A DNA stretch of 64,000 bases from Tridacna crocea (taxonomy: Eukaryota > Mollusca > Bivalvia > Cardiida > Cardiidae): the NCBI GenBank assembly GCA_943736015.1, contig OX031058.1:2185001-2249000 (forward strand), written 5' to 3'. The notes beneath the pieces are model-generated. The model ran no database searches. It was not told where the DNA came from and was given only the letters and a program-made list of their open reading frames with translations. The position numbers and the translations under genes were made by a program. Positions 1-64,000 of this stretch are shown in pieces. Position 1 is the first letter of the stretch; each line of letters starts with the position of its first letter.

Positions 1-93
1 CACAAGTTCTGGTTAAGTTCACAGGGAGCAGTATCCGAATTTGAATTTTGCTTTGAATTTGGTCTGGTCCAAAATTTGCCGTCTGGGAAAGGG
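1..93 (+). repeat. MITE family A, partial copy
   Basis: Right-hand end of the family A element described at 1154..1371. It ends in a diverged terminal inverted repeat (gggaaaggg) followed by TTAA at 94-97. The left half lies outside the window. Confidence 0.6.
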
Positions 94-179
94 TTAAATT
101 GTTACCAAACATCAAATTCATTGACTCAACCGAATTGAAAGCAATTAGAGTCAACAAATTAAATTTAACTCGCATGTTT

Positions 180-1150
180 GTACTTGTTTTTGATGGGTAA
201 AAAACATTGTAGAAAAAGGAGAAAATGCTGGTCAGCAACATTTCTCTTTTACCTAAAATGTTTTCGAAAGTTTTTTCTATCTTTACAAGGGTCGTAAAAA
301 CAAAAGATTTCTCTCAGTAGCCTGTCTAGAAGACAGAGTATGGAGAGGAACAGGGAAATATCCACAAATCAGAAATGTAAAGATACAATTCAAAATTTGT
401 TCAAAATGTTAGTAAGTTGTCAAATCATTTTTAAGAGTGAAATGTCGAAGAGAAGAAGTGTACGGGATAAAAGCTGTAACATAGGTTTACTGTCACAAAC
501 AAACATTACAGAGTAAAGGGGTGAGATATGCAAATGTTATGTAACCATTTCCTGTATTGTTTCAACTGGCCGGTGATGGATTAACATTTATGACCATGAC
601 TAGGGGTAGCCAGATACTGACTTCACCCTTTACCATGCAAACCCTAGGTCTAGTTTCCAATACCCAAAGAAGGAGTGTTTGAAAAACAGTGTGGGAAGAA
701 AAAGATGTTTACTGTTTAAGGGCAAATCCTAATATATTTTGACCATACTGTTTTTTACTCCAATCAGCTGCAAATATTTTTGGTTCACAATTCTTTTGTT
801 GTCTGCAAATGCTTTCAATTTGAACCAGTCTAAAATTTTTGTGTTTGGTGAATGGTCACTTGACCCTTTGTTTTTTACAACCCTGAGACAGAAGCCTTTT
901 GAAAACATTGTGGAAAAGGAAGAAAAAGCTGAAACACTTGAAAGTTAACATCATTTGAACAATCCAGACTTTGGTACTTGCAAAACCTATGTTATGAATT
1001 TGGATGAATATGTTATGTTGTTGCCTTTGAAAACATTGTGAGGAAAAGAGAAAATGCTAAGATTTTCTCCTTTTCCCATAATGTTTTCCATCCTTTCCAA
1101 ATCAAATTTCATTTCAACTTTTTGATTACCATTTTTTGTCACGTGCAAAT
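180..1150 (+). repeat. cluster of MITE family A fragments
   Basis: At least four decayed pieces of the family A hairpin element lie in tandem. Hairpin cores are recognisable near 200-300, 660-720, 890-945 and 1025-1095. Right-arm text (caaatgctttcaatttg..cagtctaaaattttt) is visible at 805-845, and head text (gaccctttg..acaaccctgag) at 860-895. I see no gene here; short open frames are MITE sequence. Confidence 0.7.
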
Positions 1151-1153
1151 TAA

Positions 1154-1371
1154 CCCTTTACCAAACAATCCCTGGTTTTTACAACCCTGAGATGGAAGCC
1201 TTTTTAAAACATTGTGGGAAAAGGAGAGAATGCTGGTAACCAACATTTTCTTCTTATCCTACAATGTTTTCTATCCTGGTGGAAACAAATTTCAATATTT
1301 CAGTTAGGCTTACTTTGTTTGCAAATGCTTTTAATTTGGACCATTCTAAAATTTTGTCTCTTGGTAAAGGG
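1154..1371 (+). mobile_element. MITE family A, complete copy (TTAA target, CCCTTT terminus)
   Basis: This is the best-bounded copy in the window. It begins CCCTTTACCAAAC, ends ttggtaaaggg, and is flanked by TTAA at 1150-1153 and 1372-1375. A central near-palindrome (aaaacattgtgggaaaagg / cctacaatgtttt) would fold into a hairpin. TTAA duplication together with a CCC-starting terminus is the known signature of the piggyBac superfamily, so I infer a non-autonomous piggyBac-like element. No transposase for it is visible in the window. Confidence 0.75.
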
Positions 1372-1493
1372 TTAAATGTTGAAAACATTTGGGGAAAAAA
1401 AAGGGAGAAAACGGCACCAATTTCTCCTTTGTCCAGAATGTAGATCTAGAAAAGGATAAAATATTACGAAAAACAATTAAAGGAATTACTGAC

Positions 1494-1852
1494 CACATGT
1501 TTGTTTTTCTTTTTGGAGATTGCCATTGCGGAATGTCTCTCTTATGGCCTATCTTATTTCGACTCGGAGTTTCGAACAATGTCGGCACAGCATCAGGTTT
1601 TAATTGCAGCCTAATATTCCTATAACCAACTTCTTTTACGAGTTTTGGACTTAATAAGAACTGACTGTCCTCGAAGTGTTTCAGACACAATTTGGAATGA
1701 ACTGATGGCACAAAATCCTCCGTTACTGTCCGGACCCGGTTTAAACGTTGAATCCATAGTTTCCTCCTTTTTAATTCCTTCGGAAATTTGAACATACTAA
1801 TTCTATGTGTTCCTGATTCGACGATGAAGCCATAGGCTGCACAATTTACCAT
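1494..1852 (-). CDS. THAP-domain exon, probable first coding exon, one zinc ligand missing
   Basis: Starts at ATG 1852 with MVNCAAYG, the usual opening of a THAP zinc finger. It continues with FKFPKELKRRKLW around residues 21-33 and LCLKHF at 55-60, matching the C2CH THAP pattern (sequence-specific DNA binding, often in P-element-derived proteins). The second zinc cysteine, expected at residue 9 (YGC), is Phe (TTC), which should disable metal binding unless an alternative splice supplies it. A GTCAGT donor at 1493 would end the exon after about 119 codons. Beyond it the open frame runs into MITE sequence. Any further exons lie in the MITE cluster or to the left of the window. It could be the first exon of a host THAP gene, or a decayed copy. 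Confidence 0.6.
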
Positions 1853-2160
1853 TTTTTTCGGCTGAATTCTGTGTTAATACTCAGATATCTGCGTATAATC
1901 ATCAGCGTCCCTACTTATTTCCACTGACTGTAAACACAGGCTTACGCGACTATGACGTCACACAGGTACGGAAGATAAGCGAACCAGGGGAAGTAAGCCA
2001 TGCACCATTTTTGGGGCCGTATATCAGCGTGACAATTCGAGCGTGATTTATGGCATGTTACAGAGTGGTATTTATGAAAACTGATGGACACGTGTTTACT
2101 AACATCATTTGCAGCTGATTGGAGCAAAAAAACAGTATGGTCAAAAAATCTTAGGATTTG

Positions 2161-3153
2161 CCCTTTAATGGTTCGACGAGCTTTTGCTCTTGAAATACGG
2201 AATAGGTTATGATTTTCCTTGGTAGGTCTGAGGCTAAACTTTCTAAGGGCTTGTTTTCTGTCTCTGATAGCCTGTTTACAATCATCATTGTACCAAGGCT
2301 TGTCAGGACGTTTTGGACTCGACGAGGTCTGAGGCACGGACTGTTTAGCCGCATCAATTAATAGAGAAGTGAAAAGTTTTGCAGGATCATCGCAATCTCC
2401 AAATTTTTCATGTGTAATGGTCTGTTCACATAGGGTTTCAAATTTATTCCAATTAGCTGTCGAAAGCTTCCATTTCTGTGGTCGAACACTGCTGGATGGT
2501 TGTGTAGATGAAAAGGTAATGGGGAAGTGATCACTTCCACACAGATCCTCAGTCACTTTCCAAGTGAAATTGGGAAGTAAGACTGGGCTGCATAATGTTA
2601 AATCAATGGAAGAGTAAGATCCAGTTGCTGGATGCAAGTAGGTTTTGGACTTATTATCATTCATGAAAGACAAAGAGTTGTTGGAAATGAAGTTTTCCAA
2701 CTGCAGACCTCTCTGGTTGGTGTCCTCGCAACCCCACATAACATTATGACCATTAAAGTCCCCAGCAAGAATAAAGGGGGATGGCAATTGCGAAATGAGA
2801 TCATTCAGATTTGTCTCATTGATAGGTGTGCTTGGGGGAAGATATAAAGAACACAGTGTAATAGCACTGTGTAAAGATAATCTGACAGCAACAGCTTGCA
2901 AGTTTGTATTAAGAGAGATAACTTTGTGAGGAATATTGTTATTAACAATAACTGAAACACCACCTCTGGCTTTTTCGCCTTCGGTAAAGATCTTATTATA
3001 AATTGAATGATATTTGATAGTGATATCATCGTCCCGTTTAAGGAAGGTTTCTTGCAGACAAACAGCAACTGGTTTGTGATTATTGATTAAAAGGGAAAGT
3101 TCGTCAAAGTTTGGCTTCAGACCTCGACAATTCCACTGGATTATGGTATCCAT
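2161..3153 (-). CDS. retrotransposon ORF2, N-terminal apurinic endonuclease part
   Basis: ATG at 3153 opens MDTIIQWNCRGLK, the first catalytic block of APE-type endonucleases. The metal-binding Glu is in CLQETFLK. Then come GGVSVIVNNN, the catalytic AGDFNGHN block, and SDHFPITF with the terminal catalytic Asp-His pair. The domain nicks target DNA to prime reverse transcription. The frame is intact for about 330 residues and then leaves homology with its sister copy. An upstream in-frame ATG at 3210 exists, but the MDTIIQ start matches the sister copy. The coding sequence after 2161 towards 1942 is unrelated flanking DNA. Confidence 0.85.
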
Positions 3154-3225
3154 AGTAAATGAGGAAAGTATAAAAGCTAAAGTAAAACAAGAGGCCGTAA
3201 ACCTAATCATTTTAAAATAGATTTG

Positions 3226-4728
3226 TTAAGATTTCATTACAGTTGTCTCGGGTTTGGACGAGTGCCAAGTATCAACATCCTTGTTCCAAGGATCTTTCGA
3301 ATTTGACCAATTAGAGGCTTCTGAATCCTCACCTTCCAGATTTTTAGCATCTGCATCCATGTCTTCTAACTCCGAAAATCTGTTGGAGGTAGGGACAGGA
3401 TCATTCAATCTGACAGTGATTTTACAGGATCCATGGGTATCTCTGGGTTGTGATTTAGATCTCGAAGATCTTTTAGGAGATCGGGGTGCATGATTGGATT
3501 TGTTACCTTTTGATAGAACAACAGATTGAGCTGTAGACTGTGAAGATTGAGTTTGGGGTTTCTTTGGAGGCTGTTGTGAAAGGGGAGATAGCTTTGGAGC
3601 TTTTTCCGAAGAGATATTTTGCAAAGAGGTAGATGGTTTTGGAGTTTTTTGTGAAGAAATATTTAGGGAAGAGGTAGATGGTGTTTTCAGGGTATTGGAT
3701 GGAGTAGTAGGTTTAGGTTTAGGTTGTGTCTGTTTTGGAGGTTCAGAAGGTTGAATGTCAGGGAGTAAGCTCTTCAACTCATTGGCTATTTCTGGAAACT
3801 TTTCAAGAAGTTTCTTTGCCAAGAGTTCACAAGTAGAGCAATGTTCCTGACTAGATGTTGCAGATGACACTCTTGCATAAGATGTTGAACTATTCAACAA
3901 CGTTTGGTCATTTCTGCGTTTCTCAGCTATCTTCCGCGCCTCAATAAAACTGACGTTTTCCTTATATTTTATTGAAAGAACTTCTTTTTCTTCTTTCCAG
4001 ACTGAACAGTCTTTAGAAAAGGTTGGATGAGGGCACTTGCAATTAAAGCAGAGCACAGGGCTATTGCAAGTATTAGGTTCATGATCAGAGCCCTCAAAAG
4101 CACATTTTGGACATACGGGCGTGCTCTTGCAATTACTTTCGTGATGGCCATACCTCTGGCATCTGTAACAGCGCAAAGGGTTAGGCACATACACGTCAAC
4201 CTTTACAGACTGGAATCCTATTTTAATAGAAGCAGGAAGAATAGGTGAAGAAAAAGTAAGGATATAGGTATTTGTATCCCTACGTACACCATTTCTGAAC
4301 ACGGAGATTCTTTTGACCTCAGACACAGCTTGAGATTTGAGATTACTTTTAATCTCCTCTACTGAGTCACAGTAGGACAGCTCCTTACACCTGATGACTC
4401 CTTTGCTGGTGTTTAAAGTTTTATGTTGATAAATTTTGACATCCAGATTGAAAAAAAATTTATGTGCAAGGAGATTTTTAGTCTGTTGTTGAGAAAGGCA
4501 TTCAACAAGCAGGGTTTCATTCTTTAATTTTTTTACTGATTTTGGTGTTCCCAAAATGGAGGAGATTGTTTTTTCTATTACGAAAGGAGAAAGTTTTGTT
4601 ACGGGTTTAGATGAGTCAACTGCCTCAATTACAATGAAACGTGGAAATGTTGAAGTTGTATTGAAAGAAATCTCGGAATCTGAATCAGAATCAGAAAGAA
4701 CACGCTTGGCTTTCTTTTGTGTTGACAT
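3226..4728 (-). CDS. retrotransposon ORF1, Gag-like zinc-knuckle protein
   Basis: 500 residues, uninterrupted. The acidic/serine N-terminus (SDSDSDSE) is followed by an RNA-binding-like domain and three cysteine clusters at about residues 187-245: CYRCQRYGHHESNC, CPKCAFEGSDHEPNTC and CFNCKCPHPTFSKDC. These bind retrotransposon RNA. The Pro/Ser/Lys-rich repeats after residue 320 (SSLNISSQKTPKPS, SLQNISSEKAPKLS) look like a low-complexity linker. It closely matches the broken ORF1 at 9.0-10.55 kb, and this copy is the intact one. ORF2 starts about 70 bases downstream, a usual spacing for two-ORF LINEs. Confidence 0.88.
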   Translation of the reverse strand: MSTQKKAKRVLSDSDSDSEISFNTTSTFPRFIVIEAVDSSKPVTKLSPFVIEKTISSILGTPKSVKKLKNETLLVECLSQQQTKNLLAHKFFFNLDVKIYQHKTLNTSKGVIRCKELSYCDSVEEIKSNLKSQAVSEVKRISVFRNGVRRDTNTYILTFSSPILPASIKIGFQSVKVDVYVPNPLRCYRCQRYGHHESNCKSTPVCPKCAFEGSDHEPNTCNSPVLCFNCKCPHPTFSKDCSVWKEEKEVLSIKYKENVSFIEARKIAEKRRNDQTLLNSSTSYARVSSATSSQEHCSTCELLAKKLLEKFPEIANELKSLLPDIQPSEPPKQTQPKPKPTTPSNTLKTPSTSSLNISSQKTPKPSTSLQNISSEKAPKLSPLSQQPPKKPQTQSSQSTAQSVVLSKGNKSNHAPRSPKRSSRSKSQPRDTHGSCKITVRLNDPVPTSNRFSELEDMDADAKNLEGEDSEASNWSNSKDPWNKDVDTWHSSKPETTVMKS

Positions 4729-5325
4729 GTTTGTTTATTATTGTTCATCACCGATGCTCCCCACCCGCCCCGGAGCCCAACAAGGGGACACGATCTGGGG
4801 AAACCCAACTCAGACCATGACAAGGATACATCGGTGATATGCTCGAAGTGAAAGGGCTAGACCGGACAATTGTAGGCCCGTAGAATGTCATACCAAGCAT
4901 AGACTATCCTTGGGCATTTACAAGTGTCAATCAAACACCATGCTTTCACCCGATTAGCCCATGAGCCACCGCCTTCTAGGGTATTGATATATATAGCGTA
5001 GGATAGAAAAGAAATGATGTATCTGAGTATGTGTGTAACAGAAAAAAGAAAAACACCCTAGGGCTTGGCGTGACCAGCCGATTGATCAGAACGGGCCTTC
5101 CTGACCCCTCGTTTAGTTCAGTTCAAGGCCAAAGCAGTGTGTTGCAAAAACAGAGCTATTAAAGGGCCATACCCTGAATTCACTCAACAGCCAGGATCCC
5201 GTCATCGAACGACACGAGTTGCAGCCTACGGCAAACAGGCAGGCACAGTGGGGGGGTCTTACCCCTGCTGTAGTGCGACAGCTGAGCTATTTCTATCCCC
5301 CCGCCCAGCTGGGGGTATTGTAAGT
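4729..5325 (-). promoter_or_regulatory. retrotransposon 5' leader
   Basis: Non-coding and less AT-rich than its surroundings. It is the reverse-strand counterpart of 8405-9026: both contain gatagaaatagctcag, gcctgcctgtttgccgt, gacgggatcctgg and gatcaatcggctggtca in the same order. I/jockey-type elements carry an internal promoter at the very 5' end, so this block is inferred to hold it. The outer border is set by where the two copies stop matching, near the GC-rich cccccgcccag at about 5320. Confidence 0.65.
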
Positions 5326-5499
5326 TTGAACATACTGTATACCAGTACATGCGATATCTTATGTAAAGTAAACAAACAGGATACATGCAACATGAAAAAA
5401 CTTCTTAAGTTCGTGCAGTTATTATCGTAATTTTTGGAGATATTCCAGGTATTACCCAAGTCTCTGTATAAACTTATAAACTAAAAAAGCCCAAAATCT

Positions 5500-5742
5500 A
5501 AATGCGACCAGCCGATTGCACTAGACCGGGCCCATCTAGGCTCTCGTTTACACCGAAGCCGAGACCGAAGCAGTGTCTTGAAGAGCTGGAGATCCCTGGG
5601 CTCCCCTCAACTGCCAGGACCCCCTTTTCCGGCTTACGAGTCTCCACCCACGGCAAACAGGCGGGTCCACTGGTGGGGTCTTACCACTCTGCAGGACGGC
5701 AGCCGGCGAATTCTACCCCCCGTCTGGCTGAGGGTCATACTG
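5500..5742 (-). repeat. second, diverged retrotransposon leader block
   Basis: Read on the minus strand, this block repeats the architecture of 4729-5325: gcctgtttgccgtgggtg, a cctggcagttgag block, gcttcggtctcgg and caatcggctggtc. It differs at many positions. It sits about 180 bp upstream of the retrotransposon start in the same orientation. It is either a second promoter monomer or an orphan 5' end of a related subfamily. Confidence 0.6.
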
Positions 5743-5769
5743 CTTTTGAAATTCAGTGGTTCTGAAATA

Positions 5770-7070
5770 TCTTGAAAGTCTGTTTTACCACGGACAAGTT
5801 ATGATTACAAATTAACTTGTCCGTATCTGAAACCCACTTGTCCGTATTTTGAAGTTAAATATAATAAGGATAAGACACAATATCTATATAGGATAAGACA
5901 CATTTATCAATATAACAGTAAATAAACAAATAATCACCATAACTTTTCAGTATTGACTATTACCACTGGCTTTTAAATTGAATGGTACTTTTAAGCCCTG
6001 AGTCGTAAATATGAGGGTAAAACTTCATATTAGGGTATGACAAGAATGGTTCAAAACTAGATGTATAGTAATCAATAGAGATGTTCTGCACAAAATAAGT
6101 ATGTTATATTAAGATACGTGTATATTTGGAAATTTACTGTTTATAGTCATTAAAAAGCTGAAAAGACGGTTTGAAAAGACTGATCGGACAATGTCAAAAG
6201 GAACACCGTGTTGTGTCATAGGTTTCTGTGATTTTTGCATCGAGCATCGTTTCATGTGTGTTGATTTATGGATAGGTTTTTGCGCGTGATTTAACAATAA
6301 TTTATCAATAAGGGCAACAAGTAACTTGAAACCCCTCATTTTACAAAAGTTAAGCGGATAATGGATATTTTTTTCATGTTTTTTGTTCTTATGTGATGTC
6401 TCGTGTGTAATCAAAATTTGTTACGTGTATTTCAATTCTATAACGTGATTTACACAATATTTGCATGAGTGGGAACACTGATTTTGCCTCGTCTAAAAAT
6501 ATGCTGCCCTTTAAATAACCCACTGCTCTGGTCCGCGAAAAGCGGAAACTCCTTTCATAGTTTACATACACAGATCGTCTGCATTTTTAGTTTAAACATA
6601 TTTTATTCATCAGTATATAACAAATAGTAACAAACGTAAGTCATATTACACATGTACTGAAGAAATGGATCAGAACGGAAGCTACAGCTTATAAAGTTCT
6701 TCTCCAATTTCCAGACAACGGTTATGGTACATATATTTCATAGTCAATGCGATAAAAATAATTTCAAAGTAGAAAGAAGTAGAAAGAAAACAATATTAAC
6801 AAGAACAAAGAGAAAGAAAAGAAAAATAGAAGTAGATTGAGACAGAATGGTCTGGAGCGTTAATGGTAAAGATTTATTAATCTATACAGATTACGAACTC
6901 ATAATACTTCCAACTTGACCAACACCTCTCTATTGACATTTTAAATTATGACATAAATTACAAGATCATCTGATAATGGTCATAAAAGACAATACACAAA
7001 AATGGCTTCGCAATAAATACAAAGAAAGACAGTAAACTTCCAACTTAAATGCGAAACCAAATAGTCATAA
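5770..7070. other. gene-free AT-rich stretch
   Basis: No convincing gene. A short perfect inverted repeat (cggacaagtta ... aacttgtccg) lies at 5791-5824, followed by a third cttgtccg at 5829. The part from about 6840 to 7079 is probably the 3' UTR of the minus-strand RT fragment that follows. The open frames at 6109-6571 (minus) show no domain or codon pattern I recognise. Confidence 0.5.
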
Positions 7071-7079
7071 TTACATTAA

Positions 7080-8245
7080 CTATACATTGCCAGAAAATCT
7101 TCCACTGTTACAGATATATGTATGCACCGCACTAAATATTCTTTGATTATCAGAAAGACTAAGATTTTCATTTCCGAAAAGAATGGTTTGAAGATTAAAT
7201 GTTGAAATATCATATATACTATGACTTGGACTAAGTCTGAAGTCACGATAAAATAAACACTCTAAAAAGTAGTGGTGCGTCGATTCGACATAACCACATC
7301 TACAGAGAGGTGAATCTACTAAATTTTTCAAGTACAGACGCTTATTAAGACTGCCACATCGGTTACGTAACCTAGAATGAATGACTGGCATTTTCCTGTC
7401 TCCAAAAATGTAAAGCTTACGTGGAACAGGTTTATCCATCCTCTGATACCCCGGGGTCTCCCTATTTGCTACGCTACGTCGACCCCTGGGACAATTAATT
7501 GAATTTCCCTCGCTTTACCGCTGGCCGAATGCTGGCTTTTCATTGGTTCCATCATCATTATGTGATGGGAGAGTGGACTGTACGCTATGACGTTTCGTAT
7601 CGATTTTCGGCGGCTGATTCAAAGTTTTATTAGTCAATTGTCCCAGGGGTCGATGTAGCGTAGCAAATAGGGAGACCCCGGGGTATCGGAGGATGAGGTT
7701 TATCTACATTTAAGCAGTATTTAAAAGATGACAGAGACTCCACATTCTTTATTTCATCTGGTAGTTTATTCCATTCATTGATTACAGCTGGCAAAAATGA
7801 ATTGCTATAGAGACTGGTTCTACATGCAATGGTCCTAAGATTATTCGGTCTTCGAAGATTATAAGCTGAAGAATTGCCAACCGTTGTCGGAACAAGATGA
7901 TTGAGATAATTTGCAGCAAGCCCATTTACCATTTTATAGAAGAGAATGGGTTTGTTCTTACGCCGTCTTTGACTTAGAGTTTCCAAACCAGCCTCCCGGT
8001 AACAAGTTTAGTGCAACTATCCGGGCAGCTTCGTGTTGCACTTTATCTAGTTGATCTTTTAACCCTTGAGAAAGATTATCCCATATAACATCGCCATATT
8101 CAAGAATGGGTCTGATAAATGAGAAATAAATTATTTGAAGTGAAAGTCGATCAAGTCGCAGTTTGATGAGATATATGTATACCAGAAAAACTTTAATTTT
8201 TTTTCTGTAAGCTGATAAACATAAGGAAAAGCTCACAGACAACCA
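7080..8245 (-). mobile_element. non-LTR reverse transcriptase tail (CR1/jockey-like), interrupted
   Basis: The C-terminal part of an RT survives in three pieces. 8245-7990 encodes IYFSFIRPILEYGDVIWDN and KVQHEAARIV. 7986-7705 encodes LETLSQRRRKNKPILFYKMVNG, YNLRRPNN, TSLYSNSFLPAVINEWNKLP. 7436-7080 encodes a ...SRLRNRCGSLNKRL domain and the CRCG..E..HH..LEC zinc-like motif. These motifs are typical of the post-RT region of CR1/jockey elements. About a dozen residues are lost, with a frameshift, near 7987. A MITE splits the frame at 7437-7695 (separate entry). Endonuclease and polymerase core are absent, as in ordinary 5'-truncated LINE copies. Confidence 0.85.
7437..7695. mobile_element. 259-bp MITE with long TIRs and 9-bp target duplication
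   Basis: The ends are CATCCTCTGATACCCCGGGG and the reverse complement of ccccggggtatcggaggatg. The inverted match runs about 55-60 bp with few mismatches. The element is flanked by aggtttatc at 7428-7436 and at 7696-7704. It carries no open frame. Long TIRs with a 9-bp duplication are the classic Mutator (MULE) signature, so a non-autonomous MULE is the likely class. Removing the element and one duplication restores the RT reading frame, which proves a clean insertion. Confidence 0.85.
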
Positions 8246-8404
8246 CAAGCTTTACACAATTACATGCTGCTTCACGAGTATTTCAATATTTTCATTTCTT
8301 TCAGGTGCTTGCATAAAATTACAAGTTTGTTTCATTCTGGAGGCCAGAAAAAAGCTACAATGTTGGTGGCTAGATAAAGAAGCGGTAAACTACCATAGAG
8401 TTTG

Positions 8405-9026
8405 AGGGCGGAGGGATAGAAATAGCTCAGCTGTCGCACTACAGGAGGGGTAAGACCTCCCCCTCCCCACACTGTGCCTGCCTGTTTGCCGTGGGCTGCA
8501 ACTCCTGTCGTTCGATGACGGGATCCTGGTGGTTGAGTGGATTCAGGGCTTGGTCCTTAGATAGCTTTGTTTACACAACACACCGCTTTGGCCCTGAATT
8601 GAGCTAGATGAGAGGTCAGGAAGACCCGTCCCGATCAATCGGCTGGTCATGCCTTGCCTTGGGGCATCTGATATACTTTTTCTTTTACATCTTTCTCTTA
8701 ATTAAATTTACCATCTTCTAAATCCACATAATTATCACACTCTTTCAGATGTTATATTTCTTGTTTAGCCCTAGAAAGCGGTGGCTCATGGGTCAATCGG
8801 GTGAAAGTTTTTTGGTATTTGACTGACATTTGTAACCTCTCAATGATCATCTAAGCTTTGTAGGACTTTCTGTGAGAATGCATCTGCCCAGTCTAGCCCT
8901 TTCATACCGAGTATACCATTGATGTATCCCTCTCATGGTCTGCGAATGGGTTTTCCCCAGACCATGTCCCCTCGTTGGGCTCCATGGCGGGTGGGGAGCA
9001 TCGGTGGTGAAACTTAACACACAAAC
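8405..9026 (+). promoter_or_regulatory. retrotransposon 5' leader
   Basis: Counterpart of 4729-5325. Shared blocks are gatagaaatagctcagctgt, gcctgcctgtttgccgt, gacgggatcctgg and gatcaatcggctggtca. A stop-rich region separates these from the ORF1 ATG at 9027. Internal promoter inferred from family knowledge only. Confidence 0.6.
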
Positions 9027-10554
9027 ATGGCATCCCCAAAAAAGGCCAAGCTCAATGAAAGCAAGTGCCCCCTGTCAGATAGTGAATCTGAAACGGAACC
9101 CTCTATTTCTAGTTCTTCTTTTCACTCAACACGTTTTATTGTCATCCAGTCCAAAGATCCTTCAAAACCTGTCACAAAGCTCTCTCCTTTCATAATTGAA
9201 AAACAAATATCTTGCATCCTTGGAACTCCAAAATCTATCTGTTAAAAAACTGAAAGACCAGACCGTCCTAGTTGAATGTTTTACTAATCAACAAGCACTG
9301 AATCTCTTGAAAAACACAAAATTCTTTGACATGGACGTTAAAATTTTCCCACGTCCTTCACTCAATTCTTGTAAAGGAGTAATTAGATGCAAAGAGCTTA
9401 CTTACTGCAACTCCTTACAAGAAATTAAAGACAATTTGAAACAACAAGGTGTATCCGATGTTCAGCGGATTTCTGTACGCAGAAATGGAGAACAGAGACT
9501 TACAAATACATACATTTTAACTTTTTCTTCACCTATTCTTCCAACGTCTATCAAGATAGGCTTCCAAGTAGTCAAAGTAGATGCGTATGTGCCAAACCCC
9601 TTGCGGTGTTTTAAATGCCAGCGGTACGGCCATCACATCAGTAAATGTCCGAACCAAGAAACATGCTCGAAATGTGCTCATCAAGGACCTGACCATGATA
9701 GTGCTACTTGTTCAAATCCTTCTCTCTGCATTAATTGCAAATTTCCACACTCTACTTTTTCAAAAGAGTGTCCAGTATGGAAGGAAGAAAAAGAAATTCT
9801 TTCCATTCAATATAACAATAATGTTAGCTTTCCAGAGGCAAGGAAAATATTTGAACAACGCAAGAAAACCTCTTCTGGTCCTAGTTATGCAGGTGTTGTT
9901 GGCTCGTCAACTGAAAAGGACAACTGCAGCACTTGTAAAATTCTTGCGAAAGTTCTACGTCAAAGATTTTCTGATGTAGCTTCTGAGCTGAGAGAACTTT
10001 TCCCTCCATCCACCTTGTCCAAACTAATTCCGGACTCTCCATCTGCATCTAAAACAAACACAACCTCTTCGGCATCCTCAAAACCCACAAACTCTCACAA
10101 TAGTTCTTCTCAAAAAACTGCAAAGCCATCTACACCTTCACAAAATTCTTCACTGAAAACTTCAAAGCCATCTCCCTCTTCACATCCCTCTTCACAACAG
10201 CCTCTTAAGAAACCACAACCTCCATCTTCACAGTCTACAACAAAACCTAACGTCTAATCTAAGGATAACAATCCCAACCATACACCCCGACCTCCTAAAA
10301 GGTCTTCTTCCAAATCCAAACCACAATCTAGAGATAACCCAGGATCTTGTGAAATCACAGTTAAAGTAAATGATCCTGTCCCTACCTCCAACAGATTTTC
10401 GGAGATAGTGGACATGGATGCAGATGCTGAAGATCTGGAAGGTGAGGCTTCAGATTCAGAAACCTCTATATGGTCCACTTCCAAAGATCCTTGGGACAAG
10501 GATGCTGACACTTGGCACACGACCAAACCCGAGACATCTGTAATTAATTCTTAA
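9027..10554 (+). pseudogene. retrotransposon ORF1, frameshifted and prematurely stopped
   Basis: Begins MASPKKAKLNESK. The frame is lost near 9235, where ATCT is tandemly duplicated (aaaatctatctgtt; the intact sister has no second ATCT), and resumes in the next frame. The zinc knuckles CFKCQRYGHHISKC, CSKCAHQGPDHDSATC and CINCKFPHSTFSKEC follow at 9605-9775. A TAA at 10255 interrupts the Ser/Pro/Lys-rich tail, which otherwise continues in frame to the natural stop at 10552. The product would be an RNA-binding Gag-like protein. Confidence 0.85.
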
Positions 10555-10619
10555 CCAATCTATTTTAAAATACATATGCCTCATGTTTTACTTTAGCTTT
10601 TATACTTTCCTCATGCACT

Positions 10620-13425
10620 ATGGATACCATAATCCAGTGGAATTGTCGAGGTCTAAAGTCAAACTTTGACGAATTTTCCCTTTTAATAAATTATCACAAA
10701 CAAGTAACTGTTGCTGTTTGTTTGCAAGAAACCTTCCTTAAACGGGAGGATGATATCACAATCAAATATCATTCGATTTACAACAAGACCTTTTCCGAAG
10801 GCGAGAAAGCCAGAGGTGGTGTTTCTATTATTGTCAACAACAACATTCTTCCCAAAGTTATCTCTTGAAATACAAACTTGCAAGCTGTTGCCGCCAGGTT
10901 ATGTTTACACAGTGCTGTTACACTGTGTTCTTTATATCTCCCCCCAAGCACACCTATCAATGAGACTAATCTGAATGATCTCATTTCCCAATTGCCATCC
11001 CCCTATATTCTTTCTGGGGACTTCAATGGTCACAATGTTATGTGGGGTTGCACTGACACCAACAGAGAGGGCTACAGTTAGAAAACTTCATTTCGAACAA
11101 TTCTTTGTCTTTAATGAATGATAACAAGTCCAGAACCTACTTGCATCCAGCAACTGGATCTTACTCTTCCATTAACATTATGCAGCCCAGTCTTACTTCC
11201 AATTTGGAAAGTGACTGAGGATTTGTGTGGAAGTGATCACTTCCCCATTACCTTTTCATCTACACAACCATCCATCAGTGTACCACTACAGAAATGGAAG
11301 CTTTCCAAAGCCAATTGGAATAAATTTCAAACCCTATGTGAACAGACCATTACACATGACAAATTTGGAGATTTCGATGATCCTGCAAAACTTTTCACTT
11401 CCCTATTAATTGATATGGCTAAACAGTCCGTCCCCTAAACCTCGACAAATCCAAAACGTCCTGACAAACCTTGGTACAATGATAATTGTAAACAAGCTGT
11501 CAGAGACAGAAAACAGGCCCTTAGAAAGTTTAACCTCAGACCTACCAAGGAAAACCCTAACCTATTCCGTATCTCCAGAGCAAAGGCTCGTCGAACCATT
11601 AGAGAAGGTAAGCGCAAGGCTTGGAGACAATATGTCTCTAAATTAAATAGCAGAACTACTACTAAAAAAACCTGGGATATGATTAGAAAGATCAGTGGCA
11701 AAGGCCAGCCCCCTCTTAGTCACCTTGCAGTTAACAAATCTTCATTGGAATCACCCCAGGATATAGCTGATGCTCTTGCCGACACGTTCTGCAAAAACTC
11801 GTCCTCTGCAAACTATACAGAAAAGTTTCAGAGTCCTCTGCAAACTATACAGAAAAGTTTCAGAGGAATATGGCCAGAGAAGAAAAGAAAAAACTTAATT
11901 TCAATTCTTCTAATTCAGAGCATTATAATAAACTCTTCACTTTTAAAGAATTAAAATCTGCTCTGAATCAGGCTCATGATTCTTCTCCTGGCCAAGATAT
12001 AAAGTTCATTACCAATTTTTAAAACACTTTCCTTTTACTTTTCTTTCCGTTTTACTTGATATTTTTAATATCTGGCATTCAGGTGTTTTTCCTACATCCT
12101 GGCGGGAGGGACTAGTCATTCCTAGCCCAAAACCTGGCAAAGATGCTAATGACCCGGCTAACTATCGCCCAATAGCTCTTACTAGTTGTCTCTGCAAGAC
12201 CCTAGAACGTATGGTCAATGACAGGCTTGTCTGGTTTTTAGAGAAAAACAACCTTATCGTTGATGTACAGAGTGGATTTCGTCGCCAGGGTGGCACCATA
12301 GATCATCTGTCCGCTTTGAAACCTTTATCAGAGAAGCCTTTATTAATAGACAGCATGTAGTATCCGTCTTTTTTGACCTTGAAAACGCTTACGATAGAAC
12401 CTGGAAATAAGGTATGACGTTGGTCTTCGAGGCCGTCTTCCCCTTTTCATTTCAGCCTTCTTGGATGAACTGCGTCTATTGCAGACTATAAAATCTTTGA
12501 AATCCCTCCATGGACATTAAACAGTGCAGAATTCAGATTTGACCGTGCATCTGACAAAAAGTTTGTCACAGATAGAACTGTGTTTCGTGCTAGATACAAC
12601 AAGATAAAGGAGCATTATTTTTCCTTCAAACCCATCTATACAGATGGATCTAAAGAAGGAAATTCTGTAGCAGCTGCCGCTGTTTATGGACAAAAGAGCT
12701 TAAAATGCCGCCTTCCAAACAACTCCTCTATCTTTTCTGCTGATATTAAAGCAATTGATCTTGCCCTTAATCTAGCTGAAAGTTGTAATTCCAACCGTTT
12801 TATTATTTTTTCGGACTCTTTGTCAGAATTACAGGCCCTTTCAAGTCAACGACTTGAGAATCCTTTAATCTGCAGTTTACTTGAAAGGATCTCACAAATT
12901 TCTTCTAAGAATGGATTAGTGTTCTGCTGGCTTCCAAGTCATGTAGGCATCAAAGGCAATGAAAATGCCGATAGGTCTGCCAAATCTGCACTTAACCTTC
13001 CCATTTCAGATTTTAAAGTTCCACACACTGACTTTAAATCCTCCGTTTTAACACATATCCAATCTTCTTGGCAATCCCAGTGGGATGCTGATGTTTTTAA
13101 TAAATTGCATTAAATTAAACCATCCCTTGGTGAATGGTACCCCGTTTACAGGTCTGTTCGTCGAGAAGAAGTGATAATTGCACGACTTCGAATTGGCCAT
13201 TCACGCATCACACATTCCTGGCTCTTGACAAGAGATGATGCCCCTGAATGTATACCATGCAATGCAACCTTTTCTGTAAAACATATCCTATTAGATTGCA
13301 TTGACTTTCAGCCAGTTCGTTTGAAATATTTCAACGTCCATAGTTTGAAAAATCTTTTTGATTCTGTCATTGTTGAATCTGTTATCGCTTTCATAAAGGA
13401 GATTGGCATTTACAATAAACTGTGA
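10620..13425 (+). pseudogene. retrotransposon ORF2 (endonuclease, RT remnant, RNase H), disrupted
   Basis: Starts MDTIIQWNCRGLK. The endonuclease is broken by TGA at 10866 and a frameshift near 11070. A 32-bp tandem duplication (11803-11834/11835-11866) shifts the frame again. RT finger and palm blocks survive around 12090-12400: PTSWREGLVIPSPKPG, NYRPIALTSCLCKTLERM, FFDLENAYD. The catalytic YADD block and thumb are deleted between about 12415 and 12560. RNase H is intact at 12620-13080, with YTDGSKEGN, the SAD..AI helix and FSDS. A C-terminal zinc-like motif, ECIPCNATFSVKHILLDC, lies at about 13250-13305. RNase H in this position places the family in the I superfamily rather than CR1/L2. Confidence 0.85.
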
Positions 13426-13639
13426 TATCTACTCTTGAGTTTCTTACCCATCTTTTTACAACATTCTTTACTATTCAGTTTGCATCTCCTTAATGAGAGG
13501 ATTGGCCCTCTTGGGGGCATCTTATCTCATTGGAGATTCAATTGATTCAATTAATTCAATTGTTATATTGTCATTAATGCATTCAAACTTTATTCAGTTT
13601 AAACAACTCCACTTTTATTATCTTATAATTGCACTCATG

Positions 13640-15030
13640 GTGCAAGATCGTTTTGTGATTGGTCAGAATCGGGTCATGTGATGAAAAACATGCATGTTAT
13701 TTTTCGATGAACGCAGTAGCACTACTTTCGGTTTTTCCAAATTGTTGTTGGTATCTAATTTTAGATTTCATGCAAACTCTATATGGGCTATATTTAGAGT
13801 TCCGTCGCTGAATCAGTCAAATGCAAAAAGATCGATTTCTTTTTCTTTAAAAAAACTTGCAATAAGGAAATTAACGAATAAACCTTGACAAAATGATAAA
13901 TGTTTAACTTTATTTGCACCCTAAAAATAAATTCACTATGCCAACAGTGAATAACCTTTGGGTCAAGTTTGACTCTACCCAAGGTATAACAAGTTTTACA
14001 TGGGATTTTATGGTGAAAACTGTATAAATGTTGTTGTTACTGACCAAAAGGATATCCTTTTTAACAGGACTTTTTATTGAGGAAACTTTGAAAATGTTAT
14101 TGTTTATAACCACACATTCTGGACATGTACTATTTGGTTTTGGGCTTTGTGTTGCGGACCTCTGTCAGGATTCAAAGTAATTGTAGCTGCATGGCCATAA
14201 AAGCCTTTGTCCATGGTTCATAACTTGTTTTATGACTTTACAGCTAAAATTTCATATGTGATCTAGCATAAAACAGTCACCAAGTACTGTAATGTTTGGC
14301 TCGTAGTCTGTTGATTTATTAGCCATTGGAGCAATAAAGGGCCATTATGGAGAAGGAATCTATAAGTGTCAGACGTAGCTTTATCACATTGCCTCTTGTT
14401 ACTTGCTTATTTTGTTGGTTCACCTGAGCACAGTCTTCAAGTTGAGCTTTTGGGATCAGGAATTTTGAAACAGTTGTATTGTAGTCATGAAGTAGGTCCC
14501 TTGAAAAAATGTTAAATACACCTTGCATGCTTTCTGTAAGACACATTTTCAATAAAGTTATCGTGAATTAAAACTTTGTTCTAATATTAGGCACACAAGA
14601 TAAATATTATGTATGTTTTACATCATCACAAGTAACTTTAAAACATTTTCAATCCAAGATTACTCTTACTTGGGTGAATACGTTTGCATCATTGACCCTC
14701 TTGTTTCTTGACATTGAAGTCTTGAAATGGGGTTAAACCATAATGAGAAATAAGTGACAACATCAATACATACATTAAAATATACATCATATTTTGATTG
14801 TGTAGATACTAAATAACGATTTGATTTTAGGATATAGCTTGACATATTTATTTTACATCGATAAAGAAAATTGATCATACAACTTACACTATTTTTTCTT
14901 GACTCAAATAATTTGGACTCTGTTTTTTTTTTGTGTGTGCCGTTTTCTTAATTGAAAATTTTGGCCCTGTATGTCTCTATGTATACTGCATAACTTTAGC
15001 ATAAGTAGTACTATACTGGGTCGATATTTC
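13640..15030. other. gene-poor stretch between retrotransposon and orphan exon
   Basis: No recognisable gene. Two loosely similar stretches (ggtgaaaactgtataaatgttgttg at about 14010 and gaggaaactttgaaaatgttattg at about 14080) suggest an old local duplication. Introns or missing upstream exons of the plus-strand exon at 15258 would lie here. Confidence 0.4.
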
Positions 15031-15039
15031 GATTTCCAG

Positions 15040-15088
15040 GCACAATTTCAATTGAGTATGCAGCCAGTGTATTTTATGATCACACCAG
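15040..15088 (+). CDS. possible short exon upstream of the orphan terminal exon
   Basis: Bounded by a good acceptor (tttcgatttccag) and a GTGTAG donor, with two open frames. No frame joins directly in phase to the exon at 15258, so another small exon would be needed or this is fortuitous. Confidence 0.2.
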
Positions 15089-15257
15089 GTGTAGACTGTC
15101 CTTTTTCATCTAGTCATTTTTTTTCTTTTTGATTCATTTATCTATTGTTTTTCCCATTTAGTTTCAGTAAGATTCATTCAGGGCAATATGAATTTCTGAT
15201 AGGAGTTGAAAGTTTGATTTTACACATTACTTAAACAATTTTTTGAATTTTTTTCAG

Positions 15258-15413
15258 GAACAGCATGAAACTGGACCAAGACCTAGCATTATAGTTACGC
15301 AGTTGTTTAGAGGAGGCATTCCTGTGCTAGTTGATATGCTCTTAAAAGTGATAATTGAGGAGGAAAATGGTGTTGAAATAAATACTGACTTTATTCATTT
15401 CGACAAATATTAG
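15258..15413 (+). CDS. terminal exon of an unidentified plus-strand gene
   Basis: Preceded by a strong acceptor (tttgaatttttttcag), open in phase 0 for 51 codons, closed by TAG, and followed 78 bp later by AATAAA. The peptide starts EQHETGPRPSIIV, has a hydrophobic/amphipathic middle (IPVLVDMLLKVIIEEEN) and ends HFDKY. Acceptor, balanced composition, stop and poly(A) signal together make a real last exon likely. I do not recognise the family and found no phase-matched upstream exon. Confidence 0.5.
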   Translation, partial: EQHETGPRPSIIVTQLFRGGIPVLVDMLLKVIIEEENGVEINTDFIHFDKY

Positions 15414-15490
15414 TTGTGATGGCTTGTGGTTTATAGAATGTGTTGAGCAAGAAATTATAAGTTTTTATATATTGTTATGATTTACAGTAG

Positions 15491-15496
15491 AATAAA
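15491..15496 (+). terminator. AATAAA polyadenylation signal
   Basis: Canonical hexamer 78 bp after the stop of the orphan exon. Chance occurrence is possible in AT-rich DNA. Confidence 0.4.
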
Positions 15497-15499
15497 ACA

Positions 15500-16500
15500 T
15501 TAAAACACGTTGAGAATGATAACTGAATGTTGAAACTTTTGGAAGTAGGTGTAACTTTTGATTTTTCTACCCTTTCCTACTGTGTTGAATAGCAGAAGAT
15601 AATTGTTTTTAGGTAGTAAAACAAACCATCTCAAGGTTGCTTAAACAATGATTGTGTTACGAATGTTAAAAGAAAGTAAATTACATCTTGGTCTAAACTA
15701 GTGTTTAGAAGTAAAGTAAAAGTTTCAATCAGCAGCATTACTTCAAAGATGAGTTAAATACAGAGATTTGCTATTCTGATGGCCACAAATTATTAGGTTG
15801 ACCTTTTCTCTTCATATTTAACAATACTACTATAAATACTTCTCATTTCATTTTAGAATGATAGTTTCTTTAATCTGAACTCCTGTTTGAAGATGTAAAC
15901 ATACAAACGTACCTGAGTCTCATTGAGGCAAATGGGTGTATGTGACACTTTTGTAACAGTTATAGTTGCATTCTTTCATATTTAAACTAAGCTGTGTTGT
16001 AGAAAAAGATGACCCATATGACAAACTCAAGTATGAAGTTTATAAAGGTTTCTTTTTTTTTTCCAGAAGTTTTGCCATTACTCTTATCGAAATATTTGAT
16101 TTACAAATTGTTCAAATTTACAGGAAGCTTTACTCCTCTCTTCCAAGATTTATGCCCCTTCTTTATTTAATTATTTGAAGTTTGGCAAACACAAGTAGCC
16201 TGTTTCAACACCACCCTTCTTTCCTCAACCATATACTGACAGCCTTCACTCTCCTAAAAAAAGACCTGTTTTGGGATCATAATCACTCTATGATGGATAT
16301 TTGTTTCCTTTTATTTAAGTCATTTCTTTTTATGTATTTAAAACTATAGACTACATAAAAAAAAAAAGATAAAGTTGTGCTAGCAGTATTCTATACTCTA
16401 ACAATACTCTGAAGTTTCCATAATACTATTACGACGAAAGTAGTCCAATATGTTATGTACCGTAGTTGCAAATTGAATTTAAATGTATCAATGAGATGAG
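15500..16500. other. gene-free AT-rich stretch
   Basis: Nothing recognised apart from homopolymer runs near 16050 and 16360. Confidence 0.45.
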
Positions 16501-16505
16501 AGTTC

Positions 16506-16738
16506 AATGTATAACTCGTTATCAAACGACAAAATTTTAGACCTGTCAAACTTGAAACCACTTGCAGACGACAAGATAGAAGTGACTGAAAAAATGAAAT
16601 TTGCTTTTGTAAGGGTAGAAAACATTGTGGGAAAAGGAGAAAATGCTGGTTACCAGCATATTCTCCTTTTATCACAATTTTTTTCAAAATTAAGGTTACA
16701 TCTTGGGGGTCGTTAAAAGTATAGATTGTGTGGTAAAG
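16506..16738 (-). mobile_element. MITE family A copy
   Basis: Reverse-oriented copy with tatcaaacgacaaaatttta at the left, the hairpin core aaaacattgtgggaaaagg / tctccttttatcacaat at 16618-16685 and a decayed right end (gattgtgtggtaaagag). TTAA ends are lost. Confidence 0.65.
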
Positions 16739-16914
16739 AGATAAGGAAAGGGAGACTATTGCTTGTTCCAATCCTTCCCCAAGTCACTAAATGCATTTAA
16801 CAACCCTACCATTGACCTCCATTGTCGATATTGAAGAAGTTGGATCCAAGAAGAGGAGGAGGAATATTGCACCAAAGCTTTAGTAGACATTTTGTACGAG
16901 ACATTCATTTGATT

Positions 16915-16970
16915 TTTTAAATGGCTGAAAGCCAGTAGAGCTTATGTCATGGGAAGCTGTGTATAACATC
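16915..16970 (+). repeat. fragment of dispersed repeat (gctgaaagccagtagagct)
   Basis: The string gctgaaagccagtagagctt with tgtcatgg reappears, inverted, at 40655-40693 as the end of a longer dispersed repeat. Confidence 0.5.
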
Positions 16971-17235
16971 AGTCAATCAACCGAAGAAATTTAGTTACAA
17001 CCTGTCCACTGAGACATGGGCCCAGTTAGAAGAAGGGCAAGTTATCCTAAAAACAATTTTGATACAGTTGTATCCCCATTTAGAACAAGAATTTTGTATG
17101 AAATAAATAGGAGATCGAATGCGATTAACTTTTATGTAGATTGACAAAGTTACACCTATTTTGTTCATACAGTAAATCACAACCCAGTGTAGATATTTTG
17201 AGTTGAAAGATCAAGGTCAAATGGCAAGCGTTTAA

Positions 17236-17455
17236 CCCTTGAATCATTTCCAAACGACAAAATTTTAAGTTTCTCCAAATCGAAAGCATTTGCATACAGC
17301 AAAATGAAAGTGGCTGAAAATTTGATTTTTTTTTTTAAGGGTAGAAAAACACTGGGAAAAGGAAAATAAGCTGGTTACGAAAACCTTCTTTCTCAGGGTC
17401 GTCAAAAATAGGGTTTGTGGAGTAAGTGGCTAAATAGGGATTGTGTAGTAATGGG
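17236..17455 (-). mobile_element. MITE family A copy
   Basis: TTAA at 17232-17235, then ccttgaatcatttccaaacgacaaaatttta. A diverged hairpin core lies around 17340-17395 and the end is gattgtgtagtaatggg. Confidence 0.6.
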
Positions 17456-17459
17456 CCAA

Positions 17460-18960
17460 CCAGATTCTAGTTAAAGTTGCCCGGCTGAGAAGCCCATTCG
17501 TTAGCGTATGTGACTGGTGACGTGATTTTTGCCTCTTCGATACCCGGTTGTGGCTAACATACGAAAAAGCAATGAAATAGGTGCACTGAACGCCGTGATA
17601 CGACCAGATGTTTTAGGGCGTTAAACTTTTGATACCCTGAACAACAATCAAACTAATTTTAAGAAAGGGCCTTTCAGAAATGTGGAAAGAAAAGGGGGAA
17701 AATGTATTTTTTCCGCCGCATTTTTTTTCAAGCAATACAAAGAAAAAATCCTGCCATTTGACTTCTCTTTGCAATATGGTTGCTAAACAGACAAGGGTAA
17801 ACATTTTGCCGTTTGTGCAGAGTTCAGACTTGTCATGTGTTGAACGCCGTTTTTAACATTTCAGTTATATCGTGGCGACGAGTACACCTATGCATGCCTT
17901 TCATGCGCAGATCCAGATATGTTTCTCAAGGGGGGGTCCGACCGAAAACGCACTCGTCTTATTATATGATACTTTGGTTTCCAGATTTCAGTGGATGTAG
18001 CCTAAGCCGTTTACAAGAAAAGTCAACGTTTCCAGTTCTAACCATGAGGAGGTCTCCACATTTAGAACCTTTTTTTTTTCAAATTTATGACTGTATTTTA
18101 CATAAATGTTGTACAATATCAAACCAGTACCATTTCACGAATCCGATAACCATATTTTTGCCAAAATTCAAGGCGGGGGTCCGGATCCTCGGCCCCCCCC
18201 CTTCTGGATCCGCCCATGCCTTCCTCCATTAACAATACCCCACATAATTATCTTTCCAAACCACTGGCTGCTTTTCCACATAACCTTCGTCGGTTAGCGA
18301 TGGGAGAGGAATGAATGCTGCCCCTATCACTACGATCAGTCCTCGGAAAGAAACTGACCGAGCCCAGGATCGAATCCACAATTCCCTTTATAGTGAAGTC
18401 TTGGATGCTACTGACAGCAAAAGAGGCTCGGACAGGAAGAGGGCATACACTGAATCGAATGGTATATCTGTTAGGTAGAAACCCCACTGACTTCGATACT
18501 CTATTAGTGTCAAAAGATCTCGACTATTTCAGTTCGGGAATCATTCACCGAGCAGTTGAATGGGGCTTCGTTTGCCATGCCAAGTGTTGTTTGCTGTAAT
18601 GTCCAGGTAAGTTTTACCCCTTCAAGCCATTTGGGTATCGGGGAATGGATATAAAATTCAAGACGAAGTATTTTGAGATGTAGTTGGACCCATATCTTGA
18701 TCTGCTACTTTCAACGCCGAGTCTAGGCAATATTTCTGGAAATGACCTGGAATCGACACCTGTATTCCAAGAATATACAGAATGAATTTACATTATCGCA
18801 TATACTCGTACTGTATTGAAATTCTGTTTACTGTAAATTTCGGCGTTTTGCGGATGACATGGATCGGGATCAGGCTGCATTAAGAGTGCAACTCGTATCA
18901 ACATCATCCGCAACGTTTTCCAAAAAAAAAATACTGTTTATTTCAGATATGTTAAGTATT
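17460..18960. other. gene-poor stretch with possible decayed SINE
   Basis: No gene recognised. On the minus strand around 18320-18420 the text ggattcgatcctggg resembles a tRNA B box and may mark a decayed SINE. The open frame at 18315-18599 has no domain I recognise. Confidence 0.35.
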
Positions 18961-18967
18961 CTTTTAA

Positions 18968-19504
18968 AGGTGGGTACTTTGAATTTTCACATCATATCGA
19001 ATCAAACAAAATATATATGTCACTTAAATTTACATGAAAAAAAAAACAATACAAATCATCAATAATTTAGAATCAAAATTACCAAAAAAAAAATATGGCA
19101 TTCCCTTAAAAGGCTACGTAGCCTCTTAAGCTATTTTTAGATTTCGCGCCAAAATTTTAAAAAATGCATTGTGGGAATGTAAGTGACTGGCACGTGACTA
19201 ATGACGCTTAAATTCTATTACATAACAGACATGTAATTATTTTTCATAATATCTTCTTCGGACGCTATTTTGAAGCTTCGTCTGTGTATTTCCAGTATGT
19301 AAATCAACGAGTTGTTCTTGTAAAAATAGAATGCGTTTCCCGTCGATGTCGACCTTGGCCGTAGTAAATCTCAAATTTCTCGTGTTGTCGAATGGTTTTC
19401 GACTACTGGGGTTTTATGAATGACGATTAAAAGGCTTCGGGAGTATAAGGATGATGTTTTTGTATTTTTGTAAAATTTTTGTCCCAAATTCTGAAGGGCC
19501 ACCT
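18968..19504 (+). mobile_element. MITE family B copy (TTAA, AGGTGG termini)
   Basis: TTAA at 18964-18967, then AGGTGGGTACTTTGAATTTT. It ends gaagggccacct, followed by TTAA at 19505-19508. Length 537 bp. It shares an internal ggctacgtagcc palindrome, ggcacgtgactaat and ttttcgactactgggg with the copies at 21898 and 43075. No open frame. The TTAA target suggests a piggyBac-like mover, but the termini are not CCC, so the superfamily is uncertain. Confidence 0.75.
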
Positions 19505-19509
19505 TTAAG

Positions 19510-20260
19510 AAACGATAAATGTACCAGCAACATATAGTGTTGAAAGTCACCCTTAGATCTTCTATTCGTAAAACACGAGTTAACCAAAATTATAGCATAT
19601 ATTTAGCAGTTCACTGCTCAATCCAGTATGTACAGTACATGACTATATAATACCGTATGCATTAGTAATGAAATGCTGAGAAAGAAGTTTGGAAACCTGT
19701 GCCCATTGGACAACGTCTAGTGTCATGAAATGTTGGGATACATTAATTAGATTTGATCTTAAGCTACCGGAGACAAATAAATTGTGTATGACAATAACAA
19801 AGCCCATGAAAATCAAGTGATTTCCTTTGAAAATGGTACTGGATCTACAGTGTACCGATGGTATTCTTACAAGGAATTCGCGACCGTGCTTCAGAGCTAT
19901 AGTGCTAAGCCGTGGGTTCGAATGATTACTTTCACAAAAGAAAATAAACGTCTGTAAACGTTGTCCTCACAAAGCTGATTGAACCTTGTACCAACTACAT
20001 GTACAAAATGCTTATCATAAATCCTGTGCTTCATGCCCTACAGGTACTTATCGTATATAGCATCATCGAAAAAGGGAAAATAATTTTTTTCTAAATCGTT
20101 CCTCAAATGCAGAAAATCATATTATAGTACCGCTATCAAAGGTAATAGCCGGAGCTAAGTTTTGACATTGTTTCAAGCCTTTAGAGTGTTGGTCACAGAG
20201 GGCATTTATTTCATGTCGAAATGTTCCAGTCTGAGTTCAAAATAACCAACAAGGACATTT
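19510..20260. other. gene-free stretch
   Basis: No gene recognised. gtgggttcgaatgatt near 19913 resembles a tRNA B box but has no A box at the right distance. Confidence 0.35.
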
Positions 20261-20329
20261 TTTTAAAGAATGCTGTTTTATGCCCCTTTAAACTTTGTTG
20301 CAGTGATACCACAGCGACAGCTGTGTAGA

Positions 20330-20460
20330 GCTATATACTGGGTTACACCAGTACTGAGCTTGGGTTCTGAGGGGTCTTGCGTAAGTACACTAAAACTTAG
20401 AACCAGTGAAAATCGAGTCCGTGGCCTCCAGTTCTCGATCCAAGCACTATCACTGAGCAG
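20330..20460 (-). mobile_element. tRNA-derived SINE
   Basis: On the minus strand it begins with an A-box-like ctgctcagtgatag and has a B-box-like gactcgattttc about 45 bp on. Body text acgcaagacccctcagaacc..ctcagtactggtg is shared with 38190-38337 in the same order, which supports a SINE family transcribed by RNA polymerase III. Confidence 0.55.
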
Positions 20461-20549
20461 TTTGAAGATGACATCTAAAGAAGAGAAGCGAGCACGTTTG
20501 CGCATCGCTCGGCTTTTCTGCATCGAATATCAAATCTGATTCAGACAAA

Positions 20550-21600
20550 GTTCATGTGGAAAGATCACTAGCATATGAGTCAGAAGAGGGGTCCGGTTAT
20601 CCAAACCCGGTAATAATCCTTTTAAACTTTTACCACGTCCTCTATACAGCCTTTATACATGTGACTTTGGGCTCCATCCTTGCATAAGAAAACTGCATGA
20701 AAAGTAGCTAATTTTAATCTCGTCACGCCGACGGCAGCGAAATATAACATTACCTCATCACTTTACCAAATGCAGCCATCCGCAATGCATTTCCTGAGTC
20801 GATATAAAAAATCGTTCGCCTCATTGAATTATAGTTATGAAACATGATGCCATTTGTACGGCTTAACGTTTAATGTTACGCCACCATAAAGAGATTCGTG
20901 CAACGTCGCCTTTTATTAGTCCGTCCGTGTATTAACTTTTATTTTCTGTTTCTTTTCCTCTGAAAATACTCATCCAATTTTGAACGAAAATCACGTAAAA
21001 TGATCCTGCCATGATCTTCATTAATTCGATCAGCTCATTTAGTAAACACGAGCAAATAATATAAAAACTGCTGTTTATCGTCTCTAAATATGGGTTGACA
21101 GAGATCAACCTGTCTAGTCTCTTGTCCATAGTATTCATGATGTTTTAAATAGCCCAAAATGATCCTCAGCCCTGCGAATTAAAGACGTGAATATTCAATT
21201 AGTTGTCAGGGGGGCTTCATTTTCCCGAAAACTCCTTGAAGAAGACGCTAAACTCATCATCTATGAGCTGGATACATTTCTATTGACATTGCATCAGACA
21301 CTTTGTTTTCTTTTTGTCGGGTGAGACAGAGAAACGCAGAGAGAGAGGAAAAGGAGAGAACTGTCGTCTGCCCAATTTTCGCAGATTCCACTGATGTAAG
21401 ATTATGTGGTCTGTTGGTCGCTCCCTTGCTAACATGCATGCATTAGTCATCAGTGGATAAATTGATCGATTTGTAACCATAAAATTTTTGTCGATCTCAA
21501 CTGATGTACGAACTGACGACGTGGAGGGTGTCCTTATGCAAGAGACCGTGGAGAGCTAGTGCATTTATAAATAAGCCACCAGTGTGGAGTGATTGTAAAA
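20550..21600. other. gene-free stretch
   Basis: No gene or repeat recognised. Composition is closer to balanced than the flanks, but no splice-bounded open frame stood out. Confidence 0.35.
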
Positions 21601-21639
21601 GTTTATGTAAAGGTCATTAAACACACAAGTTTTTGATGA

Positions 21640-21805
21640 CAGAGAGAGAGAGGTGAGAAAGAAAAAGACACATGAGAGAGAGAGAGAGGGTAAAAAGTTT
21701 GGGAAATAGAGAGAGAGGGTAAAAAAGTTTGGGAAATAAATAGAGAGAGAGAGAGAGGGGGGGGGGGGTAAAAAAGTTTGGAAAGAAGTAGAAGAGAGGA
21801 GAGTG
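21640..21805. repeat. GA microsatellite with internal tandem unit
   Basis: (ga)n runs alternate with a repeated gggtaaaaaagtttgggaaat unit present three times, plus a G10-type homopolymer at about 21759. Confidence 0.8.
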
Positions 21806-21897
21806 ATGGCATTATGACAATATCTAATATAAACATGGTAAAGTTTTACATGTAGGTAACAAGGACGTTGTATGAAATCATTTTTCGTTTTCCTTAA

Positions 21898-22360
21898 AGG
21901 TGGATATTTAGATTTTTCACATCACACCAAATTAAAAAAATATATATATCACTGAAATTAATGTGAAAAGACAATACAAATCATCAATAATTAAGAATCA
22001 TAAAATTACACACAAAAAAAAAATTGGCGGTATTCCCTTAAAAGACTACGTAGCCTCTTAAGCTATTTTTAGATTCCGGCCAAAAGTCAGAAAAGCATTG
22101 TGGGAATGTGAAGTGACTGGCACGTGACTAATGTCTAATAAATGTACATTTCCAGTATGTAAATGAGCGAGTTGCTGATGTAAAAATAGACGGCGTTTCA
22201 CGGACGGCCTTGGCTCTGGTAATTCTCTAATTTCTCATATTGTCGGATGGTTTTCGACTACTGGGGTTTCATGAATGGAAATTCTAAGGCTTTTGGAGTA
22301 TTAGGATTATTTTTCTGTATTTTTGTAAATTTTGGGCCCCAAATTCTGAAGGGCCAACTT
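21898..22360 (+). mobile_element. MITE family B copy
   Basis: Same orientation as 18968. TTAA at 21894-21897, then AGGTGGATATTTAGATTTT; shared ggctt.. and actacgtagcctcttaagc text. The right end is decayed (gggccaacttt). It is shorter than the other copies through internal loss near 22130. Confidence 0.7.
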
Positions 22361-22551
22361 TGAAATGCGCTGCTACAAGAAAACTAAATTTTGTTCCGCA
22401 AAATCAGCATTTCCTTAACTTACCAATCCTCCATGTATTCTCACATGGCAACCATAAAAAATTCTTCCGGTGAAAGATTGGCCTTGCGATTTTGCTTATG
22501 TCGCTTGAACAATTATATTAATGAGCTATGCATTGGCAAAAGGGGGCCTAA

Positions 22552-22753
22552 CTCTTTACCAAACGAAAAAATTTTAGACTTACCCAAATTGAAAGCATTT
22601 GCAGAAAAAATTAAAACATGACTCAAAAAATGAAACTTGACTTTAGAAAAGTAGAACACGTTGCAGGTAACCAGCATTTTCTCATTTTCCCACAATGTTT
22701 TCAGGAGGCTTCTTCCTCTGGGTCCTAAAAACCAGGGATTGTTTAGTAAAGGG
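22552..22753 (-). mobile_element. MITE family A copy
   Basis: Starts ctctttaccaaacgaaaaaa, keeps the right half of the hairpin and cagggattgtttagtaaaggg at the end. The flanking TTAA is degraded to CTAA/TTAG. Confidence 0.7.
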
Positions 22754-22759
22754 TTAGTG

Positions 22760-24510
22760 CATCCCCGTGATACATTCTACAAAGCAAGCCATGTCATTAT
22801 TGTGGATCCATTATATCTATTTTGTATACTAAACGACTGAATCATGATATAGAATGATCCTTTGACATGAAAAACTATTGAAAATAGAGAAAATTTTCAG
22901 CCTACCTCAGCCTGCAAAGAATGCGCAGGCTGATATGGGTCGGTCCTTTTCGGAAATGCACTAAGATCCCTTAACACAGAGCATGACTCATTTAGTCTCT
23001 CTCTCTTTTTATCAATATGTTTTAAGACTGTAAGTGGTGCAATCGATGTTATCAAGTTCCATTTTGTGATAACAATTATACCTCACAGGCTCACACACAT
23101 TGCAAAGTTTGATGCGGTGGGGAGGGAGTGGAGCAACAGTCGGCTAAAGTTGTCCTTCCATAATTATGCTGTCTTTTGTTCAAGTTTTAAAACTTGCGGG
23201 GGTGGGGGGAACATTCGAACGAATTTTTCATGTCGTAATAAGGCTGTTTTGTGTCAAAGTTTAATACTTGTCCTTGTATATCATGTAAATCATCTAGATA
23301 TGTACTGGTTATTACCCGATGATTCAAACAGATCTACGTGCACCCTTGTGCACATAAATTGATCAAAATTTATGAATTGTCACTCTAGGCAAGTGAACTA
23401 CACATAAGTAATTATCGCACTAGAAGAAATAACTGGGACTGTTAGCCGTTCACAAGAAATACCTAACAAGGTATCCTCATGAAACGTTTTCCGGTGCCGC
23501 CAGGGTTTACATTTACCCATACTTGGAGGCCAGTCCCTTGGCACCATCTGAAAAAAAAAAAAACAGAAAAAAGATACATCAATAAGGTGGTGACAAACGA
23601 GATAACCACATGCGTTTGAAATCACAGGGCTATTATTGTTTTTTTTCTGTGAAAATTCAATGTAAAACAAGAAACCACACAAACCCTAAATGACAACAAT
23701 ATCCCCCGCCAAAGAACAACGGAGAATAAGTGCACGAATGAAATATATTTAAATCATTCATCTTAAAATGTGACTGCCTGTTGCAATATACATGTAAATA
23801 ATATACGATTTAAATATGGCATGCCTCACTGAGGTGAACATACATGTATCTTAAAATGTTAAGAAAAAAAAAACTCTTATGTAAATAGTAGACAGACCTA
23901 TTGGGTTGATAAGAAAGTAAAGGAACAAAATTAGTTACTTCAAACTCAACTGTGACCTTGCACCAGCATGATGAATGATGCATGCTGCAAATCTGATAAC
24001 TGAATGGAACCAAACCTGGATATTTTTCCGTGATACCCCTACAGCAAGAAAAGACAGGCCGAGCAGACAAGCAATTCAATACAAAATCGCCTGTCCTTTT
24101 CTTGTGTCTGCATGGTTGAGCCATGGGCTATGTAAAGGTATATCTATCACTGAGGTGATCACTCGACCACAGCCTGGATAAAATCTTTGAAATTCTTCTT
24201 GATTTGTTAAGCAAATATAAATGTTATTGTCACACAGAAAGAACAGTAAGTCAAATATTACTGAATACAGAGCTACATATCTTGTGCACTCTATTTGTAC
24301 TGAACAGTGCATTGTGATCGATCTGCAATTGAAATATGTACTCAAACAGCTTTAAGACTTATGCTTTGGACACAACAGAAAAAAAAAAAGAAAAGTGCAA
24401 TAACTCCAACAATCATGGAAACAGAGTTATAGAACTCAAGCACTGCACTAGTCCTCATTGTTAATGAATGAATGGTACTTGAAATGGCACAGACAAAAGC
24501 CGTCATTTAG
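22760..24510. other. gene-poor stretch
   Basis: Only one splice-bounded open stretch stood out (23398..23547, separate entry). The rest is AT-rich with homopolymers. Confidence 0.4.
23398..23547 (-). CDS. possible exon of unknown gene
   Basis: A run of T ending in cag precedes ATGGTGCCAAGGG at 23547. The frame stays open for 49 codons (MVPRDWPPSMGKC..., PWRHRKTFHEDTLL...) to a TAG at 23398, with an alternative GT donor at 23462. It lies about 3.9 kb downstream of the KDZ-like gene on the same strand. No family recognised; may be fortuitous. Confidence 0.25.
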   Translation of the reverse strand: MVPRDWPPSMGKCKPWRHRKTFHEDTLLGISCERLTVPVISSSAIITYV

Positions 24511-24519
24511 ATTGAAAAC

Positions 24520-25492
24520 AAGAGCTTCGCAGAGCAGCGCATATACGCCTGAAGGGGCCTGTCAGTGAAACGAGTTGCATTGACGGATGGGCCATGAATG
24601 AAGAGTAGTTATTCACCATAATATGTGAAAAATATTAAAGGGCAATAACTAAAATAATAAGGGTGGCAAAGTTACAAATTTTGTGAATTGCTCTTATCCA
24701 CAAGGTGTTCTATCAGTCTTTGAAGGTCCAAGATCATATCTTTTATATTTTCGAAATTATGGTCTAGACGAAAATTCTGGGTGAAAAGGGCAATAACTCA
24801 TAAAAAGGGAGGATAGCAGAGTTATGGTTCTTGTGCAATGCACTTCTTCATAATGTGTTCTATTAGTCTTTGAAGTTTCAAGATGATGGATATTGGAAGT
24901 TTGGAAGTTATGGTCTTTACCAAAATTCAAACTGAAAATTAACAAATGGCAATAACTCAAAAAATAAAGGTGGCAGAGTTATGATTCATATCCAATGCAC
25001 TTCTCCATAATGGGTTCTATCAGTTGTGAAGTTCCAAGTTAATAGCTTTTATATTTTGGAAGTTATTGCCTGGACAAAAATTCAAATTAAAAATTAACAA
25101 AGGGCAGTAACCAAAAAAATAACAGTGGCAGAGATATGGTTCATGTGCATCGCACTTCTCCATAATGTGTTCTAGAAGTGTATGATGATCTAGTTTCAAG
25201 TTGATACCTTTTATAGTATGAAAGTTAAAGCCTGAACAAAAATTCAAAGTGAAAAGTTGGTTATTTCAGAAATCAGGGGCAGATAATTATAGAATGCAAA
25301 CGGCCATCCAAATTATAAGACCCAGGTGCACAACTAGACATGGAGATTCACTGTGGCAAGTTCCAAATAATTCCGATGGAAACTGTAGGAGGAGTTGCGC
25401 ACACAAGAAATTGCTAACGGACGGACGGACAGACAGACGGACGGACGACCAGGAATATAAGATAATACGACCCTTTGGGCGTATAAAAAAAG
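24520..25492 (+). repeat. long dispersed repeat with four degenerate about 115-bp internal units
   Basis: Opens with acaagagcttcgcagagcag and closes with a gacggacggac-type run and ccctttgggcgtataaaa. Inside, the block agggcaataact..ggcagagttatg..gcacttctccataatg..ttctatcag..gaagttccaag recurs about four times between 24630 and 25250. I associate this type with bivalve intergenic repeats (recall, not a search). Confidence 0.7.
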
Positions 25493-25639
25493 TAGTAAAA
25501 TATGTCATGAGCACATAATGAAAGAGTATTATGCAATGATTCTCTAAGACTAAAGAAGAGATAAATATTGATAATAAGCAAGAGCGGCAAACAGTCACAA
25601 GATAAGCCTGTCCCACCTCCAGTTGTCAAGGGGGGCAGG

Positions 25640-26560
25640 TAGATGAAAATAGTAGTGCAGCAGAAATCATGTTAGTGATTGAAGTAGGCATGACTGTCTC
25701 CTCTAATATTAGGGAAACCAGCATTTAAAGTTTCAGGTCATTCCAACACAAAAAGACAAAGTTATATCGTAACGATGCATTAAAAGTTGTAAATGAAAAA
25801 GAATTGTAAGTAATAATTCCAAAAAGACATTAGGTAAGTTTACAGCTCCAGCGCATTTCCCTTTTCGTACCTACAACAAACATGTTTAACAAGTCTAAGG
25901 TGTATTTGACTTCAGGTGACAAGAGTCAAATACAAGAAATACTGTAAAAATGGATTTATTCAAAATCTGCGCATCGTACTCCGTAATATTGCAACAAACA
26001 TGCATACCAAGTTTGAAGTCATTCTGACTTAAGATGACAAAGCTATATTCTGGACCAGCACTAAATGCTTTAAAAATGAAGGGTAATAACTCAAAGACAG
26101 CACGAGGTAGAGTTACAATTCTTGCGCACTGCACTTCCAAACATTACAACAAATAATCATACAATATTTCAATTCATTTCTACTTAAGATGACAAGTTAT
26201 GCTCCAAACAAGCAAGAAAAGCTAGATCTACCAAATTTGAAGATGTTCAGACTAAAAATGACAAATTAGATTCAAGACAAGGAGAAATGCTGTAAGAAAT
26301 TACAATCAAAGGGAACTAATAAGTCAAAGACAGCATGAGGTAGAGGCAATCATGCATAGATATATCAAATTTGAAGATTTTCAGACTAAAAATGACAAAA
26401 TTATATTCAGGCAAGGAGAAATGCTGTAAAAATGACAATCGAAGGGAAATAAGTCAAAGGCAACACGAGATACAGTTATGGTTCTTTGGCACTGCACTCT
26501 GTAATATTGCAAAAACACAAATGCAAAGTTTCACATCAATATGCCAGCCCGCCTTTCCAA
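25640..26560 (+). repeat. diverged relative of the 24.5-kb repeat
   Basis: Several degenerate units carry aagggtaataactcaaagacagcacgaggtagagttac and variants (about 26080, 26310, 26440), and catgcataccaagtttgaagtcattctgact. No coding capacity. Confidence 0.55.
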
Positions 26561-27384
26561 ACACCTGACTTCCAACCAGTATGCCATGGATTATTCCATA
26601 ATACATCCCGTCTTGGAGAGGAGTATAAACCTTGAATACTCTGAAGAGGTGGACAGATTGCCAGGCAGACATAGAGATAGACATGGTGAAACCAGTATTC
26701 CCCCTGTACTTTTTATCTCGGTCAATTTCTTTTCAAGGATTCTCAATAATGGTCAATGTTTCAACAGCTGTCATACGGTAAAGCAATCAGACCTTGGGCA
26801 GAATATCTTGGAATGTACAAGTACAAAGTGGAGGAAATCATGGTACAATGGCCAAAGCAATATAACTGACATTATGCTGAAATTTGTGTTAAGCATTATA
26901 AAATGAATCAATTAGTTTTACTACCTTTAGATACATTGCATTGACATCACAGTATTCATAACTTAGTTTCAATTCAATAATTTTCTTTTTTTATGGTAAA
27001 AAAGACTCTCGAGGCAATTACCGCTAATGGAAATATGTTAACATTATAAACTAAGCTTTCCTACATACATACCACAATATGATCTTATCAATTAGTGAAC
27101 ATCAGTATCTAGATGGAAACTACAACAGGCCAAAATGTAGCAGACAGATTTCAATATTTTTGTGTAAATTTCAGGCAATTATCATTTATGCAAATCAATA
27201 GTGTGATTTTTGTAGGCAATATGTCAAAGTGAAGTTGCTCAAGATTCAGTCACTGGCAGAACAATGAGTACAAAACTGGATGGTCAAACAGTGACTGGAA
27301 CTTTAAGATACCATTCTTTAATCAGATTGTCAGATTTATGATGATTGATATAATTTTGATTAGTTTCCATGGAATTCATCTGTA
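26560..27384. other. 3' flank of the KDZ-like gene
   Basis: No gene recognised. It probably contains the end of the 3' UTR and intergenic DNA. Confidence 0.4.
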
Positions 27385-27390
27385 TTTAAT
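27385..27390 (-). terminator. candidate polyadenylation signal ATTAAA
   Basis: Lies 86 bp downstream of the TGA at 27476-27478 on the minus strand. Weak evidence in AT-rich DNA. Confidence 0.3.
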
Positions 27391-27475
27391 GAACAAAGTT
27401 AGGTAATATTAGCCACTATCAAGAGCATGAACAAAATAGAATATGGCTGGACGTTTTGAAAAATTTATGGATCCA

Positions 27476-30400
27476 TCAGTCCATTCCAGCTAAAGCAACT
27501 CTCATTTTTCTCTGGCACAGAGTTCGTTTCCTTGCATTCCATTCATGTAAAAAAAATTGTAGGTAGAAACAGAAATGTGCTTGAGACATTTGTCTGGCTG
27601 ATTTTTTAATACATTGAATAAAACTGTTGAACTGTTCACAAACTTCAGAGTTGACAGATTCAAAACCTTGGAGGCGTCTGGATTTAAAGGCACATGAACA
27701 TTTGTGAGCATAACTATGAAATATATCATGAAAAAAACGGACATTCTTGTAAAACCCACTTTCTCTATTTAGACAATATTCCTGAAGATTGCATGCAAAA
27801 TCATAAAAGATATCTTGAGGTGGTTTTTCCAGGTGTGAATATAAAGATGCTGATGGATCTTTCCTTCCCTCAGCCCCAGTCATGTGGAAACCGTAGCAAT
27901 GACCATGATCAGCGCAAAACCAGAGAAATAAATTTGTAGAACCTGGTGCAGAAACCTCTACCTTAGAATAAAATTTCTGACATTTTTCAAAATCTAGAGC
28001 AGTATCATCATGGTCAGTATTTCTCTTAGCTTTTGAATCTAAATCAATTGAGAATTGTCTAACGTTTCTTATCTTTAATCCAGACTCATTGAAATAATAT
28101 GCTCGTCCAAATTTTGCTGGATTGTAGGTTCCTGGCTGAGGGACTGCAATTTCAGGTTCATGTACCTCCAGATCCAGGGACTGATTTATCAAGTACTGAA
28201 TTAAAACTTTTATATCATCTGGAATGATTCCATTGTTGAACTGCATTGACTTACTAATTAAATCTCTCAATTCAGGTGCATATGATCTCATGCTATTTAT
28301 GGTGGTATTAAAGAAATTGCCATCGATACTAGGACTTTGAATCAACTGCTGTAACATGGCACAGTAAGATGGTGGTAATAAGCTTGTCACTGACGCTGTT
28401 GTACTCAACATCTTCAAAACAAAGGCATATGCACGTTTTTCCAAGGGATTCATGTCAAAAAATCGTTCAAAAGAAAAGAGTACTTCATCTGGCAAAACTT
28501 CTTTGACTCTTTCTATACGATCATTTAGATCTAGATCACAAAGTTTATCTTTCTCTGCAAGTTCACCTATTTCCCTCTTTGCCAGATAGTCAAGGGTTTC
28601 TCTATTTCTAATCATTTGCTGTTTTTCAATTCCATTCATGTTTTTCAAAAAGCACCTATCCATTCTTCGATGTAAAGTATTAATTGGATGACAATTTGGA
28701 TCAAAATAATTGATTTCCTCAAATGTTGCATGTCTAAAGCCTACACCTACTTTTGTGCCGTCACAGCATAATCTTTTTGGTTCAAAGCCACAGATATCAC
28801 ATGGCCTCCTAAAATCAATTTTCATACTAGCTGCCCAACTAAACCACCACTTCAAAAATACAGAAGGATCCATGAACTTGGCATTTTCTGCCCTTAACTG
28901 ATACGCCTCAGTTTTCATTTGACAAAATGATGAAAAAGTACAATCAGATTTTAGAACCATAGATACAAACTCCCATCCTATTTCATCCCCTGCCGCAGTG
29001 TCTCGACTTAAAACATGTATAGATTCTTTTTTCCCTTCATCCCATGACAAAGTACATGGAGATACAGGGTTATAACATAACCTTACATGTACTTGACACT
29101 TAACAGGGGCAATACCAGTGTAAACAATTAGTAATCTGTTGTGATCATGACAAGTCCTTCCAGTTTCACTGTAATCTTCTTCATCTGTCCTTTTCAGCCA
29201 TCCACCTCCACAGTCACAAGGAACTTCTGGAATATCTGAAACTAAAACTGGACCTTTTAAGCAGCCATCAGAATATCTTTCAAGATTATTGTCATTCCAA
29301 CTGTCACGCTTAATTACATTTCTTTTATAAAAGGGACTATCTCTTGGACTTGGAGCATGATGACTTTTACATTTGAACTGCCAGAGACCAGTGCTTTCAT
29401 CAAAATTGGGTTCAGAGTCAGTTTCCGAGCCACTGTTATCTTGAAAAATCTTTCCTTCATCACTAGAGATCAGTGTTGGCATTAACTGTTGTTCAAGTAA
29501 GTCATACCAGTATTCAGTGTGCTTTTTGAATAAAGTAAGGTGTTTACAAACATCTGCATTTATTAAAGTATTAATACTCCTTTTATGACCTTTTAAAGAC
29601 ACACATCTACTATTAAAACATGTTATCAAGAATTTTCCAACTCTTTTATTGTAGGTCAAATGAACAAAACTTGGTATGTCCTCATCACAGGCGAGAATGG
29701 AGTATTTTCTGGTGTCTTTATTCCTATAGATTTCAGCAATTTCGTTATTCTTGAATTTTAAACTCTCCTGGACAAAACTATGTAACTTGTTATCATCGTG
29801 CTTGCTCATTTCAAGAGCTGGAGCGACTTTTTGTTTAAGAAATTTGCAGTGAATGCATGTTACACAGTTTTCTCCAGAAGAATCCAACACAAGGAAATCC
29901 TGATCATTGCTCTTGCATTCTTTTAAATTAACTAAAGTATGAAAAGTTTTGCAACTACAATAAAAATAGTCTCCATTTTCTTGAACTTGTTTAACTGTAT
30001 GTATAAAATCACTATATCTGAAGGAGCCATCTACTTCACTGTAGTCATTCATACAACAGACAAGATTAGATTGATGTTCATAAATTTGGATCACCATTTT
30101 ACCATGCTCCAGGAGTGATAAGCAGTAACTATCAAATATACCCATTGGGTTTTCATGCAATTCTTTTGTCTGAAAAGGAAGACTACATACATTATTGTTG
30201 CAAGCAGAAACCTTTGTTGCCTTCAACACACTTGTAGAAACTCCTTTTTTAACTTTTACCAACCTTTGATTAACATCAAAATCATTTTTTTCTTTGCTTA
30301 TTCCGCTTAACTCTGGGAAATATTTCATGTAAAATGCTATCAATTGGTACACATCATTTTGCAAATAAAGCTGAATTGTTCTGTTTCTTAATGATGTTGC

Positions 30401-31561
30401 ATCATTAACAAATGTGAAATTCAGCAAATTTGACTCAAAACGAGCGCTCCTACGAAATAGATGCGGCATACGCCTGATGTCCCCAGATAGACAATTTAGA
30501 GTAATAGACTGCTGTAAAAGGGTAGAAATAGGGGTCTGTGGCTCATTAAGAATATCTTTGGAAGATACAACAACAGGTTCTTGTCTATTCATCCTGAAAT
30601 CAAGAAAAAGTGGTTTTAGGCATTCAATAGGAGCATTTTTTACTTGATGATAGGTTTTTTCTGAACAATCCAAAGTGACTTTACTTTTAAAGGGAAGAAT
30701 GTGGACAACAAAAGCATCAAGTTTTAATTCTGCACACTCTCCAAAATCATTTAAGTCATTGACTTGTACCGGTAACACTTTTTGTAGGGAATATGATAAA
30801 CTTTTATCAGCTCTTTGTCTTTTTGTTGTTGCTACATTTTTTTTTATCATGTCAGAAATATCTTCTGAAGTTATCACATTGTGCAACATAAAATCATCAT
30901 CAGACACTTTATATTGCTCCTTGAGTAACAGGACATATTTCTGCAGCATGAATCCACTGTAGACACCCGATTCAAAATACCTAATATAAAAAATCTCTCT
31001 TTCGTGAATGAGATATTTAAATACTGTACAGATAAAAATTCCACTAGTGCACTTATCCATGGAAGCTAATTTGGCACTTTCTTGCTCAATTTTCAGAAAA
31101 CTTTGTTTTGTAGGTAGCAACAAAGAGTTATCTGTCATGGCCTGCAAGACACAGTTTTGTATTTGAATCGCCTGGTCACAAAATGATAGATTTTTCATTA
31201 AAATGTCAGACCATTCCATCTGCTTTTCAGAAAATGTCTCAATTTCACATATTTTCCTTTTGCGATTTGTAAATTTTAAAACAGTTCCAGAAAAATAGGA
31301 GGAAGCCAGTTCAGGTCTGCAAGTTTCGATAGATTGGAATTCGATCTGCTCTTGCATTTTTAAAGACTTGGGCACATTTCGGTCAATCCACAATTCACCC
31401 TGCATTTGCCTTTTTAACAAGAATTCATTTTTTCTTTCACTGAAATGAGTTGGTTCTAAGATACTTAGGTGGTTTACAAAAGCCTTGTGATCAGCAACGG
31501 TGTATGGGTTTGAATTCATCTCAAAGTCTCCATCTAATAGTAACAGTCCCAATTCTGATCT
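27476..31561 (-). CDS. exon 16: KDZ-like transposase domain protein
   Basis: The acceptor (gaacttgtag) at 31562 opens a phase-0 frame of 1361 codons plus TGA. It begins RSELGLLLLDGDFEMN. Cysteine clusters appear at CVTCIHC, VPCDCGGG and CDICGFEPKRLCCDGT, similar to the CxC modules associated with KDZ transposases. The nuclease-like part has CADHGHCYGF (Asp at 27908-27910), IFYDFACNLQ (Asp at 27800-27802), FFHDIFHSYAHKCSC, and NSEVCEQF (Glu at 27644-27646). A conserved CCDGT Asp lies at 28760-28762. Acidic residues in this order fit a DDE-type RNase H fold, but which form the true triad cannot be told by eye. The uninterrupted frame argues for recent function. The alternative TTG or downstream ATG starts are irrelevant if spliced. 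Confidence 0.8.
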   Translation of the reverse strand, partial: RSELGLLLLDGDFEMNSNPYTVADHKAFVNHLSILEPTHFSERKNEFLLKRQMQGELWIDRNVPKSLKMQEQIEFQSIETCRPELASSYFSGTVLKFTNRKRKICEIETFSEKQMEWSDILMKNLSFCDQAIQIQNCVLQAMTDNSLLLPTKQSFLKIEQESAKLASMDKCTSGIFICTVFKYLIHEREIFYIRYFESGVYSGFMLQKYVLLLKEQYKVSDDDFMLHNVITSEDISDMIKKNVATTKRQRADKSLSYSLQKVLPVQVNDLNDFGECAELKLDAFVVHILPFKSKVTLDCSEKTYHQVKNAPIECLKPLFLDFRMNRQEPVVVSSKDILNEPQTPISTLLQQSITLNCLSGDIRRMPHLFRRSARFESNLLNFTFVNDATSLRNRTIQLYLQNDVYQLIAFYMKYFPELSGISKEKNDFDVNQRLVKVKKGVSTSVLKATKVSACNNNVCSLPFQTKELHENPMGIFDSYCLSLLEHGKMVIQIYEHQSNLVCCMNDYSEVDGSFRYSDFIHTVKQVQENGDYFYCSCKTFHTLVNLKECKSNDQDFLVLDSSGENCVTCIHCKFLKQKVAPALEMSKHDDNKLHSFVQESLKFKNNEIAEIYRNKDTRKYSILACDEDIPSFVHLTYNKRVGKFLITCFNSRCVSLKGHKRSINTLINADVCKHLTLFKKHTEYWYDLLEQQLMPTLISSDEGKIFQDNSGSETDSEPNFDESTGLWQFKCKSHHAPSPRDSPFYKRNVIKRDSWNDNNLERYSDGCLKGPVLVSDIPEVPCDCGGGWLKRTDEEDYSETGRTCHDHNRLLIVYTGIAPVKCQVHVRLCYNPVSPCTLSWDEGKKESIHVLSRDTAAGDEIGWEFVSMVLKSDCTFSSFCQMKTEAYQLRAENAKFMDPSVFLKWWFSWAASMKIDFRRPCDICGFEPKRLCCDGTKVGVGFRHATFEEINYFDPNCHPINTLHRRMDRCFLKNMNGIEKQQMIRNRETLDYLAKREIGELAEKDKLCDLDLNDRIERVKEVLPDEVLFSFERFFDMNPLEKRAYAFVLKMLSTTASVTSLLPPSYCAMLQQLIQSPSIDGNFFNTTINSMRSYAPELRDLISKSMQFNNGIIPDDIKVLIQYLINQSLDLEVHEPEIAVPQPGTYNPAKFGRAYYFNESGLKIRNVRQFSIDLDSKAKRNTDHDDTALDFEKCQKFYSKVEVSAPGSTNLFLWFCADHGHCYGFHMTGAEGRKDPSASLYSHLEKPPQDIFYDFACNLQEYCLNRESGFYKNVRFFHDIFHSYAHKCSCAFKSRRLQGFESVNSEVCEQFNSFIQCIKKSARQMSQAHFCFYLQFFLHEWNARKRTLCQRKMRVALAGMD

Positions 31562-31670
31562 CTACAAGTTCAACAATTAAAGTTATGTTATTTTCATTTT
31601 ATACTATAACTAGTTTCATCAAATTATCTTGAAAGGTTTTTCAGTTATAGAGCAGACAAAATTTGAGATG

Positions 31671-31704
<34 letters not shown>

Positions 31705-34700
31705 TGCACAGGACAAAGTGGTATGTCTCACGATCCTCACAGGGGAAGACATAAGGTAAGACCTGTGTACTGGAAAACAGCTATTTCCACTAAAATATCA
31801 TCCTGCAAAATTAGCTATAATCAAAAATGAGTATTATTGAACTACTTTCACCATTTCATTCTTTCCATTTTGTTCTTCTTTGAATTATCATTTATAAATC
31901 TAAAACCACTAAATTCTCAATTCGAGAGGAGATAATAATTACCTCCCCTTTCAGAAAACTAACAAAAGTATCCAAAAATAATTTAAAGATGGACATAAAC
32001 TGAATTTCTGATCTGTTAGAAATGTGCAAAAATACTATCTCTGCATAAATCCTTATTTATCCTTATCTATCAACCAATTACAATTTTCACTGGAAGTGCA
32101 TTAAACAGGTCTTACCTTAAGACAATAAATACCTAGGGTGGTCAGCAACTTCTGCATTAAACTAAGAGTATTTGTTTTGCACAGAACTCAGGCTGGGCAG
32201 TACTTTATCAAATACACAAACCAAAAATTGTGAACAATGTTTCATTTCTAAATCTAGGTGGAAACACCTTTCACACATTATTGCACCAAACAGAATTTAT
32301 GGAGATGATATTCATCTATATATCTCACCACATATCTGGTAGAGCATGGACCAGAAAACTGAACATTTTCCTTTTAAATTAGTAAAAGATAAGCAGGGAA
32401 AATGAGAGAGACAACAAGTTTTAGGAAGGAGAAGCCTGTTCAAGCCTGGTTTTCAACATACCAAGTGAGGTGGACAATCATGTAAATTGGTTTCATCTGT
32501 AAGCATGCCTCCAGGCAAAACACTGTACCATTCTTCAAGTGTTTGGCTGCAGTCCTTGGTCTGGAAAGAAGAAAAATTATGTTACATGTTGTAAAATCCT
32601 TACCTTTATGTTCATTTGTCTCATAAATTGTCCAATGAACTAGTGATATCTCTTTAGTATGAAGCATTAATACAGAGCTCCAAATAAGAGGGAGAGATGG
32701 CAGTCTAAATCCATTAGTTCTCTTCCAAACCCTATGTTATGGGTACCCATTAGAATTGTCTAAATGAGACAAAAGAGGGTTTAGAGGAGAATAATAAATA
32801 TTTTCAAGTTTGAAATTAAAATCACTCCCTCTATCTAGACCTCTGGGTAATAATATTGAGTAAAATGGAATATTAGTTCGCATGAAAAAGGAGTTTGCAT
32901 GAAAAAGGAGTTTGCATGAAAAAGAAGTTACTATATGAAATATTAAGTGCAAAGTAATGAAAAAGAAGTTAATATATGAAATAAAATACGAAGTTATAGA
33001 GGCTATTAAATGTAAGATTTCTCGGACAACCAGAATCTATCCACGGTAAAAGATGCAAAATACATGTAATTCCACTAATTTAAATGAAGTTAAGTACTTA
33101 ATTGACAAATTCAGTTAACTAAATCTGAAACGTTCTTAACCCTGACCTAAGACTTTGACCAAGCTTAGGTCCAACTGAAAAAGAATGTCAGGTAAAATAT
33201 GGTTCTCAAACATTAAGCAAGTCTTACATAAAAAGGTATGTATCATTATCTAAAACATATGTAAGACATGCACAGTGTGGACAGCAATCTGGCATGGTGA
33301 GTGTTCAGACTATCATTTTCTAAAGGGTCAGCCAAAGCTATTCATGCTCATCAACTACATGATTAAGTTTACAGTGATTAATCAAAGCTCATTTCTTATC
33401 TTAGTCTGTTTGTTTATAATTTAATGCCTATTTTAACAATGGTCAGATCACTTGCTGGAGCACTTTGCATAAACATCTGCCTGATTTCGTACATAAGCAA
33501 TGGCAAAACAATTTTTAGTTACAGAACTGGCACAAATACTTTTGTGATGACAATCATTTCTAAAATTAGTATTCAACTGTGCTTGGATTTTCATGTCAAG
33601 ATCCATGAAGCTAGTCCTGTATATTACTAGCTTCACCAATGGGCTCTACTCTTCAGTCTCTAAGTGAAATTTGTAGCTAAGGACAATGTAACTAGCATAA
33701 TACTCACTTTTAAAACATGATTTACCATATGAAGAGTAAGGTAGTTGAACTCTGTTGCTGTAATGCCATCACATCCTGTCCACTTACATGTTTTCTCTTT
33801 GAAAGCATGCTCAACTGCATGTAGCTTCATACTTGACAAAGTGTCACATCTATCCATACAATTTTCCCATCTGCATCTGAATATCTGTCAAAAAGAAATC
33901 CTGGATGTAGTATTTGGATCTTGCTAACTACTTGTCTACTAAAAGCTGTTCAAAATCCTAACCAAAATGTAGAGTAAACAATTTCATAATTTTTCTAGCC
34001 CAGTACAACAACAGCAAAGTATTGGAAACAAACACAATTGATATGGCTTGTTAAATTCAAGGGTAATGTAACTATTTCTTAACTGCACAGGGAAGGAATG
34101 AAACACTATCAAAATTTCACGATTTTATTCTACATTACAGCTAAAACAGCTTCATGGAGACTTTTGAAACACAGTAGGCTTCTATGCAATAGATACAAAT
34201 ACATGTTAGAGAAAAATGAATAAAACGGTTCCTTTAAAAAAAAAAATTAATTTACTGTAAATAATGGAGTTACAACAAACTTAAATAGGATAGAAAATAC
34301 ATGCACCTGCACAGAACTTCGGTGAAATACTTCCATGTTTAAACATCTCACAAGGGTAACAGCTATCAAAAATATGATATCGCAAAGGAAATTCACGTTT
34401 TGAAAAAGGATTTTACAGTTAAGTAATGAAGGACTTACCGGTCCTGGGTTTTGCTCCACATCATTTGATAGAAGTAGTCGCAGCCTGTTTATGTTTGCCT
34501 GGTTTTGAATCAGTAACATCTTCACAGCAAAGTGCAACCCTTCCCCTCCACAAAGTAATCCTATTGTCATCAACTGGAACAAGTCTTCCCACTCTGTTGG
34601 GCTATAAATTGGCTCTTTGGGAGAGAAAAAGAGTTCTTATGACAATGTGTTAAGGGGGATCTTTATCATCAAAGTTATGTCCACACCATTGGTATAAACA

Positions 34701-37700
34701 AAAAGGTAACAAATAAGGAAATTTTCTTTAATATCAGCCATCTACAAGAAAACTTTTGTTTAATTAAGAACTTTTTATGCAGACTGTGTTTGTGGGACAT
34801 GTGCTGCTTAAAAAAACATACATAGTCTAATCTGTAGGTGTATACGAGGTTTTCATGCATTTGTGGGATATGTGCCGTTTAAAAACGCACATACAGTGTA
34901 TAATCTATAGGTGTATATGAATATGATGCAAATCCTGCATCTGGTGAAACCCTGAAATTTGGCTTGATAATGGATAAATATGGTATTATCCTTGCTAAAG
35001 ACACTGATGTAAAGCTCAAAGTTTATTTGTTCTACACAGTTATGAGAGTTTGTTTATATTATAATAAACAAACCTTACAAAGGTTGTAAAGGATGCTAAA
35101 CCGTCCTGATTAACTATATTCATATCTATTGTCTGACTGATTTTACATCTAAAAAAGATCCCTGTTGATGACTGCATTATTGAAGATTTATGAGAAGCAC
35201 ACAGGCAAAAATAAGAGTGATCCAATGGCTTACTCCCATCTGTCATATGACTGGAATCCTGAATCCGAGTGAACCACGATAGTATCTTCTTCTACATAAA
35301 CTAGATCACACTAATTTCCAGACTAAATACTATGAAAATGATTATACACTATATCAGCAAAATATTTATGTCATGTCAAGCAAATGCAATGATAATCTTG
35401 CATAGTGAGGGACTGATAATTGTCACAGTAAAAAAACCCCTGAAATCTGCATTGCTGAAATGCTTGATTTTCATTTAAAAAAAAGTAATTTGAAAAAGGG
35501 CATAAATGTGTAAAAAAATAGTTTGATAACTATCTGCTCTCTTTGTAAAGGTTCACTCTTTAACACTTAACAACTTTTCTGAGTTTGATGTAAATATCTC
35601 CTGTAAAATGAGATATTTGAAAAGTGTAACTTTTTGTAAACTTTAGGTGGAAAAAAAAGGGGGGGGGGGTAATTGTGTCAAAAAAAGAATTGATGGTTGC
35701 TTGCCCTTATTTTTGGTTTTTCTGAGTTTTAATTAAAATATCTTTGGTAATAACATATACAGTATATTAAAAGATGTCCAAGTTCATTAGAAGATTACAA
35801 AACCACAGCTTTACTAATACCTCAATTTTTGTTAAAAACAGTCGAGCAAAAAATGTGACAACTGTTGAATTCTAGCTTTGCATGTTATTAGATTAATCAC
35901 TTTCAGTAAACATGTTTCAGGAAATAGCCCAATAGAAATCATGTTGAAGCTTTAAATCAAAGCTGTTATTGGATGGCATGAGTCAGTCTGTGATAAAAAG
36001 GTACCTTCATGTAAATTATCTTCAGTGCTACATTTGTCTTCTTTCTGTAAGGTATCTTTGGGTCTCTAGTAAAGAGAAGAAAATTTCATAATTTGTTCAT
36101 TTTATTTTTTACTTTAAACAAAGCGAAAACATGAATATATAAAATATTTTTGATTTATTTCATTTTACAGAAAAAAAATTGGCAAGTATTTCTCACTGAT
36201 CAAAAAATGTAAATATATTCCTGTGTGGTTCGGATGTTATATTTTTTTCAATCGAATTCTTTCACAAAATATTGACTTGTTAAAATTGAAAGCTTTTGAA
36301 GATGCCAAATCAGATGTGGCTCAAAAATTCCATTTGTCTGTATAAGGGAAGAAAACATTGTGCAAAAAGGAAATAATGCCTGAGACAAGCTTTCTTTTCA
36401 AACGATGCTTATCCCTCAAGGTTGTTAAATCTAAGAATTGTGTGGTCAAGATTTTAAGAATTTAACAATTGTTTGAAATTTGATTGATCATAAGGAGCCA
36501 GTGTTACTTGTTCTTCTTGATGTATAAACAAATATTATTTTCAAAGAAAAAGATATTTTCATTTTTAAAGCAATAAATCTCTTTTGAACTTCAGTGTAAA
36601 TTTGATTGCAGCAAAGTTTGGTAAGAATATTCTGCTACAAAAATTAGGAATAACGTGTGGATAGTTTAATTGCAATTTTCAAAAAGATGAAATATCCACT
36701 ATATATTTTGTAAATATAATGCAAAATAAGCAGAAACAAGATAAAATTTGTACTTTCATTCAGAATAGTAAATGTGGATATGACAATGCAGATGGTAAAA
36801 ATGGGCTTTCTTCAGTACAGCTGTATTAACGTGACAAACCTTTTCAACGTCTTCTGTTTTCCCAGCTGAGTGTCTTCTAATTAAATGATCCAGGAGGAAA
36901 TCTTCTCTTGAACAACGCACATCACATTCAGGGCATAACAGCCACGTCATCTGTTTTATAAAACAAGCCAGTTACATTTTTGAAATAAGGTATGCATCTT
37001 TTTGAAATGACAACTTTAAAATAGTGCTTCTTTTATACTAGGACTAAAGGCTCAAACAAGCACAAGTCAAATTAACTTTATTAATTTAGGCATGACCTTG
37101 ATTGTACAGGGAGATATTTTAAAATTGTCATCAATGAGAAGAACTGTGCAGGTCTAATTCCAAATCAGTACATGAATATTGAAGTTTATGGCAAAGACAA
37201 GTTTCTCTTCTGACCGTTTTTGTGACCTTCATCCTTGTTCTTGATGGACATACCCATCTATGCATAAACACACACAGACTGCATTTTACAACCACATCTC
37301 CTTAGGCCCATACGGCTCTATCGTAAAAAGCAAAATTTAAAACCTGCACTATCTAAATTCTGTTTTCAGTTTGATAGACAAAATCAATGCAACTCAAAAA
37401 TTATAATTTGTTTTGGGAAAGGTAGAAAACAATGTGGGAAAGGGATATATTCCTGGTTATCAACATTTTCTCTTTTTCCCACAATGTTTTAATTAGGCTT
37501 CTTCCTCTCGGTCGTGGTAGCCAGGGATTGTTTGGTAAAGGCTTTATAAAGATTTGGTCCATTTACCTACTTTTAGAACTCACAAGTCACAAATTCACAC
37601 TTGCCTAAAATATAACTATTCCATACCAGTTTTATGACTATCCTGTGGAAAATGTGCACTCTAGAGTGCAAACAAGGTTTTGTAAGATTTGGCCGAGTGA

Positions 37701-39888
37701 CCTACTTTTGACTTCATGTGATCCAATATCAAAATTTTCACAGATATAATCAAGAAAAATACTCTGACCATGTTTCATGAGTATTGAGCTGAAAATGTGG
37801 CCTCTGCAGTGCATATGTGGTATAGAACAAAAAGCTGGTAAATGACATGCTATCTTCTCCTACAATGTTTCCTACCCTTTCAAAATTCAATCCTATCATT
37901 TCAGCTACATTTATCAGCTTCGAAAGCTTTCAATATAAACAAGCCTGTAGTTTTTCCTTTTGATGGTCTTACCATTGGTATCTTTTTCTTCATCTTCACT
38001 GGAATTGGATTCTGTTTTCCTTTCTGTGAGGTGATTTTTGTGGCATCACAATTGTCATGTTTCTATGCAAAATTAAACAGAGATCTTAAATTAAACAGAC
38101 CTTGTTAGATTCATTGATATATTAATGGTGTTTTACCCTAATTTAAAAATTACTTCAGTCATATCTCTGCCACAGGACATATGTTATCTATCTACAGTTT
38201 CAGCAGTACTAGGCTAGGGCTCTGAAGGGACTTACCAAAGGACACTACTACAAAAAAAAGAGTGGTTTCAATGAGGCTCGAATATCTGGGCCTTCAGGTC
38301 TAGAGTCCTATACTTTATCAATGAACCAAACAGGACCCCTAAAACTTGTTAGAATGTCATGTACAACACCCTACAAACAGCATAAAAATAATGGCATTAG
38401 CAACACCAGCAGTCTACAAAATTGTTGAACACAAGGCAAAATATTCAGCTAGAGCTGCCTTATACTAACAAAAACAAGAGCACCACATGGATGTGCCAAA
38501 AGCTTGGTGCTAAATGTGTGATTTTGAGTAAAACATTCAATAAAAAAAAAAGTTAAAAAATACTTTTATAATTATCTGACCTTGTAATATAGTTTCCCCT
38601 TTTGATAATACTCAACTTGTCTAAGTTTGAAGCAAATGCCTTAGTAATTGGAGACATATAAAAGTTCTTTCACAATCCAGGCAATGCCAGGGCTACAGGA
38701 ACACTTTGAAGTTGTCATTGAAAATAGCCAAGATTAAAAAAAGCTTTACTTTAAATGTAGATTCAAAGATAAAAGTACTTTTCACACTAAAAATATCCTT
38801 CTAAGAGTTCATCAGTAAATCTTTGTACAAGTGATACCTTATCTCTTCAATGTGAAAATTTTCGAGTTTGGAATTCTAATTTTACATTTACTATGACCAA
38901 CCAGGGAAAATCATATATTAGTGTTGGTGTGTTGCTGATGATAAAAAAAAATCTTTTCCTTACAGGTCATGCAAATGATCACTTACCATAGCAAAGGAAC
39001 CTGATATTTTTCTTGCCTTCAACAGAACTCCAATATCCTCATTCAAAGGTACAAAAACATTAGAGTTCTCTTCAACTCTGAAATGAAAAAAAAAGAAGTA
39101 ACACACAATTTTACATAAATTCAATTACTTTTGTGGAATAAGGTGCAGATCATGATCAGACATAAAAAATTAATGGACTACAGCCTTAAAATTGCCCATT
39201 CTCCTCTCTCTTTTTTTTTTTCCTGAATGATAATATCCTTAGTTGTAATTAAATTGTAAAAGACTTTTTTCAATTGTTTTATACTTGTATTTATAAAACA
39301 AGAGAAAAATGAGTAGCATTACCTCCAGCACACTGTTTTTGGTGCAATTTCCCATTACAAAAATTTTCTTATTTTAACTCTTTTCCACAAAATCTCGACT
39401 TGTAACGACCAAGAGAACGAGAGTCTTTGAAAACATTGTGGGCAAAGGGGAAAATGCTGGTCACCAACATTTCCTCCTTTTCCCACAATGTTTTCTACCC
39501 ATCCCCAATCAAATTTCAATTTTTCATTCGCATTTATTTGTCATCAGTAAATGCTTTCAGTTTGGACTAGTCCAACATTTTGTTGTTTGGTAAACAGTTA
39601 AAAAGGTTAAATATCACAATTGTGTTACATCATTTTTGACGTCATTTTGTAAATGTATGTGATAGAAGTGAATTGAAATGGATATTATTGCACATCAAAA
39701 ATTGGTATCTTCCAATCTACCATTTGTGTAATATTGTAATGTGATAAAATGAATCTGAAATTCTCTGGCTCTTGATATACAAATAATTTAACGCTTTAGT
39801 AAATTTCCTGGTGTTTCATGCTGGGATGAAAATTTCAACATCTTGCTCTACCTTTTGTGTCGCACGATATCAAATGTTCTCACTCTGC
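27476..39888 (-). CDS. spliced ZnF-2A-ZnF-KDZ/HMGXB3-like transposase-derived gene (exons 9-16)
   Basis: Eight minus-strand exons (39852-39888, 38987-39077, 36840-36950, 36005-36065, 34439-34614, 33708-33884, 32462-32560, 27476-31561) join in one frame, each with AG acceptor and GT donor. The order is a short basic N-part, a C2H2 finger (exon 11), a 2A skipping motif ending exon 13, two C2H2 fingers (exon 14), a short exon and a very large last exon. The last exon resembles the KDZ family and the human HMGXB3 C-terminal region (cysteine clusters and an RNase H-like nuclease). 2A would separate the fingers of exon 11 from the transposase half. The gene may be an active intron-bearing transposon or a domesticated host gene; I saw no terminal inverted repeats around it. 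It may be continuous with the SGNH exons upstream. Confidence 0.75.
31505..31552 (-). other. degenerate 2A-like string at the start of exon 16
   Basis: LGLLLLDGDFEMNSNP resembles the 2A consensus (hydrophobic run, then D-V/I-E-x-N-P-G-P) but has Phe for Val/Ile and NSNP in place of NPGP, so skipping is not expected. It could be a relic of a second 2A or coincidence. Confidence 0.35.
31672..31705. repeat. (GACA)n microsatellite in intron 15
   Basis: About eight uninterrupted gaca units, between exons 15 and 16 of the minus-strand gene. Confidence 0.9.
32462..32560 (-). CDS. exon 15 of KDZ-like gene
   Basis: Acceptor tttcttctttccag; donor gtatgt; 33 codons, phase 0 at both ends. Encodes TKDCSQTLEEWYSVLPGG and LHDCPPHL. 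Being a multiple of three in phase 0, it can be skipped without a frameshift. Confidence 0.75.
32880..32930. repeat. 17-bp tandem repeat in intron 14
   Basis: Three copies of gcatgaaaaaggagttt in a row, the last slightly changed, followed by two looser gaaaaagaagtta echoes to 32975. Confidence 0.8.
33708..33884 (-). CDS. exon 14: two C2H2 zinc fingers
   Basis: Acceptor tttctttttgacag; donor gtgagt; 59 codons, phase 0 at both ends. The fingers are FRCRWENC...LHAVEHAF and CKWTGCDG...LHMVNH, both C-x4-C-x12-H-x4/3-H. It is the first coding exon after the 2A motif, so a skipped product would begin with Pro and then these fingers, giving the transposase half its own DNA-binding module. Confidence 0.8.
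34439..34486 (-). other. canonical 2A ribosome-skipping motif
   Basis: RLRLLLSNDVEQNPGP matches the 2A core D-V/I-E-x-N-P-G-P in full, with the usual upstream Leu-rich helix. Ribosomes skip the Gly-Pro bond, giving two proteins from one frame. The final Pro codon is the last codon of exon 13, directly before GTAAGT. 2A-like motifs are known from RNA viruses and from non-LTR retrotransposons and some genes of marine invertebrates; here the neighbours are zinc fingers and a KDZ-like transposase. Confidence 0.8.
34439..34614 (-). CDS. exon 13, ends on the 2A motif
   Basis: Acceptor tttctctcccaaag; donor gtaagt; two bases complete the codon begun in exon 12, then 58 codons. It encodes PIYSPTEWEDLFQL, a hydrophobic stretch GEGLHFAVKMLLIQ and the 2A motif. 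The 176-nt length and phases fit both neighbours. Confidence 0.8.
36005..36065 (-). CDS. exon 12 of KDZ-like gene
   Basis: Acceptor tttcttctctttactag; donor gtacct; 20 codons plus one base. Encodes a charged linker, RPKDTLQKEDKCSTEDNLHE. Phase 0 to 1. Confidence 0.75.
36250..36452 (-). mobile_element. MITE family A copy in intron 11
   Basis: tcacaaaatattgacttg..gaagatgcc head, gaaaacattgtgcaaaaagg core and gaattgtgtggtcaag tail; diverged. Confidence 0.55.
36840..36950 (-). CDS. exon 11: C2H2 zinc finger
   Basis: Acceptor gttttataaaacag; donor gtttgt; 37 codons in phase 0. MTWLLCPECDVRCSREDF and LDHLIRRHSAG include C-x2-C...H-x4-H finger geometry. It belongs to the part upstream of the 2A motif. 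The exon's ATG could also serve as a start if transcription begins nearby. Confidence 0.75.
37350..37544 (-). mobile_element. MITE family A copy in intron 10
   Basis: Core aaacaatgtgggaaagggat / tttctctttttcccacaatgtttt at 37428-37490, then agggattgtttggtaaagg. Orientation is that of 16506. Confidence 0.65.
38190..38337 (-). mobile_element. tRNA-derived SINE in intron 10
   Basis: On the minus strand: ggtcctgtttggttcattgat (A-box-like), then atattcgagcctc (B-box-like), then body text taagtcccttcagagccct and cagtact shared with 20330-20460. Confidence 0.6.
38987..39077 (-). CDS. exon 10 of KDZ-like gene
   Basis: Acceptor tttttttttcatttcag; donor gtaagt; one base, then 30 codons. VEENSNVFVPLNEDIG and LLKARKISGSFAM. 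Joins exon 9 (AG+A = Arg) and exon 11 in phase 0. Confidence 0.75.
39395..39597 (+). mobile_element. MITE family A copy in intron 9
   Basis: Strong hairpin: gaaaacattgtgggcaaagg at 39429 and cctccttttcccacaatgttttc at 39472-39494. Right arm gcttt cagtttggactagtcc and ttgtttggtaaacagttaa. Confidence 0.75.
39852..39888 (-). CDS. exon 9, short basic exon
   Basis: Acceptor ggtatttacttcag; donor gtagag; 37 nt. Only one frame is open, RVRTFDIVRHK, and it is the one that joins exon 10. It needs one base from an upstream exon, which the provisional exon 8 supplies. Confidence 0.6.
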
Positions 39889-40192
39889 CTGAAGTAAATA
39901 CCAGCATCAGAGGAGTTAATCCAATATAATTTACTATTCATCCTTTGCTTACAATTTCAAAGGAAAAGATTTTGCAGTTTTGGACATTTTTTAGTCAAAA
40001 CAACTAAAACAAAAACAATAAATAACACTTTAGTAACTTCAATTTAAGAATGGCTTTTAATTCATCAAAACTTAAATTCTGATCATTTATAATGCAAACA
40101 ATACATATCCTTTTCTACATTACACAATAGTGTGTGTTATTTTACAGGGATGTGACACATGTATTTCAGGCAGAAACACTTGTCAGTTTATG

Positions 40193-40700
40193 ATGACTAG
40201 AGGCCCTGAAGGGCCTGAAATCGCTTTACTGGCAGTGATTTTACTGCTAGCATATATTAAGAATTCGTAATGCAAAAACAAAGAAAACCTCAAAGATTAA
40301 AACAAGAAAAGCTGACTTCATTGTGTAAAAAATAAATCGAAATTTCCAACTTGAAATGGCTTATTTTCCCATTCTGTTTGTTTATCTTTTTTTTATTGAT
40401 AAGATAAACAAACTGTTCCATGGAAATCTAACCACACATGCAGACTTTATTGCATTAAAGAGGAAGAAAATTTTCAACTTGAAATGGCTACTTTTCCGTA
40501 ACTGTTTGTTAGATTTTTTCAAAATCGATAGGGTTGAAGGTATTGATGAGATAAACTGTGAAAGTTTCATGGAAATCTGAACGCAAATGCAGGCTTTATC
40601 GCATAAACAAGAACAAGACTTACCTATGGACAGATGACAGAAGACAAAAACCATGCCATGACATAAGCTCAGCTGGCTTTCAGCCAGTAGAGCTAAAAAA
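40193..40700. repeat. dispersed repeat (gaggccctgaagggcctgaaatcgc ... cagccagtagagct)
   Basis: Opens with a short palindrome (aggccctgaagggcct) and ends with acctatggacagatgac..catgacataagctcagctggc. The block cgaaatttccaacttgaaatggc is repeated inside (40338, 40470). The terminal text recurs at 16915. Its end mimics an exon on the minus strand (see rejected). Confidence 0.6.
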
Positions 40701-40842
40701 TAATAAAACTTGGCTGGAAAAAAGGCTATTAAGCTCGCCCGATAACATTTTTCCCCAATTTGTTTATTAACATTATATCTCCATAGTCAACTTAGGTCAC
40801 ATCCTACTTATCCTCTAATCAAGGACAACTTTTTGTTTTTAC

Positions 40843-40864
40843 CTGTCGTTGATGTTCTTTTCAT
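40843..40864 (-). CDS. provisional exon 8, 22-nt linking exon
   Basis: Acceptor tcatttggtaaag; donor gtaaaa; ATGAAAAGAACATCAACGACAG encodes MKRTSTT plus one base. It is the only piece I found between exons 7 and 9 with phase 0 in and phase 1 out. The acceptor lacks a good pyrimidine tract and coincides with a MITE family A terminus (gtcatttggtaaag). It could instead be a first exon using its ATG, or not be an exon at all. Confidence 0.3.
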
Positions 40865-40915
40865 CTTTACCAAATGACAAAATCTTACAATTGTTTATAC
40901 TGAAGACATTTGAAG
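40856..40915 (-). mobile_element. fragment of MITE family A at the exon 8 acceptor
   Basis: ctttaccaaatgacaaaatctta and gaagacatttgaagc match the right arm of family A, about 60 bp only. The fragment supplies the AG used by provisional exon 8. Confidence 0.5.
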
Positions 40916-41653
40916 CATTATATTACCTGGTTTGGAATGATATTTGGAGCTATTACTGAAAATGACCAAATGCTGGTTTCAATCTTTTTTTTTTTTTAAA
41001 CACATGCTTCCAAAAGCGTCCTATTTCTACATACTTAAGCAGGTATGATTCAGAAAAATAGAATCTTGCACACCTTGAAAATAGAAAATAGCTTGCAAAT
41101 AGGTGTGTATGTATTCTGGTGGTTATTCACCACACTTTTTCCTTTAGTTTTAAACAGTTTTCTTACCAATACTTTTGATACAGTATCAAAGAATCATGAA
41201 GGAACAGATAACAATAACTGATACATCATCTACTACAAAAACAGTTTAAACAAATCAAAACATCCTTTTGCAGGCATTTTGAACCTGCTGCAACAAGTAT
41301 ACATACCTAACTGTCTTTCTCCTAATAAACTGATTTTTGTAATGAGAAATGGTACTTCAGATTATCTGAATTACATATGTTAATATTACTACATGAAGTT
41401 AATTTCATGAACACAACAATGCACGCTGTTACATTAAAATGAAGGTTAAGGTAGCATATGAGGTTTATCTTTGATTAATTCAATGGTGTTTTACACAGCT
41501 TTCATCACCATTACAGTCCTATATGATGTGATACAGCCCACATATTCACGTGTAACCTATTGACAAGATTTTGGGCTCTTCTCACAAGGAAGACTATTTT
41601 CTGTATTAACATGCAGATTCTTATCAGAACCACTTATAGGCCTTCATTACTCT

Positions 41654-41743
41654 GTTAGCATTGAAAACATTTTACTCAAATTTGCATGCTTATACTTTGT
41701 TAGCATTGAAAACATTTTACTCAAATTTGCATGCTTATGCATT
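41654..41743. repeat. 45-bp tandem duplication in intron 7
   Basis: gttagcattgaaaacatttt and the following tactcaaatttgcatgctta occur twice with a 45-bp offset and almost no differences, so it is a recent duplication. Confidence 0.85.
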
Positions 41744-42090
41744 TTTGTTGTGAACAACTGAGCAAAACAGAAAAAGTGTTGATATGGTTAAGAAAAGGAC
41801 AATATATTCATTAGTCATGCTTTGTATAAAGGGGGCTAATTCATCTGGAAAAAGGTATCAAAGCAGGTCAGCCTGTGCAGTTGATGGACGATTACCGGGC
41901 TTGTAAGTTTTTGCCTTTGGTATATTTCCTTAATGTCTCAGGGCTCTTCTACCTCATATTTCAGAAGCTTGTTACATAATGGATTTTATGGATCTATAAT
42001 CAAGCAATGGCTTGCCGGATATGATACATCACAGGGATGCTTTAAACTCCATTTTATCAGAGCATGGTTCATATCATAAAAGTTAATTAC

Positions 42091-42183
42091 CTTCTTCTTC
42101 AACCATCTTCTCCGAGATCGGTAATATCTCTTTCTTGCACTGGCTTGCCTTCTTGTCCTTCCTCCCTTGACACAAACAACCTT
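42091..42183 (-). CDS. exon 7: basic tail
   Basis: Acceptor ctttatcaaag; donor gtaatt; 31 codons, phase 0. KVVCVKGGRTRRQ, ARKRYYRSRRRWLKKK: strongly basic, compatible with a nuclear-localisation signal. No stop occurs before the donor, so the protein must continue into a further exon. Confidence 0.7.
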
Positions 42184-45100
42184 CTTTGATAAAGGAAAAA
42201 TACTGAGTTGTCAGATATTTCATATTTCTATCACATGTTAAAGGTATAGCAATACAACATCAAATAAAAGTCAGAAGATAACATTATTGTTTTTTAATTA
42301 AAAGCTACCTAGACAGGTAATATATGCTAAATCTAGGTAACCTTTTCATGTGAAATCAGAAAGCTCCCTTATGTATATAATATACAACTGTTTAAATATC
42401 ATCTGGCTTAAAACAGTTGACTTTTTTTTCAATTTTCAAACAAGAGTGTCACAGATGACAAGTACAAAGCATAATGCAAGAATAAAGGCATAATCTATCA
42501 TATCAAAAATATGAGGGAAAATGAAAAAAAAAAAAAAGATTTTTAGGACTTAAATATTGTTTTTGGAAAATAAAACATTAAAATTCTTCAATGAGAAATC
42601 TAGGCAACATGCAAACAAAAATTCTTTCTTTACTTCAAACCAAAGGACTAATAGATCAAAAAATGTATTTTTTTTTTTTCATAGAATACTTTCAAGTCAT
42701 AAACCCTACCTTTTTCTTATCAGAGTCAATGCTTCCTTTAATCTTCACTACCATAGTATCCATCACCTCAACAGCACAGGCTGTTGGATCCTGGAAGTAA
42801 AAGGATATGATATAAGCCAGGGCCTGTATTCATCAACAATTCTTAAGAGTATTCTTTTTGTCTTATTCTCCACAAATGAGTATCTGCGAGATAAAAAGAC
42901 TAAGAATATTCTCAAAAATGGTTGGTGAATACAGGCCCAGGAATATGCAGGTTACCGGTTACCTGATATGGAGATTTGAGAAACTGGAACATTGCCGTCT
43001 GATTGTCTGTCAAATCTATGGAATACATACAACTACATATATTTATATATTTAAAAGTACCTTTAAAATCTTAAAGGTGGTCCTAAAGGTTTTGAAATGA
43101 AAAATCCAAAAAAATTACCAAAAAAAAATTGTTATACTCCCAAAGCCTTTCAATTTTCAGTCATAAAATCAGAGTAGTTGAAAACCATCCGACAAAAGAA
43201 ATTAGAGCTTTAATATGGCCCAAGTACACACCGATGGGAAACACATTCAATTTATACATGAGTAACACGTTCATTTACCTACACAAATTACATAGACAAA
43301 GCTGACAAGCAGACAAAGCTGAAAAAGACATTATGGAAAATAATTACTTGTACAATATGTTATGGAATTTAAGTGTCATTAGTGATATGCCAGTCACTTC
43401 CTATTCCAACAATGCTTTTTTGATTTCTGGTTCGAATTCTAAATATACCTTACCTGGCTACGTAGCCTTTTAAGGGGAATACCATCAGGAAAAAAATTGT
43501 GATTTTATGATTCTTAATTATTGATGATTTATATTGTTTTTTTTATATAAATTAAAGTGACATGTTTGTTTTTAATTTGGCAAGATGTGAGAAATCTATA
43601 TACCCACCTTTAAGAACATGCCAGTTTAAGTTTTAGGATACAGTTTAATATAGCGTTAAAAATAAAACAACTTTGAGTAAATCTACCCAACAAGCACAGC
43701 TTGTTCAACCATTAACTCATGACTAAATGATGTAAGTATATTTTTCCATAAATAATAAACCTTCTGTAAACAATCTCATGCTTTCTCTTTGAAATTATTA
43801 GTTCATGTGCATTAAGTTTAGTGTTATGTGTAAAAAGACAACTGAATTGGCTTTCCATACCTGGGCTTTTGCAACTTCACTATACATAAATGGATAAGTG
43901 AAAGTGTCGATAATCTTATGACTTCCTAAAGCTGGCCAGTCGTCATCTAATCCGGTTTGCTCCAAGTTGGAATTGGTTTGGGTCTCAAGGCCATCCTTAT
44001 GAATAATGTTGTAAACAAAATCTGCCCCATGCTGATTCAAATGCAGCCCATCACGGCATAAATGATGATCAACCTAGAAAATCCATAGTAAACCTCTGGA
44101 AATATGTCTAACTGTATAACAAAAAATGAATTTTTATTGCACAAGTATGAATTTAAAGAACTAGCAGATCCTACAATGTTTTCTAAAGGCTTCTTTCTCA
44201 GGGGCATCAAAAGTAGGGATTGTGTGGTAATGGGTTAAAGAATACCTGCATAATATGCAATACTTACAAAAACTTATATCATAGTCTCTGACGATATTTC
44301 TTGTGCAAGTTAAGCAAGCTTTAGTGCAATAGTTAAGCAAACCATTTGGCTTCATACAAGTAATTTATACTCAATGGGGAATGGGCCGGCAACTCCCTAT
44401 GCAACTTATGATTTCTTATCATTTTGATTCATTTACTATATATACTAAAACAATCCTGTATTTGTACATAAAAATCGTTGCTCAGGTGTTTCATTCCTTA
44501 CTGTTGGGTATATGAAACGTAAGGAACAGAGCAAATATGTAGGGTAAGGATGCAAACGTCTACTCTAAGGCTGACAAAAAAGTTCAAGGCAACATCAGTG
44601 TTGTTCCTAGGCCCAAAAGTACTGGTTAAAATCTTAGGGGACATTCTGTAAAACACAGCGACAAATACCAATTTAAACAAGAGCCGTCAGAGACGGGTTA
44701 TGATCCCCGAAAAAGTGCTTGTCATAAAATATAAGAAATTGATATAAATTCACTTCTTTTATCCTAGAAGAACCTGTTCATGCCCCCCAAATTTTGAAGT
44801 GAAAAAGGCAATTACTATCTTAGAGATAGCCAACACAAACTTTTAGAGGACAATAAGCCCATTAAGTCCCCTTTTCCCATAAGACAATATTGGATCATTG
44901 CATTAAATACAACTGGAGTGAGATTGCCCTGTAACTCAATGATGCCCTTTATGCATTAAATTTTCTTAATACAATTCTTTTTTTGTCATTCAAACTTTAT
45001 TCAGTTTAAACAACTCCACGTTTATTATCTTTTAACATAGATATGCGCGCTAAATGACCAAAGTTGTCGATGCGCCATAAAACAACATTCATTCATTACA

Positions 45101-48100
45101 ACTGGAGTGTGGTTTGTGGCATTTTTTAATAATAATTCAAAATTCGAAATTTCATAAAATTTTGAGCAGTCATGTATTAAATATTACATAAAACAATTTT
45201 TTACATGAAGCCCCCTTTTTCCAAGAGGCAGCCTAAAACTGAGAAAAACCAAGAGATGTACCTGGGCAACGTTCCAACAAGTTCAGATTTGAATTTTCAC
45301 AAAGTTTTGAGCACTGATAAAGGAGAACCTAGTGGAAAAAAAATTTTTTCCATGAAGTCCCCTTTTTCCGTGATGCAGCCTTAATTTGAGAAACCAGGAA
45401 AGATGTATTTGTGCATTAATAATTCATAGATTGCAAAAACAAAGGGCACGTGTTGAAACTTGTAAAACAAGATGTGACCATGAAATGTTGACAAAACCTG
45501 AACAAGATATTAGTAAAAATTGCAATTTTGCATTAGGGCCCCTTTTTCATTTTACAAGAAACCCCCTTTTTCCATGACAGAGGGTCAAATTGAAAAACAC
45601 ATAGATAAAGAATCAAGACCACATAGTGAAACTTTGAAAAAACAATATAACCATGAAGTTTAATGAAATTTTGACCAAAACTGAATGAAATATTAGTAAA
45701 AATTGGAATTTTGCAAGAAGCCCCCTTTTTCCATGACAGAATGTCAACTTAAAAAAGCCCAGATTAAAAATAACAACAACACATGCTAAAACTTTCTATA
45801 GACAATATAACCATGAAGTTTCATGGTATTCTGACAAAAAGTGAATGAGATATTGGAAAAAATTGCAATTTTGCATTAAGCCCCTTTCTTCCATGACACA
45901 GGGTCAAATTTAAAATCCGGGAAAATGATATCAGCACCTTACCCTAAGGAGTTCATATATGAAGTTTTATCCAATTTGGTCCAAGGGTTGTGGAGAAATC
46001 ACTTCGGACGGACAGACGGATGGACGGACGGACAGACAAAGCGGCGACTATATGCTTGCCCTTTGGGGAGCATAATAAATTTGACTTCATGCAAGTCAAG
46101 TATACTTGTATGCATATTACTACAACCCTCATTGCAAACAAATGGTTTGAAAGTTTCAAAGCAGACTCCCAACTAACCTGACAGATACCCATTGGAATCA
46201 TTCACTTGTAACAGACTGAATTTGCCAGGCTAATCCTGAAATTTCCTATTTTTCTGTTTGGATTGAAAGCAGGATGTATTTTAAGAGCTTCACTTTTATT
46301 ATTGTTGTTGATGTTGATCAAATATGCCCACTTACTTTCCTAAATTAGGAAACTTGTAGCTGGCGACATTTACACATTAAATGCATATAGATTGCTTAAC
46401 AAAATATTGTTAAGTGCTATGTGACATGAATTTGAACAAATTGAGGTGCAGTTAAGACTTGTCACTGATATTATGCTCAAAAGTATGCCACAACTACAGG
46501 AAAAAAATAAGGTACAGTCTATGATACGCATGCTCTCCACTACAGAATGGAGGTCAGGACTGCATAGTATCGGACTATACAGTGAGCAAAATTAAGAACT
46601 TGAGTGTGCCGGATGTGAGCTTTATAGCCCACACTACTGGTTTTTGTGGGGTACATTTTCAAAAATATTGCAGGAATGCCATGATGGCGCAGCCTAGACA
46701 CTACACTGCAACAATAACACAATTTAAATTTTGCCAAATTTTACATAATTTCCAACTTTGAAGTAATGCAGTGTGATAATAAATTATGCATGTTTATCAA
46801 ATTCTTAAAAAATTGCATAAATCAACACCGCTATATAGATGCAGTTTAGTGAATTGTAACCTTGATATCTCCAGAAACTTACCAGAAAACTGCCAAAAGT
46901 CAGAAATCTTACATATGGTGTGTGGTTGGCAATGTCATTAAACAAACCATTAGCATTCTTTATCCATCTGACCATCCTGCAGAGCTTCCCTCTTGTGCGC
47001 GAGTTCCAGCGTTGGTCTTCAGCTCGTTGAAGGATTGAACATAAAACAACTTCTGTGCTTGTAGATACCCCATGTATCAAATCACATACTTCTGCTACTT
47101 CCCTTCAAAGAAGAATCATTTTTCCTTTCTAGTATTTAAATAAATTAACAATTAAAAAAATATATATATATCAATTAAATATTAAAAAAGGTGCATTCCA
47201 CTCAGTTATCTGGTAGGTATGGGTCATGTTTTGTTTCATTTATAGAAGTCCATTAAATTTCATACTTCAAGGTTGAAACATATGGATAATTTTTAGGTAT
47301 AAACAAATTGATATAAGGAAAAGTAGATGCAACAGATAAATGGCATGTGAGACAAGAACAGATCTAAATAAACTAGAGATGTCAATTTATGTGACTTAAT
47401 ACCCCTTGACAGAAACAGGCAATTACTAAGTACTTTGAACACAGACGGACACACGGACAGACACACAGGCTGATACCAGTATCACTCCGAAAATATTCAT
47501 TTACAGGAAGTATAAACCTAAAATCCTATACAACAATGGCAACACAAACCTGTAGTTAGCTGTCCAAGTTTCATAAAAACAATTGCCATACCACAAACCA
47601 CTTTGGAATTTATTCCAATCATTAGAAAAATATATACAGCACAGTAAAAAGGGTCTAGTACAACATAACAGAGACAAGAGATCCTTGTTTTTGTGTATGC
47701 CTTAATTTTCACTGGATAAAAGGAATTATTCTTTCTCAATCCAACCCATGAACTGAAACACTAAGGTAATTTTTCAGCCAACAGCTCAATCAAAGTAATA
47801 AACTTAATTCCATGGAATGTTATGGTTTAACCCATTACCACACAATCCCCACTTTAATGACCCTTAGAATGAAGCCTTTTAAAAACATTGTGGAAAAAGG
47901 AGAAAATGCTGGTAACCAGCATTTTCTTTTTTCAACAATGTTATCTACCCTTCACAAAACAAAATTTTTACTCAGTTTTATTTTGTTGTCTGCAAATCCT
48001 TTCAACTTGGACCAGTGTAAAATTTGTCATTTGGTAGAGTTTACAATGCTTGCTATCTATCTCTGTAATTCAGCAGTACTCCTATTTGCAATTAAAAATC

Positions 48101-51100
48101 TACATTAAATGAAGTTTACCAACCTATAAAATAAACTTTGATCTACTAGATTGTCATTGGACCCCAATACCACATACACACGGCCATACAATACTGTCGT
48201 TAGTTGCCGAGTCAGCTGTCTTCGAAAATTCTTCTGATCGCTGGTAAATCTGGCTCCTTCATAACCAAAATATTGTAAATACAAACATACAGAAATGCAA
48301 TTTTACTAGATTTAATTGTGGTTGCCTCAATGCCAATTTAATTCTTTAGTTATGGTGAACCTGCAATTCACTTCAATATGAAACTAAAGTCACAATAATA
48401 ATCAGCATTGCTTCTTGATTAGGCCTCTTTCTTTTACACAGGAGGCCTGGCACTTCAACCGTTGTCTGGACCAAAGGTCGGGACAGTGTGGTAAAGACTT
48501 AAAATTGGGGTAACAACCCCTTTTTGATGTACAGGTTGTCATGGTTTTAATTTAATTTATTTTCAAGCTGACAATCCAGACAAGCCTTATTTATTGCTAG
48601 TAAGAGATTTGATACACCTTATTTTACTATAAATGATGAAACATTGACATCATAATAGTGACATCATCACAGAAGTCATAACAAGAGCAATGCCCTTTGA
48701 GCAGCCTAAAGAGGCTTGTCAGTGAAAATGATTAAAAAAACTAGAACGCCTACAGATATCCAAATTTAAAGAATAACATCCACAACTGCATATCATACAA
48801 ATTCATAGTGGTAAGTTCCAAGTTATTCCAATGGAAACTGTTGGGGGATAAATTGCTAACGGATTGACAGATAAAGAGACAGAAGACCGGGACAACCATA
48901 ACATTGTATTATCCTTCCACTGCATAAAAATGTGATTTTTTAAAAAGATGGCGCTAACTAGGGAAACAGGTGATGAAGCAATAATTCAGCTCTAGTTAAT
49001 CTGATTCAAAAGCACTTGGAATTATTAATGACATTACATAATAAATCATAATCAATAAATAATATAATTATGCTGTTAAGCAGCTTTTTCTCCTCTTCCC
49101 ACGTTTTCTCCCCTGTCATTGACAAATTTCATCCTTTGACTTACATTCAACCCTTTACAAAATAATACCTTGTTTTTATGACCCTTTGGAAAAAAAGGCT
49201 TATGAAAACATTGTGGGAAAAGGAGAAAATGCTGGTCACCACAATGTTTTGTACCCTATCAGAGAGCTCAAGTTCATTTGCACAGATCTGAATCTAATGT
49301 CTGCAGATGTTTCTGAAATATATGTATATAGATTCCAAAATTTTACATGTGGGAAAGGGTTACAAGGTTTTGTGCTAATGCTTTCAATATGGACTATTGA
49401 CAGGTTTCATCCTTCTCGTTATATTTAAATCGTTTTGCTTTCATTATGGACAAGTATATATTTTGCTCATGTGGTAAAAGGTTAATCCCTATCCTGCTAA
49501 AAAAACAAAATGAAATTTTAATTTTGTACAAAAAACTCAATTATTGCTATATCAAAGGTATATTCTAGGGAGTAATATCTCCTCATTGGACAGTGTATAT
49601 CCAAGATCAGACTGCACATTCTCTTGTAGTCTGATATTGATCTAAGCTGTCTGCAAAAGGTCATTGAGTGGTGTTTAGCAACCAAATGAGTGGTGTTTAG
49701 CAACCCAAGGGTTAAACTAGATAAGAGTATATGGCAAAATGTTGATTTTTAACTATCAGTTTTCAGTAGCAGACAAAACCAACGGCAGAATAGAATGCAT
49801 AAGTAAATTTATCTTTTGATATCCATCTACCGGTACTTGTACACGTTGCCATGTGTGTTGCAAAGTTAATTTATACAGCAATACTACATTTACCTTAGAC
49901 TACATAAAGGTATAGGCCTGTCTGTATAATTTGAAAAACATATTAAGATTGAAGAAAGAGTCATGCAGTCTCCAAAACACACAAAAAAATCTTTTTTGAC
50001 AATCCTTTTTCTGATGTGAGGTTTTGTGTTTGACCAATATGTTTGAAAGTTTTCATATCAGATCAATGCCCAAGACTCATACACTCCTTATGACCCGTAC
50101 ATTTGTTACATCAGATATTTAAAGAATTTTATTGAAGTGTTGCATCCAGGAATTCTGCCAAGAGGGGGAGATCTCCCATGGAATTTTCAAAATGTGGGGA
50201 GTAAAAATTTTCTGGGGTGGGTGAAAGAAAATTAAGTATACACAAAATATGTACTTATCTGGTCAATTTCCTTTTTTGAATGGAAATGAATACTCTTTCA
50301 TTGTTTCAAGGGCTGATAGGATATTTACTAGATCTCTATTTTTTATGGCCGACAAGGGAGGGTTGAAGCCTTTTGGATTGATCTTACCTTATTTCTAACA
50401 CAAAACATTATAGATTCTCATTCTTGATTGATAATGTGCATCTATAGATGTATACATCAATTTTTGTTCACGATTACTATACTGCACATTACGTTTGTAA
50501 GTCAGAATCTGGGGCCGAACAAATTTAAGTTTATTCCCTGGTGTTTTCACTCAATTCTTTCCTCGTCTTATTAACCATCGGCGTCGGCAACAGAACCGAT
50601 GAAAGTCTTTGACATGTTTCCTTTCAGCTGAATACATGACAAATCACAAGTTTAAAATTGCTGGGTTCTTCAATTCGTCAGCTTTATGAAGGTAAACATT
50701 CAATGCGCATGCGTTGATATATTGTTTCCCCGCTTTAATAGAAACTTCACTACGAAATGGGAAACCACCTGGAACAGTCTACATGTAAGGAAGCATTGTC
50801 ATTATCTCCCGCTAGATGGCATTCTATAAATACTCATTTATCTAATTTGGGCATCCTGGGTACAGAACCGAACCACTTTCCTATGCGACAACCAAATTAC
50901 TTTGAATTTCAAACTAAAATAAATGTTTACTCGATAAAACACTACCTCGTGCAATTCACTCAGCTATGATCAGCAGTTTAGAGAAATCTGGAGCTAAAGC
51001 AGGTCTCATTTCTCCCCAAACGTATTGTTAAAAGGTATTTTCTAAATTGCTACTTTATAGAGCGCAATATTAGTCAGCCCGCTTTCGGGGCTAGTGATGT

Positions 51101-52952
51101 GTCATATAAGACAGTTGAATCTTTGACGAATATGACATGCGCAGACAACGGAAGCATTGTCGGACTTCCGATTATTTTAATGAAATGACTTGAAACCAGA
51201 CTCGATTCTTTAAATTTCTCTTTTATGCACGCAGATGTGTCTTCCTTTTTGTGGGAGTTACACCGATATTGCGCAATTGCTCCCCCATCACATTCATGGA
51301 ATTGCGTGACGGCAAAAAATAAAGCGTGAATCCCGCAATCACGCGGCCTGGATGCAACACTGTATTGTGCACCCGACTTCCAGAATTCCATCTGATAACC
51401 ATTAAAGTTTTTGCCAAATGATGAAATATATATTCACATCAAATAAAAAAGCTGAATCGTGTATAAAATAGATAAAACATAGTTTTAAAGTCAATATTTC
51501 TTTCTTTTTTATGAAAAAACACACTACTTTATGAAAAAACAAATTATTTACCAAGACGAAAACATGACATAGCCATTTCAGGTGTTTTCGTCTTCATTGT
51601 TATGCACACGGGCCAAAGATACTGAAATAAAATACAGTTAGGTTCACCAGTTTTGATCCATCACGCCGCATTCAATCTGGCAAACTTGTGTATGTCTGGT
51701 TGACAGTTCATTTTACTCTATCCTTATATTAGTATCTTTGATCTGATTGAGCTTGCTTATTCTCTTTCCACTTCAGAAAAAAACAATAAAAATAAACCTA
51801 TGCCAAGATTGCATAGATCTACTTTCTCAGTTGGATTAAGTGGAAGACATTTGATGAACCTAACTGTACCGTGAAAGTTTACCTGGGAAAGGATGTCAAT
51901 TTGATGTTATAGTCTGACCAATTTGAGGGAACTAATGTATGGGTCATGCCCTTGAGTGATTCAAATGGAAACATGCACAAGTAACACCAAAGTTTAGTTG
52001 TTGTTACATTGTTTTTGCCAAAATTTTTAGTGTTTCAGATCTATAAGTATGTCCAATGTCATATTTTCTAAAGTTTTATAAATCATCTACAAAGTGGTAA
52101 CTTGCATGCATAAAAATATGATGTTATAGTAATAAATGCATGGGTCCACAGGCTAAAGTTTCAAATTTAAATGCGCATTTCAACATACCAGAAACAGGCA
52201 AGAAATGGGTCTCGATATCTCCATTACACTTTGCGGCAGCATGTAGGCGATGCACATTGGAATCTCCAGCAATCAATGTTGGGCGTTGAGCTGAAAAAGA
52301 AAACTCAGGCGCAAGATGAGACATTGTAATCTATATAATTTATGATAATAGTCTGATATCTTACCTTCTATTGGATATGCTACATGCAGTTCCAAAAAGA
52401 TCGTATAAATAATATACGATACACTTCTGCCTGAAAAATGATGCAAAAACGTTTAATTTTTTTACAGTATACAAAACAAAAATGTGACCTTTAATACGTA
52501 TTAAGCATGCGACGAAGTGCTCAGGGACAGCAACGAAGGCAAGTTGCAGGAATAATAAAAAACACGAAAACCGGTAACACTATTAGGTTGAAGCAACCGA
52601 ACAATAAACAGGAATTTGTACGTTCTAAAAACGTTGTAGCAAATACACACGTAACAAACTAAGATGAAAACACTAAAGGTGAAAGAAAATAGATAATTTT
52701 GGCGTCAGTTTAATAGATTTTATGAATCAAATTCTTCTCAGAGAATTTGAAAAACCTTTCGTCCTTGACTTAAGTCTCGGAAAGAAAGACTTTATCGCGA
52801 GAAAAAGAGAGAACATACGAAAATGTACGGAAATTCTCGAAATTTTGCCCGGAAATTTCACTGGTTCCGTCGTTTAAACATGGTTGACCATAAACGCTGG
52901 GACCAGTCAACGTGATACTATTTCCCGCACTCTTACGCCCAGATTTTCCCAT
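42091..52952 (-). CDS. spliced SGNH-family hydrolase gene (exons 1-7)
   Basis: Seven minus-strand exons (52829-52952 provisional, 52189-52290, 48124-48256, 46883-47102, 43861-44073, 42710-42790, 42091-42183) join in one frame of 322 codons. All SGNH blocks are present: GDSNVHRL (nucleophile Ser), VSGARF (oxyanion Gly), LGSNDN (Asn) and DGLHLNQHG (Asp and His). SGNH enzymes are serine esterases/lipases or deacetylases; the substrate cannot be told. After the hydrolase a Lys/Arg-rich tail (KGGRTRRQASARKRYYRSRR) looks like a nuclear-localisation or nucleic-acid-binding segment. No signal peptide is seen. It may continue through exon 8 into the KDZ-like exons as one gene. Confidence 0.75.
42710..42790 (-). 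CDS. exon 6 of SGNH gene
   Basis: Acceptor ccttttacttccag; donor gtaggg; 27 codons, phase 0. DPTACAVEVMDTMVVKIKG then SIDSDKKK. Confidence 0.75.
43075..43609 (-). mobile_element. MITE family B copy in intron 5
   Basis: Reverse-oriented. TTAA 43071-43074, AGGTGGTCCT start, ends ACCCACCT, then TTAA 43610-43613; 535 bp. Shares ggctacgtagcc and actacttt/ttttcaacta-type text with 18968 and 21898. Confidence 0.75.
43861..44073 (-). CDS. exon 5: SGNH block V
   Basis: Acceptor gattttctag; donor gtatgg; 71 codons, phase 0. VDHHLCRDGLHLNQHGADF carries the catalytic Asp-x-x-His of SGNH hydrolases near the start, followed by a non-conserved Asp/Asn-rich tail (LDDDWPALGSHKI). Confidence 0.8.
44161..44234 (-). 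mobile_element. MITE family A fragment in intron 4
   Basis: tcctacaatgttttctaaagg to gattgtgtggtaatggg, then TTAA at 44235-44238; the left half is missing. Confidence 0.6.
44680..46075 (+). repeat. long dispersed repeat with nested LINE tail, intron 4
   Basis: Opens acaagagccgtcagagacgg and closes with gacggacagacggatgg.. and ccctttggggagcataat. Internal units repeat: cccctttttccatgac.. and gaatgagatattggaaaaaattgc-type text about every 140-170 bp. Related in layout to 24520-25492. A retrotransposon 3' stub sits inside at 44978-45098. Confidence 0.65.
44978..45098 (+). mobile_element. 3' end stub of the I/jockey-type retrotransposon
   Basis: cattcaaactttattcagtt and taaacaactccac match the 3' UTR at 13570-13615. 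The stub then runs on through gatatgcgcgctaaatgacc, gtcgatgcgccataaaacaa and ends in cattcattcatta, a (CATT)n tail. A 5'-truncated insertion, as expected for LINEs. Confidence 0.75.
46883..47102 (-). CDS. exon 4 of SGNH gene
   Basis: Acceptor gattcttctttgaag; donor gtaagt; one base completing Arg, then 73 codons. EVAEVCDLIHG, VVLCSILQRAEDQRW, and YVRFLTFGSFL before block V: the beta-strand and helix pattern expected between SGNH blocks III and V. Confidence 0.8.
47831..48040 (+). mobile_element. MITE family A copy in intron 3
   Basis: TTAA 47827-47830, CCCATTACCACACAATCCCC start, hairpin gtggaaaaaggagaaaatgc / gcattttcttttttcaacaatg, right arm ttcaacttggaccagtgtaaa and catttggtagag. Confidence 0.75.
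48124..48256 (-). CDS. exon 3: SGNH blocks II-III
   Basis: Acceptor ttttggttatgaag; donor gttggt; 133 nt. With the split Gly codon it reads GARFTSDQKNF, then RVYVVLGSNDNLVDQ, where the Asn of GSND is the oxyanion-stabilising block III residue. Phases fit exons 2 and 4 exactly. Confidence 0.8.
48680..48930 (+). repeat. short copy of the acaagagc dispersed repeat
   Basis: aacaagagcaatgccctttgagcagc at the left and a decayed gctaacggattgacagat..cagaagaccgggac at the right: same layout as 24520-25492, much shortened. In intron 2. Confidence 0.5.
49148..49359 (+). mobile_element. MITE family A copy in intron 2
   Basis: ccctttacaaaataatacct start, core gaaaacattgtgggaaaagg at 49203, end catgtgggaaaggg; the right half of the hairpin is partly deleted. 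Confidence 0.65.
49486..49711 (+). mobile_element. MITE family C copy (TTAA-flanked)
   Basis: TTAA 49482-49485, TCCCTATCCTGCTAA start, CCCAAGGG end, TTAA 49712-49715; 226 bp. It shares tccaagatcaga..tgtacac-type text and gagtggtgtttagcaacc with 61619-61821. It contains a 19-bp local duplication (gagtggtgtttagcaaccaa). Confidence 0.65.
49720..52180. other. remainder of intron 2, few features
   Basis: Less repetitive than the rest of the window. The longest minus-strand open frame is 51074..51391, which has no recognised domain and is not needed for the SGNH chain, because exon 2 joins exon 3 perfectly. Confidence 0.45.
52189..52290 (-). CDS. exon 2: SGNH block I
   Basis: Acceptor gagttttctttttcag; donor gtatgt; 102 nt. 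QRPTLIAGDSNVHRLHAAA holds the nucleophilic Ser in GDS, followed by THFLPVSG, the end of block II being split with exon 3. An in-frame ATG at 52324 (MSHLAPEF) just upstream would allow this to be the first coding exon if the acceptor is not used. Confidence 0.8.
52829..52952 (-). CDS. provisional exon 1 of SGNH gene
   Basis: ATG at 52952 opens MGKSGRKSAGNSITLTG. A GTACAT donor at 52828 leaves one base that completes Pro with exon 2, so the phase fits. A TATA-like ctatatag lies only about 20 bp upstream (52964-52973), too close for it to drive a transcript containing this ATG. The alternative is the MSHLAPEF start in front of exon 2. Confidence 0.4.
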
Positions 52953-52974
52953 CCGGCCTCTCCTCTATATAGAG

Positions 52975-53830
52975 AGTCTGAATGGTCGACGTCATCAGTT
53001 ACATCATTCAATACGTCAGCAAACGATTTCTATGAAGCCAAGGTCACTGAGTTAAATTTAGTACACTGTGTAAACGGAAAAATCACTCTTGCATAAATGA
53101 ACATGATTTCTTGTTTCATGACGGATTTAAACTTTTTTATTGCGGGGATTAGGTTAAAAAAATGCTATTGACCAGAAAAAAGTTATCGTGGATTTGATGG
53201 AATGTATATAGTGAAAGAACTATTGGAGAAAGGATCGAAAGAAGTGAATACGAAGTGTTAAGAATTTTTGAAATGTTGGCGTGATAGGAACGGTATTAGA
53301 AACAAGCTTAGAACTGAGAAACCAAAAATACATATTGAAAAATTAACAGCTGCGACACCGTTTTTTATGTTGTAATAAGTGGGTCACAAAACGTTGGCGT
53401 CATTCGATTCATATCTTACAAGAAACATAGGACAGACCAAGTCTTATATCGGCAACAGACAGATACTCATCGAGAACGGATCTGCCGACGGTACGTACGC
53501 ATATTCTTTACAAATTATCTACGAAAAAGTCACATCCTCCGCTTAGCCTCAAGTTTAGATAGTTGATTGTATTGTTCATATAGATCTACATAATTATTTT
53601 ATTCTTCAATATTTTGTTCGATGAATCATCGAAAGTATAATTTCAAAGCCAGCAAAATGGCCGCCTTCGACTAAAAAAAAATGTTGAAAAGCTAAAAATA
53701 GATTGTGTATTATGCCCATTCTACCAAGTATCCGCGAAGGAAATTAACTCGTATTTACTGTGGTATTTGTCCGTGATTTTTTTGTCTCTATCATTTTCGA
53801 AAAGTGATTTAAGTGAACAGCGAGTAGTTA
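52975..53830. other. upstream region of the SGNH gene
   Basis: No gene recognised. Probable promoter side of the minus-strand locus; a bidirectional arrangement is possible but no plus-strand exon is evident. Confidence 0.35.
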
Positions 53831-53831
53831 T

Positions 53832-53990
53832 AAGGGTTGAGTGCATATGTTTGTGTTTTCATCGAGATATAAAATGCAATTGCCTTATTACATGGCAAAT
53901 AACGCCCGAAGGGCGTTATGTTAAGCCATGTAATAAGGCAATTGCATTATATATCTCGATGAAAACACAAAAATATGCCCTCAACCCTAT
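53832..53990. mobile_element. foldback element with about 64-bp arms
   Basis: agggttgagtgcatatgttt with the following tgtgttttcatcgagatat, aatgcaattgccttattaca returns inverted at the right (tgtaataaggcaattgcatt, atatctcgatgaaaacaca, gccctcaaccct). The loop is the palindrome aacgcccgaagggcgtt. Almost the whole 159 bp is one hairpin. No coding capacity. Confidence 0.85.
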
Positions 53991-53994
53991 ATTT

Positions 53995-54068
53995 TTTTAT
54001 ACACAGATATGCGCACTAAATGACCAAAGCTGTCGATGCGCCATAAAACAACATTCATTCATTCATTT
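53995..54068 (+). mobile_element. 3' end stub of the I/jockey-type retrotransposon
   Basis: gatatgcgcactaaatgacc, gtcgatgcgccataaaacaa, then cattcattcattcatt: same end as 44978-45098, shorter. It abuts the foldback element directly. Confidence 0.7.
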
Positions 54069-54246
54069 GAGAAGTGATAATGAAATAGACTAATCAGCCA
54101 GTTAACCATACCATGGACCTTCTATTAGAACCCTAATCAAAACTGTATTATAAAGGAGCATTTAAAAAAGAACACATTGTGGTCCCTTTTCTCATAAATA
54201 CTTTTGTTAGCTGTATTGCAAATCTCATTTCACAATTATAGCTTAA

Positions 54247-54449
54247 TTCTTTACAATATGAAAAATTATAGTCTTGTTCATATTGAAACCAATTGCAAAC
54301 ATCAAAATAAATTAAACTCAACAACTGGAATTTGTTTTGGAAAGGGAAGAGAACATTGTAAGAAAAAGAGAAAATGCTGGTTACCAGCATTTTCTTCTTT
54401 TCCCAAAATGTTTTCAAGAGCCATCTTCCTTAGGGATTATGGTAAAGGG
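54247..54449 (-). mobile_element. MITE family A copy
   Basis: TTAA 54243-54246 and 54450-54453; tctttacaatatg start and ggtaaaggg end. Good hairpin gaaaatgctggttaccagcatttt at 54370-54393. Confidence 0.75.
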
Positions 54450-54676
54450 TTAATAGACTTCAACTGTAGAACATGGTAAAAATGCTGCAAAAGGAAGTAC
54501 ATATAATATATTTGTCAATAGCAACTGCTCCTTTTCCAACGTTTATGCAAATAGAATATGTCTTATTGCGCCGAGTGTGGCTGTATGTTCAGTGAGCTCC
54601 AATATTATTTTGTGATCTTGATGGAACAGTTAAATGTAGAAATCTGAAAATTTGCATACATGGAATATAGTGTTCT

Positions 54677-57020
54677 TTGATCATAATGTATTATGGATTT
54701 ATGATTTTGATGTGCATATTTCTGTTGTTTCTGTTGCTGAAAAAGCCAAAAGTGGATGGTGATAATTTCACGGGTCAGTTAACATTCATAAGACCTGTAA
54801 GTACATTCATGAATACCACAGTTAGTACCCTAAGGCAGTACAGTAGGTCAACACTGCTCAGTTTTCGCCCTAATCCTAGGTCAGTGGTGAGACCAGATAA
54901 TGAAGTATTGGGTACACTGAGAAGTTCAGGTTTACTGTTATATAGACACAGAGGTAATCGAGCAGGTCGTCATTAAGTGAGAACTTGGGACTACAACCAG
55001 GGTATTCACTGGGATAATCTGTGCCAAATTAAAATCACAAAGCCTTGTACCAAATTTGATCTCATAGATAGACATTTACGCATTGCCTCCTTTAATGCAC
55101 AGTCATTAGGTCCGAGTGAGAAGCAAACTGCTCTATCTGAGTTTATCCTTGATCATCAGATTGACATTATGTTTGTTCTAGAGACTTGGTTCAAACAGAA
55201 AGGGGACGCTGCTAAGATCGCTAGTCTGGCACCGTTAGGATACTCTGCTGAGTCATTTTCAAGGCCCCATCAAGGAGGAGGCTTGGCAATTGTCTACAAA
55301 AATAACTTAGCCAAGCATTTAACATTCGTTACCAACTTTCCATTCCAGCATGCATCCTTTGAGATTGTCCAAGTTACGCATGTATTATCATCACTGACTG
55401 TACATTTTTGGAATCTCTATAGAACATACCCGAGTACTAAAAATAAACTGAGTGACACTTTATTTTTTCAAGAGTTTCCAGATATGCTTGAGTACTGTAA
55501 TACCATCAACAGTGCTTCTATTATAGTTGGCGATTTCAATTTCCATTTTGACGATCCTGGACGAGCTCCCAAAAGTAAGATCCGTAGTATTCTGGAAACA
55601 TTTAATCTAACTCAGTCGGTAGACACACCCACTCACAACCGTGGGCATATCCTTGACTGGGTGGTACACAGGAATGATGATGGTGTCGTCAAGTCCACGT
55701 TAGTCACTCAGTTCTGATCATTATTGTGTTTTAAGTGACCTCAGTGTTGAGTCACCAACACCTCCCATCATCTATAAGGAGGTTCGCAAACTGCGCAGTA
55801 TTGATCATCAGGCGTTTAAGAAGGACCTTAGCGCATTATCTCCAGAGACCTGCCCAACAGTTGAAGCTCTGAATTCTGCACTGCATGCCTTAATAGATAA
55901 ACATGCGCCATTATCACGACAGCAGATCAGGACAGAACGATTTGCTCCGTGTCACGATGCCGTAAAGGAGGAGCTAAGTGAGGCCAAGCGGTAAAGACGT
56001 CATGCTGAGAGACGGTGGCTTAAAACTAGACTTACGATCTTTAAGCAGGTGTATTCTGCAGCTAAACGACGAGTGACTATTGTAGTGAATGAGGCAAAAA
56101 CGGCGTGGTACAGCTCTCAAATTTCAAACAGTGATTCCAGCAGGCAGCTGTTCAGTGTGTACAGTACTTTAAGTGGTCTTGATAAATCAAGCCCTATTCC
56201 TACAAATTTTTCTGAGCATGAACTACCTAGTAAATTTATGAACTTTTTTACATCAAAAATTTCAAATATACGTGCTGAACTAGACAAGCTATCAACATCT
56301 ACTTCAACCTCGCACTATGTAGGTCATGACAATGTATCTTATTCGTTTACAGCATTCAAACCGGTTACTGAAAGTGAAATAAGAAAGATCGTTACCAATT
56401 CTAGGCCAACCACATGCTCATTAGACCCAATCCCTACATCGCTGTTGGTAGAATGTATTGATCTTTTGCTTCCGATCTTTACAAATATTATAAACGACAG
56501 CTTGTTGTCAGGTATCTTTCCCACCACATGTAAAACTGCAGTTGTGAAACCTTTATTAAAGAAGGCCGGTTTAGACCATAACAACTTCAAAAATTATGGC
56601 CCAGTCTCAAATCTATCATTCTTGTCAAAGGTAATCGAAAAAGTTGTTCGAATACCAACTCATTGTTAAGCCCAAACCAGTCAGCATATAGGCCTTGTCA
56701 CAGTACAGAAACAGCATTGCTTAAAGTAACAAATGATATTCTGCTCGCTCTGGATCGTGGACATGTATCCTTACTCGCTCTACTGGACCTGTCTGCCGCA
56801 TTTGATACCGTAGATCATGCGATAATGGTAAACACCTTGCAGTCAGATTTTGGCATATCTAGGACTGCTCTTTCCTGGTTCAAATCCTACATGTTCGATA
56901 GGAAGCAGTTTGTTTCTGTAAACAACTGTTGTTCTGACCCAGTTAATCTTGAGTATGGTGTCCCACAAGGCTCTGTATTGGGACCCGTCCTTGTTTTTAT
57001 TTTCATATGTAGATCTAAAT
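54677..57020 (+). mobile_element. L2/CR1-like non-LTR retrotransposon, disrupted and 3'-truncated
   Basis: A hydrophobic N-part and LLLYRHRGNRAGRH (54677-54973) run into a TAA at 54974. The APE endonuclease follows (55070-55715: IASFNAQSLG, FVLETWF, GGGLAIVYKNN, IIVGDFNFHF, ILDWVVHR). A one-base shift near 55715 moves the SDHYCVLSDL block to the next frame, and TAA at 55992 interrupts the linker. RT blocks at 56390-57000 include TTCSLDPIPTSLL, AVVKPLLKKAGLD, NLSFLSKVIEKVV, LLDLSAAFDTVDHAI and GVPQGSVLGPVL, with another shift near 56650. Homology stops at GPVL, before the YADD catalytic block. RT wording is of the L2/CR1 group, unlike the element at 2-13 kb. Confidence 0.85.
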
Positions 57021-57024
57021 GAAT

Positions 57025-58050
57025 TGTAAAGTAGAAGGGGTTTGAAATACCATAAGATATCAAAGTGATCTAGATCTATATGAATAATTGTTTTTCAATA
57101 ATGTAAATATAAATCTCAAGCAAATTGATTTCATTTTGCAAAATGGAAGTTGTTTTCAGTTTGCAACATGGAATTTTTTTGTCAGTATCATGATTTGTAA
57201 GATTTTAGTGTTACTAGTTTCAAGTCATCTCTATAACATATATATTTTTGTGATACAGTATTTGAATTATAAAAATTGCTGTTAAAGTGTAGAATCTAAA
57301 AATGCTAAAAATCTAATTTTGCTTTGCCTCTCCGCCCGTATTTAGGCTTTGCCTATTTTCTTATTAGATGTTTATACTACACAAAATTGATTTACATGGG
57401 AGAGAGCAGTTTGATTCAAGTACCATTCAGGGAATTTCCGATATTATATATTTTTATTCTCATTTTCAGAAAACGGCCAACTTTCATTTTCGGAAAAAAT
57501 TAATTGCTTGTACCCTTGAAATTTTTCACTCTAAAAGTTACTTGTCCAAGCTGATGAATGGACGACTCGGACAACTCGCGCAGCTTATTTCAGAACCTCT
57601 GTGAAAATATTGTGACCAAATATGTTATGGCTCACAGTCAGCTATATCTATTCATCTCATTCTTTCAATTATTTTTCCCATTTACCTCAGATTTTATCTA
57701 GTGTTAAAAGTAAAGTTAGGTTTCAAGATTTTGTTAAAGAATGCCCCTTGAAGAGTCAAAGCAATATACATATAGTAAAATTCAGTCATTGACATTGTGC
57801 AGAAAAAGAATTTCGTTACATACAAGTCTTATTAGCTGCACAAAATTAATAGTCCTTTGAAAACTTTGTGAGAAATGACAAATTAATAAACAATTTCGAA
57901 TTTTTAAGAATATTTTTATCTGAAGCAGAAATTTGCTCCATCGAAGGCCCCAAATAACAGGAGAATAATGCAAAAGTGTTTTGCTACTAAAAATGTAATA
58001 AAGATAAATCTACAAAACTTTCAAGACTTCTCATGTTATTTTGTTTAAGC
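57025..58050. other. gene-free AT-rich stretch
   Basis: Nothing recognised after the LINE breaks off. Confidence 0.4.
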
Positions 58051-58054
58051 TTTA

Positions 58055-58253
58055 CCAACTGATAAAAGTCTGGACTTCTTCACATTCAAAGCACTTGCAG
58101 ACAACTCATTGATTTTGACTCACATTTTATAATTGACCTATGAAAGGGTAGAAAACATTGTGTTGAAAGGAGAAATTGTTAGTTGTCTTTTCACACAATG
58201 TTTCCTAAAGTATTTTTCTGCAGGGTTGTTAAAACTCAGGATTTTTTGGTAAA
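58055..58253 (-). mobile_element. MITE family A copy
   Basis: tttaccaactgataaaagtc start, tcaaagcacttgcagacaac arm, core gaaaacattgtgttgaaagg / cacacaatgtttcc, tail ggattttttggtaaag. Confidence 0.6.
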
Positions 58254-58686
58254 GACTTACAAGTCATCAAATATATTAAAATTGCTTCTGAAACATATTT
58301 GCAACATAAAACTTCAGAAGCATTCTTGAGAATGTGAAAAAAATTAATCAAGGAGTAAAGCTTGAGTATTTGTTAAATCATGTCAAAGGCAGACTACTTA
58401 TTTTGACCAATTTGTCCTTACGTCAAAATGTTTTTTTTTTAATTGGTCTGCTACAAGACACATAAAGTTATCTACAAGAGACAGCCCACTGACCCTTTTA
58501 TCTGCTGGTATAAAATCACTGGGCTATCTCTGGTCCAACAACATTTGCAAGGCTGAATTAAACAAGGGCTTTATGAAGAAGACATGCAACCATTTTAATT
58601 TTTCAACATTTAACAAAATTTTCTTTTTGGCCAAGGAGCACGCACAATTTATTTTGGAGTATACTGTTCAAATTTAATTAGGAACT

Positions 58687-59420
58687 ATGAGCGGTAATAA
58701 GTCAACTCGACAAATCAATACAAAGAAGAAGCGACCCTTATCTTCTCCAGCGGATCAGTCAGAACTGAAGAAGACTAAGCCTGTGAGTGAGCCAGTGAGT
58801 GAGAAGGAGGGCACGGAAGTACCAGAGGAAGCTGAGGCTAATATTTCGGCAACGCTGATCACCCTCAGTGAGGACAACCTGGCGCAGATAAGCGTCTATT
58901 TGAGGAGCTGTTTCGAGAACGAGCTACCATCTCTCGTCTCTAGCATTGGTGAAGGTGTTGTTAGCAGTCTAAGTGAAAAGATAAGAATACTTTCCGATGA
59001 AAATGCCCAGCTAAAGCGCCGTATTGAAGAGCTTGAGATGAAAGTTGATCGGGCAGAACAGTACAGCAGTCGTAATTGTCTCCGGGTTGCTGGCATTCCT
59101 GAAACTGAAGGAGAGTCTGTCGATGAGAAGGTGTTAGAGATGGCTACAGCAGTGGAGGCTGATATTTCGATCAATGATATTGATCGCATTAATCGTTTGG
59201 GCAAGCCTAGACAAACGAGCGGACAGAGTGCTAAACCAAGAGACAATTATAAAGTTTACAAGTTATAGAGCAATACAGAAACTGCTGAAAAACAAGTCCA
59301 AGTTGAGATCTAGGGGTTTTAACAATGTGTATGTGAACGAGAACTTAACCACGCTCAGAGACAACATTTTCTATGAAATAAGAAAACTTGCAAGGGATAG
59401 ACTTATTACCAATACCTAAA
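58687..59420 (+). pseudogene. LINE ORF1 fragment, coiled coil plus RRM-like (L1 ORF1p type)
   Basis: ATG 58687. Basic N-terminus (KKKRPLSSPADQSELKK), acidic linker, then heptad-like coiled coil (LSEKIRILSDENAQLKRRIEEL). A nucleic-acid-binding part follows: NCLRVAGIPETEGESVDEKV, DIDRINRLGKP. Near 59245 one base is lost or gained, and the continuation is in another frame (IKFTSYRAIQKLL, VYVNENLTTLRDN, IRKLARDRL) to about 59419. The order coiled coil, RRM, C-terminal domain is that of L1-like ORF1 proteins, which chaperone LINE RNA. No endonuclease/RT follows, so its ORF2 is lost, or it belongs to the LINE upstream. Confidence 0.75.
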
Positions 59421-59424
59421 GACA

Positions 59425-59985
59425 AACATTTAAAAAATTATCGTTTGGAGTCACGTCAGGATCTGGAGCGGCTCAAGTCTTCTGTCGGCAATTCTTAATT
59501 ATCTGTCGCAGAACTTATTTTTAGTGTTTTCTTGATTCAGTCGGTTTTCGGTCAGATTCAGTCACATTATGATTATAATTACATGTATTTCCAGAGTATT
59601 TTTGGTCAAGAAATGTCTGTCATAAATACAATGATTTTTACTTCATATCGGAAGGTTTGGATTGAAATCAGGTTGTATATAACATGCAGTCTAATGTTGA
59701 ATCTAAACTGTCCATCTCTTTGTTGGTGTTGTTTTTGTTATTTTAGAAACCATGTGGAGAAATGACGTTCATGAACACTGCGAGTGGGGGAGGATCAGCC
59801 CATTTTTGAGCTGATGGTAATTTTGTCGCTTTGTTTACTGAACATGTTTATATAGCATTCGGTTGAACTATGGTCTGTGTAGCACGTTTACTTATTTGCA
59901 CAGTATACATAACATGATTATACCTTGTTGAGGGTAGAAAGGAAATGCATGAATGCGCTGTTTGAAAGGAAGGAATGCGTGTGTT
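59425..59985. other. possible remainder of LINE leader/inter-ORF region
   Basis: No domain recognised; tagagg-free AT-rich sequence with gtcggttttcggtcagattcag near 59545. May be the decayed continuation of the ORF1 element. Confidence 0.3.
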
Positions 59986-59989
59986 TAGA

Positions 59990-60202
59990 CAATCAACCCC
60001 CAAATTCTCTACTACACCAAAACATTTTAGATTTGTCCAAATTCAAACATTTTGCTCAATTGACGAAATTTTCCCATGAGGTGACAGGGGACATTGTGGG
60101 TGGGGGAGAGTATTCTGGATTCCAGCATGTTCTCCTTTTCCCTCAATGTTTTTCAAAATCTTTTCCGGGATTGTAAAAAATCGGAATAGCTTGGTAAAGG
60201 TT
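59990..60202 (-). mobile_element. MITE family A copy
   Basis: ctactacaccaaaacatttta left arm, core gacattgtgggtgggggaga / tctccttttccctcaatgttttt, tail aatagcttggtaaagg. Confidence 0.6.
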
Positions 60203-60209
60203 AGAGGTG

Positions 60210-61615
60210 CCTTGTCTTATTCTTCACGGCGGTGTGGATTTGGATCGGACTGCACATAAATGTGGTCTGATCTTTGATCTGCTGGGTGGATTGTTGATTA
60301 ACCACTTTCGACCTGATCACTGCTTTCGTTGCATTTCTGCACATTATTGAGTTCGGTCGGTGAAGAATTCAAAGTTTGACCTTTTATCGGCACTGTACTT
60401 TTTTTAATATTCAATATTCAAAAGTTTTGAACTGTATATGGATTTCTGAACGATAGAATAATTCAACTCTTAAATAACCAGTTAAGTCCAAACATAGATA
60501 ATTTTCACCCTTTGTAACTCGAAAATATATCGGATAACCCATCACAACACACATATATATTACCGCTAAACGACCTTCATATTATGGGCATACCTGTCGC
60601 TCGATGTACTGATTTTGATCAGATGCATATTCAATTTCAACAGAGTTTTGACAAGCTGTAGCTTGATTAAAACACACTTGATTAACTCTTTTTAATGCTG
60701 CAAGATTTGCACTTGTCCATATTAGATCTAGATCCTAATAGTATTTACAGCTAAAAATCAATATGGCTGACTGGTGATACTTGTCTTTTAAAGTATAGAT
60801 AACACTATAAGACAAGGGAAAATGTTAGATATACCAGCTTTCCTGTCATTTCCCAAAATGTTTTCAACACACTTTATGACAGTTACAGACGGGGATGCTT
60901 GGTAACTCGAAATAGAAAAATCTACATGAAATAACAGTGAAACCGTTGCATAGCAACAGAGCTCAAAGGTCTGCAAACACACATACGGGGACCTTTATGA
61001 CATGGGATCATATTTACCTATTTCAGCCCCAATCCATGCCGTTTTGATGTGGGATGTAATACACATTAGACCACGTTTGTATGGACTTGACCAATCAGCG
61101 TTCAGTATTTCCGTTGTATATATCGAAGATACAACTCCCGCAGTTGTATATCTGGATATACTATGCTAGTATATCCCGCACGTGAATTCCGACAATTGTT
61201 TGCAATGTCGAGTCGGGGCAAAATGTACCCTTTGCGGTAACACATTTTTGAAGTATGATTTGAACTGGGTATAACATTTTCATGTGTGAGTGCTATACTA
61301 TTCCAAGTCTGTACAATGTACAACCAATTAACACAGTATTGCCCTCAAATAGCGATTAACTACAGCAACCTCTTGAATGGAGTGTGCTTTAGGCGGTAGA
61401 AAAATAAGGCTCCATTGTGGTTAAAAGTGTAATGTTCACATTTTGGCTTTAATCATGCAATTGCCTTTACAACCATTTTTCTAAAACTTCAATCTGAGAA
61501 AGATTAAACACTTATTTTTGCTAAGAAATTACAACAAATTTGATAGCTCTTTAGTTTCCATTGGCGTTAAACGTGTCAGTTCACCTACACATGAATAGGT
61601 TGGTTTAGTAATGTT
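60210..61615. other. gene-poor stretch with MITE A fragment and a small hairpin
   Basis: 60800-60905 is a decayed family A copy (acaagggaaaatgttagata / ctgtcatttcccaaaatgttttc, gggatgcttggtaact). At 61114-61155 gttgtatatatcgaagatac is followed by cgcagttgtatatctg, an imperfect repeat. No gene recognised. Confidence 0.4.
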
Positions 61616-61618
61616 TAA

Positions 61619-61821
61619 CCCTTAACCTGCTTAATAAGTGAAATGAAACCTTCAATCCAATAATGAAAGCCCAAATTTGGCTATTTCAAAGATAATTAGG
61701 GGAAAACATCGCCTTATCGGAAAGTGTACATCCAAGATCAGATTGTACACGTTCTATGCTTTCTGATTTGTATCTACATGGTCCACTAAAGGTCCTTGAG
61801 TCGCGTTTAGCAGCCTACAGG
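61619..61821 (+). mobile_element. MITE family C copy
   Basis: TTAA 61615-61618, CCCTTAACCTGCTTAATAAG start, cagcctacagg end, TTAA 61822-61825; 203 bp. Matches 49486-49711 through aagatcagattgtacac and ggtccttgagtcgcgtttagcagcc. Confidence 0.65.
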
Positions 61822-62317
61822 TTAAGCTCAATGACACTATGTACAGAGTTTACAAGGTTTTCATGTACGGCCTTGACATTACTTACAAAAATTGCTCAAA
61901 ATTTACGTATTGAACATATTAATTGCAAAAGAAAACCGAACAATATTTCTCAACAACATTCCATGTGTTTCGTAATAAAATAGACTAGTACTGTCTTATT
62001 ACAAGAGTCACATAGTAAGTTCTAAACGCTCAACATCCCTATTGTCTTTGACAATCTACAATCGAAACATAACGTTTTCAAAATTTTGCCGGCAAATACA
62101 ATTTCTATCGTAACAATCCACAAATAGGTTAACTTTCAGCATTTTGATATAAATTATAGTACCTTACTTATGCCTCTTTTGAACTAGATGCAAAACTTTC
62201 ATTTTAACGATTACAATGACTCAATTTTGCAACAAGCTTTTTATCTACTATAAATATGAGCATATGACGTAAAAAGCATGAATAAATAGTCACGTGGTCT
62301 AAGTAAGATAGAAAATC

Positions 62318-62396
62318 TCGTGCCGTGATATATGGGAAATATACACTCGCTAACGCTCGTGTATATTTCCCATATACCACGGCACTCGTTTTCTAT
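62318..62396. repeat. hairpin / foldback element
   Basis: cgtgccgtgatatatgggaa, atatacac, loop tcgctaacgctc, then gtgtatatttcccatatacc and acggcacg. Arms of about 30 bp, two or three mismatches. Same style as 53832-53990 but different sequence. Confidence 0.75.
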
Positions 62397-62399
62397 CCC

Positions 62400-62740
62400 A
62401 TACGTAAGATATAAAAATCTCTAAAAATCATGAGTAGGCTCTACATGTACTTTCCTTTACCGCGCTCTGACCCCATTTATTTTTCCTTAAAGTGTGCTAC
62501 CTTAAGTAAAAGTATTAAAGAATGTCTGCTTTTGGTAGGTTGGAAAGATCAAATCAATGCGTCATTTTGTCAACTCGAATATCAATCGATATAAGTAAAG
62601 TTCGTCTTAGTTTACCTTACTACAAAGTACTCAAGGTGATCTTTTGTGATAGTGCTGTGTTAGTCATGAGTCCTGCTTCGTCCAGGCGTCAATATTTTTC
62701 CTGTGTGCTCTCCGAAGGTCGTATTTTCAGTCGGTAATTC
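62400..62740. other. gene-free spacer
   Basis: The open frame at 62522-62737 shows no recognisable domain. Nothing else seen. Confidence 0.35.
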
Positions 62741-62742
62741 AT

Positions 62743-64000
62743 GAAACTTAGTCAGAATGTTTATCTTGATGATATCTCGGTTAAGTATAAAATTGGGTCA
62801 CGTTGGGTGAAAAAGTATGTCACAGGGTAAAATTTTAGAAAAAGCTTGTGTGCGCTCTTGAGGACACATTCCAAGCCAGATACTCTAGAAACTTGGTAAA
62901 GATGTTTGTCCCGCTGATATCTTGGACAAGTTTGAAATTGAGTCACGCCAGGTCAAAAAATATGCCATAGTGCTAAACTTTAGGAAAGGTTTGAGTGCAC
63001 TCGAGATTTTTGGCCCGATACTCTTGAAACTTGGCCAGGATCTTTATCTCCTTAGTATCTTAGACAAGTTCGAAAATTGGACGAGTAAGGTCAAAAAGTA
63101 CGTCAAGTTGCTCAATCTTAGAAAATATTTGGGTGCGTTCAAAAGGCCACAATTTGCTTAACCTTCTTAAAATTGGTCAAATTGCCTGTCTTGAAAATAT
63201 TTCAGACAATTAAAAAATTCTGTCACATCGGATCAAAAAGTGGGTCACGGGGCTAAATCTTGCAAAAAGATTGTGTATATTCTAAAGGCCACAATTTCTA
63301 TTTGATACTCTTAAAACTTCTCCAGAATGTTTGTCTTGATGATATCTAGGATAATTTTAAAATTGTGTCACACCAGTTCAAACAGGAGGTCACTGGGCTC
63401 TATCTTAGAAAAAGGTTGCGTGTTTTCTAGAGGCCACATTGTCAGCCAGATACTCATGAAATTTACTTAGGATGTTTGTCTTATTAAGATCTTGGACAAT
63501 ATTGAAAATGGGTCATTTTGAGTAAAAAAGTCGGTCATGGGGCATGATATTACAAAACCTTGTGTGCACTCTAGCGGCCAAAATGTGTCAGAATGTTTTT
63601 CATAATTTTGAAAATTGGTCAAAAAGGTCATACGGCCAAAACTTTAGAAGAACGCTCGAGTGTTTCACAGCGGTCACATTTTCAGCCCGATACTCTTGCA
63701 TTTGGTCAGAATATTTATCTTGATTATATCTAAGAAAAGTTTGAAATTGGGTCACGTCAGGTCAAAGTAGATCACTGCACTAAAACTTTGAAAAAGCTTG
63801 TGTGTACTCTAGAGGCCACATTTTCAGGCAGATACTCTTGAAACTTGGTCAGAATGTTTTCTTGATAACATTGCGTCAGGTCGGTCGAAAAGTAGGTAAC
63901 CGAATTAAATCTGAGAAAAAGTTTGTATACTTTCTACAGGCCACACTTTCAGACTGATAGGTATGAAACTAGGTCAGAAAGGTTTTATTTTTGAAATGTA
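62743..64000 (+). repeat. diverged tandem array, about 140-146-bp period, about nine units
   Basis: The phrase gaaacttggtcagaatgttt recurs at about 62743, 62888, 63026, 63167, 63312, 63458, 63698, 63840 and 63965, each with following tcttgatgatatcttggaca, attgggtcac, tcaaaaagt, and ctagaggccacattttcagc. Units differ from one another by many substitutions, and one is shortened near 63590. The array runs off the window. Confidence 0.85.

Follow-up and report, generated by a model that had tools for sequence, protein, structure and literature searches.

A probable KDZ-type DNA transposon of Tridacna crocea, predicted to encode an SGNH esterase and a transposase in one gene with a 2A motif

Among the KDZ (Kyakuja-Dileera-Zisupton) transposons, Zisupton makes target duplications of 8 bp and has terminal inverted repeats (TIR), Kyakuja makes duplications of 7 bp and has CA..TG ends, and the elements of fungi carry a TET/JBP enzyme (all from the accessible part of PMC12730594); the transposase gene of Zisupton is multi-exonic (extract of PMC9297572). 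The motif D(V/I)ExNPGP, known as 2A or StopGo, marks a point of separation inside the polyproteins of viruses and non-LTR retrotransposons, and LINEs of the CR1/L2 type with an esterase in ORF1 also use it (available sections of PMC4981915). The LINE esterase of the ZfL2-1 type binds acidic phospholipids, and membrane targeting has been proposed for it (PMC3905857, in the portion at hand).

Here we describe a locus that can be compared with each of these systems. The window, that is, the whole stretch of 64,000 nucleotides that was analyzed, corresponds to C3:2185001-2249000 of the bivalve Tridacna crocea, and the genome searched comprises 1.05 Gb in 31 contigs. We consider, with a probability of roughly 0.75, that the locus is a multi-exonic KDZ DNA transposon of ~39 kb, in which one gene encodes an esterase arm and a transposase arm with a predicted 2A separation between them. 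Like the KDZ transposons, it has a PF18758 domain scoring over the Pfam cut-off and dispersed copies with a common end (three copies, 5' end); like Zisupton, it has a transposase gene of several exons (14 in our model). As in the fungal KDZ elements an accessory enzyme is carried along, but here an SGNH hydrolase takes the place of TET/JBP and is 2A-linked to the transposase; the size of ~39 kb also sets it apart from KDZ elements. With viruses and non-LTR retrotransposons the locus shares a D(V/I)ExNPGP motif inside a polyprotein, whereas in this case the candidate 2A is in a DNA transposon. The ORF1 esterase of the CR1/L2-type LINEs is likewise a transposon-borne SGNH esterase, and a structure that we take to be one of them (4c1b) is the best sequence match among solved structures; here, in contrast, the hydrolase is joined to a DNA transposase, and the nearest enzymes by fold are PAF acetylhydrolase and sialate O-acetylesterase. 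The texim genes of fish Helitrons also place an SGNH hydrolase on a DNA transposon, yet texim is, in the accessible text of PMC4021074, a captured gene on a Helitron and not a 2A-linked part of a transposase polyprotein. SGNH is not mentioned in the accessible part of PMC12730594, and no publication linking Zisupton with SGNH was found in the part of the printed literature that was searched; a single paper there mentions both, in unrelated passages. As far as this search extends, the known kind is the multi-exonic KDZ transposon, and what is new is the SGNH esterase 2A-linked to its transposase.

Exon chain and protein domains

The exon chain was derived by splice-site and codon scoring, followed by reading of the sequence. 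The best model consists of 14 coding exons on the minus strand, from 52324 to 27476 (5715 nt, 1904 aa, in phase), and AG and GT flank every internal exon. The order of the domains is SGNH hydrolase, Arg/Lys tail, C2H2-like finger, 2A motif, two C2H2-like fingers and KDZ transposase; the initial annotation had proposed SGNH, C2H2-like, 2A and KDZ parts in this order in a single in-phase minus-strand chain, and this is borne out. The exons that it had listed are largely real, but its total of 16 exons and 5826 nt was not reproduced: when its two 5' exons are included, 16 exons with 5796 nt are obtained, and the model of 14 exons is better. Those two exons are probably not coding, because their ATG at 52952 is too near the element end (only 8-10 nt inside the common end of the mobile element), and because P0009, a predicted protein of Mactra antiquata, has its residue 1 at the ATG of 52324, which shares the frame of the SGNH exon (tblastn places residues 1-45 on 52324-52187). 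The start at 52324 is also kept in dead copies on C1 and C2, and the two discarded exons fall in the 5' terminal region upstream of it (52325-52959, minus strand), a probable promoter and leader. That every junction is in phase, as had been stated, holds with the exon 7 acceptor at 39067, which lies 10 nt downstream of the best-scoring one (39077), but not with the latter, which puts the chain out of phase; when a missing exon was looked for, two weak candidates were all that appeared.

Ten relatives (P0001-P0010) were collected in three protein searches, and nine of them (P0006 was left out) were used as tblastn queries against the window at E ≤ 0.01. All 26 cross-species matches, 8 of them on the last exon, fall on exons of the model and none outside, which argues that the chain is more than chance. 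These matches cover exons 1, 2, 3, 9, 11, 12 and 14; for exons 4, 5, 6, 7, 8, 10 and 13 there is no match from other species at this threshold, and the evidence is of other kinds. For exons 4 and 13 the support comes from alignments with relatives and from dead copies, and for exon 7 from one weak match besides a segment that aligns; exons 5, 6, 8 and 10 depend mainly on their splice sites and phase.

Blocks I (GDSN), II (Gly), III (GSND) and V (DxxH) of the SGNH hydrolases are all present. Exon 1 (52189-52324; P0009 alignment, dead copies on C1 and C2) contains the start codon, block I (GDSN, 52267-52256) and the glycine of block II; exon 2 (48124-48256; tblastn matches of P0005 and P0009, two copies on C8 and one on C4) contains block III (GSND, 48164-48153); exon 3 (46883-47102; tblastn matches of P0005, P0007 and P0009) continues the domain, and exon 4 (43861-44073; alignment with P0005 and P0009, copy on C8) contains block V (DGLH, 44052-44041), all on the minus strand like the rest of the chain. 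The GDSN, GSND and DGLH motifs are kept in P0005 and P0009. The Pfam profile Lipase_GDSL_2 matches this part with E = 1.1e-4, but at 23.1 bits the score is below the cut-off of 32.9, as it also is in the relatives P0005 (26.8 bits) and P0006 (27.7 bits). In a comparison of an SGNH profile with solved structures the best match was 4c1b, an ORF1-encoded protein (E = 4.1e-6) that we take to be the ZfL2-1 LINE esterase, followed by 2hsj (E = 7.8e-5). The fold model of the Mya relative P0005 has a pLDDT of 49.8 as a whole and mostly of 64-94 in the SGNH part; in its comparison with the PDB the SGNH enzymes PAF acetylhydrolase and sialate O-acetylesterase headed the matches (E = 2.8e-6, with a TM by target of about 0.5-0.6), and 4c1b was not among the 50 matches listed.

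The SGNH domain is followed by a linker in exon 5 (42710-42790; splice sites and phase only) and by the Arg/Lys-rich tail in exon 6 (42091-42180; splice sites and phase, similar basic stretches in P0004 and P0005); the most basic 30 residues include 14 Lys/Arg. Exon 7 (38987-39067, or from 39077 if the other acceptor is used) aligns with segments of P0005 and P0009, and exon 8 (37973-38023) is a short linker placed by splice sites and phase, with a weak match in the C1 copy. A C2H2 finger occupies exon 9 (36840-36950; tblastn matches of P0005, P0008 and P0010; Pfam zf-C2H2 E = 0.0058, below the cut-off), and exon 10 (36005-36065) is a linker placed by splice sites and phase only. Exon 11 (34439-34614; tblastn matches of P0003, P0007, P0008, P0009 and P0010) ends with the 2A motif SNDVEQNPGP, which is internal to the protein, with NPGP at 34450-34439. 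The form D(V/I)ExNPGP is kept in the window and in four other bivalve species (Mya, Mactra, Dreissena and Argopecten), and the decayed copy on C1 reads NPGL at this site. Separation at the predicted 2A site would yield products of 450 and 1454 aa. The exon border at 34439 comes directly after the last NPGP codon, so that the cut in the protein and the exon border nearly coincide. Exon 12 (33708-33884; tblastn matches of P0003, P0007 and P0008) has two fingers (C-X4-C ... H-X3-H) with no zf-C2H2 match in Pfam, called C2H2-like by the spacing of Cys and His, and exon 13 (32462-32560; alignments with P0003, P0004 and P0007-P0009, copies on C1, C4 and C13) is a conserved linker.

Exon 14 (27476-31561), with 1361 codons and the stop, encodes the KDZ transposase. 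This long frame has a Pfam KDZ match (PF18758) at about 28112-27536 with E = 6.3e-11. Its score of 42.8 bits exceeds the cut-off of 26.6, which P0001 and P0010 also pass and P0009 does not; the match is the only one to KDZ over the cut-off in the genome, among three candidates scored. The Asp, Asp and Glu in CADHG, FYDFAC and CEQF are invariant in four proteins and are candidates for the acidic catalytic residues. The fold model of the KDZ part (pLDDT 39.7) was too poor for comparison, and a profile search of the PDB with the KDZ alignment gave 0 matches.

Two further candidates were discarded. A Ulp-like protease exon at 51074-51433 has no Pfam match and lies outside the model; the stretch 50800-51152, which overlaps it, is a repeat that is also found on C8. 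What resembles a second, degenerate 2A where the last exon begins (GDFEMNSNPY) corresponds in the relatives to an ordinary conserved segment.

Element boundaries and decayed copies

The left flank (13929-13953) and the right flank (52969-53343) of the locus are adjacent to each other, with a 3-nt overlap, at C13:11297615-11297998. The right flank is part of A, a repeat that is abundant in the genome (of its 470 candidates 40 were scored, and the 39 besides the window are 93-97% identical), and with the two flanks joined 39 of 39 other listed matches run through the junction (40 scored of 398 candidates). Since the other listed copies run through the site, 13954-52968 is an insertion of ~39.0 kb, with the gene on its minus strand, that splits a copy of repeat A; the host unit of the gene is a mobile element, which corrects the earlier reading. 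Its right (5') end at 52960-52962, with the terminus (A)GAGGCCGGAT... on the minus strand, is common to copies on C1, C2 and C4, whose homology begins at C1:72923197, C2:58838062 and C4:8061747 and which have unrelated sequence outside. The left end at 13954 is without a second copy: in the C1 and C4 copies homology to the window stops at 15126-15129, and as the two stay alike past this point the 3' end cannot be fixed from them; moreover 13956-14350 resembles a dispersed repeat that elsewhere runs on leftwards. The candidate target duplication is ATA, of 3 bp (13951-13953 and 52969-52971), and no TIR and no second copy of the 5' end sequence were found in the window, compared with the 7 or 8 bp given for KDZ elements in the accessible part of PMC12730594. 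A duplication of 7 or 8 bp is absent at these ends; the left end is provisional, so this absence could reflect wrong ends.

At the right junction (52960-52971) the flank together with 6 extra bases forms a perfect palindrome, CTCTATATAGAG (52963/4-52974 region), which might be a trace of hairpin-type repair. A different palindromic repeat, 66 nt long (GAAAACATTGTGGGAAAAGG...), has seven copies with at least 60% identity between 16618 and 54414, in and beside the element, and is also frequent in other stretches of the genome. Left of the element there are two broken LINE copies in opposite orientation (1942-4734, minus strand; 9196-13113, plus strand), with endonuclease (E = 5.6e-26) and RNase H (E = 8.4e-11) domains, and a frame with a THAP domain (1346-1873, minus strand, E = 1.6e-13).

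Decayed copies covering the KDZ exon were found at C1:72942277-72947470, C4:8021810-8026761 and C13:11303590-11400807, the last in three pieces ~47 kb apart. All three share an insertion near window position 29593-29596 and the loss of ~487 bp (window 28072-28558, with 28070/28071 joined to 28559/28560), which is a deletion because P0001, P0002 and P0010 have this stretch. Between C1 and C4 the main collinear blocks show 89-96% identity, with unrelated flanks, and the copies found besides that of the window carry many stops. The C1, C4 and C13 copies form a dispersed defective sub-family, and the most plausible reading of them is a defective derivative, moved in trans, whose spread followed the partial loss of its transposase: three copies with one shared internal deletion are as expected of such a derivative. 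Further 5' copies with SGNH exons occur at C8:48392-48424 kb, C4:19125 kb and C2:58838 kb. No KDZ part is present in the stretches fetched around the SGNH exons of C8 and C4:19.1 Mb and around the 5' end on C2, which may be due to decay, insertion or true separation.

Substitutions were counted where the dead copies have a common state that differs from that of the window. There were 8 synonymous and 2 non-synonymous changes in exons 2-4 (333 sites; neutral expectation 77% non-synonymous), 12 and 17 in exons 11-13 (274 sites; 81%) and 112 and 222 (222/334 non-synonymous) in exon 14 (3501 sites; 80%), and these counts mix the branch of the window with the stem of the dead copies, since C1, C4 and C13 share the deletion and have few private changes; for this reason a star-tree reading of them was set aside. 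The SGNH exons look constrained, and the KDZ exon looks to be under only mild constraint.

Linkage of the domains and rival explanations

The relatives bear on whether the SGNH, C2H2, 2A and KDZ parts form one gene, as had been proposed. P0009 (Mactra antiquata, 1701 aa) has an SGNH domain with GDSN, GSND and DGLH, then ANDVEQNPGP and then the KDZ protein; it has no fingers, and its C-terminus departs after FYDFAC, hence the missing Pfam KDZ match. In the partial P0010 of Mya arenaria (1169 aa), SGNH block I is followed by a C2H2 finger, by ANDVEQNPGP and by a KDZ domain (E = 1.4e-10), and the remainder of the SGNH domain and the fingers after 2A are lacking. The order of the SGNH, 2A and KDZ-protein parts recurs in these two proteins; neither is complete, however, so that the whole order is found in no single foreign protein. 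P0007 (Mya) joins an SGNH segment, SNDVEQNPGP, two fingers and the N-terminal part of the KDZ protein, and P0003 (Dreissena polymorpha) and P0004 (Argopecten irradians) contain N-terminal parts of the KDZ protein together with 2A and fingers, but no SGNH domain. In the decayed C1 copy (72923197-72947470) the 5' end, the exon of SGNH block I, the 2A exon and the KDZ exon are collinear over ~25 kb; exons 7 and 8 are weakly matched, exons 12, 13 and 14 follow in order and exons 2-6 are missing. With P0009, P0010, P0007 and the collinear C1 copy, the proposal of a single gene is supported at the level of sequence; in the two other species the linkage from SGNH to KDZ comes from gene prediction, which can fuse neighbours.

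One may ask, then, if the mobile element could instead contain two transcription units, an SGNH gene and a C2H2-2A-KDZ gene in which 2A would free no more than a short leader from the transposase. P0005 (Mya, isoform X2) comprises the SGNH domain, basic tail and finger and stops before 2A, in the predictions for the Mya protein P0008 and for P0003 the start lies beyond the SGNH part, and the copies on C8 and at C4:19.1 Mb have only SGNH exons in the fetched stretches; P0008 overlaps P0005 with 141 of 143 residues equal and then goes on through 2A and the fingers. We consider this arrangement unlikely, as predicted proteins of two species (P0009, P0010 and P0007) join SGNH to the 2A-KDZ parts, and the chain is in phase across exons 4-11 save for the doubtful acceptor of exon 7.

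Domestication, in which one intact copy would be selected for a host function among decayed transposon relatives, seems quite improbable. A single Pfam KDZ match among the three candidates that were scored in the genome, the stops in the other copies found and the constraint on the SGNH exons are what such a history would leave; against it, the gene splits a copy of a repeat of which the other listed copies are still 93-97% alike, so that the insertion is not very old, near-identical segments of Mya lie in different loci (the Mya relatives are located on five contigs that differ in length) and the ends of the element are still recognisable. As for a chain of unrelated exons assembled by chance or in the manner of an annotation error, it could draw on exons 5, 6, 8 and 10, with their splice sites and phase, and on the weaker acceptor that exon 7 needs; with 26 of 26 cross-species matches on the exons of the model and a collinear decayed copy on C1, it is disfavoured to the point of being very improbable.

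Proposed mechanism and meaning

If the reading as one gene of a KDZ transposon is correct, a single mRNA would be transcribed from the whole gene, and ribosomes would fail to join Gly and Pro at NPGP, releasing in a fixed ratio an esterase arm of 450 aa, with the basic tail and one finger, and a transposase of 1454 aa with two fingers. By analogy with the family, the fingers would bind DNA of the element or of the host, and the KDZ nuclease would cut and paste. The esterase arm would most likely be a nuclear accessory enzyme of transposition, in a role like that of TET/JBP in the fungal KDZ elements, and might remove an acyl or acetyl group from chromatin, from a lipid of the nuclear membrane or from a host factor; this role is conjecture, and we favour a target in chromatin or the nuclear membrane.

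A bolder version holds that a cut-and-paste transposon took over the esterase-2A arrangement of a CR1/L2-type LINE, with StopGo setting a fixed ratio, and that transposition cannot do without the esterase, which might for instance deacylate a target in chromatin or the nuclear envelope; we regard it as rather doubtful. No endonuclease/reverse transcriptase ORF2 was recognised in ORFs of the element of at least 100-110 aa, part of which were profile-scanned, and the LINE ORFs at 1.9-13.1 kb lie outside the element. The Mya protein P0006, in which SGNH is combined with an endonuclease, was set aside as a sign of LINE origin: its SGNH part begins in the same way as the KDZ protein P0010, which points to a fused prediction.

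Should the single-gene transposon be confirmed, an animal DNA transposon would couple its transposase to an esterase by 2A recoding. After the TET/JBP of the fungal elements, this would be a second enzyme carried by a KDZ element without an evident need for it in DNA cutting. The role of transposon-borne SGNH esterases, in LINEs, Helitrons and KDZ elements, would become testable with two products from one message, and the family would be a source of natural 2A sequences of animal origin.
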